Made by a program: the position numbers and the translations under genes. From Aequorivita echinoideorum (GTDB lineage: Bacteria; Bacteroidota; Bacteroidia; Flavobacteriales; Flavobacteriaceae), in the NCBI RefSeq assembly GCF_018476645.1, contig NZ_JAHCTB010000001.1:186001-250000 (forward strand): 64,000 nucleotides of DNA, written 5' to 3'. Position 1 is the stretch's first letter; every line of letters begins with the position of its first letter. The notes under the pieces are model-generated. The model made no database searches. It was not told the origin of the DNA and worked only from the letters and a program-made list of their open reading frames with translations. Of the stretch, positions 1 through 64,000 are shown piece after piece.

Positions 1-663
1 CGCGCCCAAATAAGGATCTGTATTCCAGCCAACCACATCATCAAAAACGGCAACGCGTGGATACCATTGGGCAATTGCGTAGATGGTTCCTTCAGCGACG
101 TTCAACCTTCCCATTCTATCCATTCCTTCAACGGGAACCTTAAAACTGAAATTCATTTTAATATCTACTTCACCCCCTTTTGCAGCAAGAGGTTTATCCA
201 AAAACACCTGCATCCGTGTATCTGAAATAATATATTTCGAAGAAGTACCGGATTTTGTTTTCGCTGAAATATTGGTCAATTTGAAGCCGCCTTCCACATC
301 ACCATTGTAACGGTTTCCTTCAATAGGCGTTGTCAATGTTCCTCGTGAATTTTCAGTAAAACGATTTTGTTCCAAGAAAAGCCACACAAAATCCAATGTT
401 TCTGGACTATTGTTGGTATAATGAATTGTTATATCACCTGAAATCATATTGGTTTGATCATCCAGCGAAACATTGATGTCATAATCTGCCGCATTTTGCC
501 AATATTCCGGTCCGGGCTTTCCGGACGCCGTGCGATATACATTGCCCTGGCGATACGTAAAATCATTAAACAGATGCTGATTGTCTGGATTTACTTCCTG
601 TGCATTTGTGGAAATAATAGAAAGGAGCAGTGCGAAAAGCAAGCTGCTTTTAAGGTACTTCAT
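1..663 (-). CDS. M1 family metallopeptidase, N-terminal part (cut by window edge)
   Basis: The reading frame is open from an ATG at 661-663 (read leftward) to the window edge, giving 221 visible codons without a stop. It starts with a typical signal peptide (MKYLKSSLLFALLLSIISTNAQ), so the protein is exported. The part that follows (YWQNAADYDINVSLDD, a stretch about unpaired strands and 'VWLFLEQNRF', then AQWYPRVAVFDD) matches the N-terminal beta domain of M1 zinc aminopeptidases of Bacteroidota. The catalytic HEXXH motif would lie beyond the left edge and cannot be checked. Role inferred: periplasmic or secreted peptide degradation. Family assignment fairly secure; substrate unknown. Confidence 0.8.
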   Translation of the reverse strand, partial: MKYLKSSLLFALLLSIISTNAQEVNPDNQHLFNDFTYRQGNVYRTASGKPGPEYWQNAADYDINVSLDDQTNMISGDITIHYTNNSPETLDFVWLFLEQNRFTENSRGTLTTPIEGNRYNGDVEGGFKLTNISAKTKSGTSSKYIISDTRMQVFLDKPLAAKGGEVDIKMNFSFKVPVEGMDRMGRLNVAEGTIYAIAQWYPRVAVFDDVVGWNTDPYLGA

Positions 664-717
664 TTGTTCATTTTTTAATGTTGCGAAGGTAATGTAATTG
701 TCAAAATAAAAATAGCA

Positions 718-1977
718 TTAAACCTCCTGCTGTTTAACACGAGGAACCAATCGGTTTACGAGTTTTCCAACCGTGAGTCCCTGTGCGAATATGGAAAAAA
801 CTACAACAACATAGGTTACAACCAGAAAAAACTCGCGATGCATTTGCTCTGTAAGACCCAAAGCCAAAGCAATGGAAATACCCCCACGCAATCCTGCCCA
901 AGTCATAATTAGCCCCGTGTGCGGAACAAATTTCAATTTTTCCTTAAAGAAATTTACGGGAAACAATAGCGAAATATATCGGCATCCCAAAACTATTGGG
1001 ATTGCAACCACCCCAGCGATTATGTACGTTGTTTCCAGAGAGAGGACAAGCATTTCCATTCCTATTAAAACAAATAGAACCGTATTCAAAAGAATGTCTG
1101 CGAGCTCCCAAAATTTATCGACGTAGGTTTCTGTGGTTTCGCTCATAGCACCCTGTCTCACAATATCATTTCCTATAAAAAGTCCAGCAGCTACCATTGC
1201 CAGAGGTGCGGAAACGTGCGTGAAATGGGCAATTGCGGTTCCCAGCATTACTGTAGCAAGGGTTATAATCACTTCAATATCATAATCATTTATTGATTTT
1301 AAAAGTTTATATGTTCCCCAGCCCAAAACCAAACCGAGCAGAATTCCACCAATCACCTCTGTGCCAAATAACTGGAGAACTCCCAAAGCAGTAATTTCTT
1401 GCTCCCCAAATGAGGCAATTTGAAAAATAGTCAAAAACAAGACTACGCCAATTCCATCGTTGAATAGGGATTCTCCAACGATTTTGGCCTCCAAATTTTT
1501 GGGAACTCCGGCCTTTTTCATAATTCCCAATACCGCAATGGGATCAGTGGGAGAAATAAGCGCTCCGAAAAGGAGGCAATAAATATATTCAACTGAAAGT
1601 GGTGTAAGCTGAAGCAAAAAATATAGAACCGTACCCACCAAAAAAGTTGACATCAGTACCCCAAGCGTAGAGAACATTAATATAGGCCAGCGCTGCACCT
1701 TTAGCTGTTCAAAGTTAGTATGGAGCGCCCCCGCAAAAAGCAAGAAACTCAACATAACATCTAAGAGAATGGTTCTAAAATCAATTTTTTCGATTATATA
1801 TTTTTCAGCATTTAATAGTGTTGGGTCTATATAACTTAAAGCAAAAACCCCAAATGTGAAGAGAATGGTAATCAACATAAGCCCAATGGAATTGGGCAGT
1901 TTCAAAAAGCGCACATTGATGTAGCCGAAAATGGCAGCCAGCGTAATTATGATTGTTGCAATAGAAAAATAGTCCAT
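718..1977 (-). CDS. CPA1 family cation/proton antiporter (NhaP-type)
   Basis: A 419-residue, highly hydrophobic inner-membrane protein with about twelve predicted membrane segments. The CPA1 signature is clear: SPTDPIAVLG at about residues 142-151, followed by GESLFNDG at 168-175, which holds the conserved acidic pair used for ion exchange, and a later MTWAGLRGGISIALAL segment. The family exchanges Na+ or K+ for H+ and controls pH and salt balance, as expected in a marine bacterium. The length is typical for a version without the long cytosolic tail. It stands alone, with 54 bases to the M1 peptidase start and 68 to the next gene. The transported ion cannot be told from sequence. Confidence 0.9.
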   Translation of the reverse strand: MDYFSIATIIITLAAIFGYINVRFLKLPNSIGLMLITILFTFGVFALSYIDPTLLNAEKYIIEKIDFRTILLDVMLSFLLFAGALHTNFEQLKVQRWPILMFSTLGVLMSTFLVGTVLYFLLQLTPLSVEYIYCLLFGALISPTDPIAVLGIMKKAGVPKNLEAKIVGESLFNDGIGVVLFLTIFQIASFGEQEITALGVLQLFGTEVIGGILLGLVLGWGTYKLLKSINDYDIEVIITLATVMLGTAIAHFTHVSAPLAMVAAGLFIGNDIVRQGAMSETTETYVDKFWELADILLNTVLFVLIGMEMLVLSLETTYIIAGVVAIPIVLGCRYISLLFPVNFFKEKLKFVPHTGLIMTWAGLRGGISIALALGLTEQMHREFFLVVTYVVVVFSIFAQGLTVGKLVNRLVPRVKQQEV

Positions 1978-2045
1978 ACGGGAGTTTTGTTACTTCTAAA
2001 ACTACTAATAATCCCTGAGAATTTTCAGCTCAAGGGAAATTTGCT

Positions 2046-2702
2046 TCAGACTAAATGTGAAATTTTATCATATTCAATTTCGGAAAAATTCTGTATCACC
2101 AAATCCGCCTTTCCATAATCCTGATTTTTGGAATGGAGACTATTATAACCCACACAGAAAATTCCTGCTGCCTTCGCCGCCTCAATCCCATTGGTAGAAT
2201 CCTCAATAACAATACATTCACCCGTTGAAAATCCAGTAACCTGCGCGGCTTTGATGAATATTTCAGGATGCGGTTTTGATTCCTTTAAATCCGCGCCGCT
2301 CAATTTTGCAATAAAATATTTATCCAAATCAAACCGCTTAAAAATACTGTTGATATTTGGCATGGATGCTGAAGACGCCAATACCAGTTTCATTCCGTGG
2401 TTATAGTAATTCTGAATTAAGGGAAGTACGCCATCCAAAAGACTTAATTCCGCATCATTTTCAAAAAGGTATTTAAAATGCTTTCTTTTGATAGCCATTA
2501 AATCTGAAGGATCGCGGCTCAGTTGAAATTCGGAACATAAAAATTTGCAGATATTTTCGGTAGACTGCCCGGTAAAACCTTCGTACATTACGGGATTCAC
2601 TTCGATTTCAACATCACTGAACATATTGTGGTAGGCTTTTTTGTGAAGCGGTTCCGTGTCCACGATTACGCCATCCATATCAAATATTACTGCTTTAAGC
2701 AT
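2046..2702 (-). CDS. HAD family hydrolase, beta-phosphoglucomutase-like
   Basis: A 218-residue cytosolic HAD-superfamily phosphatase or phosphomutase. Motif I is DMDGVIVDTEP, with nucleophile Asp8 and acid/base Asp10. A cap domain follows, then motif II (ASSAS, about residue 110), the Lys of motif III (SKPHPE) and motif IV (VIEDSTNGIEAAKAAGI), which binds Mg2+. The DTEP form of motif I is typical of the subgroup with beta-phosphoglucomutase and sugar-phosphate phosphatases. It is not obviously in an operon: 58 bases separate it from the oxidoreductase upstream. Substrate cannot be inferred. Confidence 0.85.
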   Translation of the reverse strand: MLKAVIFDMDGVIVDTEPLHKKAYHNMFSDVEIEVNPVMYEGFTGQSTENICKFLCSEFQLSRDPSDLMAIKRKHFKYLFENDAELSLLDGVLPLIQNYYNHGMKLVLASSASMPNINSIFKRFDLDKYFIAKLSGADLKESKPHPEIFIKAAQVTGFSTGECIVIEDSTNGIEAAKAAGIFCVGYNSLHSKNQDYGKADLVIQNFSEIEYDKISHLV

Positions 2703-2760
2703 ACTCAGGTTTTTTTGCGAAGGTAAAAAGACTCGAAGGTTGAAAGCTTGAATTTTTTAT

Positions 2761-5070
2761 TTATTTTGAATGCTTCCGCACTTCAATAATTACAGATTTG
2801 CTGGTTGGCGTGTTGCTCTTTTCCGCTACGGATTTTATGGGAACAAGAACATTAGTCTCCGGAAAATACGTAGCCACGCATTGCTTTGGAATGTCATATT
2901 CAATGACTAAAAAATTTCTGGCTACGCGTTCCCTGCCATCACTAAAATTGAACAAATCTACTTGCTCGAGGTGTTTCAGGTTATGTGCATCCATATCTTC
3001 CCTATTCATCAAAATAACCCTGCGCTCGTTTTTAATTCCTCGGTACCTATCATTTAAACCATAAATGGTAGTGTTGTATTGATCGTGACTGCGGATGGTT
3101 ATCATCAATAATTCATTTTCTTTTATATGAAATGGCGAAATATGTGTTATTGAAAAATTTGCTTTGTTGGTTTCCGTAGGGAAATAACCTTCCCGCGCAG
3201 AATTGGGCAAATAAAATCCACCGTAATTACGCACCCGCTTGTTATAATCCTCAAATCCCGGAATTGTAACTTCAATGGCATCCCGAATGGCGTCATAATT
3301 GCCCATATATTTTCTCCACGGAATTTTTTCGTTTTCCTTCAAAACTGCGATTGCCATTTTACAGATGAGTTCGGGTTCGCTCAGCAATTCTTCGCTTATG
3401 GGTTTTAAAACACCTTGACTTCGCTGGATTACGCCCATTGAATTTTCACAGGTAACAAATTGTTTTTCCCCGTTTTGCAAATCTTCGTCGCTTCGGCCCA
3501 AGACTGGAAAAATTAAAGCTTCTTTTCCTGTAACCAAATGGCTTCTGTTCAATTTTGTACTTACGTGCACCGTAAGATCACACTGTTGAAGCGCCTTTGC
3601 CGTATATTGAGTATCTGGGGTCGCGCTCAAAAAGTTTCCGCCCATACCCATAAAAATCTTGCATTCGCCGCGGTGCATTGCTTCAATGGAATCTACCACA
3701 TCATGTCCATATTCCTTGGGAGGTATAAACCCGAAATTTCTCTCAAGATTTTCCAATAGCCAGTCCCAAGGCTTTTCATAAATACCCATCGTTCTATCGC
3801 CCTGCACGTTGCTATGGCCACGCACGGGGCACGTGCCCGCTCCGGGTTTGCCTATACTCCCTTTTAAAAGAAGCGTATTCACCAATTCCTTTATGGTATC
3901 AACGGAATTTTTATGCTGTGTGAGACCCATAGCCCAGCACGTAATAATTTTGTTTGAATACTTTATCGTTTCAACAACTTCCTTGATTTTGGACAATGGA
4001 ATTCCACAGGTTCCTGCGAGCAGATCCAAATCCTGTTGCATCAAATGATTTTTGTATTCCCCGAATCCGTGGGTATCTTCGGCAATAAATTTTTTATCTA
4101 AAATTTTCCCCGGTTCTTTTTCCTCTTCCAAAATCAATAATTTATTGATAGCTTGAAAAAGTGCCATATCACCATTAATCTTTACCGGCAAATGGATATT
4201 TGAAATGGTTGTTCCTATCCCCAACATTCCGCTAACGGACTGTGGATCGGCGAAAGCGGAGAGTCCAGTTTCAGGTAAGGGATTTACAGCAATAATACAT
4301 GCACCATTCTTGTGCGCTTTTTCCAGAGCGCTGAGCATCCGTGGGTGGTTTGTCCCTGGATTTTGGCCGAGGATAAAAATCACCTCGGCCTCGTATAAAT
4401 CTTCCAGTTTTACCGAGCCCTTTCCAATTCCCAATTGTTCGCCCAATGCCACGCCACTGCTCTCGTGGCACATGTTGCTACAGTCCGGTAAATTATTTGT
4501 TCCAAAGGCACGCGCAAATAACTGGTATAAAAATGCAGCTTCATTACTTGTGCGGCCGCTGGTATAAAAAATAGCCTCATCTGGAGTTTCCAAACCATTT
4601 AAATGTGTCGCAAGAATTTTAAAAGCTTCATCCCACGCAAGTGGCTGATAATGGGTTCCATTTTTAGGCAAATACATGGGTTGGGCAATACGTCCGCTTT
4701 TCCCGATTTTATAATCGTCCCAATCAGACATTTCAGCAATGGAATATTTTTTAAAGAAAGCAGGGTCCAAAATTTTTGTGGTAGCTTCCTCGGCCACGGC
4801 CTTAGCTCCATTTTCGCAATACTCAGCTATGGAACTGCGATGGTCGTCCGGGTCTGGCCACGCACAGCCTGGGCAGTCGTACCCATCAACTTGATTCAAT
4901 TTTTGAAGCGCAATAAATCCGCGCGAAACGTTCATTTCTTCAAGAATATGTTTGGCGGTGGAGGCTACAGCTTCAAACCCCGCAGCAGTTTTATACACTT
5001 TTCCCAGTTTAATGTCCTTTAATTTCTCGGGATTTTCTGGATGTATGGCTTTATTTTCTTTTTCTGACAA
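2761..5070 (-). CDS. FdhF/YdeP family molybdopterin oxidoreductase
   Basis: A 769-residue protein of the formate dehydrogenase alpha / YdeP group, built around a bis-molybdopterin guanine dinucleotide cofactor. Visible features: a short CPGC pair at residues 66-69 followed by AWPDP, typical of the YdeP branch and unlike the full four-Cys Fe-S motif of true formate dehydrogenases; TSGRTSNEAAFLYQLFAR; GQNPGTNHPRM; RGHSNVQGDRTMGIYE; and a C-terminal molydopterin-binding domain (TIRSHDQYNTTIYGLNDRY). No signal peptide, so cytosolic. It lies downstream of fdhD and the small acidic protein on the same strand, consistent with FdhD sulfurating its cofactor. The substrate of this branch is not known to me. 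Confidence 0.88.
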   Translation of the reverse strand: MSEKENKAIHPENPEKLKDIKLGKVYKTAAGFEAVASTAKHILEEMNVSRGFIALQKLNQVDGYDCPGCAWPDPDDHRSSIAEYCENGAKAVAEEATTKILDPAFFKKYSIAEMSDWDDYKIGKSGRIAQPMYLPKNGTHYQPLAWDEAFKILATHLNGLETPDEAIFYTSGRTSNEAAFLYQLFARAFGTNNLPDCSNMCHESSGVALGEQLGIGKGSVKLEDLYEAEVIFILGQNPGTNHPRMLSALEKAHKNGACIIAVNPLPETGLSAFADPQSVSGMLGIGTTISNIHLPVKINGDMALFQAINKLLILEEEKEPGKILDKKFIAEDTHGFGEYKNHLMQQDLDLLAGTCGIPLSKIKEVVETIKYSNKIITCWAMGLTQHKNSVDTIKELVNTLLLKGSIGKPGAGTCPVRGHSNVQGDRTMGIYEKPWDWLLENLERNFGFIPPKEYGHDVVDSIEAMHRGECKIFMGMGGNFLSATPDTQYTAKALQQCDLTVHVSTKLNRSHLVTGKEALIFPVLGRSDEDLQNGEKQFVTCENSMGVIQRSQGVLKPISEELLSEPELICKMAIAVLKENEKIPWRKYMGNYDAIRDAIEVTIPGFEDYNKRVRNYGGFYLPNSAREGYFPTETNKANFSITHISPFHIKENELLMITIRSHDQYNTTIYGLNDRYRGIKNERRVILMNREDMDAHNLKHLEQVDLFNFSDGRERVARNFLVIEYDIPKQCVATYFPETNVLVPIKSVAEKSNTPTSKSVIIEVRKHSK

Positions 5071-5136
5071 AATTTTAAAATTTAAATATTTCTCAAGTTA
5101 CATTTTTTTGGGAAGACTTATCTTTTCAGAAAATCC

Positions 5137-5508
5137 TTAACAAATGGATTTTTTATTCTCATACATATCAGATTGATCTTCATCTGTGGCATCGATGCAC
5201 TCCAAATCTTTTTCTATCAACAGTGAAAGTTGAGAATCCATTCCATTATTTTGTGTTCCGCGAATGGTGATTTCTTCGGTTTCGGTAAGAATTTCGGCGT
5301 CACGTAAAGGAATTTGAATTGTTATTTTTCCCTCTTTGAATTTTGCTGAAATTTCAGTGTAAGCAGTATCGCTTCGCAATTCGTATTCAAAAATTTCAAC
5401 TTGGGAAAATTCAGTTTTGCTTGAAACCAAATGATTATCCCTCAAATTCCGAATATCGGTTTTCGTTAACCGAAGCCGGACGCTATTGTCCCTAATTCTT
5501 ATTTTCAT
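5137..5508 (-). CDS. small acidic hypothetical protein next to fdhD
   Basis: A 123-residue protein, rich in Glu/Asp at the C-terminus (EKDLECIDATDEDQSD). It overlaps the end of fdhD by 17 bases and is followed by the YdeP-type oxidoreductase, so it is very likely translated with them. The N-terminus (MKIRIRDNSVRLRLTKTDI) resembles a small Bacteroidota family that I recall being listed as DUF7009, but I cannot verify that here. No membrane segment or cofactor motif is visible. Context suggests a role in maturation or stability of the molybdoenzyme; this is inference only. Confidence 0.75.
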   Translation of the reverse strand: MKIRIRDNSVRLRLTKTDIRNLRDNHLVSSKTEFSQVEIFEYELRSDTAYTEISAKFKEGKITIQIPLRDAEILTETEEITIRGTQNNGMDSQLSLLIEKDLECIDATDEDQSDMYENKKSIC

Positions 5509-6343
5509 TATTAACTAAATTTAAAATACGCTGCTCGCCGCAATAAACATTACACGAATTTTTTTTCAGAAATCCAACAAGGGTTATATCAAAAGCTAGC
5601 GCGGTCTCGATAGCGAGGCTACTGGGCGCGCCAATGGCACAGACGATTTTGACACCCGCCATCGCGGCTTTTTGAATAAGCTCAAAACTTGCCCGCCCGC
5701 TGAGCAGTAAGATTGTGTTTGAAAGGGCAAAATTCTGTTTGTCAAAATTTATGAGCTCCGCACCTATAAGTTTATCGAGTGCATTGTGGCGGCCCACGTC
5801 TTCCCGAAAGGAAATTAAACTTCCATTTTTGTTGAAAAAAGCAGCAGCGTGGATGCCGCCGGTGCTCACGAATGTTTTTTGTACCTGAAAAAGTTTCTCA
5901 GGCAATTGCGCTATTGTTTCCAAATAGATTTTTAACTGAATTTCCTCAATTTCAACGTTGCAAATTTGGTGAATGGCCTCTATGCTTTCCTTTCCGCAAA
6001 CGCCGCAACTGCTAGTAGTGTAGAAATTACGCTTCAGTTTTTTAAGTTCCGGGGCAAAATTTTCTGCCAAGCGAATCAGAATTTTATTTTCCCCAGCCGA
6101 AAAGCTCATTGGTTCGGCAAGATTTTCTTTAGAAAAAATGATGCCTTCCGTTAAAAGAAATCCCACGGCTAGCTCCTCATCATTACCGGGAGTGCGCATG
6201 GTTACTGAAAGTGATTGAATTTTCCTTCCCGTTTTTGGACCGTATTCCAATTGAATTTCGAGCGGCTCCTCGATGGCAACGACGTCATTTTTTTCAAAAA
6301 AACGGCTTTCTTTACTATGAAAAATCTGTACCTGCTTGATCAT
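5492..6343 (-). CDS. fdhD: formate dehydrogenase accessory sulfurtransferase FdhD
   Basis: A 283-residue cytosolic protein. FdhD takes persulfide sulfur from a cysteine desulfurase and delivers it to the molybdenum cofactor of formate dehydrogenase-type enzymes. Key motifs are present: the N-terminal EEPLEIQLEYG, the persulfide-carrying TSSCGVCG with Cys113 and Cys116, STGGIHAAAFF, and FREDVGRHNALDKLIG near residue 190, followed by LSGRASFELIQKAAMAG. Length is normal. It overlaps the next small gene by 17 bases, and the molybdoenzyme it probably serves is the third gene of the run. Confidence 0.95.
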   Translation of the reverse strand: MIKQVQIFHSKESRFFEKNDVVAIEEPLEIQLEYGPKTGRKIQSLSVTMRTPGNDEELAVGFLLTEGIIFSKENLAEPMSFSAGENKILIRLAENFAPELKKLKRNFYTTSSCGVCGKESIEAIHQICNVEIEEIQLKIYLETIAQLPEKLFQVQKTFVSTGGIHAAAFFNKNGSLISFREDVGRHNALDKLIGAELINFDKQNFALSNTILLLSGRASFELIQKAAMAGVKIVCAIGAPSSLAIETALAFDITLVGFLKKNSCNVYCGEQRILNLVNNENKN

Positions 6344-6427
6344 TTCAGTAAAGATACCCGAAAAATCCGTATGAAGAGGGTTATTCTGAAATGGAAATTT
6401 AGGGGAAAATCGCGCAGACCTTAGGTT

Positions 6428-6841
6428 TTAATGCGGAAGTTTATCTTTTAGAATCCCATAAAGAAATGTACCGAGCAACGCCCCAAAAATCACAAGTAGG
6501 ATTAAAGAAAATCCAGCGCCAGCAAGAACGTACATTGGGCCTGGGCAGGCTCCAGCGAGCGCCCAACCCAAACCGAAAATAATACCGCCAAACAGATAAC
6601 GAACAACGCCTCTGTCCTTTGGGCTTAAACTCATTTCACTGCCGTCCAGCGGTTTCATATTTTTCCTTTTGATTATTTGGACGCCAATAATTCCTAATAC
6701 CAAAGCAGAACCAATAATACCATACATATGAAAACTATCAAACTGAAACATCTCGTAAATTCGAAACCACGAAGCAGCTTCCGATTTGAACATTATAATT
6801 CCGAAGAATATTCCAATAACCAGATATATAAAATATTTCAT
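6428..6841 (-). CDS. YeeE/YedE-type transporter half (DUF6691 family)
   Basis: A 137-residue membrane protein with about four transmembrane segments. The central GWALAGACPGPMYVLAGAG carries the conserved Cys of YeeE/YedE-like sulfur transporters (thiosulfate uptake in characterised YeeE). It follows the partner half (6846-7403) after only 4 bases, so the two halves are co-transcribed and together make the size of a full YeeE protein. Expression should come from the Crp/Fnr-type promoter at 7421-7464. Transported species (thiosulfate, sulfide or another reduced sulfur compound) is inferred from the family and neighbours. Confidence 0.88.
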   Translation of the reverse strand: MKYFIYLVIGIFFGIIMFKSEAASWFRIYEMFQFDSFHMYGIIGSALVLGIIGVQIIKRKNMKPLDGSEMSLSPKDRGVVRYLFGGIIFGLGWALAGACPGPMYVLAGAGFSLILLVIFGALLGTFLYGILKDKLPH

Positions 6842-6845
6842 AATA

Positions 6846-7403
6846 CTAAAAAATTAAGGGATAAATAAAATGTATCATTATTAAACCTCCAATAAAAAAG
6901 CCTATGACGGCAATAAGAGAGGGCAGCTGGAGATTGCTCAAACCTGAAATGGCGTGGCCAGAAGTACATCCGCCAGCATAACGAGCTCCAAAACCGACCA
7001 ATAAGCCACCAATTAAAAGGATGCCAATATTTAATGGGTTTGACAATGCATCTATAGAAAATATCTCTGGAGGAAGGTACGCACTACCAGCACTTGTGAT
7101 ATCATAATCCACTGCCAATTGTTCTGCAGTTTCAGGATTTATTTCTACAGTGTTATCGCTTAAATAATTTGAGGCAATAAAACCACCAATCATCGCACCT
7201 AGAACCACCATAAGATTCCAGCGTTCGGCTTTCCAATCGAACCTAAAAAAATCTGATGCTTTACCAGCTCCTACAGCTGCACAAGCAGTCCTTAAATTTG
7301 AAGACATTCCAAATTGTTTTCCAACAAAAAGAAGAATGAACATTACCAATGCAATCAATGGGCCTGAAATATACCACGGCCACGGTTCAAATATCCAATT
7401 CAT
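6846..7403 (-). CDS. YeeE/YedE family sulfur transporter half
   Basis: A 185-residue inner-membrane protein with about five hydrophobic segments. The motif GARYAGGCTSGHAISG near residue 145 holds the conserved Cys that relays sulfur in YeeE/YedE transporters, and a second Cys lies in the N-terminal SNLRTACAAVG. It forms a pair with the DUF6691 half immediately downstream. The start at 7401-7403 is preceded by a near-consensus -7 box and, 22 bases further, a perfect operator palindrome, so this is the first gene of a transcript controlled with the sulfide-oxidation genes. Confidence 0.9.
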   Translation of the reverse strand: MNWIFEPWPWYISGPLIALVMFILLFVGKQFGMSSNLRTACAAVGAGKASDFFRFDWKAERWNLMVVLGAMIGGFIASNYLSDNTVEINPETAEQLAVDYDITSAGSAYLPPEIFSIDALSNPLNIGILLIGGLLVGFGARYAGGCTSGHAISGLSNLQLPSLIAVIGFFIGGLIMIHFIYPLIF

Positions 7404-7420
7404 ATTAACTAATTTTTCTG

Positions 7421-7464
7421 CAAATATGGTGCTTTCGCGAAAGCATTACAGTAACAAAGGTTAC
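7421..7464 (-). promoter_or_regulatory. Crp/Fnr-type operator plus -7 box of the YeeE/YedE operon
   Basis: Perfect palindrome GTAACAAAGGTTAC at 7451-7464. Reading leftward, a 22-base spacer leads to CATATTTG (7421-7428), one mismatch from TANNTTTG. The operator centre would be near -41.5. The spacer contains a second perfect palindrome, GCTTTCGCGAAAGC (7431-7444). The gene start is 18 bases beyond the box. Confidence 0.8.
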
Positions 7465-7517
7465 ATTAACAAGAATCTTATTTGCGTCCGGAGGATACTG
7501 TTTTTTTTATACGTTAA

Positions 7518-8555
7518 TTAATAGCTCGTATCATCTAATTTCACCTTGCCGTGAAAAGTTTTGTATAGAAATAGAAAATATCCTGCCAGTAATGGAGACC
7601 CAATCACTACAATCGTCAACATAATTCCCAAAGATTTTTGGGAGGATGCGGCGTTGTAAATTGTGACACTGTAATCAGGGTTTATAGTGGATGGCAATAA
7701 AACTGGGTAAAGTTGAAATGCCACCAGCATTAAAAGAAATGCCATAGTCAATGAAGAAAAAATTAAAGCATTTCCGTATTTTTTCTTTGAAACCAATCTA
7801 GGGACATTCGCTATGGCTAGAAAAGCTAGAATAGGAAGTGCAAAATATTCTGGATGCTCTTTAAATTTTTCTGTGACGCCTTGCACAAAAATCAATGTAT
7901 ATAGGGTCATCACGGAAAAACTTACAATGAAAAAAATCATTCCTTTTTTCAGTAAAAAAGTTAATCTGGCGTGCAAACGTCCTTCGGTTTTTAATAATAG
8001 AAAAATAGCACCTTGAGTCATAAAAAGCGCTAATGTTGTTAAACCTACCATAACGGCATAAGGGCTTAAGAAAGAAAAAAACAATCCTCCCTTATAACTA
8101 TGGTTCTCTCCTATTTCAATACCTTGAAGAATATTTGCTAAAACAACCCCCAGCAAAAATGATATTGATACGTTTGAAATAAAATAAACAATGTCCCACG
8201 TCTTACGCCACCACTTCATCTCCTCTGCGCTTCTAAATTTTATGGCTGAAGAACGCAATACCAAAAACATTAAAAAGAGCATAAAAGGCACATACATTGA
8301 AGATAACATTGTGGCATACATTACAGGAAACCCAGCAAATAATGCTCCGGCACCAATAATCAACCACACTTGATTGGCATCCCACAGTGGCCCAATTGCA
8401 TTGATAGCAATACGCCTGCTCAAGTCTTTTCTGAAAAATAAATGCCACGCTCCGGCACCGTAATCAAATCCTTCTAATATCGCATAGCCGGAAAACAACA
8501 AGCCCACTACTAAAAACCAAAGTGTTGGATAATCTATACCTAAAAAAGTTTCCAT
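7518..8555 (-). CDS. cydB: cytochrome bd ubiquinol/menaquinol oxidase subunit II
   Basis: A 345-residue inner-membrane protein with about nine transmembrane segments. The opening PTLWFLVVGLLFSGYAILEG and FDYGAGAWHLFF are typical of CydB, followed by IGPLWDANQVWLIIGAGALF. CydB pairs with CydA in the high-affinity terminal oxidase that reduces O2 to water. Bd oxidases are far less sensitive to sulfide than heme-copper oxidases, which fits the surrounding genes. It follows cydA by 10 bases. Length and motifs look intact. Confidence 0.95.
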   Translation of the reverse strand: METFLGIDYPTLWFLVVGLLFSGYAILEGFDYGAGAWHLFFRKDLSRRIAINAIGPLWDANQVWLIIGAGALFAGFPVMYATMLSSMYVPFMLFLMFLVLRSSAIKFRSAEEMKWWRKTWDIVYFISNVSISFLLGVVLANILQGIEIGENHSYKGGLFFSFLSPYAVMVGLTTLALFMTQGAIFLLLKTEGRLHARLTFLLKKGMIFFIVSFSVMTLYTLIFVQGVTEKFKEHPEYFALPILAFLAIANVPRLVSKKKYGNALIFSSLTMAFLLMLVAFQLYPVLLPSTINPDYSVTIYNAASSQKSLGIMLTIVVIGSPLLAGYFLFLYKTFHGKVKLDDTSY

Positions 8556-8565
8556 ACCAATGCGT

Positions 8566-9921
8566 TTATACGTATTTTAAAAATTCATCGGGATTTTTAG
8601 CTTCATCATAAGGCCCGTGCTTTATCTTTTTGTTGACAGAATAGATAAATAATAGGAAAAGTATGGTATAAACTACCAAAAACAATATCAATGAAAATAA
8701 TATTTGATTTGAAGACACCTCCTGCGAAAAGCCTTCATCTGTTCTTAAATGTCCATAAACAATCCAAGGCTGCCTTCCCATTTCCGCAGTAAACCAGCCC
8801 ACTTGATTTGCTATTTGCGGTAAAAGCACGGAAAACGCAAAAATCTTAAGTAGCCACTTTTTCTCAAACAGTCCACCTTTCCACCATAAATAACTGGCGT
8901 ATAATGTAAGGGCTATTAAAAGCATTCCAATGCTTATCATAATATGATAAAACTGGAAAACTGCATTCACCTGTCCGGGTCTGTCTTCCTTTTGAAATGC
9001 ATTTAATCCTGTTACGGGCGCTTCAAAATCTTGGTCAATCATAAAGGATAAACCGCCAGGAATCTTTAAACCCGTTACCTCTTGGGTTTTATCATTCACC
9101 CAACCAAACAAATATAAATCCGCCGAACCACTCTCTTCATAGTGACCTTCCATTGCAGCCAGTTTGGCAGGTTGGTGTTCAGCAACAACTTCTGCAGAAC
9201 GATGCCCTGAAAGTAATTGCGTCAAAGAAACAATTGTTGCTAAAGCTAATGCGATTTTAAATGCCTTTTTTGAAATTTCAATATATCTTCCCTTAAGCAG
9301 GTAATATGCGTGAACGCTCAAGACTAAAAATGCACCAGCCAAAAAAGCACCTTGCCAAACGTGAATAATTCTATCTACACTGGAAGGATTAAAAACCATT
9401 GCCCAAAAATCAGTTACTTCCGCTCGCGCGTTAAACCCTTCCCCTACTATATGGTAACCTGCAGGCGTTTGTTGCCAACTATTAGCCACCACAATCCAAA
9501 CCGCTGAAAACATAGAGCCTAAAAACACCCCTATGGTCGAAATGAAATGAACTTTTGGTGAAACCCTGTTCCACCCAAATAATAGAATCCCTAAAAAGGC
9601 ACTTTCCAAACCAAAAGCAAACAACCCTTCGGCAGCCAACGCGCTTCCAAAGATATCGCCAACATATCGAGAATACACAGACCAATTCGTGCCAAATTCG
9701 AATTCCATAATGATGCCAGTAGCCACGCCTATACCAAAAGTAATAGCGAATATTTTCAACCAAAAACGGGTTAAAATCTCATATTGCTTATTGCCTGTTT
9801 TCAGGTACATTCCTTCCATAAAAACCATAATCAATCCAAGACCAATACTCAAAGGCGGATAGATGTAGTGAAAGGCGATGGTAAATGCGAATTGTATTCT
9901 GGCAAGAATTTCTACATCCAT
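8566..9921 (-). CDS. cydA: cytochrome bd ubiquinol/menaquinol oxidase subunit I
   Basis: A 451-residue heme-carrying subunit of cytochrome bd oxidase. Conserved features: early ARIQFAFTIAFHYIYPPLS with the heme-ligand His, GTNWSVYSRYVGDIFGSALA, the Q-loop region around residues 255-300 in its short form, and GRQPWIVYGHLRTDEG from residue 382. About nine membrane segments. First gene of the cydAB operon; its promoter (9942-9985) carries an operator shared in form with the rest of the sulfur island, so oxygen reduction appears co-regulated with sulfide handling. Confidence 0.96.
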   Translation of the reverse strand: MDVEILARIQFAFTIAFHYIYPPLSIGLGLIMVFMEGMYLKTGNKQYEILTRFWLKIFAITFGIGVATGIIMEFEFGTNWSVYSRYVGDIFGSALAAEGLFAFGLESAFLGILLFGWNRVSPKVHFISTIGVFLGSMFSAVWIVVANSWQQTPAGYHIVGEGFNARAEVTDFWAMVFNPSSVDRIIHVWQGAFLAGAFLVLSVHAYYLLKGRYIEISKKAFKIALALATIVSLTQLLSGHRSAEVVAEHQPAKLAAMEGHYEESGSADLYLFGWVNDKTQEVTGLKIPGGLSFMIDQDFEAPVTGLNAFQKEDRPGQVNAVFQFYHIMISIGMLLIALTLYASYLWWKGGLFEKKWLLKIFAFSVLLPQIANQVGWFTAEMGRQPWIVYGHLRTDEGFSQEVSSNQILFSLILFLVVYTILFLLFIYSVNKKIKHGPYDEAKNPDEFLKYV

Positions 9922-9941
9922 AATATGTTAATATTTTGTTA

Positions 9942-9985
9942 CAAATTTAAAAAAATATGTTTCCAAGCTTTGTAACATAAGTAAC
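9942..9985 (-). promoter_or_regulatory. Crp/Fnr-type operator plus -7 box of cydAB
   Basis: Read leftward, the operator is GTTACTTATGTTAC (9972-9985), one mismatch from GTAAC-N4-GTTAC, then 22 bases, then a perfect -7 box TAAATTTG (9942-9949). The cydA start is 20 bases further on. The same intergenic region holds the divergent site at 10031-10074. Confidence 0.78.
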
Positions 9986-10030
9986 CTTATTGGGGATAAT
10001 ATCGATTCAAATTATATAAAATAGATATAA

Positions 10031-10074
10031 GTAACAAAGGTTACCAAGGGCAACTTTCATTTCTTATATTTTTG
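10031..10074 (+). promoter_or_regulatory. Crp/Fnr-type operator plus -7 box of the DoxX/DsrE/SoxB-like operon
   Basis: Perfect palindrome GTAACAAAGGTTAC (10031-10044), a 22-base spacer, and a perfect -7 box TATTTTTG (10067-10074), pointing rightward. Identical in sequence to the YeeE operator. It lies only 8 bases before the GTG start at 10083, so the messenger would have a very short leader. Confidence 0.78.
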
Positions 10075-10082
10075 TTCCAATC

Positions 10083-10445
10083 GTGAAAACTAAAACTCAC
10101 ATAGCAGTGTTTCTCACTTTCATCTTTATGGCAAAATTTCTTGCTATAGATGCCAATGGATTAAATATTTTATTCAGTGGAAGCGATATCACATTTGTAA
10201 AACCACATTGCAAAAAGAAAAATTCCGCAAAAAATTTAAAGTCCACCTCATCATTTTCAGAAGGGGATAATACAACTTCAGAATTTATCAGTTTAAGTGG
10301 TTTTTGTACTTCACAATTTCAGTTGGAGTTGTTCACTTGGGAGATAGTTAGCCCAAAGCCCATTGCAATTTTCAACGAGCATTTCACTTCCCACTTAAGT
10401 TATCGCTACTTGGATAACGATTCACCTCCTCCTCGATTGGCTTAA
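10083..10445 (+). CDS. small exported hypothetical protein
   Basis: A 120-residue protein, starting at GTG. The N-terminus (MKTKTHIAVFLTFIFMAKFLA) looks like a signal peptide or membrane anchor. It contains one early Cys (HCKKK) and a second (GFCTSQFQ), and ends in NDSPPPRLA, a tail that resembles small Bacteroidota proteins found beside metal-efflux and redox genes. I do not recognise a function. It is the first gene behind the operator at 10031-10074, and 128 bases separate it from doxX. A start at the ATG at 10128 would remove the signal peptide and is less likely. Confidence 0.6.
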   Translation: MKTKTHIAVFLTFIFMAKFLAIDANGLNILFSGSDITFVKPHCKKKNSAKNLKSTSSFSEGDNTTSEFISLSGFCTSQFQLELFTWEIVSPKPIAIFNEHFTSHLSYRYLDNDSPPPRLA

Positions 10446-10573
10446 ATACCATTACCTTTTTCAAAATAGGTTTCGGTGCTTCATTGCTATATGTTTGTGC
10501 GAAAGAAATTTCGCTGATTCAAATAAATTACAAAATGACACCGGAAAATTCAATCCCTTAAAACATATTTACA

Positions 10574-10972
10574 ATGACGACAAAAATTTTAGTAAGCCGT
10601 CGTTCCATTCAGCTATTGCGCGTATTGGTTAGCGGTATATTTCTCGTTGCGGGTTTTAATCACCTTATCAATATTAAAGAAACCGCCCAACGTATAGAAC
10701 AGGCCAGTTTTAAAGGTATCGCGCTTTTTTTTGGCGAACCTGAATGGCTTATAATTCTATCGGGAATTGCTATGCTTGTAGCTGGTTTTTTCTTCCTTAT
10801 AGGTTATAAAACCAAATGGGCGGCCATTGTATTGATGGCGGTATTAATCCCTATCACATTAACTATTCAAGTGGGCCAGATAACCACACTTGGTCCGTTA
10901 TTTAAAAACGTAGCAATTTTTGGTGGACTTATATTTTTTGTAATGAATGACACCAGTAACCTTTTAAAATAA
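10574..10972 (+). CDS. DoxX family membrane protein
   Basis: A 132-residue protein with four predicted transmembrane segments, typical of DoxX. The family core LVSGIFLVAGFNHLINI near the N-terminus and LFFGEPEWLIILSGIAMLVAG are recognisable. Relatives include the DoxD/DoxA subunits of thiosulfate:quinone oxidoreductase, but most DoxX proteins have no proven reaction. Here it sits with DsrE-like and SoxB-like genes, which supports a link to sulfur-compound oxidation. 60 bases to the next gene, same strand. Confidence 0.85.
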   Translation: MTTKILVSRRSIQLLRVLVSGIFLVAGFNHLINIKETAQRIEQASFKGIALFFGEPEWLIILSGIAMLVAGFFFLIGYKTKWAAIVLMAVLIPITLTIQVGQITTLGPLFKNVAIFGGLIFFVMNDTSNLLK

Positions 10973-11032
10973 ACAAAAATGAACCGAGCCTTTTGGCGAA
11001 CACATTTTACCAAATTATAAAAACAAATCAAA

Positions 11033-11455
11033 ATGAAAACATACATCTTTAGTTCAGTAATTTTAATGTTGACCCTTTTTAGTACAGCTAATATCCAAGC
11101 ACAACAAATTGACAACACCAAAAACAATTATGTGGTATTGACTAAAAAAGTGCCTCAACTACAGCCTATAATTCTAACGGCTGAATCTCTCAAGGCTGAA
11201 GAAGGCGATGCCTTCGGCGATTTTCAAGTTATTATCTGTGGCAAGGAAATAGGCGAGATTATTGATGCCGATAAAATAAATGACTTTATCACAAAAGCCG
11301 AAAAAGCTGGCGTGAAAATAATTGCCTGTGGCTTTTCACTCAATAAATTCAAAGTAGATAAAACCAAAGTCCCAAAAGAAATTGAGGTTGTTGAGAACGG
11401 AATTCTTTACAACTTTCAGCTTCAGAAAATAGGGTATAAAAGTATAAGTTTATGA
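11033..11455 (+). CDS. exported DsrE-like sulfur-relay family protein
   Basis: A 140-residue protein with a signal peptide (MKTYIFSSVILMLTLFSTANIQAQ), so periplasmic. The body (GDFQVIICGKEIGEII, FITKAEKAGVKIIACGFSL, KVPKEIEVVENGI) matches the DsrE/DsrF-like fold, with Cys in each of the first two motifs. Cytosolic DsrE proteins carry sulfur as persulfide; the exported Bacteroidota form is not characterised as far as I know. Its ATG-A stop overlaps the start of the SoxB-like gene by 4 bases, indicating translational coupling. Confidence 0.8.
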   Translation: MKTYIFSSVILMLTLFSTANIQAQQIDNTKNNYVVLTKKVPQLQPIILTAESLKAEEGDAFGDFQVIICGKEIGEIIDADKINDFITKAEKAGVKIIACGFSLNKFKVDKTKVPKEIEVVENGILYNFQLQKIGYKSISL

Positions 11456-13116
11456 TTATGATATCATTTAAAAAATATCTTGTAAAGGCTTTTTTAGTAA
11501 TGGGAATAATCTTCGGAATGGTTTCTTGTAAAACAGAAAAATCGAATGCAGTGGAAACTAATGAATCAGTTAAAGACACATTGAGTATAACGATATTACA
11601 GACAGCGGATATACACGGACAATTAGACACCCATCCTGAATTATTTTGGGAAAATGAAAAGGTAGTATTTAAAAACCGTGGCGGTCTTGCAAATATTAAA
11701 ACCCTTTTTGACCAAGAACGAGTGAAAAACCCAAATAGAACTATTATTGTAGATGGTGGCGACCTTATACAAGGTAGTGGTTATACTGCATTATCTGAAG
11801 GAAAAGTGATGACTGATATCATCAAAAATATGGGCTATGACGTCATCATTCCCGGCAACTGGGAAGTGGTTTACGGTAAAGATATGATGATGGAAGTAAT
11901 GAAAGGGTACAACACACAGGTCATTGTCCAAAATATGTATCACGATGACAATAAAGAACCCTTATTTTCAGCCTCTTGGGTTAAGGAAATCGAAGGAATA
12001 CGTATAGGGTTCATTGGTATAAACGACCCAGATGTGCCCATTAGACAAAACCCCATTTTTAGCAAAGGAATTGGCTTTAGTGGGCTGGATGATAATCTCA
12101 AGAAAATGGTTGACGATTTTAAGGTCAAAGAAAAAGTAGATGTTTTGTTTTTAATAACACATCTTGGAATTTTCAAACAAGTTGAACTTGCCAATAATTC
12201 TATATCAGAACACGCAGATTATATATTGGGTAACGACACCCACGAACGTGTGCGCAAACCCATACAAGGCAAATATGCAAAGGTTACCGAACCTGGCGCA
12301 TTCGGTTCTTTTGTAGGTAAGTTAACCTTGAATTTTGTGGATGGGAAATTGGTAGATGATGATTATGAACTCATTGATGTTGACCCAGAAGTTTTTCCGG
12401 CCAATGAAGAAATACAGAAACTTGTTGATAAGGAAAAAGCACCCTACAAAGATCATCTGGAAACCGTGATAGGATATACCGAGACACCCCTCTATCGCTA
12501 CCTAACAGTAGAGAACCCTATGGACAATATGATTACCGATGCAGCCCGTTGGAAGACAGGTGTAGATATTTCCATTTCAAACGGTTTTCGATTTGGTAAT
12601 CCCATCGTTCCTGAAAATGGAAAACCAGCACCCATTACAAGAGCCAATCTTTGGAATTTGCTTCCTGTAAACGAAAAGGTGAAAACCGGAAAGGCGAGCG
12701 GAAAGCAAATCAGAGATTGGTTGGAAAAGGAAATGCACAATGCCTTTGCACAAAATCCTACTGAACGTTTTGGCGGTTGGCTGGTGCGTTTTTCGGGTAT
12801 GGAAGTAAATTTTAATAGCCAAAATGAAAGAGGTAACCGTATTAACACAATAACCGTAAACGGCGAACCAATGCAAGATGATGAATATTACACCATTTCT
12901 GCCTGTGTCCGACCTGGTGACCCACTTGATAATTTGTGCAGGATGCCAAATGTGAAAGATGTTGAAGTAAAGGATTACACCATTCACGAGGTAGTGGAAG
13001 AATATTTAAAAGAAAACTCGCCAGTATCTCCAATATTAGAAGGAAGAGCCTATTGCGAATATCTTGGCGAATATTCCTTTTCAACTGTTCCCAAAACCGA
13101 TTATAAATTTCAATAA
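11452..13116 (+). CDS. SoxB-like metallophosphoesterase-fold lipoprotein (5'-nucleotidase superfamily)
   Basis: A 554-residue protein with a lipobox (MVSC, Cys26), so anchored in the periplasm. The N-terminal calcineurin-like domain has TADIHGQ (Asp53, His55), DGGDLIQG (Asp104) and LITHLG; the C-terminal domain has NGFRFGN and GGWLVRFSGMEVNF. Where 5'-nucleotidases have GNHE with a catalytic His, this protein has GNWE at 135-138. A Trp in that place is what I recall for SoxB, the thiosulfohydrolase that frees sulfate from SoxY-bound cysteine. Operon mates DsrE, DoxX and TlpA support sulfur chemistry, but no soxXA, soxYZ or soxCD is present here, so the true substrate is open. A nucleotidase remains possible. 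Confidence 0.82.
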   Translation: MIMISFKKYLVKAFLVMGIIFGMVSCKTEKSNAVETNESVKDTLSITILQTADIHGQLDTHPELFWENEKVVFKNRGGLANIKTLFDQERVKNPNRTIIVDGGDLIQGSGYTALSEGKVMTDIIKNMGYDVIIPGNWEVVYGKDMMMEVMKGYNTQVIVQNMYHDDNKEPLFSASWVKEIEGIRIGFIGINDPDVPIRQNPIFSKGIGFSGLDDNLKKMVDDFKVKEKVDVLFLITHLGIFKQVELANNSISEHADYILGNDTHERVRKPIQGKYAKVTEPGAFGSFVGKLTLNFVDGKLVDDDYELIDVDPEVFPANEEIQKLVDKEKAPYKDHLETVIGYTETPLYRYLTVENPMDNMITDAARWKTGVDISISNGFRFGNPIVPENGKPAPITRANLWNLLPVNEKVKTGKASGKQIRDWLEKEMHNAFAQNPTERFGGWLVRFSGMEVNFNSQNERGNRINTITVNGEPMQDDEYYTISACVRPGDPLDNLCRMPNVKDVEVKDYTIHEVVEEYLKENSPVSPILEGRAYCEYLGEYSFSTVPKTDYKFQ

Positions 13117-13124
13117 AAAAAAAT

Positions 13125-13721
13125 ATGGACAATAAGAAAAAGAAAACGTGGATTCAGTATGGCATTTTTGCTGTGGTGGTAATTTTCCTTTATGCAACCG
13201 GACTACATACCGAGGTCATTGGTTTTGCACAACGTGGGCTCTTGGCAACCGGATTAATGAACCCTGATGTGGAAGAGATTGCCGAGAACACAAGTGTTGA
13301 AAACAGAATTGTAGCAAAAGCAGATTATAATCTGGATTTAATAGATAAGAATGGAAAGATTGTACCGCTCAAAAAGTTCAAAGGAAAAGTCATATTTTTA
13401 AACTTCTGGGCAACTTGGTGCCCGCCTTGCGTAGCCGAAATGCCAAGTATTGAAAAATTGTACAGGAATATGGGTAACGAAGTAGAATTTGTAATGCTCT
13501 CTTTTGATAACAATTTTGAAACCGCTAAAGAGTATGTGAAGCGCAAAGAATATGATTTGCCCATATATTCTGCGGCCAGTACTATTCCTGATATGTATGA
13601 TTCAAATGCCTTGCCTACAACGTATGTTATTGACGCAAATGGAAATCTTGCATTGACACATCAAGGAATGGCTGATTACAATAATGAAGAATTCAAAGAA
13701 TTTCTGAAAAATTTGAAGTGA
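13125..13721 (+). CDS. TlpA/ResA-like thiol-disulfide oxidoreductase
   Basis: A 198-residue protein with one N-terminal transmembrane anchor (about residues 9-26) and a periplasmic thioredoxin domain. The active site is FWATWCPPC (Cys99, Cys102), and the cis-Pro segment ALPTTYVID lies downstream as expected. Family members reduce disulfides in periplasmic proteins, for example in cytochrome maturation or for Sox proteins (SoxW). It follows the SoxB-like gene by 8 bases and ends the operon, with a terminator immediately after. Confidence 0.9.
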   Translation: MDNKKKKTWIQYGIFAVVVIFLYATGLHTEVIGFAQRGLLATGLMNPDVEEIAENTSVENRIVAKADYNLDLIDKNGKIVPLKKFKGKVIFLNFWATWCPPCVAEMPSIEKLYRNMGNEVEFVMLSFDNNFETAKEYVKRKEYDLPIYSAASTIPDMYDSNALPTTYVIDANGNLALTHQGMADYNNEEFKEFLKNLK

Positions 13722-13738
13722 ATATATTGTCCAACAAA

Positions 13739-13776
13739 AAAACCGCATTGAATTTTGTTCTCGATGCGGTTTTCTT
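13739..13776 (+). terminator. intrinsic terminator after the tlpA-like gene
   Basis: Stem AACCGCATTGA (13741-13751) pairs with TCGATGCGGTT (13761-13771) apart from one G-T pair, followed by a T-rich run. It lies between convergent genes and has an A-run on the other side, so it can also end the leftward-pointing operon. Confidence 0.8.
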
Positions 13777-13793
13777 TTTAAAAGTTATAATCC

Positions 13794-14393
13794 CTATTTT
13801 ATTCCCACAAATCGAATTACTTCAGCTTTTCCCTTGTGATGATTACCTTCAGAAAGCTCAATGGCTTCCTCCTTTAATAATTTAAAGTCGAGTTGTGACA
13901 ATTCCGTTTTTATTTCCTCAATGGAAAATAACATTTCTTCATTTTTTGGACCACCCGAAGCATTTCCCAATTGTGCTTTTGCAAATGCTTCAAAAATAAC
14001 AAAACCACCCGGTTTTAAAAACTGCATCAAATGCAGATGCGCTTGGTTGCGTATTTCTGCCGGAAAATGGGCATAGCACAAGCCGATGGCATCAAATTTT
14101 ACATCGCTCTGAAATTCCAAAACATCTGAAATTTCATAGTGGATGTGAACTTGTCTTTCTTTGGCTAAAGCCAATGCTTTTTCTTTGCCATTTTCACTAA
14201 TATCAAAAGCAGTTACATCCCAGCCTTGGGAAGCGGCATATACCGCATTGCGACCTTCGCCTTCGGCAGGCAACAGAATACTGCCTGATTTTAATGTATC
14301 AATCTGTGCTTTAAAAAAATCATTTGGCTGTGTACCATAAATATATTCTTCGTTGCTGAAGCGTTCGTTCCAAAAATCTGCTGGATATTCCAT
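13794..14393 (-). CDS. class I SAM-dependent methyltransferase (TehB / thiopurine-type)
   Basis: A 199-residue cytosolic methyltransferase. The opening YPADFWNERFSNEEYIYG and the SAM-binding loop ILLPAEGEGRNAVYAA (about residues 38-53) match the TehB/thiopurine methyltransferase-like group, which methylate small soft nucleophiles such as thiols, selenium or tellurium compounds. It is the last gene of a five-gene leftward run that begins with a persulfide dioxygenase, 3 bases after its neighbour. A role in methylating a reduced sulfur compound is a plausible inference. Confidence 0.83.
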   Translation of the reverse strand: MEYPADFWNERFSNEEYIYGTQPNDFFKAQIDTLKSGSILLPAEGEGRNAVYAASQGWDVTAFDISENGKEKALALAKERQVHIHYEISDVLEFQSDVKFDAIGLCYAHFPAEIRNQAHLHLMQFLKPGGFVIFEAFAKAQLGNASGGPKNEEMLFSIEEIKTELSQLDFKLLKEEAIELSEGNHHKGKAEVIRFVGIK

Positions 14394-14396
14394 CTA

Positions 14397-15119
14397 TTAC
14401 TTTGCTCTGACAATGAATTGATACGGCAATAAATCGGTATTGACATCAAGCTCTGTGTAGCCTGCTTCTTTTAGTTCTTTTTTTACTGTTTCCAAATTAA
14501 TTTTATGATTGACTGGCGGTCCTACAGGCAATTCCTTTTTAAAGTAATCGATAACTACTAATTCGCCTTCAGGTTTAATTCCTTGTTTGACTTTTGCAAA
14601 ATACTCGCTACGGTTTTCTATGTGGTGGTAGGTATTTACAATCAAGACCATATCGACTTCTCCATCGGCTAAATTTGGACTGTCATAAGGAATTTTACGA
14701 AGCTCTATGTTCTCAAGATTATTGTCTTCAATGCGTTTTTGCAGGGCTGCTTGGAATTCATCATCCACATCAGCAGCGATGACTTGAGCGCCTTTTTCAG
14801 CCAGTTTTACCGAAAAATATCCGGAACCTGCACCTATGTCCATAATCTTTTTACCTTCTAAATTACCCAAATATTCAAGGACGAGTTCAGGCTTTTGGTA
14901 AGCATCTCGCTCTGGTGACTCGAAACGTTTGATTAGGTCTTCGGTAGACGAACGGTGCATATACTCATTTGCCGTTTTAGTACTGTCGTGTGAATGGTGA
15001 TTTCCGTCGTGTTCCGTGGTCTGTTCGGCATCGTGGTTGTCACTCTTCTTGTTCTGTTCCTTACAAGCTGAAAGTGCCAATAGCAAGCTTGTGGCAAGTA
15101 AAAAATGTTTTGTTTTCAT
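14397..15119 (-). CDS. SAM-dependent methyltransferase with lipoprotein signal and His-rich linker
   Basis: A 240-residue protein. The N-terminus is a clear lipoprotein signal (LLATSLLLALSAC, Cys19), followed by a His/Asp-rich linker (residues about 28-48) and then a normal Rossmann methyltransferase domain: GKKIMDIGAGSGYFSVKLA (motif I, about residues 89-107), IAADVDDEF (motif II) and VDMVLIVNTYHHI (motif IV). A lipoprotein methyltransferase is odd because SAM is made and held in the cytosol. It is within 3 bases of its neighbours in the dioxygenase operon. The start is firm because the signal sequence is in frame. Confidence 0.83.
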   Translation of the reverse strand: MKTKHFLLATSLLLALSACKEQNKKSDNHDAEQTTEHDGNHHSHDSTKTANEYMHRSSTEDLIKRFESPERDAYQKPELVLEYLGNLEGKKIMDIGAGSGYFSVKLAEKGAQVIAADVDDEFQAALQKRIEDNNLENIELRKIPYDSPNLADGEVDMVLIVNTYHHIENRSEYFAKVKQGIKPEGELVVIDYFKKELPVGPPVNHKINLETVKKELKEAGYTELDVNTDLLPYQFIVRAK

Positions 15120-15120
15120 T

Positions 15121-16434
15121 TTATTTAGTTTTTAAGTTATTGTTCATTTTAATGCTTATTACATAGGTTGCCAATCCCAAAAGGATATTAGCGAAACCCA
15201 CTATTATTTCAAACGGACTGTTCATAAACGCATAGACAATCATCCATAAGGATAAAGTAATAAATATGAGTTGAAAAAGTGGAAATAGCGGACTTTTATA
15301 GCTGCCTGTTTGTGTCTTTCTATTCTGGTATCTCAATTTGAAAACCCCTAAAACGGTTGCCATAGAGGATATGGTCAACAGGATACCGCAGTAAATCAAT
15401 ATCTGTTCAAAAGTTCCTGTTAGAATTAACAGCGCACTTATGGCAAATTGCAACCACAAGGCTCTTTGCGGAATGTTGTTCTTTTTAATTTTGAAATACT
15501 TCCAAAACGTATGGTCTTTCGCAATGCTAGACGTTACCCTTGAACCTACCCACACCATTGCGCTTATACCTGACACTAATAGCAATGAAATGGCCAGCCC
15601 AAATACTTTTCCAACACCAGTACCGAGCATTTTGTTCATTGCGATGGTTCCTACGTCCAGTTGCCCTTTCAATTCTGGGATGGGCACGTGTTTTAGGAAA
15701 ACATATTGCAGGAAGGTGTACAATAATGTTACCAACAGGGTACCACCTATTAATGCAATGGGCAAAGACTTTTTGGGATTATTGAATTCTTCGGTAATAT
15801 AAGCGGCTGCATTCCAGCCCGAATAGGAATAACTGACATAAATAAGGGCAACTGCAAACGCAGGTGAAATGAGATTTGAATAATCGGAATTAGTTAAAAA
15901 TCCTGAATTATCAAAAGTTGGTTCCAACCAAACGCCAATGCCGATGAGCGTAATTATCAAAACAACTTTGAAGAAGGTGCTGACATTCTGAAACTTTGAG
16001 CTTACCTTTAAATTTCTGGTATGGATAAATGTGATGATTGCCACGATTGCGATACTGGTCCATTTGGGGTTCAACTCAAAAAATGGAAAATACGCCACAA
16101 ATGCCATTGCAGATAAGGCTATCGGTGCGGCAAAACCAACGGTAATTGAAATCCAACCCGATAAATACCCGATAAGTGGATGAAACAACTTGGTCAAAAA
16201 CGCATATTCGCCACCCGAACGTGTGATATGGGTGCCAATTTCCGCATAGCTAAACGCACCAGATAATGCAATCACACCACCCAATACCCAAAGCATCAAT
16301 ATTAAGGTAGGATTACTTAAGTCTTTCAGTTGAAAGCCCAAACTGGTAAATGCACCTGTCCCAATCATATTGGCCACCACCAGGGCAAGCCCTGTAAGTG
16401 TGGTGATTTTGTATGTTTGGAACTGTTTTGGCAT
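15121..16434 (-). CDS. APC superfamily amino acid/amine permease
   Basis: A 437-residue inner-membrane protein with about twelve transmembrane helices. The N-terminal TGLALVVANMIGTGAFTSLG is the substrate-binding helix I motif of the APC family, followed by a broken helix VLGGVIALSGAFSYAEIGTH. The protein is in the middle of an operon with a persulfide dioxygenase and three methyltransferases, 14 bases after one and 1 base before the next. It may import a sulfur amino acid or export a product; the substrate cannot be read from sequence. Confidence 0.88.
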   Translation of the reverse strand: MPKQFQTYKITTLTGLALVVANMIGTGAFTSLGFQLKDLSNPTLILMLWVLGGVIALSGAFSYAEIGTHITRSGGEYAFLTKLFHPLIGYLSGWISITVGFAAPIALSAMAFVAYFPFFELNPKWTSIAIVAIITFIHTRNLKVSSKFQNVSTFFKVVLIITLIGIGVWLEPTFDNSGFLTNSDYSNLISPAFAVALIYVSYSYSGWNAAAYITEEFNNPKKSLPIALIGGTLLVTLLYTFLQYVFLKHVPIPELKGQLDVGTIAMNKMLGTGVGKVFGLAISLLLVSGISAMVWVGSRVTSSIAKDHTFWKYFKIKKNNIPQRALWLQFAISALLILTGTFEQILIYCGILLTISSMATVLGVFKLRYQNRKTQTGSYKSPLFPLFQLIFITLSLWMIVYAFMNSPFEIIVGFANILLGLATYVISIKMNNNLKTK

Positions 16435-16448
16435 CTTATTTTGAATGG

Positions 16449-16898
16449 TTAAATAAACCTTCTCGTCCGTTTTTTATAATTCTGATAAGAAGGAAATTTT
16501 TGTAAAAGCAACTGCTCTTCATATTTCGATTTAAAATAGAACAGGATGCTCAACAATAATACAATCAACATTTTATACAATGATTCGCGATATAGCGCGT
16601 AACCCAGACCAGAGGAAATCAATGCCGTATATATGGGATGTCTTGCGATTGCGAAAGCACCATTGGTAATCAATGTACTGTTTGCTACTGGTGTGGGAAA
16701 TGGGGAAAGCTTCGTGTTGATTTGTAGCAAGGCTACCAAACCCAAAACCACACCCAACCCTACAATGACCAAACCCGAATAGCGTAACCATTCGGGTAGA
16801 TTCATTGGTACAAGGCGTATCTTTAATATGTAGGCGGCAAAAAGCAATAACTGGATGCCTACAAAAAGATAGTCCTTACTTGACTTCGGTACATTCAA
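16449..16898 (-). CDS. integral-membrane methyltransferase, isoprenylcysteine carboxyl methyltransferase-like
   Basis: A 149-residue protein with about four to five membrane segments. The C-terminal half has the family core: AIARHPIYTALI, then KSKYEEQLLLQKFPSYQNYKKRTRRFI, with the Glu and Tyr residues used in SAM binding. The family includes enzymes that methylate cysteine carboxylates and also membrane thiol methyltransferases. It overlaps the end of the persulfide dioxygenase gene by 4 bases (coupled translation). Substrate unknown. Confidence 0.82.
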   Translation of the reverse strand: MNVPKSSKDYLFVGIQLLLFAAYILKIRLVPMNLPEWLRYSGLVIVGLGVVLGLVALLQINTKLSPFPTPVANSTLITNGAFAIARHPIYTALISSGLGYALYRESLYKMLIVLLLSILFYFKSKYEEQLLLQKFPSYQNYKKRTRRFI

Positions 16899-18226
16899 TT
16901 TTTAAAATGTTCTATATCATCACTCAAATCATAAACCGTCACACCATTCAATTTTTTCTGAAGAATACTACTTCCAGCGGCGCTCCTATAACCACCAGCG
17001 CAATGCACTACGATAGGTTTGTCCGTCGGGATTTCATTTGCTGTGTCCCGAAGTTCATTCAGCGGATGTGAAATAGCACTATCAAAGAATTTGCCTTCTT
17101 CCACTTCGCTTGTGTTGCGAATGTCAACAATGGTGTAGTTGTCAGTATTTTTTTTGAAATCTTCCAAATCCAATGTTTCCGTTTTAACCAGATTTTCATC
17201 AGAAAGTGTAATGACTTTGTTTAGCAATTTTTCGTAACCGATTTTTGCCACACGGTGCAACATTTTGTCTTTGTTTTCTTTGCTGTCAATAACAAGTGTG
17301 AATGTTTCTTCCGGTTTTATAATGGAACCCAACCAAGTTTCAAATTTTGCATTTTCAGAAACGGCTTGTATGTTAAAACTTCCTTTTAAATGCCCTTTTT
17401 TAAAGGTTGCCTCATCCCGCATATCTACAATTAAACCTTCCGCTTTGGAATTTTCAGTAAAAGGGATTTTTTCAATGGATGGTTTTAAATCATCAGCTCC
17501 GGCTTTGTTCGTGTCCACATCAAAACCGAAATAATGTGGAATAAAGGGTTGCCCGTCAAGAATGGTATTCATAAATTCCTGCTTGGATTGCTTTTTGAAC
17601 GCCCAATTGCCCATACGTTCGTTTCCGAGTGTGCTGCTATTGGCTTCACTTAAATTCTTTCCGCAGAGTGAACCGGCTCCGTGGGCTGGATAAACCAAAG
17701 CATCGTCTGGCAAATCGTTGAACTTCGTAGTAATAGTTTCATACATCATTTCAGCCAATTCTTCACGCTTGGCTTTCATATTTCCTGCCTTTTCACGTAA
17801 ATCGGGGCGGCCAACATCGCCAATAAACAAGGTGTCACCAGTAAAAAGTGCCGTTTCATTTCCTTCGGTAGCCACAATGGTAATACTGTCGGGCGAGTGG
17901 CCTGGGGTGTTGATTGCTTTAAGGGTGACATTTCCCAACTGGATGCTATCGCCTTCATCAAAAGGATTGTGCGGATAATCAGCACCCAATTTTTCACTAT
18001 TATAAATGGTGGCACCTGTTTTTTTGTGAATTTCAAGATGCGAGCTCACAAAATCTGCGTGCGGGTGTGTTTCGATTACTGCCACAATTTCGGCATTGTT
18101 CGCTTTCGCAAAATCATAATACTGTTCGGGATTGCGCTCTGGGTCTATTACCGCCATTTTTCCATTGCTTACAATAGCATAGGAATAATGCGCGAGTGGT
18201 TTGTATTCAAATTGTTTGATATTCAT
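16895..18226 (-). CDS. persulfide dioxygenase-rhodanese fusion (MBL fold), copy 1
   Basis: A 443-residue cytosolic protein. Residues 1-240 are a metallo-beta-lactamase-fold domain with the metal motif ETHPHADF (His54, His56, Asp58) and TGDTLFIGDVGRPDL, as in ETHE1-type non-heme iron persulfide dioxygenases that turn glutathione-type persulfide into sulfite. Two rhodanese domains follow: the first (IVDMRDEATFKKGHLKG) lacks a Cys, the second has the active HCAGGYRS with Cys409. The start chosen is the ATG at 18224-18226; a longer frame from 18289 would run through the operator sites. First gene of the operon with methyltransferases and permease. Paralogue of the gene at 19892-21310. Confidence 0.9.
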   Translation of the reverse strand: MNIKQFEYKPLAHYSYAIVSNGKMAVIDPERNPEQYYDFAKANNAEIVAVIETHPHADFVSSHLEIHKKTGATIYNSEKLGADYPHNPFDEGDSIQLGNVTLKAINTPGHSPDSITIVATEGNETALFTGDTLFIGDVGRPDLREKAGNMKAKREELAEMMYETITTKFNDLPDDALVYPAHGAGSLCGKNLSEANSSTLGNERMGNWAFKKQSKQEFMNTILDGQPFIPHYFGFDVDTNKAGADDLKPSIEKIPFTENSKAEGLIVDMRDEATFKKGHLKGSFNIQAVSENAKFETWLGSIIKPEETFTLVIDSKENKDKMLHRVAKIGYEKLLNKVITLSDENLVKTETLDLEDFKKNTDNYTIVDIRNTSEVEEGKFFDSAISHPLNELRDTANEIPTDKPIVVHCAGGYRSAAGSSILQKKLNGVTVYDLSDDIEHFKN

Positions 18227-18243
18227 AATTTCTAAATTTTTTA

Positions 18244-18287
18244 TAAAAATAACAAAGGTTACAAACAATGGTTGTAACCTTTGATAC
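18244..18287 (-). promoter_or_regulatory. double Crp/Fnr-type operator plus -7 box of the dioxygenase 1 operon
   Basis: Read leftward, the upstream operator GTATCAAAGGTTAC (18274-18287, one mismatch) is followed after 22 bases by TATTTTTA (18244-18251, one mismatch to TANNTTTG), the fixed geometry seen at the other sites. A second copy at 18249-18262 (+ strand ATAACAAAGGTTAC) overlaps the -7 box, 25 bases centre to centre, and the two copies form a larger inverted repeat. The inner copy could let the same regulator repress at high levels. Confidence 0.72.
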
Positions 18288-18311
18288 ATTAATCAATCTT
18301 TTACGACTTCG

Positions 18312-19622
18312 CTATACGTCTTTGCCTTTCAACATTTTATTCCAATACAAATATGGAAGTCCATATTTTTTCAGCATCCACAAACGCCAGTGTTCTTTGG
18401 AACTATCTGAAATGAACATATTTTTCAATTTAGGATCTGGGATGAAATTTTGATCATAGTCAAATTCTGCCAAAACCATTTTCCCGTAATCGGTGACTAG
18501 CGGGCAAGAAGAATATCCGTTATAAGATTGCGGGCCAATTTTATTGGATTTAATCATAAGGCCAATATTATCAACTACAATAGGCACTTGCTTTCTGATT
18601 GCAGCACCGGTCTTGGCGGTTGGCAATCCTGCAACATCGCCAAGGCTAAAGATGTTGGCATATTTTTTATGTTGCATGGTGTGCTTATCAACATCTACCC
18701 ACCCCGTTTCATTTACCAAATTTGAATTTCTCACAAAATCTGGCGCTACACTTGGTGGTGCGGTGTGTAGCATATCATAGTGAATGCCATAGCGCTCACC
18801 GTCGCGGGAAACGTTTACATCTTTGTAATTGTACTGAAAAGAATCATCCAGCTTCAAATTGCTATTTCTGTCTTTCGGCAACACAACGCAGCCACCAATG
18901 CTTACGTCTTTCCCCAATTCATACCAAGCAATTTTCTTTTCACCATCTACAGCCACGAGTTTATGGTAGAACCGGACATTAATATCCTTTCTGTCAATAA
19001 CCTCCATCAATGTTTTTGCAATTTCCTTTACGCCGAAAATAACTGTACCACCCGTAGCAAAAATCACGTTGGTATTTTTTCGAACTCCACTTTTTCTAAA
19101 ATGACTTTCTGCCAAATACATGATTTTTTGAGGTGCACCACCGCATTTTATGGGTGTTGTAGGCTGTGTAAACAAAGCCGTTCCTCCTTTGAAATTTTTT
19201 ATAACGTTCCAGGTATGTTTTGGATTGGTGTAATTACTGCATACCACGCCTCTATCTATTGCTTCCCCAAGACCGGGAACCAAACTAAAATCGTATGCCA
19301 AACCTGGCGCAACCACGAGATAATCATAGGTTATATCACCAGATTTTGCCGTACTTACCATATTATTTTCAGCGTTAAAACCTGTGGCCTTATCTTTTAT
19401 CCATTCTGCACTTTTTGGCATAACATCTGCCATGGGCTTTCCAGTTTTATCATAATCATAAGTGCCAGCCCCTACGAGCGTCCAAGCAGGTTGATAATAG
19501 TGCGTGTCAGCCGGTTCAATAATCGCCACACTTTTGGAAATATTTTGTTTTAAAATTTGTGCTGCGGTCATTATTCCAGCGGTTCCCCCGCCTATGATAA
19601 GTATTTGATGATGTGTTGCCAT
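18312..19622 (-). CDS. sqr: sulfide:quinone oxidoreductase, type II-like
   Basis: A 436-residue flavoprotein. The N-terminal ILIIGGGTAGIMTAA binds FAD; the C-terminal IFSLGDVAGLPTAKTGAAIRKQ is the second FAD-binding motif of this family. The two cysteines expected for sulfide oxidation in type II enzymes are present: PIKCGGAPQKI (Cys160) and SSCPLVTDYG (Cys373). Reaction: sulfide plus quinone to persulfide sulfur plus quinol, at the cytosolic face of the membrane. It has its own promoter and operator, lies between the two dioxygenase genes, and its product persulfide is their substrate. Confidence 0.92.
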   Translation of the reverse strand: MATHHQILIIGGGTAGIMTAAQILKQNISKSVAIIEPADTHYYQPAWTLVGAGTYDYDKTGKPMADVMPKSAEWIKDKATGFNAENNMVSTAKSGDITYDYLVVAPGLAYDFSLVPGLGEAIDRGVVCSNYTNPKHTWNVIKNFKGGTALFTQPTTPIKCGGAPQKIMYLAESHFRKSGVRKNTNVIFATGGTVIFGVKEIAKTLMEVIDRKDINVRFYHKLVAVDGEKKIAWYELGKDVSIGGCVVLPKDRNSNLKLDDSFQYNYKDVNVSRDGERYGIHYDMLHTAPPSVAPDFVRNSNLVNETGWVDVDKHTMQHKKYANIFSLGDVAGLPTAKTGAAIRKQVPIVVDNIGLMIKSNKIGPQSYNGYSSCPLVTDYGKMVLAEFDYDQNFIPDPKLKNMFISDSSKEHWRLWMLKKYGLPYLYWNKMLKGKDV

Positions 19623-19646
19623 AATTTCGTTATTAGTATCAGCATT

Positions 19647-19690
19647 TGAAAATATAAATTAGAACTTAGTAATTGAGTAACATTTGTTAC
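19647..19690 (-). promoter_or_regulatory. Crp/Fnr-type operator plus probable -7 box of the sulfide:quinone oxidoreductase gene
   Basis: Perfect palindrome GTAACATTTGTTAC (19677-19690). At the fixed distance of 22 bases, reading leftward, is TATTTTCA (19647-19654), two mismatches from TANNTTTG. The operator is strong, the -7 box is the weakest of the set. Confidence 0.7.
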
Positions 19691-19839
19691 ATTTCTCGGA
19701 AAACAATTTCCAATTTTATGTTCTTAGCCAAAATTTATTACAATTCTTTTTTATGACAACTCTAAAAATTTACTTTAGAAATTTAACTTAGTGCAGTTGG
19801 AATTTTGAGGAAACCAGTATAAGGTATTTATTTTATTCT

Positions 19840-19868
19840 TAAAAAAAGCGACAATTACTCGTCGCTTT
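19840..19868 (-). terminator. intrinsic terminator after dioxygenase 2
   Basis: Perfect 8-bp stem AAAGCGAC / GTCGCTTT (19845-19852 and 19861-19868), with a run of seven T read leftward. It ends the TauE-dioxygenase 2 transcript, 24 bases after the stop, and isolates the separate sqr promoter. Confidence 0.8.
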
Positions 19869-19891
19869 AAATACCAAAAATATTAAAAGAA

Positions 19892-21310
19892 TTACTTGAA
19901 AGTTGATGGGCAAACATAAGCCGTAGTCTCCACTCCTGCTTCTTTAATTGCCTTGAAGCCACCTTGTATGTCAATTAAATTATGGATGCCGCGACTTTTT
20001 AAAATGGATGCCGCGATCATACTGCGATAGCCGCCAGCACAATGCACAAAAAAGGTCTCGTTTTTCGGATATTCTGCCAAATGATTATTTAAGGTAGACA
20101 AAGATGTGTTAGTTGCATTGAGTACATGTTCACTTTGAAATTCGGAAGGTTTTCTCACATCGAATACTTGAATATTTTTTTGAGTGTCCTCTTCAATTTG
20201 TTTGAATTCGCTTGCAGGAATAGATGTAATTGTATCATATTCCTTTGAAGCCTTTTTCCAAGCTTCAAAGCCGCCTTTCAAATAACCAACTGTATTATCA
20301 AAACCTACGCGGGATAATCGCGTAAGCACTTCTTCGATGCGGTCCTTATCCGAAACTAAAAGTATAGGTTGCTTTACATCTTTTATTAAATCTCCAACCC
20401 ACGGCGCAAAATCACCATCGATACCAATGAATATGGAACCGGGGATATGACCTTTAGCAAAGTGACTTTGATGGCGTACATCTAGAATTACAGCCCCTGT
20501 TTCATTGGCAACGGCTTCAAACTCGTTAGGACTAAAATTTCTTTTCCCTCTTTTCAATACATTCTCAATATTTTCATATCCTTCCTTATTCATTTTTACA
20601 TTCATTGGGAAATAAGCTGGTGGTGGCAAAAGACCGTCGATTACTTCCTTAATAAATTCTTCTTTGGTCATATCGGCACGCAGTGCATAATTCATCTCCT
20701 TTTGATGACCAAGGGTATCTACGGTTTCTTTCATCATATTTTTACCGCACGCAGAACCTGCGCCATGAGCCGGATAAACCATTACATTATCTTCCAATGG
20801 CATAATTTTGTTGCGCAAACTATCATATAATTTACCCGCCAGTTCTTCCTGTGTCATGTGTGCGGCTTTTTGAGCCAAGTCCGGGCGACCCACATCTCCT
20901 AAAAACAGGGTATCCCCTGTAAATATTGCGTGATCTATTCCCTTTTTATCCTTTAATAAATAGGTAGTACTTTCCATGGTATGACCTGGTGTGTGAAGCA
21001 CGACAAAAGTGAGTTCGCCCAGTGTAAATTTTTGACCGTCTTTTGCTGTGATAGCTTCAAAATTTGGATTGGCATTGGGCCCATAGATAATGGGTGCGCC
21101 GGTTTTCTCAGATAGCGTAACGTGACCCGAAACAAAGTCTGCATGAAAGTGTGTTTCAAAAATGTACTTAATTTTAGCACCGTTGGCATCAGCTTTGTCT
21201 AAATAGGGCTGCACTTCGCGCAATGGATCAATAATAGCCACTTCTCCTTGGCTTTCAATGTAATAAGCTCCCTGAGCCAAACATCCAGTATAGATTTGTT
21301 CAATTTTCAT
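19892..21310 (-). CDS. persulfide dioxygenase-rhodanese fusion (MBL fold), copy 2
   Basis: A 472-residue cytosolic protein with the same domain order as copy 1. The metal site is FETHFHADFVSGH (His54, His56, Asp58) with FTGDTLFLGDVGRPDL; the first rhodanese domain (ILDVRHQSHFAKGHIPG) has no active Cys, the second has HCAGGYRS with Cys424. The fusion lets one protein oxidise persulfide to sulfite and shuttle sulfur to or from thiols. It follows the TauE exporter by 62 bases and probably shares its promoter. Two paralogues in one cluster may differ in substrate persulfide. Confidence 0.9.
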   Translation of the reverse strand: MKIEQIYTGCLAQGAYYIESQGEVAIIDPLREVQPYLDKADANGAKIKYIFETHFHADFVSGHVTLSEKTGAPIIYGPNANPNFEAITAKDGQKFTLGELTFVVLHTPGHTMESTTYLLKDKKGIDHAIFTGDTLFLGDVGRPDLAQKAAHMTQEELAGKLYDSLRNKIMPLEDNVMVYPAHGAGSACGKNMMKETVDTLGHQKEMNYALRADMTKEEFIKEVIDGLLPPPAYFPMNVKMNKEGYENIENVLKRGKRNFSPNEFEAVANETGAVILDVRHQSHFAKGHIPGSIFIGIDGDFAPWVGDLIKDVKQPILLVSDKDRIEEVLTRLSRVGFDNTVGYLKGGFEAWKKASKEYDTITSIPASEFKQIEEDTQKNIQVFDVRKPSEFQSEHVLNATNTSLSTLNNHLAEYPKNETFFVHCAGGYRSMIAASILKSRGIHNLIDIQGGFKAIKEAGVETTAYVCPSTFK

Positions 21311-21372
21311 AATTTATACCATTTAAAATTTCTTCTTAAGAGAATAACATTTATTATTTAAACACTTAAATA

Positions 21373-22176
21373 TCACAAAGTGACTTCTTTGTAGATAATA
21401 TATATACCCATAATGAGTACGAACCAGCCAAATGCCTTTTTGAGCTTTTTGCCATCAATAAAATTATTTAGCCAGATACCTATAAATATTCCTATTACGG
21501 AAATTGAGGTAAATAGTATTAAAAAATACCAGTCTATGGAATAATTCTGTACATCTCCCAAAAACCCGATCAATGAGTTAATGGCAATTATAAAAAGAGA
21601 AGTGGCAACAGCATTTTTCATAGGCAATCTTGCCAAAAGGACCAATGCCGGAATGATTAAAAACCCTCCTCCTGCGCCAACCATACCAGTTATAATTCCT
21701 ATAAAAAAACCTTGTGCCATCAATAAGAAGTGATTCGACTTTTTTTCAGGAATTTTATTATCAAGTTTTTTGTTTCCATTGCGAATCATTGTAATGGAAG
21801 CCAAAAGCATTATGACAGCGAAGAATATCATAATGGCTAAATTTTTAGTAACTGTAAAATCGCCGATTTCAAAAAGTTGAAGTGGAATTGAAGGAATTAA
21901 ATAAGCCCTGGTTACATAAACAGCCGTAAAAGCCGGAATAGCGAAAATAATGGCAGTTTTAAAATTCACCCTGCCTTTCATCATATTTTTAAGAGCTCCC
22001 ACAAGGGAAGTTGTGCCAACTACAAATAATGAATACGCTGTAGCTATTACCGGATTGAACGAAAGCGCATAAACTAAAATGGGTACTGTAAGTATGGAAC
22101 CTCCGCCACCAATTAACCCTAAGACAAGGCCAATGAAGAGCGCCCCAAAGTATCCAAAGATTTCTAAAATATCCAT
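21373..22176 (-). CDS. TauE/SafE family sulfite exporter
   Basis: A 267-residue inner-membrane protein with about eight transmembrane segments in two repeats. Each half has the family's glycine-rich motif: GLIGGGGSILTVPILVYA near residue 20 and GMVGAGGGFLIIPALVLLA near residue 160. Known members export sulfite or sulfoacetate. It precedes a persulfide dioxygenase whose product is sulfite, so sulfite export is the natural reading. Its promoter overlaps the 3' end of the Crp/Fnr gene. Confidence 0.9.
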   Translation of the reverse strand: MDILEIFGYFGALFIGLVLGLIGGGGSILTVPILVYALSFNPVIATAYSLFVVGTTSLVGALKNMMKGRVNFKTAIIFAIPAFTAVYVTRAYLIPSIPLQLFEIGDFTVTKNLAIMIFFAVIMLLASITMIRNGNKKLDNKIPEKKSNHFLLMAQGFFIGIITGMVGAGGGFLIIPALVLLARLPMKNAVATSLFIIAINSLIGFLGDVQNYSIDWYFLILFTSISVIGIFIGIWLNNFIDGKKLKKAFGWFVLIMGIYIIYKEVTL

Positions 22177-22197
22177 TTAATTGTTTATTGAATGAAA

Positions 22198-22241
22198 CAA
22201 AATTAATGGACTTGCTGAATAGGTTTTGTAACCGATGTTAC
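22198..22241 (-). promoter_or_regulatory. Crp/Fnr-type operator plus -7 box of the TauE-dioxygenase 2 operon
   Basis: Perfect arms GTAAC-CGAT-GTTAC (22228-22241), then exactly 22 bases, then a perfect -7 box TAATTTTG (22198-22205) read leftward. The operator overlaps the last codons and stop of the Crp/Fnr gene. Confidence 0.8.
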
Positions 22242-22864
22242 AGGACTTCAATAAAACTGCGGTGCAGCTTTATTTTTTTTTCGTTTTCCATTTTTTTAAG
22301 TAGCCTGGAGATTACCACACGGCTCGTATGCAAGTCTGAAGCAATTTCTTTATGTGTTGTATAAATATGCTTACTATTTATAAGTCCAATTTTATTCTGG
22401 ATGTAATTTTCCAAACGTTCATCCATATTGTTGAATGCAATATTATCAATACTTTCCAGCATTTCCATCATTCTTGCATGATAGCTAGAAAATACGAAGT
22501 TTCGCCAAGATTTATACTTGCGGGACCATTCTTCCATCATCCCTACGGGCACCATAAGAAGTTTTATATCAGTTTCGGACACAGCGTGTATTTCACTTTT
22601 GGTATTGCCTATACAGCAACTCATTGTCATTGCACAGGTATTCCCTTTTTCAAGATGGTAAAGCAACAATTCATCGCCATCCCCGTCTGGTCGCATTATC
22701 TTGATGCTGCCCGACAACAACAAGGGTATTGATTTTATGTATTGGCCAGGTTTCATTAGGTCTTTTCCTTCGGGAAGTTCCATAAAAGTTCCCACTTGGT
22801 TGATTTCCTCCAAAAGTTCATTTTCAAAAAGAGAACCATAATATTTTTTAAGTTCTAGAATCAT
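22238..22864 (-). CDS. Crp/Fnr family transcriptional regulator of the sulfur island
   Basis: A 208-residue cytosolic regulator: cNMP-binding-type beta-barrel (about residues 15-110), long dimer helix (115-145) and a C-terminal winged helix-turn-helix. It lacks the N-terminal Cys cluster of oxygen-sensing FNR, but has three closely spaced cysteines in the barrel, Cys77, Cys83 and Cys84 (TCAMTMSCCIG). The recognition helix reads TSRVVISRLLKKME; Ser186 and Arg187 match FNR Ser212 and Arg213, but the FNR Glu209 position is Val183, consistent with a half-site different from TTGAT. It overlaps the DUF983 gene by 17 bases and both lie behind an operator, indicating autoregulation. Signal inferred to be sulfide, persulfide or redox; unproven. 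Confidence 0.92.
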   Translation of the reverse strand: MILELKKYYGSLFENELLEEINQVGTFMELPEGKDLMKPGQYIKSIPLLLSGSIKIMRPDGDGDELLLYHLEKGNTCAMTMSCCIGNTKSEIHAVSETDIKLLMVPVGMMEEWSRKYKSWRNFVFSSYHARMMEMLESIDNIAFNNMDERLENYIQNKIGLINSKHIYTTHKEIASDLHTSRVVISRLLKKMENEKKIKLHRSFIEVL

Positions 22865-23246
22865 TATTTACTTTTTTAGCAATTTCAGGATTGTATTTAA
22901 AAAAGAAATGAGCCCAAATAGATTTGGAAACCGCTCCAATATAAGGCATTAACAGAAACAATCCCAAAACTATATAACCAAATATGGCAAGAGGGTTTTC
23001 CGCCAAACCCGTGAAGTAAGTTATAATGAAAACTGCAATGGCAACTGCTGTGCCTACTGCGTACGAAACGTACATGGAGCCCGTATAAAAAGCTGGCTCT
23101 ATATGAAATTTTAGGCCGCACTTTGGGCATTTCTCCCGCACTCTATTCGTTTCTGAAAGTTTATATGGATTTGCCGTGAGTAAATTTCCTTGCCTGCATT
23201 GTGGGCATTTCAAAAATAAAGTGGAGTAGAGATATGATTTTTTCAA
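22848..23246 (-). CDS. DUF983 family membrane protein, copy 1
   Basis: A 132-residue protein with a zinc-ribbon-like N-terminus (CPQCRQG and CPKCGLKF, two CxxC pairs) and two C-terminal membrane segments. The central IEPAFYTGSMYVSYAVG is the family core. Function of DUF983 is unknown. It is the first gene of the transcript with the Crp/Fnr regulator (17-base overlap), under a perfect operator. A paralogue with the same layout is at 27398-27781 but has no such operator. Confidence 0.87.
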   Translation of the reverse strand: MKKSYLYSTLFLKCPQCRQGNLLTANPYKLSETNRVREKCPKCGLKFHIEPAFYTGSMYVSYAVGTAVAIAVFIITYFTGLAENPLAIFGYIVLGLFLLMPYIGAVSKSIWAHFFFKYNPEIAKKVNNDSRT

Positions 23247-23262
23247 AATGGAAAGTTTATTT

Positions 23263-23306
23263 CAAAAATACGTGAATGCGATTTGAAATTTGGTAACAGA
23301 TGTTAC
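23263..23306 (-). promoter_or_regulatory. Crp/Fnr-type operator plus -7 box of the DUF983-regulator operon (autoregulation)
   Basis: Perfect arms GTAAC-AGAT-GTTAC (23293-23306), 22 bases, then a perfect -7 box TATTTTTG (23263-23270) read leftward, 16 bases before the DUF983 start. Confidence 0.8.
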
Positions 23307-23340
23307 AATTGTTTAAAATGAAGAAATTTCAGCAGCAAAA

Positions 23341-23371
23341 ACAAAAAACCACCCTTTGTTGGGTGGTTTTA
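23341..23371 (-). terminator. intrinsic terminator after the initiator tRNA
   Basis: Perfect 10-bp stem AAAACCACCC / GGGTGGTTTT (23345-23354 and 23361-23370) with a six-base loop; read leftward it ends in T-rich sequence. It lies 7 bases after the tRNA 3' end. Confidence 0.85.
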
Positions 23372-23377
23372 GTTTCG

Positions 23378-23450
<73 letters not shown>

Positions 23451-23625
23451 ATGGGTTTTTCAATATTTCATCTCAGCTATTAACTTTCGGATCATAACCC
23501 CGACAGAAATATTGGACTGCGAAGATACAAAGGTTTTTAAAGTCCACAAGCAACCTCGACAATTTTTTTTAGACTTAACAAAACTTTACCATCTGCAACA
23601 GTATCTTTAGCCTATATTCAGGAAT

Positions 23626-25200
23626 ATGAACAAATCTTTACGCATTCTTTTTATCGTTATTGCTTCGGTTGGCGTGCTATTTTTAATTGGCACCGTGACC
23701 ATCAATTATATCATAAAAAATAAAATCCAGAATTTTATTGATACTAGGCTTCCGCCAAATATCCTTCAGTCCTATAAAAACTTAACAGTTCAAACGTTTG
23801 ATGGTTCCATTATTTTAAATGACGCATCGGTCATTTTAAAAAACAAGTCGGATGGTGTTAAACACACATTTATTCAAGTTGAAAAATTAAAAATAAGTAA
23901 TGTCCATTATTGGGATTATTTAATGGACGATGAAATCCATATTGAAAGCATTCAACTCGAAAACCCGAAGATTACCTATTACCAGAAACTTATCAACAAA
24001 ACGAAAGATACGGTGCGCAGCCCTTTGGTAAAACTTTATAAACCCGTGTTTATTGATAAAGTTGAAATAACAAACGGCAGACTCGCAATCTATGAAAGCC
24101 AGGAAAAAGATGATGATTCTACGCTGGTTTTTGCAAAAAATCTTTCACTTGAAATAAATTCCATAGCGCTTAACAATGAAACCTTGAGTAAAAAATTACC
24201 AGTAAAATTTGAAGATTACAGCGCTTCCAGCGATTCCATTTTTGTAAAGGTGAGCAAATACGAAAATCTAACGATGCGTTCATTTACAATTGAGGACCAA
24301 AATGCGCTATTTGAAAATGTTTCACTTCAAACCAAATATTCACGCCCGCAACTTTCCCGTATAATTCCTTTTGAAAGAGACCATTATGATCTTGTAATAA
24401 AGGAATTGGGAATTGAGAATATTGATTTTGGTTTTATGGGCGAAACATTTTTTGCCAAAAGCAGTCTGGTCAATTTGATTTCTCCTACGCTGGATATTTT
24501 TAGGGATAAATTAGTGAATGATGACACATCCATTAAACCTTTGTACAGCAAAATGCTTCGCGAACTACCCTTTGAACTTACAGTGGACAGCCTGAAACTG
24601 CAAAATGCCAACATAAAATACAGCGAAAAAGTGAAGGCAGAAAATTCTGGAGGTTTTATCTTTTTTTCTGAAATAGATGTTTTGGCAGCAAACGTTAGCA
24701 ACACTTATAATGCACCCGAAAAAACAGAAATTAAAGTGAAGGCGAATTTTATGGAAAAAACTCCCTTTAGTGCAGATTGGAGTTTTGACGTGCAAAATAC
24801 GCAGGACCAATTCACTTTTATGGCAGATGTGGGCGCGCTCGTGGCAGATAGAATGAACAGTTTTACGGAGCCCAATCTTCGTGTGAAACTTGAAGGAAAT
24901 ACCAACAAAACCTATTTCAGTATCTATGGAAACAACACGGCTTCACACATAGATATGAAGATTAATTACAGTGATTTCAAAATAAGCGTGCTTCAGAAGG
25001 ACGGCAAAAGCAAGAACAAAATTCTCTCAGCTATTGCTAATATTTTCGTTTCAAAAGATAGCCGAAAAAAAGATGATTATTACAGAGAAGGCTCTGACGA
25101 AGCCACGCGGGACAAAACGAAATCGGTTTTTAATTATCTTTGGATAAACGTAAAAAATGGTCTTTTGAAAAGTATGACCGGTTGGCAAAAGAGCGATTGA
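23626..25200 (+). CDS. AsmA-like envelope protein, hypothetical
   Basis: A 524-residue protein with a single N-terminal membrane anchor (LRILFIVIASVGVLFLIGTV, residues about 5-24), followed by a long, beta-strand-rich periplasmic region. The pattern of repeated 'IDSLKLQNANIKYSEKV' and 'VEITNGRLAIYESQ' type segments is that of AsmA/DUF748-like proteins, which bridge inner and outer membranes and handle lipids. No catalytic motif. It is alone on its strand; the CPXCG gene comes in the other direction after it. The family link is by style of sequence only. Confidence 0.7.
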   Translation: MNKSLRILFIVIASVGVLFLIGTVTINYIIKNKIQNFIDTRLPPNILQSYKNLTVQTFDGSIILNDASVILKNKSDGVKHTFIQVEKLKISNVHYWDYLMDDEIHIESIQLENPKITYYQKLINKTKDTVRSPLVKLYKPVFIDKVEITNGRLAIYESQEKDDDSTLVFAKNLSLEINSIALNNETLSKKLPVKFEDYSASSDSIFVKVSKYENLTMRSFTIEDQNALFENVSLQTKYSRPQLSRIIPFERDHYDLVIKELGIENIDFGFMGETFFAKSSLVNLISPTLDIFRDKLVNDDTSIKPLYSKMLRELPFELTVDSLKLQNANIKYSEKVKAENSGGFIFFSEIDVLAANVSNTYNAPEKTEIKVKANFMEKTPFSADWSFDVQNTQDQFTFMADVGALVADRMNSFTEPNLRVKLEGNTNKTYFSIYGNNTASHIDMKINYSDFKISVLQKDGKSKNKILSAIANIFVSKDSRKKDDYYREGSDEATRDKTKSVFNYLWINVKNGLLKSMTGWQKSD

Positions 25201-25218
25201 TTTTTTTTTCAGAAGAGC

Positions 25219-25401
25219 CTATTGCTCGATACTCTCTGCTGAAAATGCCATTAATTCTCCATCTTCAAAAGTCACATCAAGTTCAATTGGGTTGCAGCAT
25301 ATTTCGCAATCCTCGATATATTTTTGTCGCCGCACCGAAGTATCCAGCAACATCGAAATTTCTTCCCAGCAGTGCGGACATTGAAAAAAATGTTCAAACA
25401 T
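25219..25401 (-). CDS. CPXCG motif-type cysteine-rich small protein
   Basis: A 60-residue cytosolic protein with two Cys pairs (CPHCWEE and CEICCNPIELDV) that would bind one zinc. The sequence matches the small 'CPXCG motif-containing' family found across proteobacteria and Bacteroidota, function unknown. Here the first pair reads CPHC-W rather than CPHCG. It follows the ABC-F gene by 23 bases on the same strand. Confidence 0.8.
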   Translation of the reverse strand: MFEHFFQCPHCWEEISMLLDTSVRRQKYIEDCEICCNPIELDVTFEDGELMAFSAESIEQ

Positions 25402-25424
25402 ACTATTTCTTTTAAAAGATTATT

Positions 25425-27338
25425 CTAAGAAAGCGCTTCAATGCTTTCCTGCAATAATTCCCACTCTTCCATCAGCTTTTTGAGCTTCTTCTTTTTTTCT
25501 TGGTATTTATCAAAAAAATGGGGTTTGGCAATTGTTTCTTCATAATTGATAAGCAATTCGGTATCGATATTGGCAATTTCCTTTTCTAATGATGAAATGG
25601 AAGATTCCACATTACTCAACTTATTATTCAGCGACTTTAATTTTTTTTGATTTTCATACTCATCTGCAGCGTTCTTTTTATCGTTTCCTGCCGAAGCAAC
25701 CACGGTTCGCTTTTCGGCCTCGCGCAAATTTTGAAGATTACGCTGCTCAAGAAAATAATCAATATCCCCCAAATACTCCTTAATTTGGTGATCTTTGAAC
25801 TCGTATACTTTATTAGTCAATCCCTGAAGAAAATCGCGGTCGTGCGAGACTAGTAAAAGTGTGCCTTCAAAACTTTTTAGCGCATCCTTTAAAACATTTT
25901 TCGACTTTATGTCGAGATGGTTTGTGGGTTCATCCATTACCAATACGTTGAAGGGCTGCAACAATAATTTTGCCAATGCCAGCCGGTTTCTTTCGCCACC
26001 ACTGAGTACACGTACAAACTTATCAACCTCATCCCCGCGAAATAGGAAAGAGCCCAGAATATCGCGAACACGGCTTCGGTTTTTTTCATTTGCCGCATCA
26101 ATTATCGTGTCGAGTACGGTCTTACTTCCATCGAGATAATCCGCCTGATTTTGGGCAAAGTATCCAATCTGCACATTATGACCTAAATTGAGTTTACCGC
26201 TGTAATCAAGTTCGCCCACAATTATTTTTGCCAAAGTAGATTTTCCCTGTCCATTTTGGCCCACAAATGCAATTTTACTGTCGCGCTCAACCAAAAGACC
26301 AACTTCTTTTAAAACATTTTTTTCGCCATAACTTTTAGTGATGTTTTTTGCTTCAACTACTACTTTCCCAGGGGTCACGGAAACCGGGAATCGAAGCGTC
26401 ATCACGCTATTATCATCTTCATCAACTTCAATGCGCTCAATTTTGTCCAGCTTTTTTATGAGAGATTGCGCCATGGTAGCTTTACTAGCCTTGGCCCTAA
26501 ATTTATCAATTAACTTTTCAGTCTGCTCGATTTGTTTTTGCTGATTTTTTTGGGAAGCCAATTGCTGTTCGCGCAATTCATTTCGAAGCACCAAATATTG
26601 GGTATACGGTTTATTGAAATCGTAAATTTTTCCGAGGGAAATTTCAATTGTGCGATTAGTGACATTATCAAGAAACATTCTGTCGTGCGAAACGATGACC
26701 ACCGCGCCGGGATACGTTTTTAAAAATTCCTCTAACCAAAGAATGGATTCAATGTCCAAATGGTTGGTAGGCTCATCCAGCAAAAGAATATCGTTATTTT
26801 GAAGCAACAACTTTGCAAGCTCAATACGCATCCGCCACCCGCCGGAAAAAGTTTCAGTAAGCTTATTAAAATCTTCTCTTTGGAAGCCCAAACCTTGTAA
26901 AATACGTTCTGTTTCACCTTGATAATTGTAACCGCCATGGATTTCATATTGGTGCTGAACTTCATTTAAATCAACCATCAGTTGATGGTAGCCATCGCTT
27001 TCATAATCCGTTCGTTCCGCCAGCTGGGTATTTATCTGCTCAAGTTGCTTTTCGAATTTCTTGATTTCGGTGAAAGCTTCGTACGATTCTTCCAAAACCG
27101 TTCGGCCTTTTTCAAAATCAATATCTTGCTTCAGAAAACCTATTGAAATTTCCTTGTCGGTAGCAATTTGCCCAGAATCATATTCCTGTTCTCCAGCAAT
27201 AATCTTTAACAACGTAGATTTTCCCGCGCCATTTTTACCCACAAGTCCCACTCTATCCCCAGGTTTTAACTGGAAAGTAATTTTTTCGAATAGGTAATCT
27301 CCTTGAAATGACACGGAAAGATTGTGGATATTAACCAT
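25425..27338 (-). CDS. ABC-F family ATP-binding protein (ribosome-associated)
   Basis: A 637-residue soluble protein with two ABC ATPase domains and no membrane segments. Walker A motifs are GLVGKNGAGKST and AFVGQNGQGKST; signature motifs TFSGGWRMRIELA and VLSGGERNRLALA; Walker B LLLDEPTNHLD and LVMDEPTNHLD. The inter-domain linker (about residues 240-300) and a C-terminal coiled coil (about 560-635) fit ABC-F factors such as Uup/EttA that act on the ribosome. The ATG at 27336-27338 (MVNIHNLSV) is chosen because family members start there; a longer frame adds eight residues. Confidence 0.92.
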   Translation of the reverse strand: MVNIHNLSVSFQGDYLFEKITFQLKPGDRVGLVGKNGAGKSTLLKIIAGEQEYDSGQIATDKEISIGFLKQDIDFEKGRTVLEESYEAFTEIKKFEKQLEQINTQLAERTDYESDGYHQLMVDLNEVQHQYEIHGGYNYQGETERILQGLGFQREDFNKLTETFSGGWRMRIELAKLLLQNNDILLLDEPTNHLDIESILWLEEFLKTYPGAVVIVSHDRMFLDNVTNRTIEISLGKIYDFNKPYTQYLVLRNELREQQLASQKNQQKQIEQTEKLIDKFRAKASKATMAQSLIKKLDKIERIEVDEDDNSVMTLRFPVSVTPGKVVVEAKNITKSYGEKNVLKEVGLLVERDSKIAFVGQNGQGKSTLAKIIVGELDYSGKLNLGHNVQIGYFAQNQADYLDGSKTVLDTIIDAANEKNRSRVRDILGSFLFRGDEVDKFVRVLSGGERNRLALAKLLLQPFNVLVMDEPTNHLDIKSKNVLKDALKSFEGTLLLVSHDRDFLQGLTNKVYEFKDHQIKEYLGDIDYFLEQRNLQNLREAEKRTVVASAGNDKKNAADEYENQKKLKSLNNKLSNVESSISSLEKEIANIDTELLINYEETIAKPHFFDKYQEKKKKLKKLMEEWELLQESIEALS

Positions 27339-27397
27339 AATGGAAAGCGAAATTTTTTGCAAAGATGCTTAAATTTACGATGCCAAAAAAACTACCT

Positions 27398-27781
27398 ATG
27401 CAATTCTTGAAAGGTACTAAAATCTACAGCATATTTACCGGGACATGTCCTGTTTGCCAAGAAGGCAAAATGTATTTAGAAAGCAACCCTTACAAGTTTT
27501 CTGAAACTTTGAAAATGCGCGAGCGCTGCCCGAATTGCAATATAAAATTCAGTAAAGAGCCCTCTTTTTTTTACGGGGCAATGTACGTGAGTTATGCCGT
27601 GGGAGTGGCCATTGCAATAGCGGCATTCATTATCTCATTCTTTTTTCTGGGGCTGAACCAAAACTATTCATTTCTCGTAATAATTTTGACGCTTATAGTT
27701 TTATTTCCAATTATATTGCGGCTCTCCCGAAATATCTGGATCAATTTCTTCTTTAAATTTAATGGGAAATTAAGCAATTAA
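27398..27781 (+). CDS. DUF983 family membrane protein, copy 2
   Basis: A 127-residue protein with two Cys pairs (CPVCQEG, CPNCNIKF), the core KEPSFFYGAMYVSYAVG and two membrane segments, the same layout as the copy in the sulfur island. The start is uncertain: in-frame ATGs lie at 27365, 27380 and 27398; the last gives the usual distance to the first CxxC and leaves room for a promoter next to the divergent ABC-F gene. Function unknown. It overlaps the tail of the convergent FAD oxidoreductase by 4 bases. Confidence 0.83.
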   Translation: MQFLKGTKIYSIFTGTCPVCQEGKMYLESNPYKFSETLKMRERCPNCNIKFSKEPSFFYGAMYVSYAVGVAIAIAAFIISFFFLGLNQNYSFLVIILTLIVLFPIILRLSRNIWINFFFKFNGKLSN

Positions 27782-28824
27782 TTTCGAGTCAATCTCGAAA
27801 TAGCTATTTCTTTAGGCAATTCCATTTTGTGGGCTATGTTATTATAAAGCATTTCGGAGAGCAGTGGCGCCATTAAAAATCCACGCGTTCCCAAACCATT
27901 GAAAAAATAAACATTTTCATAGTCAGATATACCGCCCAATAATGGCTTTCGATCACGCGTGGTTGGACGAATGCCCGCAGTTTGATCTATAACTTCAATG
28001 TCACCGTTAACAGACTTCTTCAATTTTTGAAGCATTGATTCCCGTGCTTTCGCAGTTGGCAGTTGGTCCGTTACATCCCGCTCGTAAGTTGCTCCAACCT
28101 TGTAGAGATCACTACCCAAAGGAATAACGTACAATGGTCCTTTTAAAAGTTCTTTAAAATTTAAATTTGGAATGCGCACGGTAATGTATTCGCCTTTGTT
28201 GGGAACAATTCCATGCTTCGGAAAAAATGGATTTGATACCGAATGTGAACCATCGCAGAAAATGATCTTCTGCGCTGAAAAATTTTTGTAGCTCACTTTC
28301 CCAGATTCTATCTTTAGCAGATTATATTGAAATTTTTCAGAAATGAAATTTTCATGCCTCTCTAAATAGGATTGATATTTTTTCAAGAGCTCATTTGGAA
28401 GAATAATTCCGGCACCGGTAACTTTTCCGAAGCCAAGCGGCGCATCAATAATTTTATTTGAATTTTTGCAAATTTCTGAAGAAAGAAACTTTGATAAATC
28501 CCTTTTGTCGCTCGCCACTGCCCAGTCATTCTGCTCTTCAACACTTTTGAATATTCTGAAAATAAATGTTGGATTAAAAACTTGGTAGCCCAATTTTGAA
28601 GAAAGATTCTCATAAAATGGCAGTGCATAACCGTAAAATGTATCGGCATTCCAAGCGGCAGTAAATCGTTTGAGTACCGTAGGATTTATTACACCTCCGG
28701 AATTTGAAGTTGCACCTTCGCCGTTGCTAAAAACCACAAAAGACTTACGGTTTTTTTGAAGTTGCTCACACATTGCCAAACCTGCAATCCCTAAGCCTAC
28801 TACAATATAGTCGATGTGTTTCAT
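27778..28824 (-). CDS. FAD-dependent oxidoreductase, DadA/ThiO-like
   Basis: A 348-residue flavoprotein of the amino-acid oxidase / glycine oxidase fold. The N-terminal DYIVVGLGIAGLAMCEQL is the FAD-binding motif; the C-terminal GIRPTTRDRKPLLGG and NVYFFNGLGTRGFLMAPLLS are typical of DAO-family proteins, including those acting on modified tRNA or thiamine precursors. The ATG at 28822-28824 is used because the FAD motif then begins within ten residues. Substrate unknown. The gene stands between convergent DUF983 and the gld terminator. Confidence 0.85.
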   Translation of the reverse strand: MKHIDYIVVGLGIAGLAMCEQLQKNRKSFVVFSNGEGATSNSGGVINPTVLKRFTAAWNADTFYGYALPFYENLSSKLGYQVFNPTFIFRIFKSVEEQNDWAVASDKRDLSKFLSSEICKNSNKIIDAPLGFGKVTGAGIILPNELLKKYQSYLERHENFISEKFQYNLLKIESGKVSYKNFSAQKIIFCDGSHSVSNPFFPKHGIVPNKGEYITVRIPNLNFKELLKGPLYVIPLGSDLYKVGATYERDVTDQLPTAKARESMLQKLKKSVNGDIEVIDQTAGIRPTTRDRKPLLGGISDYENVYFFNGLGTRGFLMAPLLSEMLYNNIAHKMELPKEIAISRLTRN

Positions 28825-28870
28825 TCCGCAAAGGTAGCGGAACATAGGTAGAAAGTATCAATCCAAAATA

Positions 28871-28912
28871 AAAAACCCTCAAATTTCATCGAAGAAATTA
28901 GAGGGTCTTTTC
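28871..28912 (-). terminator. intrinsic terminator of the gldKLMN operon
   Basis: Stem ACCCTCAAATTT (28875-28886) pairs with AAATTAGAGGGT (28895-28906) with a single mismatch; leftward it ends in a T run. It lies 15 bases after the gldN stop. Confidence 0.85.
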
Positions 28913-28926
28913 AAGATTTTAGAATT

Positions 28927-29826
28927 CTAATAATTCCACAAATCAATTTCAATATTTCGGATTTGTTCCTTAATTCTATCAGATTCCAATAGTTGCATCA
29001 AGGCATTGTCTGCAATGTAATCCTTAACATCCCTATCGCCTTGAACATTATCCTCTTTGTAAATGACAGCGTTGAAACGGCGTGAATTCAAAAGATGATC
29101 GTAGGATATAGGTTGGGATGTATTTTCCCTGTTAAAAGCTTTTGCCTTATGCAGGACATCTCGAGCTCCCGGAAACCAGATCCAAAATAATTCAACTTTT
29201 GAATCTAAACCGTCATCCGGAAATGCTTTTGAACGAGCTTCATTTGCGACTGGGCAAAGACCCAACAAACGATATTTAAGTTCGCCTTGTCTTTTATCCA
29301 AATACCATATTCCACGGATTCTCCACTCTTCAATATCACCAGCATCCAATGTAAATCTACGGATATACTGTGGATCTACGCGGCCTTCAGCATTGAATTG
29401 TTCAACTCCTAAATCTGTGGTATCACTATAGACTAAAGAAGCATCAATATCGCTAAGAGTTCTCTTTTCAGTAAAATATGAATCTGAATAGATTTCATCG
29501 ATTTTCCCATTTTTGATATTTTTTACCAAAACATCATACAAGGAGCGTCTGTCCGCCCCGATGTTATTGGTATCGATGGGATAATACAATGGAAAATTGA
29601 TTCTTTCATCAAGGTCAATAATCTCCCATGTTGTTTTAGACCACAACACATCACGCTCATCCGTATAACCGTAAGGTAAAGGCTTGTCATTGTCATAGGC
29701 AATCTGGCCTTCGGTTTTCTTACCGATATCATCCGGAGTTTTGGCATTGAGTACATTCACCTGCGCTTGCGCACCGGCGATCATTCCAAGACCAAAAACA
29801 AATAAAACAACATTTTTCAAATTCAT
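28927..29826 (-). CDS. gldN: gliding motility / type IX secretion protein GldN
   Basis: A 299-residue periplasmic protein with signal peptide (ending AGAQAQ). GldN forms, with GldK, rings at the outer membrane in the type IX secretion system and gliding machinery. Recognisable parts: the early VLNAKTPDDIGKK and the RDVLWSKTTWEIIDLDERINF segment, and EWRIRGIWYLDKRQGELKYR. It is the last gene of gldKLMN, 18 bases after gldM, followed by a terminator. Confidence 0.95.
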   Translation of the reverse strand: MNLKNVVLFVFGLGMIAGAQAQVNVLNAKTPDDIGKKTEGQIAYDNDKPLPYGYTDERDVLWSKTTWEIIDLDERINFPLYYPIDTNNIGADRRSLYDVLVKNIKNGKIDEIYSDSYFTEKRTLSDIDASLVYSDTTDLGVEQFNAEGRVDPQYIRRFTLDAGDIEEWRIRGIWYLDKRQGELKYRLLGLCPVANEARSKAFPDDGLDSKVELFWIWFPGARDVLHKAKAFNRENTSQPISYDHLLNSRRFNAVIYKEDNVQGDRDVKDYIADNALMQLLESDRIKEQIRNIEIDLWNY

Positions 29827-29844
29827 ACTTCTTTACTTTTTATA

Positions 29845-31407
29845 CTAGTTTGTCAATTCAACAAAAACCGGAGAAATTTTCTTCAATAAATAATCTGAAT
29901 TCCCGTCAATTTTTGCATTGATATCATAGATTTGAACGGTCTCACCGCGTCCAGCTCTGCGCAACGCAGATTTAGCGGCATCGTTCAATCTACTACCGTT
30001 GATTTTAATAGTAGGCTGACCTGAAACCTTAAAACTGAATCCAGTAACGTTTAATTTAAGGTCGAAATCAAAGTCTGGCAATGCTGCACCTACGCTTGCA
30101 ATTTCCAATCCTTGACGCTCCATACGTACGGCACCACCGTTTCCATCTTCCCCACGTACGGTTCCAGTTGGTCTAGGTATGTCCTTAATACGGAATACAG
30201 ATTTAGTGCTGATACTTTGTCCGTCTGGCATAGTTCCGCTAGCAGTAATGGTAACTTCTCTACCAGAACCGGGTCTCATAACGTAACCGCTACCTGAAGA
30301 TTTGCTCAAACCAGGCGCAGATGCGTTTACCTTGTTATCTGGAATACCAGGAATGGAAATAGTCATTGGGTTTGAAACCCCACGGTATACCACATTCATC
30401 TTATCTGCAGAAATAACCGCTGCGTTAGGTTTTGTTATTGTTGAGAAACCTACACTTACAGGAATTTCCTTTTCTTCGCCATTTTCAAGGAAGATAAGAT
30501 TCCCTTCAATTTTATGGTCACCTGGAGCACCAGCAGAAATTTTCAACATTACTTTACCATTTTCGATAGCATATTGATCTTCAGAAAGTGGTCTTCCATC
30601 CAATGTTAACTCCACACGGTTCGGTTTTGTATTTGGATCTTTACGGCCCAAAACGATTCCTCCATCAAACTGCTCACCTGAATAGTATGCAGATTTTGTA
30701 GATTCCAATAAAGTATTATACTGCGTGAAAGAAAGTGCAGCGGCTTGTTGACCTGCAAGCATTTGTGAAAGCATTTCACTTTCAGTAGTCTTGATGTCAG
30801 CTTGCATTTGGGTAAGCTTTGTTCTTGTTGCCACTAAAGGGAAACCTTCAAAATTGTATGACAACCACTCTTTTTCAACTCCCTCAGTAGATTTAACTGG
30901 TTCTGTACCAAATTGCTGTTTAACATTTGAGGCAATTGCTGGATATTTTTGACCGATAACAGCTACAACACCTTCACGGTATTTATCAACCTGAGCTACA
31001 AATTCTTCACCTTCTGGCGAAAGCTTTCCACCACGGAAGAATTTTTGATCAAAATAATCTGCTTTATCCTGCTCTTCATAAGCATTTGGATCATCTACCG
31101 TAGCCATCATCTCAGATTTTACGGTTTCCAAATAACTATTGAATTCGTCAGACAAAGCTTCAATTTTATCAGCATCCGCCTTTACGGTTCCGTATTGCTC
31201 CGGTTGCTCTGATGCTTTGGTAGCCAAACTTGCCATAAAGGCGTCATTACGCTGTTGGGTAGCTACATTGGCACTTGTTAATTTTTCGTTCATCAAGCCA
31301 AAAGCAGATAATACTTCTTTTGACATGTTTAGTGCAAGCATTGCGATGAAAACCAAATACATTAGGTTAATCATCTTCTGCCTTGGGGACTGTTTTCCTC
31401 CTGCCAT
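29845..31407 (-). CDS. gldM: gliding motility / type IX secretion motor protein GldM
   Basis: A 520-residue inner-membrane protein with one N-terminal transmembrane helix (about residues 13-30, LMYLVFIAMLALNMSK) and a long periplasmic region of four domains. GldM and GldL form the proton-driven motor that powers type IX secretion and gliding. Motifs such as MAGGKQSPRQKMINLMYL and TSANVATQQRND are typical. Length matches the family. It lies 43 bases after gldL. Confidence 0.96.
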   Translation of the reverse strand: MAGGKQSPRQKMINLMYLVFIAMLALNMSKEVLSAFGLMNEKLTSANVATQQRNDAFMASLATKASEQPEQYGTVKADADKIEALSDEFNSYLETVKSEMMATVDDPNAYEEQDKADYFDQKFFRGGKLSPEGEEFVAQVDKYREGVVAVIGQKYPAIASNVKQQFGTEPVKSTEGVEKEWLSYNFEGFPLVATRTKLTQMQADIKTTESEMLSQMLAGQQAAALSFTQYNTLLESTKSAYYSGEQFDGGIVLGRKDPNTKPNRVELTLDGRPLSEDQYAIENGKVMLKISAGAPGDHKIEGNLIFLENGEEKEIPVSVGFSTITKPNAAVISADKMNVVYRGVSNPMTISIPGIPDNKVNASAPGLSKSSGSGYVMRPGSGREVTITASGTMPDGQSISTKSVFRIKDIPRPTGTVRGEDGNGGAVRMERQGLEIASVGAALPDFDFDLKLNVTGFSFKVSGQPTIKINGSRLNDAAKSALRRAGRGETVQIYDINAKIDGNSDYLLKKISPVFVELTN

Positions 31408-31450
31408 TTTTATTCCTTTTTAAAGATTAATAATTAAGGTGAAAAACCTA

Positions 31451-32107
31451 TTAGTTATTTCTAGTTCCCATTGCAGAAAGCATACCTCCATAAACTCCAT
31501 TTAATGAAGATAGGTTGGTTGCCAAATGCTGCATTTGTTGCTTCAATTGATCGGCATTGTCGGCAATAGCCTTATTTGCCTCAGTTTGGCGACTTGTAGA
31601 CTCTATTTGAACCTTGTAAAGACTATTCAAAGAATCCATTTGAGCCGCGGCAAGTGCCATTTCTTCGCTATATTTCTTAGTAGAATTCATTGCCTCTGCG
31701 GTAGGGGCAATTCCTTTTGCGGCACCTTCAAATGAACGGATGCTTGCACCTAAGCTGCTCATCAATTCAGAATCGATTTTAGCATCTTTCAGCATTTGAT
31801 CCAATTTTTTGGAAAGCATACCTTCGGCATCTTTCACTTCTTCTACTTTTCTCTTCTCTTTTGCGCTTCCTCCAGCTAACTCTGGGTAAACCAAAGACCA
31901 ATCCAACTCATCATCCACAGGCTCAAAAGCTGAAATTGCGAAGATGATGGCTTCTGTAACCAGACCTACCGTAAGCAGTGTATTTCCATCAAGAGGGAAA
32001 CCAAAATCCCAGTGAAGAATTTTGAAAAGTGCCCCGATGATTACTACAGATGCCCCAAGGCCATAAGCCATGTTGAAAAGTTTCTTTGTTGATTTTGACT
32101 GTGCCAT
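31451..32107 (-). CDS. gldL: gliding motility / type IX secretion motor protein GldL
   Basis: A 218-residue inner-membrane protein with two transmembrane helices near the N-terminus (about residues 13-32 and 40-60) and a cytosolic coiled region. The stretch FKILHWDFGFP and the acidic residue in helix 2 (EAIIFAISAFEPV) belong to the proton path of the GldLM motor. Between gldK (53 bases) and gldM (43 bases). Confidence 0.96.
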   Translation of the reverse strand: MAQSKSTKKLFNMAYGLGASVVIIGALFKILHWDFGFPLDGNTLLTVGLVTEAIIFAISAFEPVDDELDWSLVYPELAGGSAKEKRKVEEVKDAEGMLSKKLDQMLKDAKIDSELMSSLGASIRSFEGAAKGIAPTAEAMNSTKKYSEEMALAAAQMDSLNSLYKVQIESTSRQTEANKAIADNADQLKQQMQHLATNLSSLNGVYGGMLSAMGTRNN

Positions 32108-32160
32108 AATTGTGTAAAGTTTTTAGTTTCGTTTTTTATTTATTAAATTAGAAATTGGTT

Positions 32161-33534
32161 TTAGCGTGCATCGCCAAAGTTTTGATTCAAAACAACATCA
32201 GTACCCATATAGTCCTGTACAGTACGGAAACCTATGTAACTCCTTGCAGAATCCGCATATTCGTAATCACGCGTACTAACCTGAAGAAAATATGCTACAT
32301 CCTTCCAAGAGCCCCCTCGAACAACTTTACGCATGTTATCATCATCATTTACATTTGGATTCATTGTTGATGTATATTCATAGGAAGCCGGATCATAAGA
32401 AGATGCCACCCACTCAGCTACATTACCAGCCATATTGTATAAATTAAAGTCGTTTGGCTCGTAAGCATTTGCCTCAACTGTGTAAAGCGCTTGGTCTGCC
32501 GCATAATCTCCACGAAGTGGTTTAAAGTTTGCCAAGAAACAACCTCGGTCATTTTTAGCATACGGTCCACCCCAAGGATACGTTGCAGATTCCAGACCAC
32601 CACGCGCAGCATACTCCCACTCCGCCTCTGCCGGTAAGCGGAAAGAATTTACAAAATTATCGTTTTTGGATTTTTGAAATGCATTCTTATAAAGAGTTCT
32701 CCAAGCACAGAAAGCTTTAGCTTGTTTCCAGCTAACTCCCACCACAGGATAATCCCCGTAGGCTTCGTGCCAGAAATAATCGTTATGCATTGGTTCGTTA
32801 TAAGAATAGTTAAAATCTTTGATCCAAACGGTTGTATCTGGATAGATATTTAACTCTTCTTTCTTTATGAAATCCTTTCTTCTTTTTGATTTGTCTCGCG
32901 CTGCACTTTGAATATCCATATATGTATATTGGAATTTCAACTTACTGACATCAATGGTACGCTGTCCATTATAAGCTTCTTCGGCCGGTATATACATTGT
33001 ATCCATTACCTCAGCATAATATTCATCTGGGTATTCAGCAGTATCCCAAATTATGTCGATATCATCATTAAGTTTTCTACCCGCATAAAAATCCTCGCCC
33101 ATACCAAAGTAATTATCGTACATATACTGTTGGTATGGAGTCATCTCTGCATTTTCTTGATCTACAAAGGCAAATTCTCCCGTTCCGCCATCGCCTGGAG
33201 TCAAGCCATTTTCATCGGCAATTATAGCCAAGCGCAAGCGAACTGTAGAATCACGCACCCAATTGACAAATTGTCTATACTCAGCATTTGTAATTTCGGT
33301 CTCATCCATATAGAAAGACCTAACGGTTACCGTTTTTGTAGGGGCATCGTTAACAGCAACAAAGTCATCGTCACTTTTACCCATTATAAAGGACCCGCCT
33401 GGAATGAGCGTCATTCCATAAGGTTTTTGAGGATACCATTTTTTTCCTTTTGCTCCCACCAACTCTCCTCGATCACTTGAGTTACAGCTGAACAAAAAGG
33501 CAACAATCGCAGTTAATGCAATAAACTTCTTCAT
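32161..33534 (-). CDS. gldK: gliding motility / type IX secretion lipoprotein GldK
   Basis: A 457-residue outer-membrane lipoprotein (signal with LFSC, Cys17) carrying a formylglycine-generating-enzyme/sulfatase-modifying-factor-like domain (GMTLIPGGSFIMGKSDDDF, GVSWKQAKAFCAWR, NVAEWVASSYD, VVRGGSWKD). In GldK this domain is structural. It partners GldN in the ring complex. It is the first gene of gldKLMN, 115 bases after the arginase-like gene, which suggests its own promoter. Confidence 0.96.
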   Translation of the reverse strand: MKKFIALTAIVAFLFSCNSSDRGELVGAKGKKWYPQKPYGMTLIPGGSFIMGKSDDDFVAVNDAPTKTVTVRSFYMDETEITNAEYRQFVNWVRDSTVRLRLAIIADENGLTPGDGGTGEFAFVDQENAEMTPYQQYMYDNYFGMGEDFYAGRKLNDDIDIIWDTAEYPDEYYAEVMDTMYIPAEEAYNGQRTIDVSKLKFQYTYMDIQSAARDKSKRRKDFIKKEELNIYPDTTVWIKDFNYSYNEPMHNDYFWHEAYGDYPVVGVSWKQAKAFCAWRTLYKNAFQKSKNDNFVNSFRLPAEAEWEYAARGGLESATYPWGGPYAKNDRGCFLANFKPLRGDYAADQALYTVEANAYEPNDFNLYNMAGNVAEWVASSYDPASYEYTSTMNPNVNDDDNMRKVVRGGSWKDVAYFLQVSTRDYEYADSARSYIGFRTVQDYMGTDVVLNQNFGDAR

Positions 33535-33649
33535 AGGTATTTAGGTTAAATTTCGAAATTCAAGGGCGTAAACCTATCTATAAAATTTTTAAAAAACAAT
33601 TTTTTTTTAAAAAACCCCTAAACTTCTCTTAAACTTAGTTTGGTTTAGA

Positions 33650-34813
33650 CTATACTTCATTTTTTAGGCGGGCTTTCAACCACCTTTCAGGAATTTCCTG
33701 ATTGCATGCACTCAAATATTCGCCATAAGTGCAAGGTAATAACGCACGACTTTTTAATTTATTATTAACGTTTGAAATAAATGGTAGCGTAATCCACCAT
33801 CTATCCGTTTTATTACTTTTCTTGAAGATGAGAATCTCATCCTCTACCGGAACTTGGTAGGTAGTAAAATCTGAATCATTTTCAAAATTATCATCAGCTA
33901 CCCTGAAATTTACTCCCTCCAAAAAATACCAAAATATTTGCGCTACGAGCATTGCACTGCTCAATCCATCTTGCGAATCTTCCAATTCATAAACCCCAAA
34001 AGATGAGGTTCTATTACTTATACCAGCATAACGTGCAATTGCGCAAATCTCCCTACTGTCAAAGCCGTTTGGGCTTTCGTTATTTTTATAACTGAAATCT
34101 GCGCTCTTTATTGCTGTGGCATCCACTATAACCATATCCGCATCGCGCATGATTGGTTCAACAGTCTGCACGTCGGCAATAATTTCACCCAATCTGTAAG
34201 CATCGAAAAAAAGTTTTTCCATCAATGCAATTTCCTGCGGTGCATTGAAAAAAGACTGATACCCCAAAACACTGTAATTAAAAAGATTATAAGGCTGATC
34301 CACAACCATTTTCCCCACAAACGATTTATTGTTTATTGGCAATTCAGCATCACCCAAATCAAATCGCGAATCAATATTTACAGCATTTACCATACTTCCC
34401 AGACCATCGTAAGCTCTATATTGCGCATACGCTAAATCTTGACTTCCTCCTAAAATAAGCGGAATAATATTTTTTTGGAGCAATGAAGAAATAACCTCTT
34501 TGGCCGCAAAACGGGAATCTTTTGAAGTCTCCCCTTTTTCTATATCGCCAAGGTCAATAATTTTATGATTCCAGTTTCCCGGGTAAAGAGAATAAAATGC
34601 TTTTCGATAAGAATCAAAAGAAATGTCGGTGCCAATATAATTAACATCGTCCCTATTTTCCTTTATGCCCAAAAGGGCAAATTTGGTATTCTTTAAATCG
34701 GGAAGTTCCCCAATTTTGGAATGTACTTCAATTTGTTTTCCCAAGGTGCCGGGAGGCAAAATTTCCCGATGCGCCAATACTTTTTTGGAAACTGGCGATA
34801 AAAATTCAATCAT
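33650..34813 (-). CDS. arginase/formimidoylglutamase-fold protein lacking metal ligands
   Basis: A 387-residue protein with the ureohydrolase (arginase) fold. Annotators usually call Bacteroidota proteins at this locus formimidoylglutamase. The metal-binding residues are mostly missing: where active members have GGxH the sequence is GGSQ (Gln125), DAHxD is DSRFD (148-152), and the DxD motif is VDATAI. The true agmatinase at 50183 keeps all three motifs, a good internal control. It is probably not catalytic as an arginase. It shares 1 base with topA and is next to gldK, so a role linked to either is possible. Confidence 0.82.
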   Translation of the reverse strand: MIEFLSPVSKKVLAHREILPPGTLGKQIEVHSKIGELPDLKNTKFALLGIKENRDDVNYIGTDISFDSYRKAFYSLYPGNWNHKIIDLGDIEKGETSKDSRFAAKEVISSLLQKNIIPLILGGSQDLAYAQYRAYDGLGSMVNAVNIDSRFDLGDAELPINNKSFVGKMVVDQPYNLFNYSVLGYQSFFNAPQEIALMEKLFFDAYRLGEIIADVQTVEPIMRDADMVIVDATAIKSADFSYKNNESPNGFDSREICAIARYAGISNRTSSFGVYELEDSQDGLSSAMLVAQIFWYFLEGVNFRVADDNFENDSDFTTYQVPVEDEILIFKKSNKTDRWWITLPFISNVNNKLKSRALLPCTYGEYLSACNQEIPERWLKARLKNEV

Positions 34814-37329
34814 TATTTTTTCTTGGCGGTGGATTTTTTCTTAGTAGCAGGTTTCCTTTTGGCCGTAGTTTTTTTCTTCGGACTTTTCTTTTCAAGTAAA
34901 TCCTTTGCTTCTTCCAAAGTTATCTTGTCAGCCTCAGTCCCTTTGGGCAATTCAACCTTAGTTTTGCCTTTAATTAAATTGAAACGGCCCCAGCGCGCTT
35001 TCTCAATTCTTATTTTTTCTTCAGGCCATTCGTTTATGAGCTTATCAATTTCCTTTTGCTTCTTATCTTCTATAAGCTTGGTTACATCCTTTTTAGTAAG
35101 ATTGTCAAAATCATATTTCTTGTTCACATTGATGAACATATTATTCCATTTTATAAATGGACCGAAACGTCCGACACCTTTTTGGACTGGCATATCCTCA
35201 TACATATATATAGGTGCATCGGCTTTTTTCTTCTCTTCAATCAATTCTTTGGCAAAAGCCATATCCACATCCAGTGGATCCATTCCTTTTGGAAGCGAAA
35301 TAAATGTTTTCCCAAACCGAACGTACGGACCGAAGCGTCCATTATTCACCTCAACCTCTTCGTTATCATATACACCTAATGTCTTCGGAAGCTTGAAAAG
35401 ATCCATAACTTCTTCAAAAGTAACCAAATGCAATTGCTGGTCTGGCCGTAGGCTGGCAAATTTCTTTTCTTCATCATCCGGAGCGCCAATTTGTGCCATT
35501 GGGCCGTATTTTCCAAGTCTCACCAAAACCGTTTTACCAGTTTCCGGGTCTTCACCCAGAATACGCTCGCCACTTTCCCGTTCCGCATTTTCTTCAACAT
35601 CTTCAACACGTGGATGAAATTTTGCATAAAAATCTTTCATCATATGCGTCCATTCCTCCTTACCTTCGGCAATATCATCAAAATCCTGCTCTACTTTTGC
35701 TGTGAAATTATAGTCAAGAATATTTTCAAAATGATCTACCAAAAAGTCGTTAACGATCATCCCGATATCCGTAGGGACTAATTTTCCCTTATCACTTCCA
35801 ACGGTTTCCGTAAGCATTTTATCTTTAATATTCTCTTTTTGAAGCGTCAATTGAAGGTATTTACGCTCTACCCCCTCCACAGTTCCTTTCTCCACATAAT
35901 TTCTACTGATTATTGTAGAAATAGTTGGGGCATAGGTTGAAGGCCTGCCAATGCCCAGTTCTTCCAACTGTTTTACCAACGAAGCTTCTGTAAATCGATA
36001 TGGCGGACGTGAAAAACGCTCGGTTGCGGTTATAAAATTATTTTCAAGCGTATCGCCACTTTTCATATTTGGCAGCATTCCCTCCTGTTCTTCTTCCTCA
36101 AAATCGGTTCCTTCCAGATATACTTTTAGAAATCCGTCAAATTTGATCATTTCGCCATTTGCGGTAAAATTTTCTGAAACTTTTTCTTTTGAAAGCACAT
36201 CAATTTTCACGTTGGTTCGTTCCAATTGGGCATCGCTCATTTGTGAAGCCAAGGTCCGTTTCCAAATTAAATCATACAAACGCGCTTGGTCGTGATCGCC
36301 AGAGATGTGGTGCGCAGCCATATCTGTGGGCCTGATTGCCTCGTGAGCTTCCTGTGCACCCTTGCTTTTCCCTTTATAATCGCGAGGTTTGCTGTATTCC
36401 TTTCCGTAAGAGGAAATTATTTCTTTTTGTGCCGCATTCTTCGCGTCCTTGCTTAAGTTTACGCTATCGGTACGCATATAAGTTATAAAACCAGCCTCAT
36501 ACAGGCGCTGTGCGATGGTCATTGTTTTTCCAACTGAAAAATAAAGTTTACGTGCGGCTTCCTGTTGGAGGGTTGAAGTTGTGAAAGGAGCAGCGGGACT
36601 TTTGCTGGCGGGCTTTTTGGTTAAATCTGAAATTTTATATTTGGCACCCAGATTCTTCTGAAGAAACGCACGGGCCTCTTCTTCCGTATCAAAATTTTTC
36701 GGAAGTTTTGCCTTGAATTTGCTGCCATCGGCCGTGATAAATTCCGCATCTACCCGGTATGAAGCTACTGGATTGAAGGCTTCGATTTCGCGTTCGCGCT
36801 CCACGATCAATCGAACGGCGACAGACTGCACACGGCCTGCGGAAAGTCCGCCCTTCACTTTTTTCCAAAGTACGGGCGAAAGCTCGTATCCCACTAAACG
36901 GTCGAGCACGCGACGTGCTTGCTGAGCATTTACCAAATTATAATCAATCTGCCGCGGATTTTCAATGGCTCGTAAAATGGCAGATTTCGTAATTTCATGA
37001 AAAACAATACGTTTGGTTTTATTTTTATCGAGTTTCAATTCTTCTGCCAAATGCCACGCAATGGCTTCTCCCTCTCGGTCCTCATCACTTGCCAACCAAA
37101 CCGTTTCAGCGTTTTTGGAAAGTGTCTTCAATTCTGAAACCAATTTCTTTTTATCGCTGCTCACAATATATTTAGGAGTAAAATCCCCATCCACATCTAC
37201 ACCCAATTCTTTGGAAGGTAGATCTGCAATATGCCCAAAACTGGAGGAAACCTTGAACTCCTTTCCTAAAAATTTTTCAATGGTTTTCGCTTTTGCAGGG
37301 GACTCAACGATCACTAAATTCTTTGCCAT
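34813..37329 (-). CDS. topA: DNA topoisomerase I
   Basis: An 838-residue type IA topoisomerase that relaxes negative supercoils. N-terminal Toprim motif KNLVIVESPAKAKTIEKFLG and WLASDEDREGEAIAWHL; catalytic Tyr in YEAGFITYMRTDSVNLS (near residue 295); SAGRVQSVAVRLIVERERE. The C-terminal part has repeated DUF/zinc-free domains (GRFGPYVRFGKTF) and a Lys-rich tail (KKKTTAKRKPATKKKS). Essential housekeeping gene, 1-base overlap with the next gene. Confidence 0.97.
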   Translation of the reverse strand: MAKNLVIVESPAKAKTIEKFLGKEFKVSSSFGHIADLPSKELGVDVDGDFTPKYIVSSDKKKLVSELKTLSKNAETVWLASDEDREGEAIAWHLAEELKLDKNKTKRIVFHEITKSAILRAIENPRQIDYNLVNAQQARRVLDRLVGYELSPVLWKKVKGGLSAGRVQSVAVRLIVEREREIEAFNPVASYRVDAEFITADGSKFKAKLPKNFDTEEEARAFLQKNLGAKYKISDLTKKPASKSPAAPFTTSTLQQEAARKLYFSVGKTMTIAQRLYEAGFITYMRTDSVNLSKDAKNAAQKEIISSYGKEYSKPRDYKGKSKGAQEAHEAIRPTDMAAHHISGDHDQARLYDLIWKRTLASQMSDAQLERTNVKIDVLSKEKVSENFTANGEMIKFDGFLKVYLEGTDFEEEEQEGMLPNMKSGDTLENNFITATERFSRPPYRFTEASLVKQLEELGIGRPSTYAPTISTIISRNYVEKGTVEGVERKYLQLTLQKENIKDKMLTETVGSDKGKLVPTDIGMIVNDFLVDHFENILDYNFTAKVEQDFDDIAEGKEEWTHMMKDFYAKFHPRVEDVEENAERESGERILGEDPETGKTVLVRLGKYGPMAQIGAPDDEEKKFASLRPDQQLHLVTFEEVMDLFKLPKTLGVYDNEEVEVNNGRFGPYVRFGKTFISLPKGMDPLDVDMAFAKELIEEKKKADAPIYMYEDMPVQKGVGRFGPFIKWNNMFINVNKKYDFDNLTKKDVTKLIEDKKQKEIDKLINEWPEEKIRIEKARWGRFNLIKGKTKVELPKGTEADKITLEEAKDLLEKKSPKKKTTAKRKPATKKKSTAKKK

Positions 37330-37466
37330 AAACGTATTTGTTATGCGTACAAAAGTATATGAAATTTTTAATTCGCAATTTTTGGGCTAAAAATTTAGTC
37401 TTCCGTTAACACTGTGAAACTTTGAAAATGCAGTATTTTATCCATTCTGAAAAAGAAAATCCGTCT

Positions 37467-38099
37467 ATGAAAATTTCCGAACTAAATAATATATTTCTAA
37501 AAATCACTATTTCCTTTTTCACCATTATTGTATTTCAAAGTTGCGATTCTGCGAAGAAAATTTTTAAAACACCCACGTTTAACAATAGCAATCAAATTAA
37601 CTGCATCATTGAAATTCCTGCGGGAACGAATAAAAAAATTGAATTCAATAAAACTTCAAAAAAGTTTATAATCGATGTCCGTGAAGGGAAAGAAAGAATT
37701 ATTGAATATTTACCGTATCCCGGAAATTATGGATTTATCGCTTCCACGTTTTCAGATCCGCAGCAGGGCGGAGACGGCGATCCGCTGGATGTACTGGTTC
37801 TCTGCGAATCACTAAAAACTGGGACAATTGTCGCTACAAAACCTATTGGAATTTTAAAACTTTTGGACGCTGGAGAAATGGATTATAAGGTTATATGCAT
37901 CCCAACCGATAAAAATTTGCAAACGCTTTATGCGGAAACATTCGATGAATTTTCAACGAAATACCCCAATGCCCTTGCTTTGCTTGAAAATTGGTTTTCA
38001 AGTTACGACCATTTTGATATTGTAAAAATTGAAGGCTGGGGTGATGAAAAAGAAGCCTTGGAGGAAATTCAGAAGCTTTCAATTCCTATTAAAAAATAA
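37467..38099 (+). CDS. inorganic pyrophosphatase (family I) with lipoprotein signal
   Basis: A 210-residue protein if the ATG at 37467 is used. Family I pyrophosphatase motifs are intact: PYPGNYGFIAST, GGDGDPLDVLVL (Asp cluster for Mg2+), LLDAGEMDYKVICIP, ending with a Tyr/Lys-rich binding helix. In front lies ISFFTIIVFQSCDSA, a lipobox-like signal peptide (Cys28), which suggests export and membrane anchoring. Cytosolic pyrophosphatases do not have this. The upstream ATG at 37422 would merely add residues in front of the signal. Role inferred: hydrolysis of pyrophosphate in the periplasm. Confidence 0.85.
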   Translation: MKISELNNIFLKITISFFTIIVFQSCDSAKKIFKTPTFNNSNQINCIIEIPAGTNKKIEFNKTSKKFIIDVREGKERIIEYLPYPGNYGFIASTFSDPQQGGDGDPLDVLVLCESLKTGTIVATKPIGILKLLDAGEMDYKVICIPTDKNLQTLYAETFDEFSTKYPNALALLENWFSSYDHFDIVKIEGWGDEKEALEEIQKLSIPIKK

Positions 38100-38133
38100 T
38101 TCCTTTCTGAAAATTTCATAAAAATTCTGACAC

Positions 38134-38165
38134 TTTGTCACCGTGCGCAATTAATTGTATCTTTG
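38134..38165 (+). promoter_or_regulatory. Bacteroidota promoter of miaB
   Basis: -33 box TTTG (38134-38137) and a perfect -7 box TATCTTTG (38158-38165) separated by 20 bases, the spacing of Bacteroidota primary-sigma promoters. The miaB ATG is 47 bases downstream. Confidence 0.7.
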
Positions 38166-38212
38166 CCCGCTCAATGGTTTAAATTTTTTAAGAATTCATT
38201 GAAGCTTGATTT

Positions 38213-39658
38213 ATGGAAAAGATTATTGACGAAAAAACGCAAGGAAACACACTTACGCTCGAGCCAAAAACAGGCAACTACCGAAAACTTTATATTGAAA
38301 GCTACGGCTGCGCCATGAACTTTAGCGATAGCGAGATTGTTGCATCCATACTTGCAGATCAAGGTTACAACACTACAAATTTGTTGGAAGATGCAGATTT
38401 GGTTTTAGTGAATACCTGTTCCATCCGCGATAAAGCTGAACAGACCGTACGCAAGCGCCTTGAGAAATATAACGCCGTTAAGCGAATAAATCCGAAAATG
38501 AAAGTGGGTGTTTTAGGCTGCATGGCAGAACGATTGAAGGAAAAATTTCTGGAAGAGGAAAAAATCGTCGATTTGGTGGTGGGTCCTGATGCCTATAAAG
38601 ATATTCCCAATTTGCTAAAAGAAGTGGAAGAAGGACGGGATGCCGTGAATGTTATTCTTTCTAAAGAAGAGACCTACGGTGATGTTCAGCCGGTACGTTT
38701 GGGCGGCAACGGCATTACCGCATTTGTGAGCATTACCCGCGGTTGTGACAATATGTGCACCTTTTGCGTGGTTCCCTTTACACGCGGCCGGGAACGTAGC
38801 CGTGATCCGCAAAGTATTTTACGGGAAATTGCCGACCTATCGGAAAGAGGCTATAAGGAAATTACGCTTTTAGGTCAAAATGTAGATAGTTATTTATGGT
38901 ACGGAGGCGGTTTGAAAAAAGATTTCAAAAATGCTTCGGAAATGCAGCGCGCCACAGCCACGGATTTTGCAAAATTGCTGGATATGGCGGCTAGTGCTTT
39001 CCCAAAAATGCGCATTCGCTTTTCAACCAGCAATCCGCAGGATATGCACGAGGAAGTACTTCATGTTATGGCGAAACACGAAAACATATGCAACCACATC
39101 CACCTTCCTGTACAAAGTGGAAGCACACGGATTTTAAAGGAAATGAACCGTCAGCACACCCGCGAGGAATATATAAAGTTGGTGGACAGGATTTGGGAAA
39201 TTATTCCCGGTTGCTCCATTTCGCAGGATATGATTGTGGGTTTCCCCACGGAAACCGAGGAAGATCATAAAGAGACTTTGAGCTTAATGGAATATGTGAA
39301 ATATGATTTTGGCTATATGTACAAATATTCCGAAAGACCCGGTACTATGGCTGCACGAAAAATGGAGGATGATGTGCCCGAAGAAACAAAAGCACGCAGA
39401 TTGACCGAAATCGTGGACCTTCAGCAAAAGCACAGTGCCTATCGCACTGCTGAATTTTTGGGAAAAACGGTGACCGTCTTAATTGAAAAGGAATCAAAAA
39501 AGAACGAAAACGAGTGGAGCGGAAGAACGGAACACAACAATGTTGCGGTTTTTCCGAAGGAGAATTATAAACCGGGTGATTTCGTAAAAGTAAAAGTAAC
39601 CAATTGTACCACTGCAACTTTGATTGGTGTCGCGATAGGTTTTTCGCAAAGCAATTAA
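38213..39658 (+). CDS. miaB: tRNA-2-methylthio-N6-dimethylallyladenosine synthase MiaB
   Basis: A 481-residue radical-SAM methylthiotransferase that adds a methylthio group to isopentenyl-A37 of tRNAs reading codons starting with U. N-terminal MTTase domain with ESYGCAMNFSDSE and CSIRDKAEQ; radical-SAM cluster GCDNMCTFC near residue 180; C-terminal TRAM domain (about residues 420-480). Length is normal. It precedes the sigma-54-type regulator by 3 bases, so they are likely co-transcribed. Confidence 0.96.
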   Translation: MEKIIDEKTQGNTLTLEPKTGNYRKLYIESYGCAMNFSDSEIVASILADQGYNTTNLLEDADLVLVNTCSIRDKAEQTVRKRLEKYNAVKRINPKMKVGVLGCMAERLKEKFLEEEKIVDLVVGPDAYKDIPNLLKEVEEGRDAVNVILSKEETYGDVQPVRLGGNGITAFVSITRGCDNMCTFCVVPFTRGRERSRDPQSILREIADLSERGYKEITLLGQNVDSYLWYGGGLKKDFKNASEMQRATATDFAKLLDMAASAFPKMRIRFSTSNPQDMHEEVLHVMAKHENICNHIHLPVQSGSTRILKEMNRQHTREEYIKLVDRIWEIIPGCSISQDMIVGFPTETEEDHKETLSLMEYVKYDFGYMYKYSERPGTMAARKMEDDVPEETKARRLTEIVDLQQKHSAYRTAEFLGKTVTVLIEKESKKNENEWSGRTEHNNVAVFPKENYKPGDFVKVKVTNCTTATLIGVAIGFSQSN

Positions 39659-39661
39659 TTT

Positions 39662-40963
39662 ATGGAAAGCATACAAGCAACAAAACAACGTTTCGGAATA
39701 ATAGGCAACGACCCAAAATTGAACCGCGCCGTGGAAAAAGCAATACAGGTTGCACCCACGGATATTTCGGTTTTAGTTACTGGTGAAAGTGGCGTGGGAA
39801 AGGAAAGTATCCCGAAGATAATCCATTCCCTTTCGCACAGAAAACATGGAAAATACATAGCCGTAAACTGTGGCGCAATTCCGGAAGGAACCATTGACAG
39901 TGAACTTTTCGGTCATGAAAAAGGGTCATTTACCGGCGCAACCGCTACGCGAAGTGGTTATTTTGAAGTTGCGGACGGCGGTACAATTTTTCTGGATGAA
40001 GTGGGCGAATTGCCTTTGCCCACACAGGTTCGCCTGCTTCGCGTTTTGGAAAACGGCGAATTTCTTAAAGTGGGCTCTTCACAAATACAGAAAACGGATG
40101 TGCGCATAGTTGCTGCCACAAACGTGAAAATGGCAGAGGCCATTGAAAAGGGAAAATTTCGGGAAGACCTGTATTATCGCTTGAGTACCGTGGAAATTAA
40201 TTTACCGCCTTTGCGGGAACGGCAGGAAGATATTCATTTGCTCTTTAGAAAATTTGCCGCAGATTTTGCCCAGAAATACAAAATGCCCACCATCCGATTG
40301 GATGACCACGCCACAGATTTGTTGTTGAAATATCGCTGGAGCGGTAACATCCGTCAGCTTCGGAATGTGGCGGAGCAAATTTCGGTTTTGGAACAAACCC
40401 GTGAAATTTCATATGAAACACTGAAAAACTATCTGCCAAATATGGGAAGCAATCTTCCGGCGGTAGTAAATGCTAAAAAATCTGAAAGCGATTTTAGTAG
40501 CGAGCGTGAGATTCTCTATAAAATTCTGTTTGATATGAAGCGCGACGTGAACGACCTGAAAAAGCTGACACTGGAATTAATGAAAACCGGAAACACGGCA
40601 AAGGTAAAAGAGGAACAGTCTTCACTTATCAATAAAATTTATTCCGAAGAAAACAATCACGACGAAGAACTTGCGGCGATTGTTGAAGATGAAAATGGTA
40701 TGGATGAAACCGATTTTGAGGTTTTCAGTATTCCGGAGAAAACTTCAGAAAATTTCAACAATGCAGTTGATGTGAAAAAGAAAGATAAATATGATTTTGC
40801 CGAAGAAATTCAGGAAGAGGAAAATCTTTCGCTTCAGCAAAAAGAACTGGAACTTATTAAAAAATCCTTGGAAAAATATAATGGAAAACGAAAGGACGCC
40901 GCGGACGAACTGGGAATTTCCGAAAGAACGCTATACAGAAAAATCAAGCAATATGATCTTTAA
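39662..40963 (+). CDS. sigma-54 interaction domain transcriptional regulator
   Basis: A 433-residue regulator with an AAA+ core: Walker A LVTGESGVGKES, sensor loop GHEKGSFTGATA (the GAFTGA loop has Ser in place of Ala at the second residue), Walker B GGTIFLDEVGELP, and RLSTVEINLPPLRERQEDI. The C-terminus has a Fis-type helix-turn-helix (KRKDAADELGISERTLYRKIKQ). No receiver or sensory domain precedes the core, which is common in Bacteroidota versions. Between them is an acidic, poorly conserved linker (residues 275-385). Target genes unknown; followed closely by lptE. Confidence 0.92.
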   Translation: MESIQATKQRFGIIGNDPKLNRAVEKAIQVAPTDISVLVTGESGVGKESIPKIIHSLSHRKHGKYIAVNCGAIPEGTIDSELFGHEKGSFTGATATRSGYFEVADGGTIFLDEVGELPLPTQVRLLRVLENGEFLKVGSSQIQKTDVRIVAATNVKMAEAIEKGKFREDLYYRLSTVEINLPPLRERQEDIHLLFRKFAADFAQKYKMPTIRLDDHATDLLLKYRWSGNIRQLRNVAEQISVLEQTREISYETLKNYLPNMGSNLPAVVNAKKSESDFSSEREILYKILFDMKRDVNDLKKLTLELMKTGNTAKVKEEQSSLINKIYSEENNHDEELAAIVEDENGMDETDFEVFSIPEKTSENFNNAVDVKKKDKYDFAEEIQEEENLSLQQKELELIKKSLEKYNGKRKDAADELGISERTLYRKIKQYDL

Positions 40964-40995
40964 TTGATGGTTGATAAAAAATTCAAAAAAAGAAA

Positions 40996-41508
40996 ATGAA
41001 CAAAATTCTTTCTTTTATACTGCTTGTAAGTATTGCGTTTATACTTCAGGGTTGCGGTGCGTATTCGTTTACGGGTGCAGACATTAATTACAGTACAACG
41101 AAAACGTTTCAGGTCAATTTTTTTCAAAATAATGCACCCATCGTCGAGCCGGGAATCGCACGCGATTTTACCCAGGATCTTCAGGATTTAATTTTGAACC
41201 AGACCAGTCTGGATTTGGTGACCAGCAATGGCGATTTGGTTTATGAGGGGGAGATTACACAATATTATATTGCGCCCATCACGGCGACCTCAAACAGCAC
41301 GGCAGCGCAAAACAGGCTTACCATTGCAGTGAATGTAAGGTTTTTCAACACTAAGGATGAATTGAAGGATTTTGAGCAATCTTTCAGTTTTTATTATGAT
41401 TATACGGGGAATGCAATACTTACCGGTGGCGCCCTCGAGACAGCTTTGGATATTATTTTTGAACGGCTTACCCAGGATATTTTTAATAAATCCCTCGCAA
41501 ATTGGTAA
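40996..41508 (+). CDS. lptE: LptE family LPS assembly lipoprotein
   Basis: A 170-residue outer-membrane lipoprotein: signal ILLVSIAFILQGC with lipobox LQGC (Cys20), then GAYSFTGADINYSTTKTFQVN, which is typical of LptE in Bacteroidota. LptE plugs the LptD barrel that inserts lipopolysaccharide in the outer leaflet. It is 32 bases after the regulator and precedes a TPR-like gene and secG, a common Bacteroidota order. Confidence 0.86.
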   Translation: MNKILSFILLVSIAFILQGCGAYSFTGADINYSTTKTFQVNFFQNNAPIVEPGIARDFTQDLQDLILNQTSLDLVTSNGDLVYEGEITQYYIAPITATSNSTAAQNRLTIAVNVRFFNTKDELKDFEQSFSFYYDYTGNAILTGGALETALDIIFERLTQDIFNKSLANW

Positions 41509-41512
41509 TATT

Positions 41513-42400
41513 TTGAACATTTCAAACTTCACATATTTACTTGCAAATCCTCAAAAATTGACGGATGCGGATTTGCACGAACTTAATTTGTTGATACAGA
41601 AATATCCCTATTTTCAAAGTGCGCGCGCATTGCAGCTAAAGGGTTTAAAAAATAACGACAGTTTTATGTACAATGATGCGCTCAAAATCACCGCCGCACA
41701 CACTACGGATCGTGATATTCTGTTTGAATATATTACTTCCGAAAAATTTATTCAAAATGAAATCTCGCAAATAATATTGCAGCATGATGCATCCGTAAAT
41801 GAAATTCAGGTTTTTCCGGAAGACGTTTCGCTTGAATTAAATGAGGAAAACGAAAAAAAGCACAAAGCTGAAATTGAAAAAGCAGAAGCCATTTTAAATC
41901 CCAATCTCTTTCAGAGAAAAATTGCTTCATTCCCAGAGAAAGATGAACAAATTTCTGATAAACCAGAAAAAGAAATCAATATACAGCCAGATAAACCCTT
42001 GGAATTCAAATCAGGCGACACACATTCTTTTTCTGAATGGCTAAAATTGACGCGAGCGAAGCCTATTGAAAGAACTCCTGAAGCGCAGATAAAAGATGAA
42101 AAAGAGCGAAAGTTTGAATTGATTGATAAGTTTATTCAGGAAAATCCGAAAATTCTTCCTTCTGAAAATATTAAGAATAACGACAAAACAGATTTACCAA
42201 AAAGCCAAACAAACCTACATTTACAGCCAACGGATTCATTGATGACCGAGACGCTGGCAAAAGTTTATTTGCAGCAGAAAAATTACAAAAAAGCGATTCA
42301 AGCCTATAAAATTTTAATTTTGAAAAATCCCGAAAAAAGTGGTTTCTTTGCAGACCAAATTCGGGCAATAGAAAAATTGATTAATCAAGAACACTCATGA
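41513..42400 (+). CDS. hypothetical TPR-like protein
   Basis: A 295-residue protein if started at the TTG at 41513, which lies 4 bases after lptE and gives a start NISNFTYLLANPQKLTDAD that fits the family. The frame is open further left to 41372 inside lptE, but those codons merely read the other gene. The N-terminal ELNLLIQKYPYFQSARALQLKG and C-terminal ETLAKVYLQQKNYKKAIQAYKI segments look like TPR helices; the middle is Lys/Glu-rich and probably disordered. No signal peptide. Always next to lptE and secG in this group, function unknown. Overlaps secG by 4 bases. Confidence 0.78.
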   Translation: MNISNFTYLLANPQKLTDADLHELNLLIQKYPYFQSARALQLKGLKNNDSFMYNDALKITAAHTTDRDILFEYITSEKFIQNEISQIILQHDASVNEIQVFPEDVSLELNEENEKKHKAEIEKAEAILNPNLFQRKIASFPEKDEQISDKPEKEINIQPDKPLEFKSGDTHSFSEWLKLTRAKPIERTPEAQIKDEKERKFELIDKFIQENPKILPSENIKNNDKTDLPKSQTNLHLQPTDSLMTETLAKVYLQQKNYKKAIQAYKILILKNPEKSGFFADQIRAIEKLINQEHS

Positions 42401-42738
42401 GTACGTTTACAATATTTTTAGTTTTAATAATGATCGTGGCATTTTTGCTGATCGTAGTAATTATGGTTCAAAATCCAAAAGGCGGCGGGCTTTCATCATC
42501 TTTTGGTGGTGGTGCGGGTGCACAAATGGGCGGCGTACAGAAAACAAGTGATTTTCTTGATAAAAGTACTTGGACGCTCGCTACTGTTATGTTGGCGCTT
42601 ATTTTACTTTCCAACATACCAATTATGGGCGGCAGCGGTATTCAGTCAAAAACTTTTGATGAAAGCGCGGTTCCCACTTCGGTTCCCTCACCTTCTGCCA
42701 ATCCTGCTGGAAACACACAGGAAACTCCCGCTGAATAA
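42397..42738 (+). CDS. secG: preprotein translocase subunit SecG
   Basis: A 113-residue inner-membrane subunit of the SecYEG channel. Two transmembrane helices (residues about 3-22 and 54-74) around a loop VMVQNPKGGGLSSSFGGG typical of SecG. The C-terminus is Ser/Pro-rich and unstructured. Overlaps the TPR-like gene by 4 bases; followed by a terminator. Confidence 0.92.
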   Translation: MSTFTIFLVLIMIVAFLLIVVIMVQNPKGGGLSSSFGGGAGAQMGGVQKTSDFLDKSTWTLATVMLALILLSNIPIMGGSGIQSKTFDESAVPTSVPSPSANPAGNTQETPAE

Positions 42739-42757
42739 TTTACCTTAATAAAAGATT

Positions 42758-42795
42758 TTCAATGCCAGCTTATGACAAGCTGGCATTTTTATTTT
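42758..42795 (+). terminator. intrinsic terminator after secG
   Basis: Perfect 11-bp stem AATGCCAGCTT / AAGCTGGCATT (42761-42771 and 42777-42787) with a five-base loop and a T run. Confidence 0.88.
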
Positions 42796-42887
42796 CGGAA
42801 ATGTCAGTTTGCTCCGCGTGGCATAATTTCTGCCAATTAGCACTCAAAATATATAAATCAAAATTTAACAACTAAATAAAAATAAAA

Positions 42888-43163
42888 ATGGCATTAAAAA
42901 TTCAACCACTTGCCGATAGAGTTTTAGTAGAGCCACAAGAGGCAGAAACTAAGACTGCTTCGGGAATTTACATTCCAGACTCTGCTAAAGAAAAGCCACA
43001 GCAAGGCAAAGTTGTTGCTGTAGGAAAAGGCAAAGAAGACCACAAAATGACTGTAAAAGTTGGAGACACCGTTCTTTACGGAAAATATTCTGGGAGCGAG
43101 CTTAAGTTTGACGGTAAAGATTACCTAATTATGCGTGAAGACGATATTCTGGCTATCATCTAA
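42888..43163 (+). CDS. groES: co-chaperonin GroES
   Basis: A 91-residue chaperonin lid subunit: [19 protein letters not shown] and the mobile loop [20 protein letters not shown], then [20 protein letters not shown]. Normal length, cytosolic heptamer partner of GroEL. Upstream is only a half CIRCE-like element (see findings); the intergenic gap to groEL is 82 bases and holds a short GCTTAAAG repeat. Confidence 0.97.
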
Positions 43164-43218
43164 ACTTTTCATAAATCAAAATTCGAAAAAAAATAATTAA
43201 TCACAGCTTAAGGCGTAA

Positions 43219-44883
<1,665 letters not shown>

Positions 44884-44914
44884 AATTGAGTATATAACGG
44901 TTGATTAATGGTTG

Positions 44915-44955
44915 AAATAAGCCTGACAGATTAAGTTCTGTCGGGCTTTTTCTAT
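44915..44955 (+). terminator. intrinsic terminator after groEL
   Basis: Stem AAGCCTGACAGA / TCTGTCGGGCTT (44919-44930 and 44937-44948), one G-T pair, followed by TTTTTC. Confidence 0.88.
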
Positions 44956-44997
44956 TTTAGAAATGATTATTTTTAGCTGAAATTTTTCAAAAACAAA

Positions 44998-46425
44998 ATG
45001 CTGAAAGCAATTAAATTATATAAAATACCCATTATTTTTGCTTTACTTTCAGTAGTATTTTATTTCAATTTTGCATATAATTTGCATCGAAGTGATTTCT
45101 TAAAACTCACTACTCTTTACACCGCGCTCTTTTTTTTTACTTATTTATTAATTGAAAAGAATAAACTGAATTTTTGGTTTCTAGCTAGTCTTGGGATTGT
45201 TTTTCGTTTACTTTTTATATGCGCAATTCCTAATCTTTCACAAGACTTTTACCGATTTTTATGGGATGGAAGATTGGTTGCGCAAGGAATGAGTCCCTAT
45301 ATTTTAACGCCCGAAATGTATTTTCAAAATTTAGAATTGGGATTTAAAATAAGTGGGGCGCAAAAATTAATTGAAGGAATGGGAACTTTAAGCGCTGGTC
45401 ATTTCAGCAATTATCCTCCTGTGAACCAGTTATTTTTTGCTATTGCTGCATTCTTGGGCGGAAAAAGCCTTTTGGCTTCGGTGGTAATATTGCGAGCAAT
45501 TATCATTTTCGCAGATTTTGGAATTCTTTATTTCGGAAAGAAAATTTTAGAAAAACTAAACCTATTCCCAAATAGAATATTTTGGTACTTTTTGAATCCA
45601 TTCATTATTATTGAGTTGACTGGAAATCTTCATTTTGAAGGTGTAATGCTTTTCTTTTTCACTGTTTCAATTTATTTTCTTTTCAAAGATAAATGGATTT
45701 GGGCAGCTATCTTTATGGGAATTTCAATTTCGGTAAAACTGATTCCACTTTTATTTTTGCCGTTATTTTTGAAGTTTTTGAGCAATAAAGATGCGACTAC
45801 AAAAAATTCCTTCTCGGGAATTGAAAGTTTCAACTTGATGGCGATTTTAAAAGTTTATTGCACAGTTGGTTTTACGGTTATGTTGACATTTCTGCCATTT
45901 TTTTCCTCTGAATTCATTCGAAATTTTACATCAACCATTGCACTTTGGTTTCAGAATTTCGAATTCAATGCAAGCATTTACTACCTTATTCGCTGGATTG
46001 GCTTCCAAATAGTAGGCTGGAACATTATTGAAATTGTTGGAAAAATCCTCCCCGTAATCGTTTTCTTATTTGTGTTAGGGCTTTCAGTTTTCAGAAAGAA
46101 TAGAGAACCTAAACAACTGTTGACAGCAATGTTATTTGTTATCTCATTTTACTTTTTATTTTCCACAACAGTGCATCCGTGGTATCTTGCCACTCCGCTA
46201 TTACTGTCGGTTTTCACAAAATACAAATTTCCAATTGTATGGAGTTTTGCTGTGGTGTTCAGCTATTCTGCCTATGGCGAAAATGGATTTCAAGAGAACC
46301 TCTGGTTCGTTGCTATGGAATATTGCATGGTTATTGGATTTGCGATATGGGAAAATTTTTTGAAAGGAAGAATAAATTTGGAAAACTTCAGCAAAAAGTT
46401 TAATTTTATATCAGGAAAAGAATAA
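44998..46425 (+). CDS. polytopic membrane mannosyltransferase-like glycosyltransferase (GT-C fold)
   Basis: A 475-residue inner-membrane protein with about ten to twelve transmembrane segments. The region IPNLSQDFYRFLWDGRLVAQG has the acidic DF motif on the first periplasmic loop expected of GT-C enzymes using polyprenyl-phosphate sugar donors. Similar Bacteroidota proteins are annotated as mannosyltransferases. Acceptor and donor are not known. It is followed closely (12 bases) by the toxin-antitoxin genes, though no functional link is implied. Confidence 0.8.
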   Translation: MLKAIKLYKIPIIFALLSVVFYFNFAYNLHRSDFLKLTTLYTALFFFTYLLIEKNKLNFWFLASLGIVFRLLFICAIPNLSQDFYRFLWDGRLVAQGMSPYILTPEMYFQNLELGFKISGAQKLIEGMGTLSAGHFSNYPPVNQLFFAIAAFLGGKSLLASVVILRAIIIFADFGILYFGKKILEKLNLFPNRIFWYFLNPFIIIELTGNLHFEGVMLFFFTVSIYFLFKDKWIWAAIFMGISISVKLIPLLFLPLFLKFLSNKDATTKNSFSGIESFNLMAILKVYCTVGFTVMLTFLPFFSSEFIRNFTSTIALWFQNFEFNASIYYLIRWIGFQIVGWNIIEIVGKILPVIVFLFVLGLSVFRKNREPKQLLTAMLFVISFYFLFSTTVHPWYLATPLLLSVFTKYKFPIVWSFAVVFSYSAYGENGFQENLWFVAMEYCMVIGFAIWENFLKGRINLENFSKKFNFISGKE

Positions 46426-46437
46426 ACTTATACTATT

Positions 46438-46905
46438 ATGGAGAAGCCATATAATATTGAAGAAAAAATCAGCTATGCCCAAGAGGCTCCCACCAGTTTT
46501 TATGATGGCAATCTCGCCATTCCATTAATAGACATGACACCGTATCAGAAAATGCAAATTGTGAGGGACGGTGTTACAAAACAATATCTTACCAAATTAA
46601 AAGAAGAAACTTCACTAGATTACGATGCCTTAGCACAGGCACTTTCAGTAACAAGGGCCACTCTTATTAATAAAAAAGGCGAACAAAAATTCAACGACCA
46701 CGTGAGCGAAGGTATAATTGCCGTAGCTGAAATCTATTCATTTGGTTATGAAGTTTTTGAAAATAAAGATAACTTCAATCGATGGATGATGGCTGAAAAC
46801 CAAGCGCTTTCGGGAGCCACGCCTTTTGATCTAATGGATAATCAATTTGGGCGCGAAGAAATTAGAAACCTCATTGGCCGTATTGCGTATGGCGTTTTTT
46901 CCTAA
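46438..46905 (+). CDS. Xre/MbcA/ParS-type antitoxin
   Basis: A 155-residue protein with an N-terminal Xre-like DNA-binding part (DYDALAQALSVTRATLINKKG, about residues 61-81) and a C-terminal toxin-binding DUF2384 domain (SEGIIAVAEIYSFGYEVFENKDNFNRWM). Family members bind and neutralise RES toxins and repress their own operon. It ends 1 base before the start of the RES gene, as in MbcAT/Res-Xre systems. Confidence 0.9.
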   Translation: MEKPYNIEEKISYAQEAPTSFYDGNLAIPLIDMTPYQKMQIVRDGVTKQYLTKLKEETSLDYDALAQALSVTRATLINKKGEQKFNDHVSEGIIAVAEIYSFGYEVFENKDNFNRWMMAENQALSGATPFDLMDNQFGREEIRNLIGRIAYGVFS

Positions 46906-46906
46906 A

Positions 46907-47362
46907 ATGAAAGTTTACCGCATAAGTAAAACGCAATACAAAGATGACCTCAATGGTACGGGTTCAAAACTTTTTGGTGGACGCTGGAACCATATTGACA
47001 CCCCGTGCATTTATACATCAGAAAATCGTGCGCTCGCTGTTTTGGAATATTCCGTTAATATCGCGATGGATTTTATTCCAAGAGCTTTGAGCATTTCTAC
47101 GTTCGAAATAGATGAAAATCAAATTTATGAATTGACACTGGCTGATTTACCCGGAAATTGGAACCTAACACCAGCACCCCGATCTACTCGAGATTTCGGG
47201 ACGAAGTTGCTTCAAAAAAAATATGGTGTTCTGAAAATTCCTTCCATCGTTATTCCTCAGGAATTCAATTATATTTTAAATCCACTTGCCGAAAAACTAA
47301 GTTACAAATTACTGGATAATGAGGATTTTATATATGATTTAAGGATAAAAGCAAATACCTAA
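46907..47362 (+). CDS. RES domain NAD+-degrading toxin
   Basis: A 151-residue toxin. The RES motifs are visible: MKVYRISKTQY, LFGGRWNHIDTPCIYTSENRALAVLEY with the conserved Arg, Tyr/Glu and Ser, and KIPSIVIPQEFNYILNP. RES toxins phosphorolyse or hydrolyse NAD+ and stop growth. The start at 46907 is chosen because it is 1 base after the antitoxin stop and fits the family; a longer frame from 46847 reads through the antitoxin. All expected catalytic residues seem intact, so likely active. Confidence 0.9.
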   Translation: MKVYRISKTQYKDDLNGTGSKLFGGRWNHIDTPCIYTSENRALAVLEYSVNIAMDFIPRALSISTFEIDENQIYELTLADLPGNWNLTPAPRSTRDFGTKLLQKKYGVLKIPSIVIPQEFNYILNPLAEKLSYKLLDNEDFIYDLRIKANT

Positions 47363-47403
47363 AATTTTTATAATCAGTATTCTTTGAAAAAAATTTTGAA
47401 ACC

Positions 47404-47436
47404 AAACCTACAAGGTTTTAAAAACCTTGCAGGTTT
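47404..47436. repeat. 33-bp inverted repeat between convergent genes (bidirectional terminator or dispersed palindrome)
   Basis: Arms AAACCTACAAGGTTTT (47404-47419) and AAAACCTTGCAGGTTT (47421-47436) match in 15 of 16 pairs with a one-base loop. It lies between the RES toxin stop and the end of the convergent GNAT-nitrilase gene. The 16-bp arm length and AACCTTGCAGGTTT core are reminiscent of small palindromes often found in Flavobacteriia intergenic regions. Confidence 0.75.
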
Positions 47437-47439
47437 CAT

Positions 47440-48978
47440 CTATTTTTTAACCCGCTCCAATCTGTAAAAATCCTTCCTTCTGTCCTTCAAGTTGTGTACT
47501 GCTCCAAAAGTATGTAATTCGCGAAGCAAATCTATGTCGACATCAGCAACCAATATCATTTCGGTATTTGGTGTGGCTTCAGCCTTTATACCATTGCTTG
47601 GGAAAGAGAAATCGCAGGGCGTGAATACGGCACTTTGCGCGTATTGAATATCCATATTATGGACGTTGGGCAGGTTACCTACGCTGCCGGCAATTGCCAC
47701 ATAGCATTCATTTTCTACAGCGCGGGCTTGCGTGCAAAGGCGTACACGAGAATAACCATTCTGCGTATCGGTTAAAAATGGAACAAAAAGTATATCCATT
47801 CCTTCATCGGAAAGCAGTCTGGAAAGCTCGGGAAATTCAGAATCGTAGCATATCAACACGCCAATTTTTCCACAGTCTGTATCAAAAGTTTTAAGTGAAT
47901 TCCCATTAACCATTCCCCAGACTTTTGCTTCATCTGGTGTAACGTGAATTTTTTCATAGCGCTCAACGCTTCCATCACGACGGCATAAATACCCTACATT
48001 GTACAATTTTCCGCGAACGACTTCGGGCATGCTGCCCGTAATAATATTTATGTTGTATGAAATGGAAAGTTGGGACATTTTTTCGGTAATTTCCTTAGTA
48101 TGTTTCGCTAATTCGCGGATTGCTTCGGGCTCGCTCATATGGTTGTATTCAGCCATAAGCGGCGCATTGAAGAATTCAGGAAACATGGCAAAATCACAAC
48201 GATAGCCGGCAACACTGTCTATAAAATATTCCACTTGGTGCATAAGGTCTTCCATCCCTTTATAACTGCGCATCTGCCACTGAATTAAACCAAGCCGTAC
48301 AATGCTTTTTACTGCGGATGGCTTTGGCTTTGTGATGGGTTTTGTGTAATAAATGTTATCCCACTCCATCAAAACGGCATATTCACCCGAAGCTTTATCG
48401 CCTTCCAAATAGCCTTTCAATACACGGATGGGATGAAAATCATTTGAAATTTGAAAGTTGAGCACCGGATCGTCAATCTGCTTGCGCTTCACTTTATCTA
48501 TATATTGTTTCGGTGAAAGTTTATCTGCATGGAGATGATAATTGGGCATTCTTCCACCGAATACGATGCTTTTCAAATTTAAGTTTTCACACAATTCCTT
48601 TCTGTAATCGTACAATCTTCGGCCAAGACGCAAGCCACGGAAATCTGGGCGAATGAACACATCGATTCCATAAAGGACGTCGCCCTCGGGATCGTGAATA
48701 CTAAAGGTAGGATCATCTGTAATATCCTTATAGGTGTGCTGGTCCTCAATAGCATCATAATCCACGATGATGGATAGCGCACAGCCGGCAATTTCGCCAT
48801 CTGCCATAATAACAACCTGACCTTCGGGGAAAATTTCAATCAAATTCCCGATTTCATCAATTTTCCAATAGCTGTTCGGCAGACCACCGTAGGACTGAAT
48901 CGTTGCTTCTTTTAAAGCTTCGTAATCCTTTAGTGTTAAAAATTTAAGTTCTATATTTTCGATTTTCTGTGGTTCCAT
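47440..48978 (-). CDS. GNAT acetyltransferase fused to carbon-nitrogen hydrolase (nitrilase superfamily)
   Basis: A 512-residue cytosolic fusion. Residues 1-200 form a GNAT acetyltransferase domain with IRPDFRGLRLGRRLYDYR as acetyl-CoA loop. From about 220 is a nitrilase-superfamily amidase with complete Glu-Lys-Cys triad: AMFPEFFNA, YEKIHVTPDE and GVLICYDSEFPE. Such fusions are common in Bacteroidota but the substrate is not known; an acyl-amine or amide is likely. It lies upstream of a polyamine cluster on the same strand but after a gap of 237 bases, so shared regulation is uncertain. Confidence 0.88.
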   Translation of the reverse strand: MEPQKIENIELKFLTLKDYEALKEATIQSYGGLPNSYWKIDEIGNLIEIFPEGQVVIMADGEIAGCALSIIVDYDAIEDQHTYKDITDDPTFSIHDPEGDVLYGIDVFIRPDFRGLRLGRRLYDYRKELCENLNLKSIVFGGRMPNYHLHADKLSPKQYIDKVKRKQIDDPVLNFQISNDFHPIRVLKGYLEGDKASGEYAVLMEWDNIYYTKPITKPKPSAVKSIVRLGLIQWQMRSYKGMEDLMHQVEYFIDSVAGYRCDFAMFPEFFNAPLMAEYNHMSEPEAIRELAKHTKEITEKMSQLSISYNINIITGSMPEVVRGKLYNVGYLCRRDGSVERYEKIHVTPDEAKVWGMVNGNSLKTFDTDCGKIGVLICYDSEFPELSRLLSDEGMDILFVPFLTDTQNGYSRVRLCTQARAVENECYVAIAGSVGNLPNVHNMDIQYAQSAVFTPCDFSFPSNGIKAEATPNTEMILVADVDIDLLRELHTFGAVHNLKDRRKDFYRLERVKK

Positions 48979-49023
48979 CTATCTTCTATTTTATGCGGTT
49001 CTTTTTTGTAGTGGTTGGGAGAT

Positions 49024-49107
49024 AACAGTTTGTTAGTGGCGAATCATTGTGAGTTGGTGGTAGCCCATTGTTAGTTGGAGGAGACCCATTGTTAGTTTGC
49101 GGATCGG
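49024..49107. repeat. degenerate 21-bp tandem repeat, about four copies
   Basis: Units starting CATTG recur with period 21 at 49045, 49066 and 49087 (core CATTGTTAGTTGGAGGAGAC), plus a weaker first copy at 49024. It fills much of the 237-base gap between the GNAT-nitrilase gene and the deoxyhypusine-synthase-like gene. No long reading frame crosses it. Confidence 0.6.
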
Positions 49108-49215
49108 GAAAACTTTGTATAATAGAAGCTCCGCAACTTTTGGGTACGGGATTGTAAACTGCAAATTGCCGATTGTTCTTTTCAATACATAGTTTTTATC
49201 TGTAGCTTTATATAT

Positions 49216-50193
49216 TTACATACCTAAGAGATACGCAAAAATCAAGGGTGCAACGATGGTGGCATCACTTTCAATGATAAACTTTGGGGTATCAATGTCA
49301 AGTTTTCCCCAAGTAATTTTCTCGTTGGGAACTGCACCAGAATAGCTTCCAAAACTAGTTGTAGAGTCACTTATTTGGCAGAAATAGCTCCAAAACGGCG
49401 TATCGGTGCGTTCCATGTCTTGGTAGAGCATGGGGACAACGCATATTGGGAAATCCCCGGCTATTCCTCCACCAATCTGGAAGAAACCAATCCCTTTTTC
49501 CGAATTATCGGTGTACCAATCTGCTAAGAACGTCATATACTCAATTCCGCTTTTCATTGTGGACGCCTTCAGTTCGCCTTTTAGAACATAGCTTGCAAAA
49601 ATATTACCCATAGTACTGTCTTCCCAGCCTGGGCAAACGATGGGTAAGTTTTTTTCAGCAGCGGCGTACATCCACGAATCTTTTAAATCAATTTCGTAAT
49701 GCTCTTCCATAACTCCACTTAAAAGAAGTTTGTACATATATTCGTGCGGAAGATAACGCTCACCTTTTTCCTCGGCTTCCTTCCAAAGTTTTACAATGTG
49801 TTTTTGGATTCTTCTGAAAGCCTCTTCCTCTGGAATGCAAGTATCCGTTACGCGGTTCATTCCTTTTTCAAGCAAATCCCACTCGTCTTGCGGCGTTAAA
49901 TCACGATAATTGGGAACTCTTTTATAGTGGCTGTGCGCCACAAGATTCATTATATCTTCTTCCAAATTTGCTCCCGTACAAGAAATGATATGTACTTTAT
50001 CCTGGCGTATCATTTCGGCAAAAATCTTTCCCATTTCCGCGGTGCTCATAGCTCCGGCTAGGGAAACAAGCATTTTTGAACCTTGGTTCAATTGCGCTTC
50101 ATAGCCCTTAGCAGCATCTACGAGGGCCGCAGCATTAAAATGTAAATAGTATTTTTCAATAAACTGAGAAATAGATCCTTTGCTAGTACTCAT
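49216..50193 (-). CDS. deoxyhypusine synthase family protein
   Basis: A 325-residue protein homologous to eukaryotic deoxyhypusine synthase. The NAD-binding Rossmann part (SLAGAMSTAEMGKIFAEMI, SCTGANLEEDIMNLVAHS) and the end EKITWGKLDID, with the Lys that forms the enzyme-substrate imine (Lys297, human Lys329), are conserved. Bacteria have no eIF5A, so the product is probably a polyamine: relatives make homospermidine. The start at 50191-50193 (MSTSKGSIS) is chosen by family length; it overlaps agmatinase by 11 bases. Some substrate-site residues differ from the human enzyme (see findings). Confidence 0.88.
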   Translation of the reverse strand: MSTSKGSISQFIEKYYLHFNAAALVDAAKGYEAQLNQGSKMLVSLAGAMSTAEMGKIFAEMIRQDKVHIISCTGANLEEDIMNLVAHSHYKRVPNYRDLTPQDEWDLLEKGMNRVTDTCIPEEEAFRRIQKHIVKLWKEAEEKGERYLPHEYMYKLLLSGVMEEHYEIDLKDSWMYAAAEKNLPIVCPGWEDSTMGNIFASYVLKGELKASTMKSGIEYMTFLADWYTDNSEKGIGFFQIGGGIAGDFPICVVPMLYQDMERTDTPFWSYFCQISDSTTSFGSYSGAVPNEKITWGKLDIDTPKFIIESDATIVAPLIFAYLLGM

Positions 50194-51118
50194 CTTCTTC
50201 TGTATTAAATTTTGAGACACCTTTTTTGGCATCGTTAAAGTTGCTTTCGTATTCATCATCTTCATCTGTTCCTGAAAATTTGTACGTAAGCATTTTATAA
50301 TAAAGTTTCGCCGCCACAAAATCTGATGCTTTTTCATCTTTATTCGGGCATAGTTCAACAATATCAAACCCCACCACATTTCTTTCCTCAAAAACCTGTC
50401 TTAGAAAATCGAGCGTTTCATACCAAAAAAGTCCACCGGGCTCTGGAGTTCCGGTTGATGGCAGGATGGAAGGATCAAACGCATCCAAATCGAACGTGAT
50501 GAAAACGTTTTCGCCCAAAGCTTCAATAACCTTATCTGGCCAATATTCATCTTTGGCCATATCGTGCGCAAAAAATACTTTTTCCTCGTCCATAACGGTA
50601 GTTTCCGAAACGTCCATGCTTCTTATACCCACTTGCACCAAATTGGTGTTTTGACTGGCTTCGTAAACGGCGCAGGCGTGGTTACATTTTGTTCCGTGGT
50701 ATTCCTTGCGCAAATCTGCGTGCGCATCGATATGCAGCACGGTCAAATCATCAAAACATTCATTGAACGCGCGTATGGAACCGATTGAAATACTGTGTTC
50801 GCCGCCGAAAAGCGTTACGAATTTATTTCGTTTGATATATTCCTTTGTAGATTTATGGACTGCCGCAACCATAGCTTCCGGCGATTCATTTTCGGTTATG
50901 GCATCTGCGAGGTACACCCCTTGCTTGTATACTTCAGTTCGCGTTTCAATATCAAAAAGCTCCATATTTTCCGATGCATCCAAAAATGCCTCCGGACCTT
51001 TGTCCGCACCTTTTTGCCAAGTGCTCGTACCATCGTACGGAACGGGTATCAATACAATTTTTGAAGTTTCCAGTGCCGCATATTTTTGCGGGATTCCTGC
51101 GTACGTTTTAATGCTCAT
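50183..51118 (-). CDS. speB: agmatinase SpeB
   Basis: A 311-residue Mn2+-dependent ureohydrolase turning agmatine into putrescine and urea. All three metal motifs are intact: FGGEHSISIG, LHIDAHADLRKEYHG and FDLDAFDPS. C-terminal acidic tail (TDEDDEYESNFND) is unusual but peripheral. It overlaps both neighbours by 11 bases: arginine decarboxylase upstream and deoxyhypusine-synthase-like downstream, so the three are co-translated. Confidence 0.95.
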   Translation of the reverse strand: MSIKTYAGIPQKYAALETSKIVLIPVPYDGTSTWQKGADKGPEAFLDASENMELFDIETRTEVYKQGVYLADAITENESPEAMVAAVHKSTKEYIKRNKFVTLFGGEHSISIGSIRAFNECFDDLTVLHIDAHADLRKEYHGTKCNHACAVYEASQNTNLVQVGIRSMDVSETTVMDEEKVFFAHDMAKDEYWPDKVIEALGENVFITFDLDAFDPSILPSTGTPEPGGLFWYETLDFLRQVFEERNVVGFDIVELCPNKDEKASDFVAAKLYYKMLTYKFSGTDEDDEYESNFNDAKKGVSKFNTEEDEY

Positions 51119-52505
51119 AACCTAAAATATTTAGCAATTGCTCGCTTGTTTGTTGTTCTGAAAAAAGTTGATATGTTAATTTATTGTTTTTATCCCTGTC
51201 TATTAATATATGCTTAGGCGATGGTATCAAACAATGCTGAAGTCCACCAAATCCGCCAATGCTTTCTTGGTATGCACCCGTATTGAAAAAGCCAATATAC
51301 AAAGGTTTTTCTTTTCTGAATTTTGGCAAATAAATTGCCGCCATATGTTGCTCGCTGTTGTAATAATCATCACTATCGCACGTCATTCCGCCCAAAAGTA
51401 CGCGTTCGTACTCATCGTGCCAACGGTTCACGGCCAGCATAATAAAACGCTTGCTAATGGCCCAAGTGTCTGGCAACGTGGTAATAAATGAAGAATTGAT
51501 CATATTCCATTTTTCGCGGTCGTTCTGTTGCTTTTGGTACAGCACTTCATAAATGGCACCGCCACTCTCGCCAACGGTAAAACTTCCAAATTCCGTAAAA
51601 ATATGTGGCACCGGCACTTCCCATTCTGCGCAGGTGATGTTGATCTGGTTGATGATTTCATCAATCATATATTGGTAATCGTACTCAAAGGCAAGGCTGT
51701 TTTTAATGGGAAATCCCCCTCCAATGTTAAGGCTATCGAGTGTTGGACAGATTTTTTTAAGCCGTACGTAAACCTTTAGACATTTCACTAATTCATTCCA
51801 ATAATAAGCGGTATCGCGTATGCCCGTATTGATGAAAAAGTGAAGCATTTTCAGCTCAACCCTTTCATTATTCTTAATCTGTTCTTCATAAAAAGGAATG
51901 ATATTTTTATAACCAATCCCCAAACGCGACGTATAAAATTCAAATTTTGGTTCTTCTTCCGAAGCTATTCGAATACCAACTTTAAAATCTTCCTCAATAC
52001 TGTCTGATAGCAGCTCTATCTCTTCATAATTATCAATAATTGGAATGCAATTTTCATGTCCCTCATTGATCAATTTGGCTATTTTCTCGATATATTGATC
52101 GCGTTTAAATCCGTTGCAGATTACATAGGTTTCATCCGTGATTTTGCCTTGGGCCTTTAAATTTTGGACAATATCTATATCGAAGGCAGAAGAGGTTTCA
52201 ATATGAATATCGTTTTTAAGCGCTTCGTTTAAGACGTGCTTAAAATGGGAACTTTTGGTACAATAACAATAGTTGTAGTTCCCTTTGTAATCATTTTTAT
52301 TTATGGCATTTGCAAACCATTTTTTTGCAAGTTTTATATTTTCTGAAATCTTTGGAAGATATGTAAACTTGAGCGGCGCACCGTATTTTTCTACCATTTC
52401 CATAAGATCGATGCCGTGAAACTCGAGACCGTTTTCCCCTAGTTTGAATTCCTTTTGCGGAAAATAATACGTTTGGTCAATCAGGTCTATGTATTTGGTG
52501 TTCAT
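51108..52505 (-). CDS. speA: arginine decarboxylase, alanine-racemase fold
   Basis: A 465-residue pyridoxal-phosphate enzyme that makes agmatine from arginine. The PLP Lys is in NYCYCTKSSHFKHVLNEA (near residue 76); GGGFPIKNSL binds phosphate; LGGMTCDSDDYY carries the active-site Cys of this fold. It is shorter than the 658-residue E. coli SpeA and lacks its insert, as usual in Bacteroidota. First gene of the speA-speB-DHS-like operon. A diaminopimelate or carboxynorspermidine decarboxylase is the main alternative but the agmatinase neighbour favours arginine. Confidence 0.88.
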   Translation of the reverse strand: MNTKYIDLIDQTYYFPQKEFKLGENGLEFHGIDLMEMVEKYGAPLKFTYLPKISENIKLAKKWFANAINKNDYKGNYNYCYCTKSSHFKHVLNEALKNDIHIETSSAFDIDIVQNLKAQGKITDETYVICNGFKRDQYIEKIAKLINEGHENCIPIIDNYEEIELLSDSIEEDFKVGIRIASEEEPKFEFYTSRLGIGYKNIIPFYEEQIKNNERVELKMLHFFINTGIRDTAYYWNELVKCLKVYVRLKKICPTLDSLNIGGGFPIKNSLAFEYDYQYMIDEIINQINITCAEWEVPVPHIFTEFGSFTVGESGGAIYEVLYQKQQNDREKWNMINSSFITTLPDTWAISKRFIMLAVNRWHDEYERVLLGGMTCDSDDYYNSEQHMAAIYLPKFRKEKPLYIGFFNTGAYQESIGGFGGLQHCLIPSPKHILIDRDKNNKLTYQLFSEQQTSEQLLNILGYEH

Positions 52506-52781
52506 TCTTGAATTTTGTTGGATTTTGAAAATTATAAATGAATGTCTAATATTCCACGCAAATGGCGGGATATAACATAAAATTAACTTTGCGAATCAAT
52601 TGAGAATAGGCGTCTGAATGTTAAGTGAATAGAGAAAAGTTGCGCAAGGCTGCGCATATATGATAATGGTTTGAAAGGATAGTAGCCTATTCATTAAAAT
52701 TAAAGGGGAAACAGTTGTTTCAGATACAAATGTGCCAAAAAAAATTTATATTTTATAAAATTTGGACAATTTTCACAATCT

Positions 52782-53693
52782 CTATATCATGCTGAAGAAG
52801 TTCAGTTCCTTTTCCGTCAATGGTCTCCATCTTCCACGCGGTAGATCTTTTTTGGTGAGTGGGCCAAGTGTAACGCAGTCCACACGAACCACATCATATC
52901 CCAAACCTTCAAAAATTGTGCGGATAATGCTGTTCCCGGTATGCTTGATTTTAAGGCCCACTTCACTTTTGGGGGCATTATCCACATAGCTTATTTCCTC
53001 AACGAAAATTTCTTTTCCATCCGCCGTAAATCCATCCTTTATTTTTTTGAGGTGTTCCGCTTTCAAGTTTTTATCGAGCTCAATGTGAAATAACCTTGGG
53101 ATTCCCTTCTTCGTGAATTTTTGAACAAATGCATCATCATTGGTGAACAAAAGAAGTCCGGTTGCGTTGCGGCCCAAGCGTCCAAATGGTTTTATCCTCG
53201 CGGTAGTGGCATTTGCAACCAGATCCATAACCGTCATTCCCTTCGCATTACTGTCTGTTGTTGCAAAACCTTTTGGTTTGTTCAATAGTATATAGGTTAA
53301 AGGCTCTGGATTGATACGTCTGCCGTCAAAACGAACATCATCTTCAAGTTTTACCTTGTAGCCCATTTCGTTTACAATCTTGCCGTTTACCGTAACCAAA
53401 CCCGTAGAAATATAGGTATCCGCTTCGCGTCTGCTGCAAATGCCGCTGTTTGCAATGTATTTGTTCAAACGAATTCCGTCCTCAGGATTTGCCTGTTTTT
53501 TTTCGATAGTAAGTCTTTCCCTTCGGCCAATTTCCTTTCCGTTTTTATCAAATTTCAATCTCTGCTTGCCCACACGTTCCCCGGAAGTTCCCGGTTTTCT
53601 TGAGGCGTTTTCCCTGGAGAGCATTTTCTTGCGCGCATTTTTGCCCGGCTTTCGCGGCGCGTTTCCATTATCATTATTTTCTTCTCTGCCCAT
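52782..53693 (-). CDS. RsuA/RluF family pseudouridine synthase with charged N-terminus
   Basis: A 303-residue protein. An N-terminal basic extension (residues 1-70) leads to an S4 RNA-binding domain (IRLNKYIANSGICSRREADTY) and a RsuA/RluB/RluF-type catalytic domain. Where active members have GRLDR, with the catalytic Asp, the sequence is GRLGRNATGLLLFTND (Gly174). Codon GGC is clear at this place. Such enzymes convert uridine to pseudouridine in 23S or 16S rRNA. Catalytic status is therefore in question. Confidence 0.85.
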   Translation of the reverse strand: MGREENNDNGNAPRKPGKNARKKMLSRENASRKPGTSGERVGKQRLKFDKNGKEIGRRERLTIEKKQANPEDGIRLNKYIANSGICSRREADTYISTGLVTVNGKIVNEMGYKVKLEDDVRFDGRRINPEPLTYILLNKPKGFATTDSNAKGMTVMDLVANATTARIKPFGRLGRNATGLLLFTNDDAFVQKFTKKGIPRLFHIELDKNLKAEHLKKIKDGFTADGKEIFVEEISYVDNAPKSEVGLKIKHTGNSIIRTIFEGLGYDVVRVDCVTLGPLTKKDLPRGRWRPLTEKELNFFSMI

Positions 53694-53834
53694 ATTTGGA
53701 AATTTTATTTGAATTTTTCTTTAAAAATTTAATACCGAAATACCGTATTTTCTGGATAATTTCCTGCAAAGATACAGGATTTAAACACCAAATTTTAACA
53801 AGTGAAAATTCAATTTAAAAATTGATTGACGGGT

Positions 53835-54746
53835 TTACGCAAATCTGCTCAAAATTAAAGAGGGATGAATCAAAACAATACTGAAAACCCCTGCAACAAT
53901 GATAAATTTCAATGTATTGTGAAGGACAACGTAGTGGATTTTCTTTTTTGAATTCCAAAGAATTATCATAAAAACTCCCAGCGCGGCAATGCTTCCGAAG
54001 AAATAGAAATCCATGTATCCTATTTCCTCACTAAATTTTGTAATGAGTAGAATGGTAGGCACAAGCGTGAGTAAAATTAGAGCACTCAACATTTGTTTGG
54101 AAACCTTTTCGCCGTACACCACGGGAATCGTTCTATACCCCAGTGCCAAATCGCCAGTAATATTTTCAAGATCCTTTACCAGCTCCCGCATCGAAATTAG
54201 TAAAAAAAGAAAAGTGGCATGGCCAAAAATTACAAGATCAAAATTTGAGTAGTGTATAAAAATCGCAAAAAATGGAATAACAGCGAGTATCGCGGCGGTT
54301 ATATTCCCTATAAACGGATATTTTTTTAGCTTATGCGAATAAAACCAAAGCGCAAAAATATAGATGGAAAAAAATAGTACAGCCCTAAATGAAACGTAAC
54401 TGGCAAAAATTACCGAAAGAAAATTGAGTATAAAATAAGCGGAAAGTTTGGTATGCTGGCTCACCAGTTTATCGAGCATGGTTTTTTGCGGCCTATTTAT
54501 TAAATCCTTCTCGCTATCATAAAAACTGTTTATAATGTACCCACTAGCGATTGCAGATGAAGATGCAAGTACGAGCATCAATAAATTAACATCCAGCAAA
54601 ACTTGCCGTACGGGCAAATCTGGAGCCAAAATAAATATGGATGTTAGATACTGGGCAATTACAATTATGAGAATATTATACCCACGAACAATTGAAAACA
54701 GACTGAAAAACTTAAGTAGAAAATGTTTTTGTTTTCTGCTCCACAT
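53835..54746 (-). CDS. UbiA family prenyltransferase (geranylgeranylglycerol-phosphate type)
   Basis: A 303-residue inner-membrane prenyltransferase with about eight or nine helices. The first Asp-rich motif is NSFYDSEKDLINRPQKTM (near residue 70) and the second ELVKDLENITGDLALGYRTIP (near residue 190), both needed for Mg-diphosphate binding. Bacteroidota copies are often annotated as geranylgeranylglycerol-phosphate geranylgeranyltransferase or as acting in quinone synthesis. It follows the mevalonate kinase-like gene by 48 bases, which fits isoprenoid use. Confidence 0.87.
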   Translation of the reverse strand: MWSRKQKHFLLKFFSLFSIVRGYNILIIVIAQYLTSIFILAPDLPVRQVLLDVNLLMLVLASSSAIASGYIINSFYDSEKDLINRPQKTMLDKLVSQHTKLSAYFILNFLSVIFASYVSFRAVLFFSIYIFALWFYSHKLKKYPFIGNITAAILAVIPFFAIFIHYSNFDLVIFGHATFLFLLISMRELVKDLENITGDLALGYRTIPVVYGEKVSKQMLSALILLTLVPTILLITKFSEEIGYMDFYFFGSIAALGVFMIILWNSKKKIHYVVLHNTLKFIIVAGVFSIVLIHPSLILSRFA

Positions 54747-54794
54747 GAATAAGAATTGAAATTTTTCAGATAAAAACTTGCGCTGCGGACTATC

Positions 54795-55733
54795 TTAAAA
54801 ATTGTAGACCACTTCCAGTTTGTAATTTTTCAGTGCTTTTTTGGCCTTGTCAATATCTTCGGTGAAACCCAGCATATATCCTCCGCCGCCACTGCCGCAA
54901 AGTTTTAGGTAATATGCGTTGCTGTCAATCCCTTTCTTCCAAAGTTTGTGGAATTCCGCAGGAATCATGGGCTTAAAGTTATCCAACACTACTTTTGAAA
55001 GTTGCTTAATGTTGCCGAAAAGGGATTTCACATCGCCTTTCAGAAAGTCATCCACGCACGCATCGGTATGTTTTACAAATTGATCTTTCAGCATATTTCT
55101 GAAACCTTCCTGTTTCATATTTTCCATAAAAAGCTGAACCATAGGTGCAGTTTCGCCTGTGCTTCCGCTATCCAATAAAAAGACTGCACTCTTTCCATTT
55201 TCGGTCTGTGAAGGAATGCCTGCTGGCTCAATATTATCGCTGGAATTGATAAGTATGGGCAAACTTAAATAACTGTTTAACGGATCCAACCCGGAAGATT
55301 TTCCGTGGAAAAAAGATTCCATCTCACCAAAAATAGCTTTCAGTTTCAAGAGTTTTTCTCGGGTAAGATTTTCCAAAATGGTAATTTTTTCTTTCGCATA
55401 TTGGTCGTAAATAGCGGCAACCAGTGCGCCACTACTGCCAACGCCATAACCCTGCGGAATGCTGGAATCAAAATAAAGTCCTTTTTCAATATCCGCATTC
55501 AAGCTTTCAAGATCAAAACGTACCAGTTCCGGTTTTTCTTGCTGAAGCGTTGATAAATGTGCTGCAAATCGCTTTAATCCTTCATTTGATTTATGCGTGG
55601 AAATAGTGTGGTGCTCATCAATTTTTAGGGCACCGTTGTAAAAATTATACGGAATGGAAAGCCCTTTTGAGTCTTTAATAATTCCATATTCTCCAAAAAG
55701 TAAAATCTTTGAATAAAATAAAGGTCCGCGCAT
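54795..55733 (-). CDS. GHMP kinase, mevalonate kinase-like
   Basis: A 312-residue cytosolic kinase of the GHMP superfamily. Motif 2 is PQGYGVGSSGALVAAIYD (near residue 90), motif 3 LCGSGGGGYMLGF at the C-terminus, and KILLFGEYGIIKDSKG at the N-terminus is the mevalonate kinase-type opening. Role inferred: phosphorylation of mevalonate (or phosphomevalonate) in the pathway whose decarboxylase is at 59223-60308. It is upstream of UbiA on the same strand. Confidence 0.88.
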   Translation of the reverse strand: MRGPLFYSKILLFGEYGIIKDSKGLSIPYNFYNGALKIDEHHTISTHKSNEGLKRFAAHLSTLQQEKPELVRFDLESLNADIEKGLYFDSSIPQGYGVGSSGALVAAIYDQYAKEKITILENLTREKLLKLKAIFGEMESFFHGKSSGLDPLNSYLSLPILINSSDNIEPAGIPSQTENGKSAVFLLDSGSTGETAPMVQLFMENMKQEGFRNMLKDQFVKHTDACVDDFLKGDVKSLFGNIKQLSKVVLDNFKPMIPAEFHKLWKKGIDSNAYYLKLCGSGGGGYMLGFTEDIDKAKKALKNYKLEVVYNF

Positions 55734-55968
55734 ATTGCAAGAGTTTATAGGGTAAAAATAGTTTTTTAACGTGTAAAAAACTATCCACGGCGCAAATATA
55801 CCATCTAATCACCTAATAATTTCCCTAAATTATTATAAATATGGCGGTAGCAATCAGCAACTTATTATTCAATATTTGAAATTTAAAACGCAGAAATAAC
55901 CTTCATTGAAGCGAACAATTTATTTGTATCTTTCCGTGAGTTTCAAGAAATAATTCATTTTTACTTGT

Positions 55969-58900
55969 ATGAATTCAGAAATCCGGAGCGCGTCAATTTT
56001 TGCTTTTTCTTTCTTTTTATTGAATTTTAGCACCCTTTTCTCACAAAATATTTCAACCGTAAAACAAATTCAAAAATTAATTGAACAGGACTCGCTGGCG
56101 AAAGCCAAAACTGAAGTTTCACAAAACATAGCCTATTTCAAAAAAGAGCAAAAATTTGATTCGCTTGTGAAATACATTCAGTTTGAGGGCAGTTTCAAAT
56201 TGAATAATGGCAACAAGCAATTGGCAATAAAAAAAGCCGAAGGCTTAGTTTCAGAAATAAAAAATTCCGGAGATAACCTTGCAATTAATGAAGCCTTTAA
56301 AGAATTATCCTGGATTTACGATCTCTCAGGAAATACCCAAAAAGCGTATGATATCGTCTTTGAAAGTTTGGAATATGCAAAAAAAATCAACGACCCACAG
56401 AGCACCGCGCTGGCTTCTACCTACTATAAATTGGGTTATTTGGCGGCCAATCTTGGCAATTTTCCCTTGGCCAATAAAAATTACCAGCAAGCACTGCAAC
56501 TTTTAAGAAAAACTGAAAAAAAGGATTTTGAATTTTACAATCAAATCTACAATGCCCTGGGCGGAATTAAATGGCAGGAAGCAAAACTGGACAGCGCAAA
56601 ATTTTATTTTGAAGCAGCGCTGAAAGTGCTCGAAAAAACGGACGGCGCAGATATTATGAACCAATACTATCGGCCGGCTCTCATCAAAATGAACCTTGCC
56701 GTACTGGGCAATGCCTTGGGAAAAAACAGGGAAGCGATAGAATATTCAGAAAAGGCGATTGCCGGTTTTCAGAAATACATTGAAAAATCAACCGATGAAG
56801 CCCGAATTTTAAAGGCGAAGGGAAATCTATTTATGTCCACCGATAATCTTGCGGCATTTTACAACACGCTGGGTGAATACGCCCGCTCCCAGCAATTGAT
56901 TGAACATTCTTATGAACAGAAGAAAAAATTTTATGAAAAAGGGGACATCAATCTTATTATTTCACAAATTATTCTCGCAGAAGCGAAAATTGCCAGCCGT
57001 GATTTTGAAGGTGCCGCAAAAAATGCAGATCAGGCGTTGCAATCCTTAAAAACCAGTCCGGGAGCCAATCTGTATTGGGAAGCGGCGGCGCTCTCCACTC
57101 GAGCCAATATTTACGAAATTGAAGGGGATATTGAAAACGCCGAAGCGTTTTATGAGAAAAGTGAGGCAACCTATAGAAAATCCCTCGACGGCTATCCTCA
57201 AGGATTTTTGGATAGTATGCTGGAACAATCGCTGTTTTATGCAAGCAACAACAAAGGCAAAAAAGCCCTTCAACTGGCAAACGAAATGTATGAAGCCACG
57301 CACACGGGCGATTATAAAAATACCATCCAGCAGTTTTACCACACGCTCAATTTGGCGCAAGTACACTATAAATTGAAGAATTATAAAGATGCGCTGCAAT
57401 TCAGCGAAGAAGCACTGAAATTCAATTCAGCGGCGGGTTTGGACGGCATCAGCACCACGGATTCCATTTTGGGGCAATACCGAAAACCCATGGCGCTTCT
57501 TATAAATGCTTCGGCAAAATATTATCTAGAAAAAAATAAATCTGAAGTTTTTCTGAAAGAACTTTTGAAATCCCTGGAAGATGGAATTTCAATTTTGGAC
57601 CAACGGAAAAAGGTGGTAAACAATCAAGAAGATGTAAAATTATTGATTGCTGAAAATGAAGAACTTCTCAATTTTGCCAAAAAAATTCGGCTGAAGCTTT
57701 TTGAAATCACTAAAGAGGAAAAATACCTCGACAAAGTAATCGCCCTTCACGAATCCAGTATTTACAGTCGCATCAGGTCCCGACTCAACCTGCGCGATAA
57801 TATTGCCTTTAATAATATTCCGCAGAAAATTTTGACACGAGAGCAAAACCTAAAATCGGGCCTTACCACCGCGCTTGACGGTCCCGGAAATGGACTTTTA
57901 AATTATTTTGAAATTTCAAGGCAATGGAATTCCTTTTTGGATTCCTTGCGGCGCGAGTATCCCAAATATTATAAAATGCGCTACGCAACGCTGGAGGAGC
58001 CCATTGCAGACCTTCAGCAAAATATACCCACAAACACAACGGTAATTCGCTATTTATTTATTGAGGATGATTTATACGCCTTTGTGGTTTCGGCAAATGC
58101 GAAGCAGATTTTCAAATTGGTTTACGAGCCGATTAAAAACCACATCGCCGCACTTCAGCAAAGTAATTTCAGCACCACCCAGAGCAGAACATTATTGTAT
58201 GAATTGTACAGGGCGCTCTTCCACCCCATTGAAAAAGCGGTGCGCACCAAAAAGATTATCATTTTCCCGGATCGCGACCTTTTCAATTTGAGCTTTGAGA
58301 CGTTGACGCCCAAACCGCTAAAAAACTTTCAGGAATTTGCAACCAACAGCCTTTTGGCGAAGTATGATATTTCATATAATTTCAGCCTATTGCTGTATAA
58401 AGATATGCGGGCAGAAAAGAATTTTTCAGAAAAATATATCGCGTTTGCCCCCGGCTTCAACCATCAAATGAAGCAGAAGTACCAGCAGAGCGTGATCGAT
58501 TCCTCGAAAATGGATAAAAGCTACCTTACCTTGCTTCCGCAGCCTTTCAGTGAAGATTTGGTAAAGCAATATGCCAAAATTTTCAATGGCGAATATTTTA
58601 TAAATGAAAATGCATCCAAGCAACATTTTATTGATAATGCGAGGGAACACAGAATTATCCACATTGGCACGCACGCCGAAAGCAATAATTTGAGCCCGGA
58701 ACTTAGCCGACTTATTTTTGCGAAAGACTACGAAAGTGGCAATGCATATGATGAAAATTCGCTGTATTCGTACGAGATTTACAACATCAACCTTTCCAGC
58801 AATCTCGCCATATTAACGGCCTGCGAGACCGGAAAACCTACCTACCAAGCCGGCGAGGGAATGATTAGCCTATCGCACGCATTTAATTATGCAGGCAGCG

Positions 58901-59208
58901 AAAGCATCTTGACCAGCCTTTGGGAAATTGACGAACAGTCCAGCGCAAAAATTGTCAAACTTTTTTATGAAAACCTTGCGGACGGAATGCCGAAAGATGA
59001 AGCTTTACGAAAAGCAAAACTGGATTACATTGCGACCGCGCAGGGCCGCACCTCAGCGCCGCAATACTGGGCAGGCTTGGTATTGATTGGCGACACCTCA
59101 CCCATAGATTTAAGCCGTGGATTAGATTGGTGGTGGTATGCCCTGGCAGCAATCGTGGGAATCAGTCTGCTTATTTTTCTACTTCAAAACAGAAAACGAA
59201 CTTTTTAA
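55969..59208 (+). CDS. exported TPR-CHAT domain protein with C-terminal membrane anchor
   Basis: A 1079-residue protein. A signal peptide (SIFAFSFFLLNFSTLFSQN) precedes about eight TPR motifs (residues 60-480) and a helical linker. The C-terminal CHAT domain (about 690-1045) is a caspase-like peptidase with His902 in IIHIGTHAES and Cys952 in LTACETGKPTYQAGEGM. It ends in a transmembrane helix (WWWYALAAIVGISLLIFLL, about 1050-1069) and a short basic tail. The catalytic dyad seems intact, so it may cut a partner protein in the periplasm. It is a lone gene between mevalonate pathway genes. Target unknown. Confidence 0.88.
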   Translation: MNSEIRSASIFAFSFFLLNFSTLFSQNISTVKQIQKLIEQDSLAKAKTEVSQNIAYFKKEQKFDSLVKYIQFEGSFKLNNGNKQLAIKKAEGLVSEIKNSGDNLAINEAFKELSWIYDLSGNTQKAYDIVFESLEYAKKINDPQSTALASTYYKLGYLAANLGNFPLANKNYQQALQLLRKTEKKDFEFYNQIYNALGGIKWQEAKLDSAKFYFEAALKVLEKTDGADIMNQYYRPALIKMNLAVLGNALGKNREAIEYSEKAIAGFQKYIEKSTDEARILKAKGNLFMSTDNLAAFYNTLGEYARSQQLIEHSYEQKKKFYEKGDINLIISQIILAEAKIASRDFEGAAKNADQALQSLKTSPGANLYWEAAALSTRANIYEIEGDIENAEAFYEKSEATYRKSLDGYPQGFLDSMLEQSLFYASNNKGKKALQLANEMYEATHTGDYKNTIQQFYHTLNLAQVHYKLKNYKDALQFSEEALKFNSAAGLDGISTTDSILGQYRKPMALLINASAKYYLEKNKSEVFLKELLKSLEDGISILDQRKKVVNNQEDVKLLIAENEELLNFAKKIRLKLFEITKEEKYLDKVIALHESSIYSRIRSRLNLRDNIAFNNIPQKILTREQNLKSGLTTALDGPGNGLLNYFEISRQWNSFLDSLRREYPKYYKMRYATLEEPIADLQQNIPTNTTVIRYLFIEDDLYAFVVSANAKQIFKLVYEPIKNHIAALQQSNFSTTQSRTLLYELYRALFHPIEKAVRTKKIIIFPDRDLFNLSFETLTPKPLKNFQEFATNSLLAKYDISYNFSLLLYKDMRAEKNFSEKYIAFAPGFNHQMKQKYQQSVIDSSKMDKSYLTLLPQPFSEDLVKQYAKIFNGEYFINENASKQHFIDNAREHRIIHIGTHAESNNLSPELSRLIFAKDYESGNAYDENSLYSYEIYNINLSSNLAILTACETGKPTYQAGEGMISLSHAFNYAGSESILTSLWEIDEQSSAKIVKLFYENLADGMPKDEALRKAKLDYIATAQGRTSAPQYWAGLVLIGDTSPIDLSRGLDWWWYALAAIVGISLLIFLLQNRKRTF

Positions 59209-59222
59209 TTTTGAATTTTGAA

Positions 59223-60308
59223 CTATGAATTCTGAATTATTCCAGCACCGAAGCCAACCTCGTCCTCAATAAACTCTCCATTTTTGCAGAAGGGTGCCAA
59301 TTCGTTTTTAATAAATTCCAGCACCATTTCCTTTTCAGATTTTGGATAGAGCACGTGCGCGTTTGCCCCGGCATCCAGCGTAAAGCTAACGTTGCTGTTA
59401 TTCGCTTTGCGGAATTTCCAAATGCGGTTGATAATTTCCAGCGTGTTAGGCTTCATCAAAATGAAATACGGCATGGAGCTCATCATCATAGCGTGCAGCG
59501 TAAGGGCTTCGCTTTCCACGATTTTTATAAATTCTGAAAGATCGCCCGTTTCAAGAACAGGAATCAATTTTGAAAGATTTTCATTTGCCTGCGTAAAACG
59601 TTGCGCGGCAAATGGGTGGTTTTCCATTAAATTATGCCCCACGGTACTGCTTACCTGTTTTTCGCCTTTGTCCACAAGCAGTATTGTATCTTGATAATTT
59701 TCAAAGTTTTTGTGGATTTTAGCTTGAAATGTTGTTCCGAAAAGATTGCTGCTACCCTCCACTTTGGGGTGTTCGCCCCAAACTACCAATGGCCCTTCAA
59801 TGCTTCGGCACGCGCTACCGGAACCTAAACGGGCTATAAAGGATGCCTTTTTCAGTATTTCACGTGCAGTCAAGGCATTTTTATTTTCCATTTCAACCAA
59901 GCAAAGTGCTAAAGCGCTCATTCCGCTTGCGGAGGAGGCGATGCCGCTGCTGTGCGGAAAACTGTTGGATGTCTCAATTTTAAATTTATAATCCTTCAAA
60001 AAAGGGAGGTATTTTTCTATCCGTTCAAAGAATTTTTTGATTTTCGGCTCAAAGGAAATTTCCCTTTTCCCGTCCAGAAAAACTTCAAAATGAAAATCAG
60101 TTGACCGCTTTATTTTTTCGTAGGAAAGTTTGGTGACCGTATGGCATTTGCTCAACGTAAAACTGATGGATGCGTTCATGGGCAACTGTTCGCCGTGTTT
60201 TCCCCAATATTTTACTAGGGCAATGTTGCTTGGCGATTGGTAGGTTACGCTTCCATTTGCTAGCGGTCGCAGTTTTTCAATTGATGGCAAAAAATCCTTT
60301 TCAGTCAT
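59223..60308 (-). CDS. mvaD: diphosphomevalonate decarboxylase
   Basis: A 361-residue GHMP-fold enzyme that turns diphosphomevalonate into isopentenyl diphosphate. Motifs: SPSNIALVKYWGKHGEQLP near residue 25, SSGIASSASGMSALALCL near residue 125, GSGSACRSIEGPLVVWG, and DAGANAHVLYP at the end. The ATG at 60306-60308 (MTEKDFLPSIEK) is used; the open frame continues 28 codons further but lacks family-like sequence. Together with the mevalonate kinase-like gene this shows the mevalonate route of isoprenoid synthesis, known in Flavobacteria. Confidence 0.92.
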   Translation of the reverse strand: MTEKDFLPSIEKLRPLANGSVTYQSPSNIALVKYWGKHGEQLPMNASISFTLSKCHTVTKLSYEKIKRSTDFHFEVFLDGKREISFEPKIKKFFERIEKYLPFLKDYKFKIETSNSFPHSSGIASSASGMSALALCLVEMENKNALTAREILKKASFIARLGSGSACRSIEGPLVVWGEHPKVEGSSNLFGTTFQAKIHKNFENYQDTILLVDKGEKQVSSTVGHNLMENHPFAAQRFTQANENLSKLIPVLETGDLSEFIKIVESEALTLHAMMMSSMPYFILMKPNTLEIINRIWKFRKANNSNVSFTLDAGANAHVLYPKSEKEMVLEFIKNELAPFCKNGEFIEDEVGFGAGIIQNS

Positions 60309-60835
60309 GTTTTCTTTTTTAATAGCCCTACAAGGCCGCCATCGGCGATAGTTGCAGGATATGTAGGTTTCTTCAAGATTACCTTGAACCAAACCTTGCG
60401 GTTGACAAAAATAAGGTCTTTTTAAATTAAACTGATGACAATTTTAAACGCATCCCGATGCCCTAGTGCAAACCCCTAATGTAAATTCCACTAATCTATA
60501 AAACCCTGCCGATGGCCCCATTACATATTTTGAGGATTATAAAGATGCGGTCCCGTAAGGCGGGGATGGGGGAAGTCCAAAAGCCCTTTCAAGATATTGA
60601 AAGGGCTTTTTTATTGGGATTTTCGCTAAATCTTACCAACTTAAAAAAAGCCAGAAAACCTAATTGGGAAAAAGAACAAACTGCTGACTAAAAGCGAAAC
60701 TCTTGAGGAGATAATGCAGGAGTTGATGATTTGTTTATATTTGGAAATGACTGGAAAGAATTTTTGCTTTATGGTTGGTAGGTTTTTAATCTTAATGTTA
60801 TTTAGATATATCTTGTGTATAATACAAGTAAAAGG
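60309..60835. other. gene-poor stretch with a GC-rich structured segment and a terminator
   Basis: A 527-base gap, longest in the window. It holds no convincing gene. 60309-60392 continues the mvaD frame without homology. 60540-60576 is a GC-rich patch (CCCGTAAGGCGGGGATGGGGG) in AT-rich surroundings, followed directly by the strong hairpin at 60579-60610; this might be the 3' end of a small RNA or a gene remnant. A short frame from 60561 (about 45 codons) does not look coding. Confidence 0.4.
60577..60614. terminator. strong intrinsic terminator, possibly bidirectional
   Basis: Perfect 14-bp stem AAAAGCCCTTTCAA / TTGAAAGGGCTTTT (60579-60592 and 60597-60610), loop GATA, T run on the right and A run on the left. 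No gene ends within 200 bases to the left on the + strand, so it may end an unannotated transcript. Confidence 0.75.
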
Positions 60836-61273
60836 ATGTTATTTAGGACAATCATATTTTTAATCATAATAATATCAGGTTGTAATGGAACCAAAACTGT
60901 ATCTGCGCATTTAACATTTCCTGAATTAAAAATTGAAAATGAAAGATATGATAGGCTTATTTTAGATAGAAAGCCCGAATACGGATATAGTGGAAAAGAT
61001 GGATGTGTGGTTATGAGAGAAATCTCTATGAATATAACCGAGCTGAGCAATGGTAAATTCATAATTGGACAAGTATACGATTCCGAAAACAAAACCCCAC
61101 TCTTAAATGCAGGCATAATCTTTTCTGTAAACCGTAATGGAATAATTAATACGATTGAAACTTTATCCGATAAAAATGGAATGTTCTATACTGAATTTGA
61201 CGGAAAATTAAAAAATATAATTGTTGCACGTGTCGCTTATAGAACTTTAAAAATTGATTTTGACAAACTGTAA
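60836..61273 (+). CDS. lipoprotein with carboxypeptidase-regulatory-like fold, hypothetical
   Basis: A 145-residue protein with a short lipoprotein signal (FRTIIFLIIIISGC, Cys16). The second half (GQVYDSENKTPLLNAGIIF, SDKNGMFYTEFDGKLKNI) looks like a carboxypeptidase-regulatory-like beta-sandwich, common at the surface of Bacteroidota. The start at ATG 60836 is preceded by AAAGG, a weak ribosome site, and is better than the GTG at 60815. Function not known. It begins a cluster of small accessory genes. Confidence 0.68.
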   Translation: MLFRTIIFLIIIISGCNGTKTVSAHLTFPELKIENERYDRLILDRKPEYGYSGKDGCVVMREISMNITELSNGKFIIGQVYDSENKTPLLNAGIIFSVNRNGIINTIETLSDKNGMFYTEFDGKLKNIIVARVAYRTLKIDFDKL

Positions 61274-61388
61274 AAGCTACATACGCCGCAATTAAAAACC
61301 ACCATAACGATGTTCTAAAGCCTGGTGACATTATATCCAAATCTTCAAGATAATTACAGGCAGACTTAAGCGCTTAACAATTATTTAT

Positions 61389-61697
61389 ATGCATCACAGA
61401 AATAAATCGTACATAAAATTATCAGAATCAGTTCATAAAGCTGTTGTTCGTTGGGATCCTTTAGCACTTATATCTTTAGGAGCAGTAAAAGATGAATATG
61501 ATGTTATTGAGAATAGATTCCTAAGCGGACTAATAAACTCAGAATCTAATGATATTATCATCGAAAAAGTTAAGCTAAGCCTTGAATACTTGGGAATTGA
61601 TTTAAAATACTTGGAATCTGAAAAAGAAATGGAATTGGAGGCCGATATAAGAAAAATACTTTCTGAACTAAAAAAGCATACGTTCAACAATAAATAA
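61389..61697 (+). CDS. small hypothetical protein, DUF1871-like
   Basis: A 102-residue cytosolic protein. The segment VRWDPLALISLGAVKDEYDVIENRF resembles the WDP...EYD signature of the DUF1871 family, small helical proteins that I recall near immunity or stress genes. No catalytic motif. It lies 115 bases after the lipoprotein gene and 25 before the next small gene. Family link by motif only. Confidence 0.6.
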   Translation: MHHRNKSYIKLSESVHKAVVRWDPLALISLGAVKDEYDVIENRFLSGLINSESNDIIIEKVKLSLEYLGIDLKYLESEKEMELEADIRKILSELKKHTFNNK

Positions 61698-61722
61698 AAG
61701 TTACAATACAAAATATATAAAT

Positions 61723-62082
61723 ATGAGCCACAGGATATTTTTAAAGTCTAAACCGGGATTACGCGTCGAGAGACTCTCTGAAAACCTCTGGTCAGCTCAA
61801 TCTAAAGTTCATAATTTGTTTATCACTCCAAAAATTGAATTTAGTGTTGACGTTAAAAACCAAATAAAAATAAAAAAATACGACGTGCTTAAACCAGCAT
61901 TAATTTATTCCATATTATTCGCTGCAATATTTTTAATTTTAGACTTCCTTTCTGAATCAAGTTTAGCAAATGGCCTCGGATATTTAATTTTGGGAAGTAG
62001 TATATTTTATTTTGGAATTATGTCATTACTGATTTTCATTGTAAAAGTTCGAATTCAAAAGCAATTGAATAATAAAAGTTAA
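61723..62082 (+). CDS. small hypothetical membrane protein
   Basis: A 119-residue protein with two transmembrane segments in the second half (about residues 60-78 and 84-106) and a basic N-terminal 50 residues. No similarity recognised. It is 25 bases after the DUF1871-like gene and probably co-transcribed with it. Confidence 0.55.
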   Translation: MSHRIFLKSKPGLRVERLSENLWSAQSKVHNLFITPKIEFSVDVKNQIKIKKYDVLKPALIYSILFAAIFLILDFLSESSLANGLGYLILGSSIFYFGIMSLLIFIVKVRIQKQLNNKS

Positions 62083-62272
62083 AAAACATTTCCTTGCTGT
62101 ATATCTGAAATTACTTCGTCACAAAACCTCTGGAGCATATCTTTAAATCTTCCCGAAAATCCTCGCTACAAAAAACTGCTCTTAGCCGAAAACTTAACCC
62201 ATAATTTTCCGCCCTCCCCAAAACTCAATTTTTTTCCATAGCTTAGCGTACGTCGTTTAAAACATCCCAACC

Positions 62273-62686
62273 ATGAAAAAACTATACGTTCTATTCGCAT
62301 TCATCCTCATCACGGTAGCTGCTAACAGCCAGTCCATTTCAGAAAAGGAGCTTATGGGCGTTTGGCAGGTCACCTCCGTTACCAGCGCTTCCCAAAATCC
62401 CAACCAGGCACAGCTTATTGCCGGGTTACAACGTGCAACGATGTACTTCAAAAACGACCATACTTTTGAGTTCAACAGCTACAGCACCAATCCCACTCTT
62501 GCGTCATTTATTGAAAACACCCAAAACAGCCAGTGGAAGTACGATGCCAATTTGCAAACGGTAGCCATAGGAACCGCGGAAAATAACTATTCCGCAATGA
62601 TTATAAAAGTGAGAAAGCAAAACGGAAAAGTGAGTTTCCTTCTTCAGGAAACTAACGTGGAGTTACAGGTAATAAAACCGGAATGA
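62273..62686 (+). CDS. exported lipocalin-like hypothetical protein
   Basis: A 137-residue protein with signal peptide (LYVLFAFILITVAANSQ). The part ELMGVWQVTSVTSASQNPN and TMYFKNDHTFEFNSYSTNP is the opening of lipocalin-like domains of Bacteroidota, which start with 'GxW' and bind small hydrophobic ligands. Periplasmic. Standing alone, 190 bases after the small membrane gene. Ligand unknown. Confidence 0.7.
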   Translation: MKKLYVLFAFILITVAANSQSISEKELMGVWQVTSVTSASQNPNQAQLIAGLQRATMYFKNDHTFEFNSYSTNPTLASFIENTQNSQWKYDANLQTVAIGTAENNYSAMIIKVRKQNGKVSFLLQETNVELQVIKPE

Positions 62687-62730
62687 TACTTAGATACCAG
62701 CATCAAAAATTTATTAACGTTAAATTGTTC

Positions 62731-62758
62731 TTTAAAACGTTTTAAAAAGATATTTTTG
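62731..62758 (+). promoter_or_regulatory. -7 box and palindrome before the choice-of-anchor L gene
   Basis: A perfect -7 box TATTTTTG (62751-62758) lies 30 bases before the ATG. The 16-bp palindrome TTTAAAACGTTTTAAA (62731-62746) sits where the -33 box would be; no good TTTG is seen. Moderate support only. Confidence 0.45.
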
Positions 62759-62788
62759 CCGCGCTTAAAAAGAAAGGTTACGTTTTAA

Positions 62789-64000
62789 ATGAAATTTTTA
62801 ATACATCTGTTAATTGCCTTGGGCTGTGCAAGTTCGGCCCTTTCGCAAAATCTTCAGATTGATGCCACAACTTATACACCGCAACAACTTATTGAGGATA
62901 TATTAATCGACAGCGGTTGCATTGAAAATGTGCAGATCAGCCAAACCATTGGCGGTAATTTTCAAGATGGCGATAAAAGTTTCGGGTATTTTAGTGCGAA
63001 CGACAGCAACTTCCCCTTTGAAAAAGGATTGGTGCTAAGCACGGGCAAACTCGCCAATGTACCCGGCCCAAACAACTCATTGAGTGATGATGACGCGCCC
63101 GGCTGGGGCGGCGACCAGGATTTGGAAAATGCACTAAACATAAGCAACACCACAAACGCTACAATCATTGAATTCGATTTCATCCCAAAGGCAGATAACA
63201 TCCAGTTTCGGTATCTTTTTGCTTCGGAAGAATATCAAGAGGGCTCGCCAAATACCTGTATTTATTCCGATGCCTTTGCATTTTTAATCAAACCTATTGG
63301 TGGCAATTATACAAATATTGCCGTGGTCCCGGGAACAAATACCCCCGTGCTGGTAACCACCGTACATTCCGGGATTCCCGGATCCTGTCCGCCCATTAAT
63401 GCCAATTATTTTGAAGGCTGGAACGGCACCAATGTTCCCATCAACTTTAATGGCCAGACAAAAGTACTCGTTGCCGAGGCGCCCGTGGTCATAGACCAGC
63501 CGTACCACATAAAACTGGTAATTGCCGATGAGGTGAATTATAGGTATGATTCGGCGGTATTTCTGGAGGGCGGCAGTTTTAACATTGCCGCAAACCTTGG
63601 TCCGGATAGAAGTTTTGCTACCCAAAGCCCGCTATGCGATGATGAGGTGTACATCCTCGATGCCACGCCGGAAGGCACAACCCCAGAAGGTTATAAATGG
63701 TTCAGAAATGGAAATCTAATTCCTGGGGAAAACACCGCACAGCTAACCGTAACTACGGCGGGGGTGTATAGCGTGGAAGTAGATTTTGGCAATGATTGCA
63801 TCGCCCACGATGAGGTAACGATTGATTATGCAGACCCAATAACGGTTTTTGATACCGAACTTGTACAATGCGATCCCGGGGTTGACGGCCGCGCAACGTT
63901 CAATCTGTTTGATGCGCAACCCAATGTAACCAATGGAAATACCTCACTGGAAATAGCTTCTTTCCATAAAAGTTTTGAAAACGCACAAAACAATCTTCAG
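62789..64000 (+). CDS. choice-of-anchor L domain surface protein (cut by window edge)
   Basis: 404 codons are open from the ATG at 62789 to the right edge. A signal peptide (FLIHLLIALGCASSALSQN) is followed by a choice-of-anchor L domain of about 250 residues: TYTPQQLIEDILIDSGCIEN, ISQTIGGNFQDGDKSFGYFS, FPFEKGLVLSTGKL and LFASEEYQEGSPNTC, then Ig-like modules (GYKWFRNGNLIPGENTAQLT). Such proteins in Flavobacteriaceae are large adhesins that end in a type IX sorting domain, expected beyond the window; the gldKLMN genes here would supply the exporter. Confidence 0.88.
   Translation, partial: MKFLIHLLIALGCASSALSQNLQIDATTYTPQQLIEDILIDSGCIENVQISQTIGGNFQDGDKSFGYFSANDSNFPFEKGLVLSTGKLANVPGPNNSLSDDDAPGWGGDQDLENALNISNTTNATIIEFDFIPKADNIQFRYLFASEEYQEGSPNTCIYSDAFAFLIKPIGGNYTNIAVVPGTNTPVLVTTVHSGIPGSCPPINANYFEGWNGTNVPINFNGQTKVLVAEAPVVIDQPYHIKLVIADEVNYRYDSAVFLEGGSFNIAANLGPDRSFATQSPLCDDEVYILDATPEGTTPEGYKWFRNGNLIPGENTAQLTVTTAGVYSVEVDFGNDCIAHDEVTIDYADPITVFDTELVQCDPGVDGRATFNLFDAQPNVTNGNTSLEIASFHKSFENAQNNLQ

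Follow-up and report, generated by a model that had tools for sequence, protein, structure and literature searches.

A sulfide oxidation and detoxification island of Aequorivita echinoideorum as the probable core regulon of a Crp/Fnr-type class II activator

SqrR/BigR and other persulfide sensors control genes for sulfide oxidation and sulfur dioxygenases, and those of the SqrR/BigR type are repressors from protein families other than Crp/Fnr. The [4Fe-4S] sensor FNR carries an N-terminal cysteine cluster, and CooA holds its heme via Cys75. To our knowledge, few transcription factors of Bacteroidota have known binding sites, and none of the open-access matches listed shows, in its title or the start of its abstract, a Crp/Fnr protein of this phylum that controls a sulfide regulon. 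NtcA, a Crp-family protein of cyanobacteria, has nitrogen-control targets, 2-oxoglutarate as its effector and a TAN3T -10 box at its promoters. It uses GTAN8TAC half-sites at about -41.5, in one promoter 22 nt from the -10 box (PMC3898017). HcpR2 proteins are nitrosative-stress regulators of Bacteroides, Clostridium and Thermotogales within the Crp/Fnr superfamily, with the operator consensus GTAACnnnnGTTAC and, in most of the groups listed, a regulon made up of hcp only (PMC1274295). PgRsp of Porphyromonas is reported as a heme-binding redox regulator, in a paper whose main text does not contain the word sulfide (PMC6955866).

Here we describe an island of sulfur genes in a window of 64,000 nucleotides from A. 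echinoideorum (all coordinates refer to this window). We consider it highly probable that a single Crp/Fnr class II activator of sulfide oxidation and detoxification, encoded at 22238-22864, has this island as its core regulon; a reactive sulfur species is its probable signal. The gene functions thus controlled would be of the SqrR/BigR kind, whereas the regulator is a presumed Crp/Fnr-type activator. Palindrome and box scans placed predicted sites at the seven promoters that an earlier note on this DNA had listed. The regulator gene (P0001, minus strand, 208 aa) is overlapped at its start by a DUF983 protein gene with a TTG start (22848-23246, minus strand), probably the first gene of the regulator's operon; upstream lie a palindrome with perfect arms (23293-23306) and, 22 bases from it, a perfect -7 box, TATTTTTG (23263-23270, minus strand). 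The TauE/SafE sulfite exporter family gene (21373-22176, minus strand) has a perfect palindrome at 22228-22241, whose GTAAC half includes the TAA that ends the regulator gene, and a perfect box, TAATTTTG (22198-22205, minus strand). No palindrome with up to two mismatches was found between TauE and PDO1 (19892-21310, minus strand), a persulfide-dioxygenase-like protein with MBL-fold and rhodanese domains (Pfam, NCBIfam); therefore, PDO1 probably follows TauE. A sulfide:quinone oxidoreductase (SQR)-like flavoprotein (18312-19622, minus strand), whose resemblance to type III SQR falls short of the NCBIfam cut-off, has a palindrome with perfect arms at 19677-19690 and, at 22 bases, a box with two mismatches, TATTTTCA (19647-19654, minus strand); a better box, with one mismatch, lies 20 bases from the palindrome. 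For the second MBL-fold and rhodanese protein, PDO2 (16895-18226, minus strand; Pfam), we picked the start at 18226 to lie after the promoter, the longest open frame starting at 18289. Its palindrome (18274-18287) and its box, TATTTTTA (18244-18251, minus strand), each have one mismatch, and a box at 13 bases ties with the one at 22.

The remaining sites lie around the cytochrome bd genes. Subunits I and II (7518-9921, minus strand; Pfam) are preceded by a palindrome with one mismatch (9972-9985) and a perfect box, TAAATTTG (9942-9949, minus strand). A probable operon on the plus strand (10083-13721; Pfam, NCBIfam) encodes a 120-aa protein that has no Pfam match, followed by DoxX, DsrE-like, SoxB-like and thioredoxin-like proteins, of which the DsrE-like one stays under its cut-off and the SoxB-like one under that for SoxB; the operon's palindrome has perfect arms (10031-10044), and its box, again TATTTTTG, is perfect (10067-10074, plus strand). 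Two Sulf_transp (YeeE/YedE-type) transporter halves (6428-7403, minus strand; Pfam) have a perfect palindrome (7451-7464) and a box with one mismatch, CATATTTG (7421-7428, minus strand).

All seven GTAAC-N4-GTTAC palindromes of the earlier note were thus borne out by the window scan, with perfect arms in five (7451, 10031, 19677, 22228 and 23293). The claim of a box exactly 22 bases away at all seven is slightly overstated, given the two mismatches at SQR. An eighth palindrome, absent from the seven, was found with one mismatch at 18249-18262, where it overlaps the PDO2 box; as a conserved tandem operator, the 18249/18274 pair finds no support in related loci. With up to two mismatches, the window contains 27 palindromes; 100 shuffles averaged 16.6 and never exceeded 25. 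Summed over the seven sites, box matches reach 38/42 at offset 22, and the runner-up among offsets 0-59 reaches 22; not one of 20,000 draws from window positions 26000-63000, which are any positions rather than promoters as such, attained 38.

We then considered the composite of palindrome and box across the 2.93-Mb genome. With up to two mismatches it matches seven times, always inside the island, and its reversed-pattern control matches nine times; therefore, it is the clustering that is unusual, not the count. With up to one mismatch, all five matches lie in the island and the control has none. The palindrome alone, at up to one mismatch, is not enriched in this genome, being rarer (82 places) than its reversed control (288).

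A scan of related Flavobacteriaceae, proposed in the earlier note, showed that the motif is conserved together with its 22-base geometry and its sulfur-gene targets, and that this extends to further families of the class. We counted 184 perfect palindromes in 80 regulator-centred loci of Flavobacteriaceae, which were picked from the better-scoring regulator matches listed and include related sequences that are not independent of one another; 60 permuted half-sites had a median of 1 and reached 8 at best. Among spacers of 0-12, N4 alone was enriched. A box with at most one mismatch lies at exactly 22 bases from 165 of the 184 palindromes, on both sides in 4 (169 oriented matches), and perfect boxes number 91 at 22 bases, 3 at 21 and 5 at 23. 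Composites total 190 in these 1.59 Mb (control, 0). In the map of Flavobacterium psychrophilum, the common form of the sigma-A -7 box is TAnnTTTG, and it spans -12 to -5 (PMC9723704). A box so placed puts the centre of the palindrome at -41.5, the class II position proposed earlier. The fixed distance to the core promoter expected of a class II factor is therefore seen at 165/184 palindromes, with -41.5 itself derived from the position of the box.

Homologues of the island genes in the related loci were scored for a palindrome with at most one mismatch within 160 bp and a box with at most one mismatch at 22. Such a site precedes SQR in 13/13 (counting homologues of >45% identity whose start lies within the locus, all 13 with the box at exactly 22), DUF983 in 11/11, the 120-aa protein in 2/2, TauE in 40/49 and PDO1 in 46/64; homologues of PDO2 (8/14), YeeE (12/29) and CydA (2/8) are often without one. 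Across 249 Flavobacteriaceae genomes, with the regulator called at E<=1e-15, the composite is present in 202/212 genomes with the regulator and 8/37 without, for a total of 882 matches versus 76 for the reversed control. Five of the 10 regulator-bearing genomes that lack it have only weak regulator matches (E>=1e-40) and five have good ones; one of the eight that carry it without a regulator match, with six sites, is 84% complete. Elsewhere in the order and class, the composite occurs in 15/23 genomes with the regulator and 1/7 without, and the rest of the class has 35 matches versus 12 for the control. For the rest of the phylum the figures are 13/33 with the regulator and 10/116 without; across the 149 genomes from beyond the class, the composite and its reversed control are about equally frequent (24 versus 23 matches), and therefore the association with the regulator alone supports it there. 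The regulator and its fixed DNA signal appear to be a conserved on-switch common to many flavobacteria and some other Bacteroidota. This provides a testable regulon with named targets for the phylum, ties flavobacterial sulfide detoxification to one presumed activator and makes other responding promoters predictable.

The presence of a Crp/Fnr regulator in the island is confirmed by PF00027 (28.4 bits; cut-off, 27.5); PF13545 scores 26.5 bits, just under its cut-off of 27. Its profile matches CRP and NtcA structures and the predicted fold agrees, with uncertain relative placement of the domains in the AlphaFold model (pTM 0.62). At E<=1e-3 the regulator matches only itself in its own genome, where one other protein exceeds the cNMP_binding cut-off and has a different recognition helix. 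Alignments place R182, V183 and R187 in the recognition helix (TSRVVISR), the R-V-x-x-x-R arrangement of NtcA. However, the protein scores 45.2 bits against the NtcA model TIGR03697 (cut-off, 244.95), its box is not the TAN3T of NtcA promoters and its targets are not nitrogen-control genes. It likewise differs from cAMP-CRP (34.9 bits against NF008732; cut-off, 266) and from FNR, whose N-terminal cysteine cluster it lacks. The GTAAC half-site is distinct from those of FNR and CRP, as the earlier note held; it is not new, as the HcpR2 consensus and the NtcA geometry show.

We propose that the regulator binds as a dimer to TGTAAC-N4-GTTAC, with the centre of the site at -41.5, and acts as a class II factor that would bring in sigma-A RNA polymerase at the -7 box that starts 22 bases past the palindrome. 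It would turn on the sulfide oxidation and detoxification set and, its own operon being among the targets, positive feedback would follow. The signal, reactive sulfur species, would probably be sensed at Cys77, together with Cys83 and Cys84 in this clade; these are the only cysteines of the protein, and they fall in the region equivalent to the cAMP-holding part of CRP. Cys77 is kept in 81/81 alignment rows from the family loci and in 41/41 wider rows (the window's regulator counted in each), and 74 of the 81 have exactly three cysteines. Cys83 is missing from 17 of the 41 wider rows, including some regulators that still adjoin PDO or TauE genes; given this loss, a universal two-cysteine sensor finds no support for the family as a whole. 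Judged from these residues, Cys77 is a plausible persulfide sensor.

The same invariance of Cys77, seen even without Cys83/84 or recognised sulfur neighbours, is what a cofactor ligand would show, and the residue might instead hold heme, with the same regulon and class II activation and with sulfide, NO, CO or heme redox state as the signal. PgRsp, which was red with heme on purification, was modelled on 3DV8 (PMC6955866). Of the solved structures, 3DV8 is also the nearest to our regulator, and this Eubacterium rectale protein has cysteines at the Cys77 and Cys83 positions. Residues 30-195 of CooA chain 1ft9 align with profile positions 32-200, so that Cys77 would lie near CooA residue 75 if no indel precedes it. 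Against this, no second ligand is known and the targets have to do with sulfur rather than with NO or CO; we regard heme sensing as possible but rather unlikely. Should the persulfide reading hold, Crp/Fnr activators would join the known persulfide sensors.

An HcpR-type nitrosative-stress regulator with sulfur genes as secondary targets is quite improbable. The palindromes of the 80 loci do match the HcpR2 consensus, which is identical, but the one HcpR compared with the family profile, that of P. gingivalis (9DAY), ranks at E 5e-9, far behind 3dv8 (4e-46) and CRP/NtcA (about 1e-22). Most HcpR2 proteins have Pro at CRP position 181 (PMC1274295), where members of the regulator family carry V or E, with I in a single case, and a Pfam scan of 30 proteins encoded in the window's first 32 kb revealed no hcp gene. 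From the profile ranking and residue 181, HcpR orthology is unlikely.

We give just as little weight to the palindrome being a repressor operator that blocks promoters until sulfide arrives. The 18249 palindrome, by overlapping the box of the second dioxygenase-like gene, would suit repression; however, close pairs are rare (6 pairs <120 bp in the 80 loci), and the fixed 22-base spacing puts the centre at the position of a class II activator. Moreover, the only position to stand out between palindrome and box, in sites preselected for the box, is a half-conserved G; therefore there is no full -33 TTG, which also argues against repression. Finally, despite the common sigma-A form of the box (PMC9723704) and the control-like rarity of the composite outside the class, we reject both chance and a promoter signature general to Bacteroidota for Flavobacteriaceae, on the evidence of same-family permuted, reversed, spacer and offset controls and of own-genome clustering.

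Returning to the activator, we observe that residue 183 tracks the GTAAC motif. Loci of regulators with V at this position, the residue aligned in NtcA, contain 195 perfect palindromes in 99 loci, whereas those with E, as in CRP, have 0 in 21. Among the 40 wider loci, a perfect palindrome occurs in 10/19 with V183 and 0/21 with E183 (Fisher p 1e-4). A GTGAC palindrome was rejected as the E183 site, with 2 perfect copies in the 21 loci. The V/E183 contrast amounts to a natural specificity experiment. It is tempting, though we give it somewhat less than even weight, to see these proteins as a wide Bacteroidota subfamily of Crp/Fnr activators whose cAMP pocket became a persulfide cysteine sensor (Cys77, plus Cys83-Cys84 in Flavobacteriaceae) and in which V or E at 183 determines the third half-site base. 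If so, the subfamily would be the Bacteroidota counterpart of SqrR, FisR and CstR, and it would work as an activator with a fixed class II geometry.

Scanning the window recovered all seven palindromes (GTAAC-N4-GTTAC) that the earlier note had placed at 7451, 9972, 10031, 18274, 19677, 22228 and 23293, in a sulfur gene cluster that we call the island. Five of them have perfect arms, and two carry one mismatch. The sigma-A -7 box (TAnnTTTG) said to stand 22 bases from each is perfect at four sites and has one mismatch at two, but the box of SQR, the sulfide:quinone oxidoreductase-like gene, has two. Summed over the seven sites, the box score was 38 of 42 at an offset of 22 and reached 22 at the runner-up among offsets of 0 to 59; when positions were drawn at random 20,000 times from window 26000-63000, the score never attained 38. 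The same scan returned an eighth palindrome, at 18249-18262 with one mismatch, which shares bases with the second dioxygenase-like gene's -7 box and lies 25 bases from the 18274 site; such closely paired palindromes are seldom seen in relatives.

We then scanned the 2.93-Mb genome, as the earlier note had proposed, for the composite of palindrome and box. With up to two mismatches there were seven matches, all of them the island seven. Because the reversed pattern gave nine at this tolerance, what stands out is the clustering within 16 kb and not the number of matches by itself. With up to one mismatch, five matches were found, every one in the island, and none for the control. Nine perfect palindromes occur in the genome, five in the island and four that are not composite matches, and the palindrome alone (up to one mismatch) is not enriched genome-wide (82 places versus 288 for the reversed control).

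For related loci in the window's family, Flavobacteriaceae, we chose 80 stretches, each up to 20 kb, around homologues of the regulator (the Crp/Fnr protein encoded at 22238-22864, minus strand) among the best-scoring homologues listed. The palindrome has 184 perfect copies in 71 of the 80 loci, versus 8 for the next best of 60 distinct half-site permutations (median 1) and 0 to 3 for each spacer of 0 to 12 other than four. A box with at most one mismatch stands at exactly 22 bases in 169 of 368 oriented palindromes, and at any other offset of 5 to 59 in at most 9; counted per palindrome, 165 of 184 have it, 4 of these on both sides. A logo drawn from sites preselected for the box displays a T preceding the palindrome, both arms, a half-conserved G two bases past the palindrome, and the box. 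In a sample of 249 family genomes, 212 have the regulator (E<=1e-15), and 202 of these carry the composite; of the 37 genomes without it, 17 of them assigned by elimination, 8 do (Fisher p 3e-22, kinship ignored). Matches total 882 versus 76 in the control. Named relatives, likewise a sample and sharing some contigs with the family loci, contain 144 sites, at least one in 49 of 52 loci; among them, Galbibacter orientalis has the regulator closest to the window's (93% identity). In three genomes an off-island composite lies between a 3-methyladenine glycosylase-type gene (by Pfam in one genome) and a gene in divergent orientation judged thioredoxin-like by eye.

Taking the first gene downstream of each of 206 sites in 72 loci, we found genes like PDO1 (the first of the island's two MBL-fold/rhodanese genes) at 58, TauE at 40, YeeE at 13, the regulator and SQR at 12 each, DUF983 at 11, PDO2-like genes at 8, orf120 of the DoxX operon at 3 and CydA at 2. 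Five clusters named from one member each follow: 1-Cys peroxiredoxin (12), outer-membrane efflux protein (8), sulfate permease (7), fatty acid hydroxylase (4) and cytochrome-c-like protein (4). Four single genes have one site each, and no gene was found at 8 sites. The MBL/rhodanese, SQR-like and SoxB-like proteins all score below curated NCBIfam cut-offs, and PDO and SQR are labels given by resemblance. In the related loci, all homologues of SQR (13/13) and DUF983 (11/11) have a site, but not all those of YeeE (present in 12/29) or CydA (present in 2/8). The orf120 product (10083-10445), a 120-aa protein with no Pfam match, is first in the DoxX-DsrE-SoxB-like operon and accompanies it in several relatives. 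Adjoining the YeeE pair, window 2761-6343 encodes an FdhF/YdeP-type molybdopterin oxidoreductase, FdhD and a DUF7009 protein; a scan of this segment with up to two mismatches returned no palindrome.

We infer a sulfide-handling logic in this gene set: sulfide is oxidized by SQR and the dioxygenases, sulfite is exported by TauE, thiosulfate is carried by YeeE-type proteins, and cytochrome bd is sulfide-resistant. The DUF983 operon, which includes the regulator, would activate itself, and this positive feedback would sharpen the response.

A passage of PMC9723704 places the sigma-A box TAnnTTTG at -12 to -5 in F. psychrophilum. If start sites are taken from that position, a palindrome 22 bases upstream of a box starting at -12 would end at -35 and be centered at -41.5, the class II position, in agreement with the center near -41.5 claimed earlier. 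The promoter layout is that of NtcA, for which a passage of PMC3898017 gives GTAN8TAC at about -41.5 and, at ilvG, 22 nucleotides to the -10 box; the HcpR2 consensus, as excerpted from PMC1274295, has the same half-site. The arrangement therefore belongs to a known type, here in a new setting and with a new gene set.

The regulator's helix-turn-helix reads TSRVVISR, and that of the genome's other cNMP-type protein is different (TPESLSR). R182 and R187 are present in all aligned rows (81 Flavobacteriaceae and 41 wider). Residue 183 is V in 80 of the 81 family rows and I in one; the wider rows divide into 20 V and 21 E. The 99 V-type loci, the I locus included, hold 195 perfect palindromes and the 21 E-type loci none; among the 40 wider loci alone, at least one is present in 10 of 19 V-type and 0 of 21 E-type loci. 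Since NtcA has V and CRP has E at the aligned place, this contrast fits the known role of this helix position. A few mixed GTAAC/GTCAC sites with a box at 22 were seen in the 21 E183 loci.

Among 198 sampled phylum genomes, 75 have the regulator and 58 the composite; both are present in all 19 Flavobacteriaceae included. Thirty further genomes share the window's order or class; 15 of the 23 that have the regulator and 1 of the 7 that lack it carry the composite (35 matches, control 12). For the remaining 149 genomes, the corresponding figures are 13 of 33 and 10 of 116 (p 9e-5). Composite matches outside the class do not exceed the control (24 versus 23, control matches for the wider phylum sets being counted by hand), and therefore the case for conservation there, resting on association with the regulator, is weak. 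In the 40 wider loci, drawn from the phylum set and including three from Flavobacteriaceae, several sites directly adjoin the regulator gene.

Cys77 is invariant (81/81 family and 41/41 wider rows, the window's own counted in each), and Cys83 occurs in 81/81 and 24/41. The AlphaFold model puts Cys77 immediately ahead of a predicted short helix, 80-86, and Cys83-84 inside it. From alignments and the CRP structure, we take this region to be where CRP holds cAMP. In 3dv8, the nearest solved structure, cysteines occupy the positions of Cys77 and Cys83. Because of the target genes, we favor reactive sulfur as the signal sensed. Heme is a serious rival, since a passage of PMC6955866 describes PgRsp, modeled on 3DV8, as purified with heme and CooA as holding heme through Cys75.

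A tRNA-Met gene (23377-23450) separates the promoter of the regulator operon from the following gene, whose product has a weak DUF748 match. At 22238-22241, the regulator's TAA stop codon sits within the next promoter's GTAAC half-site, an overlap also present in 14 of 80 relatives (palindrome with up to one mismatch).
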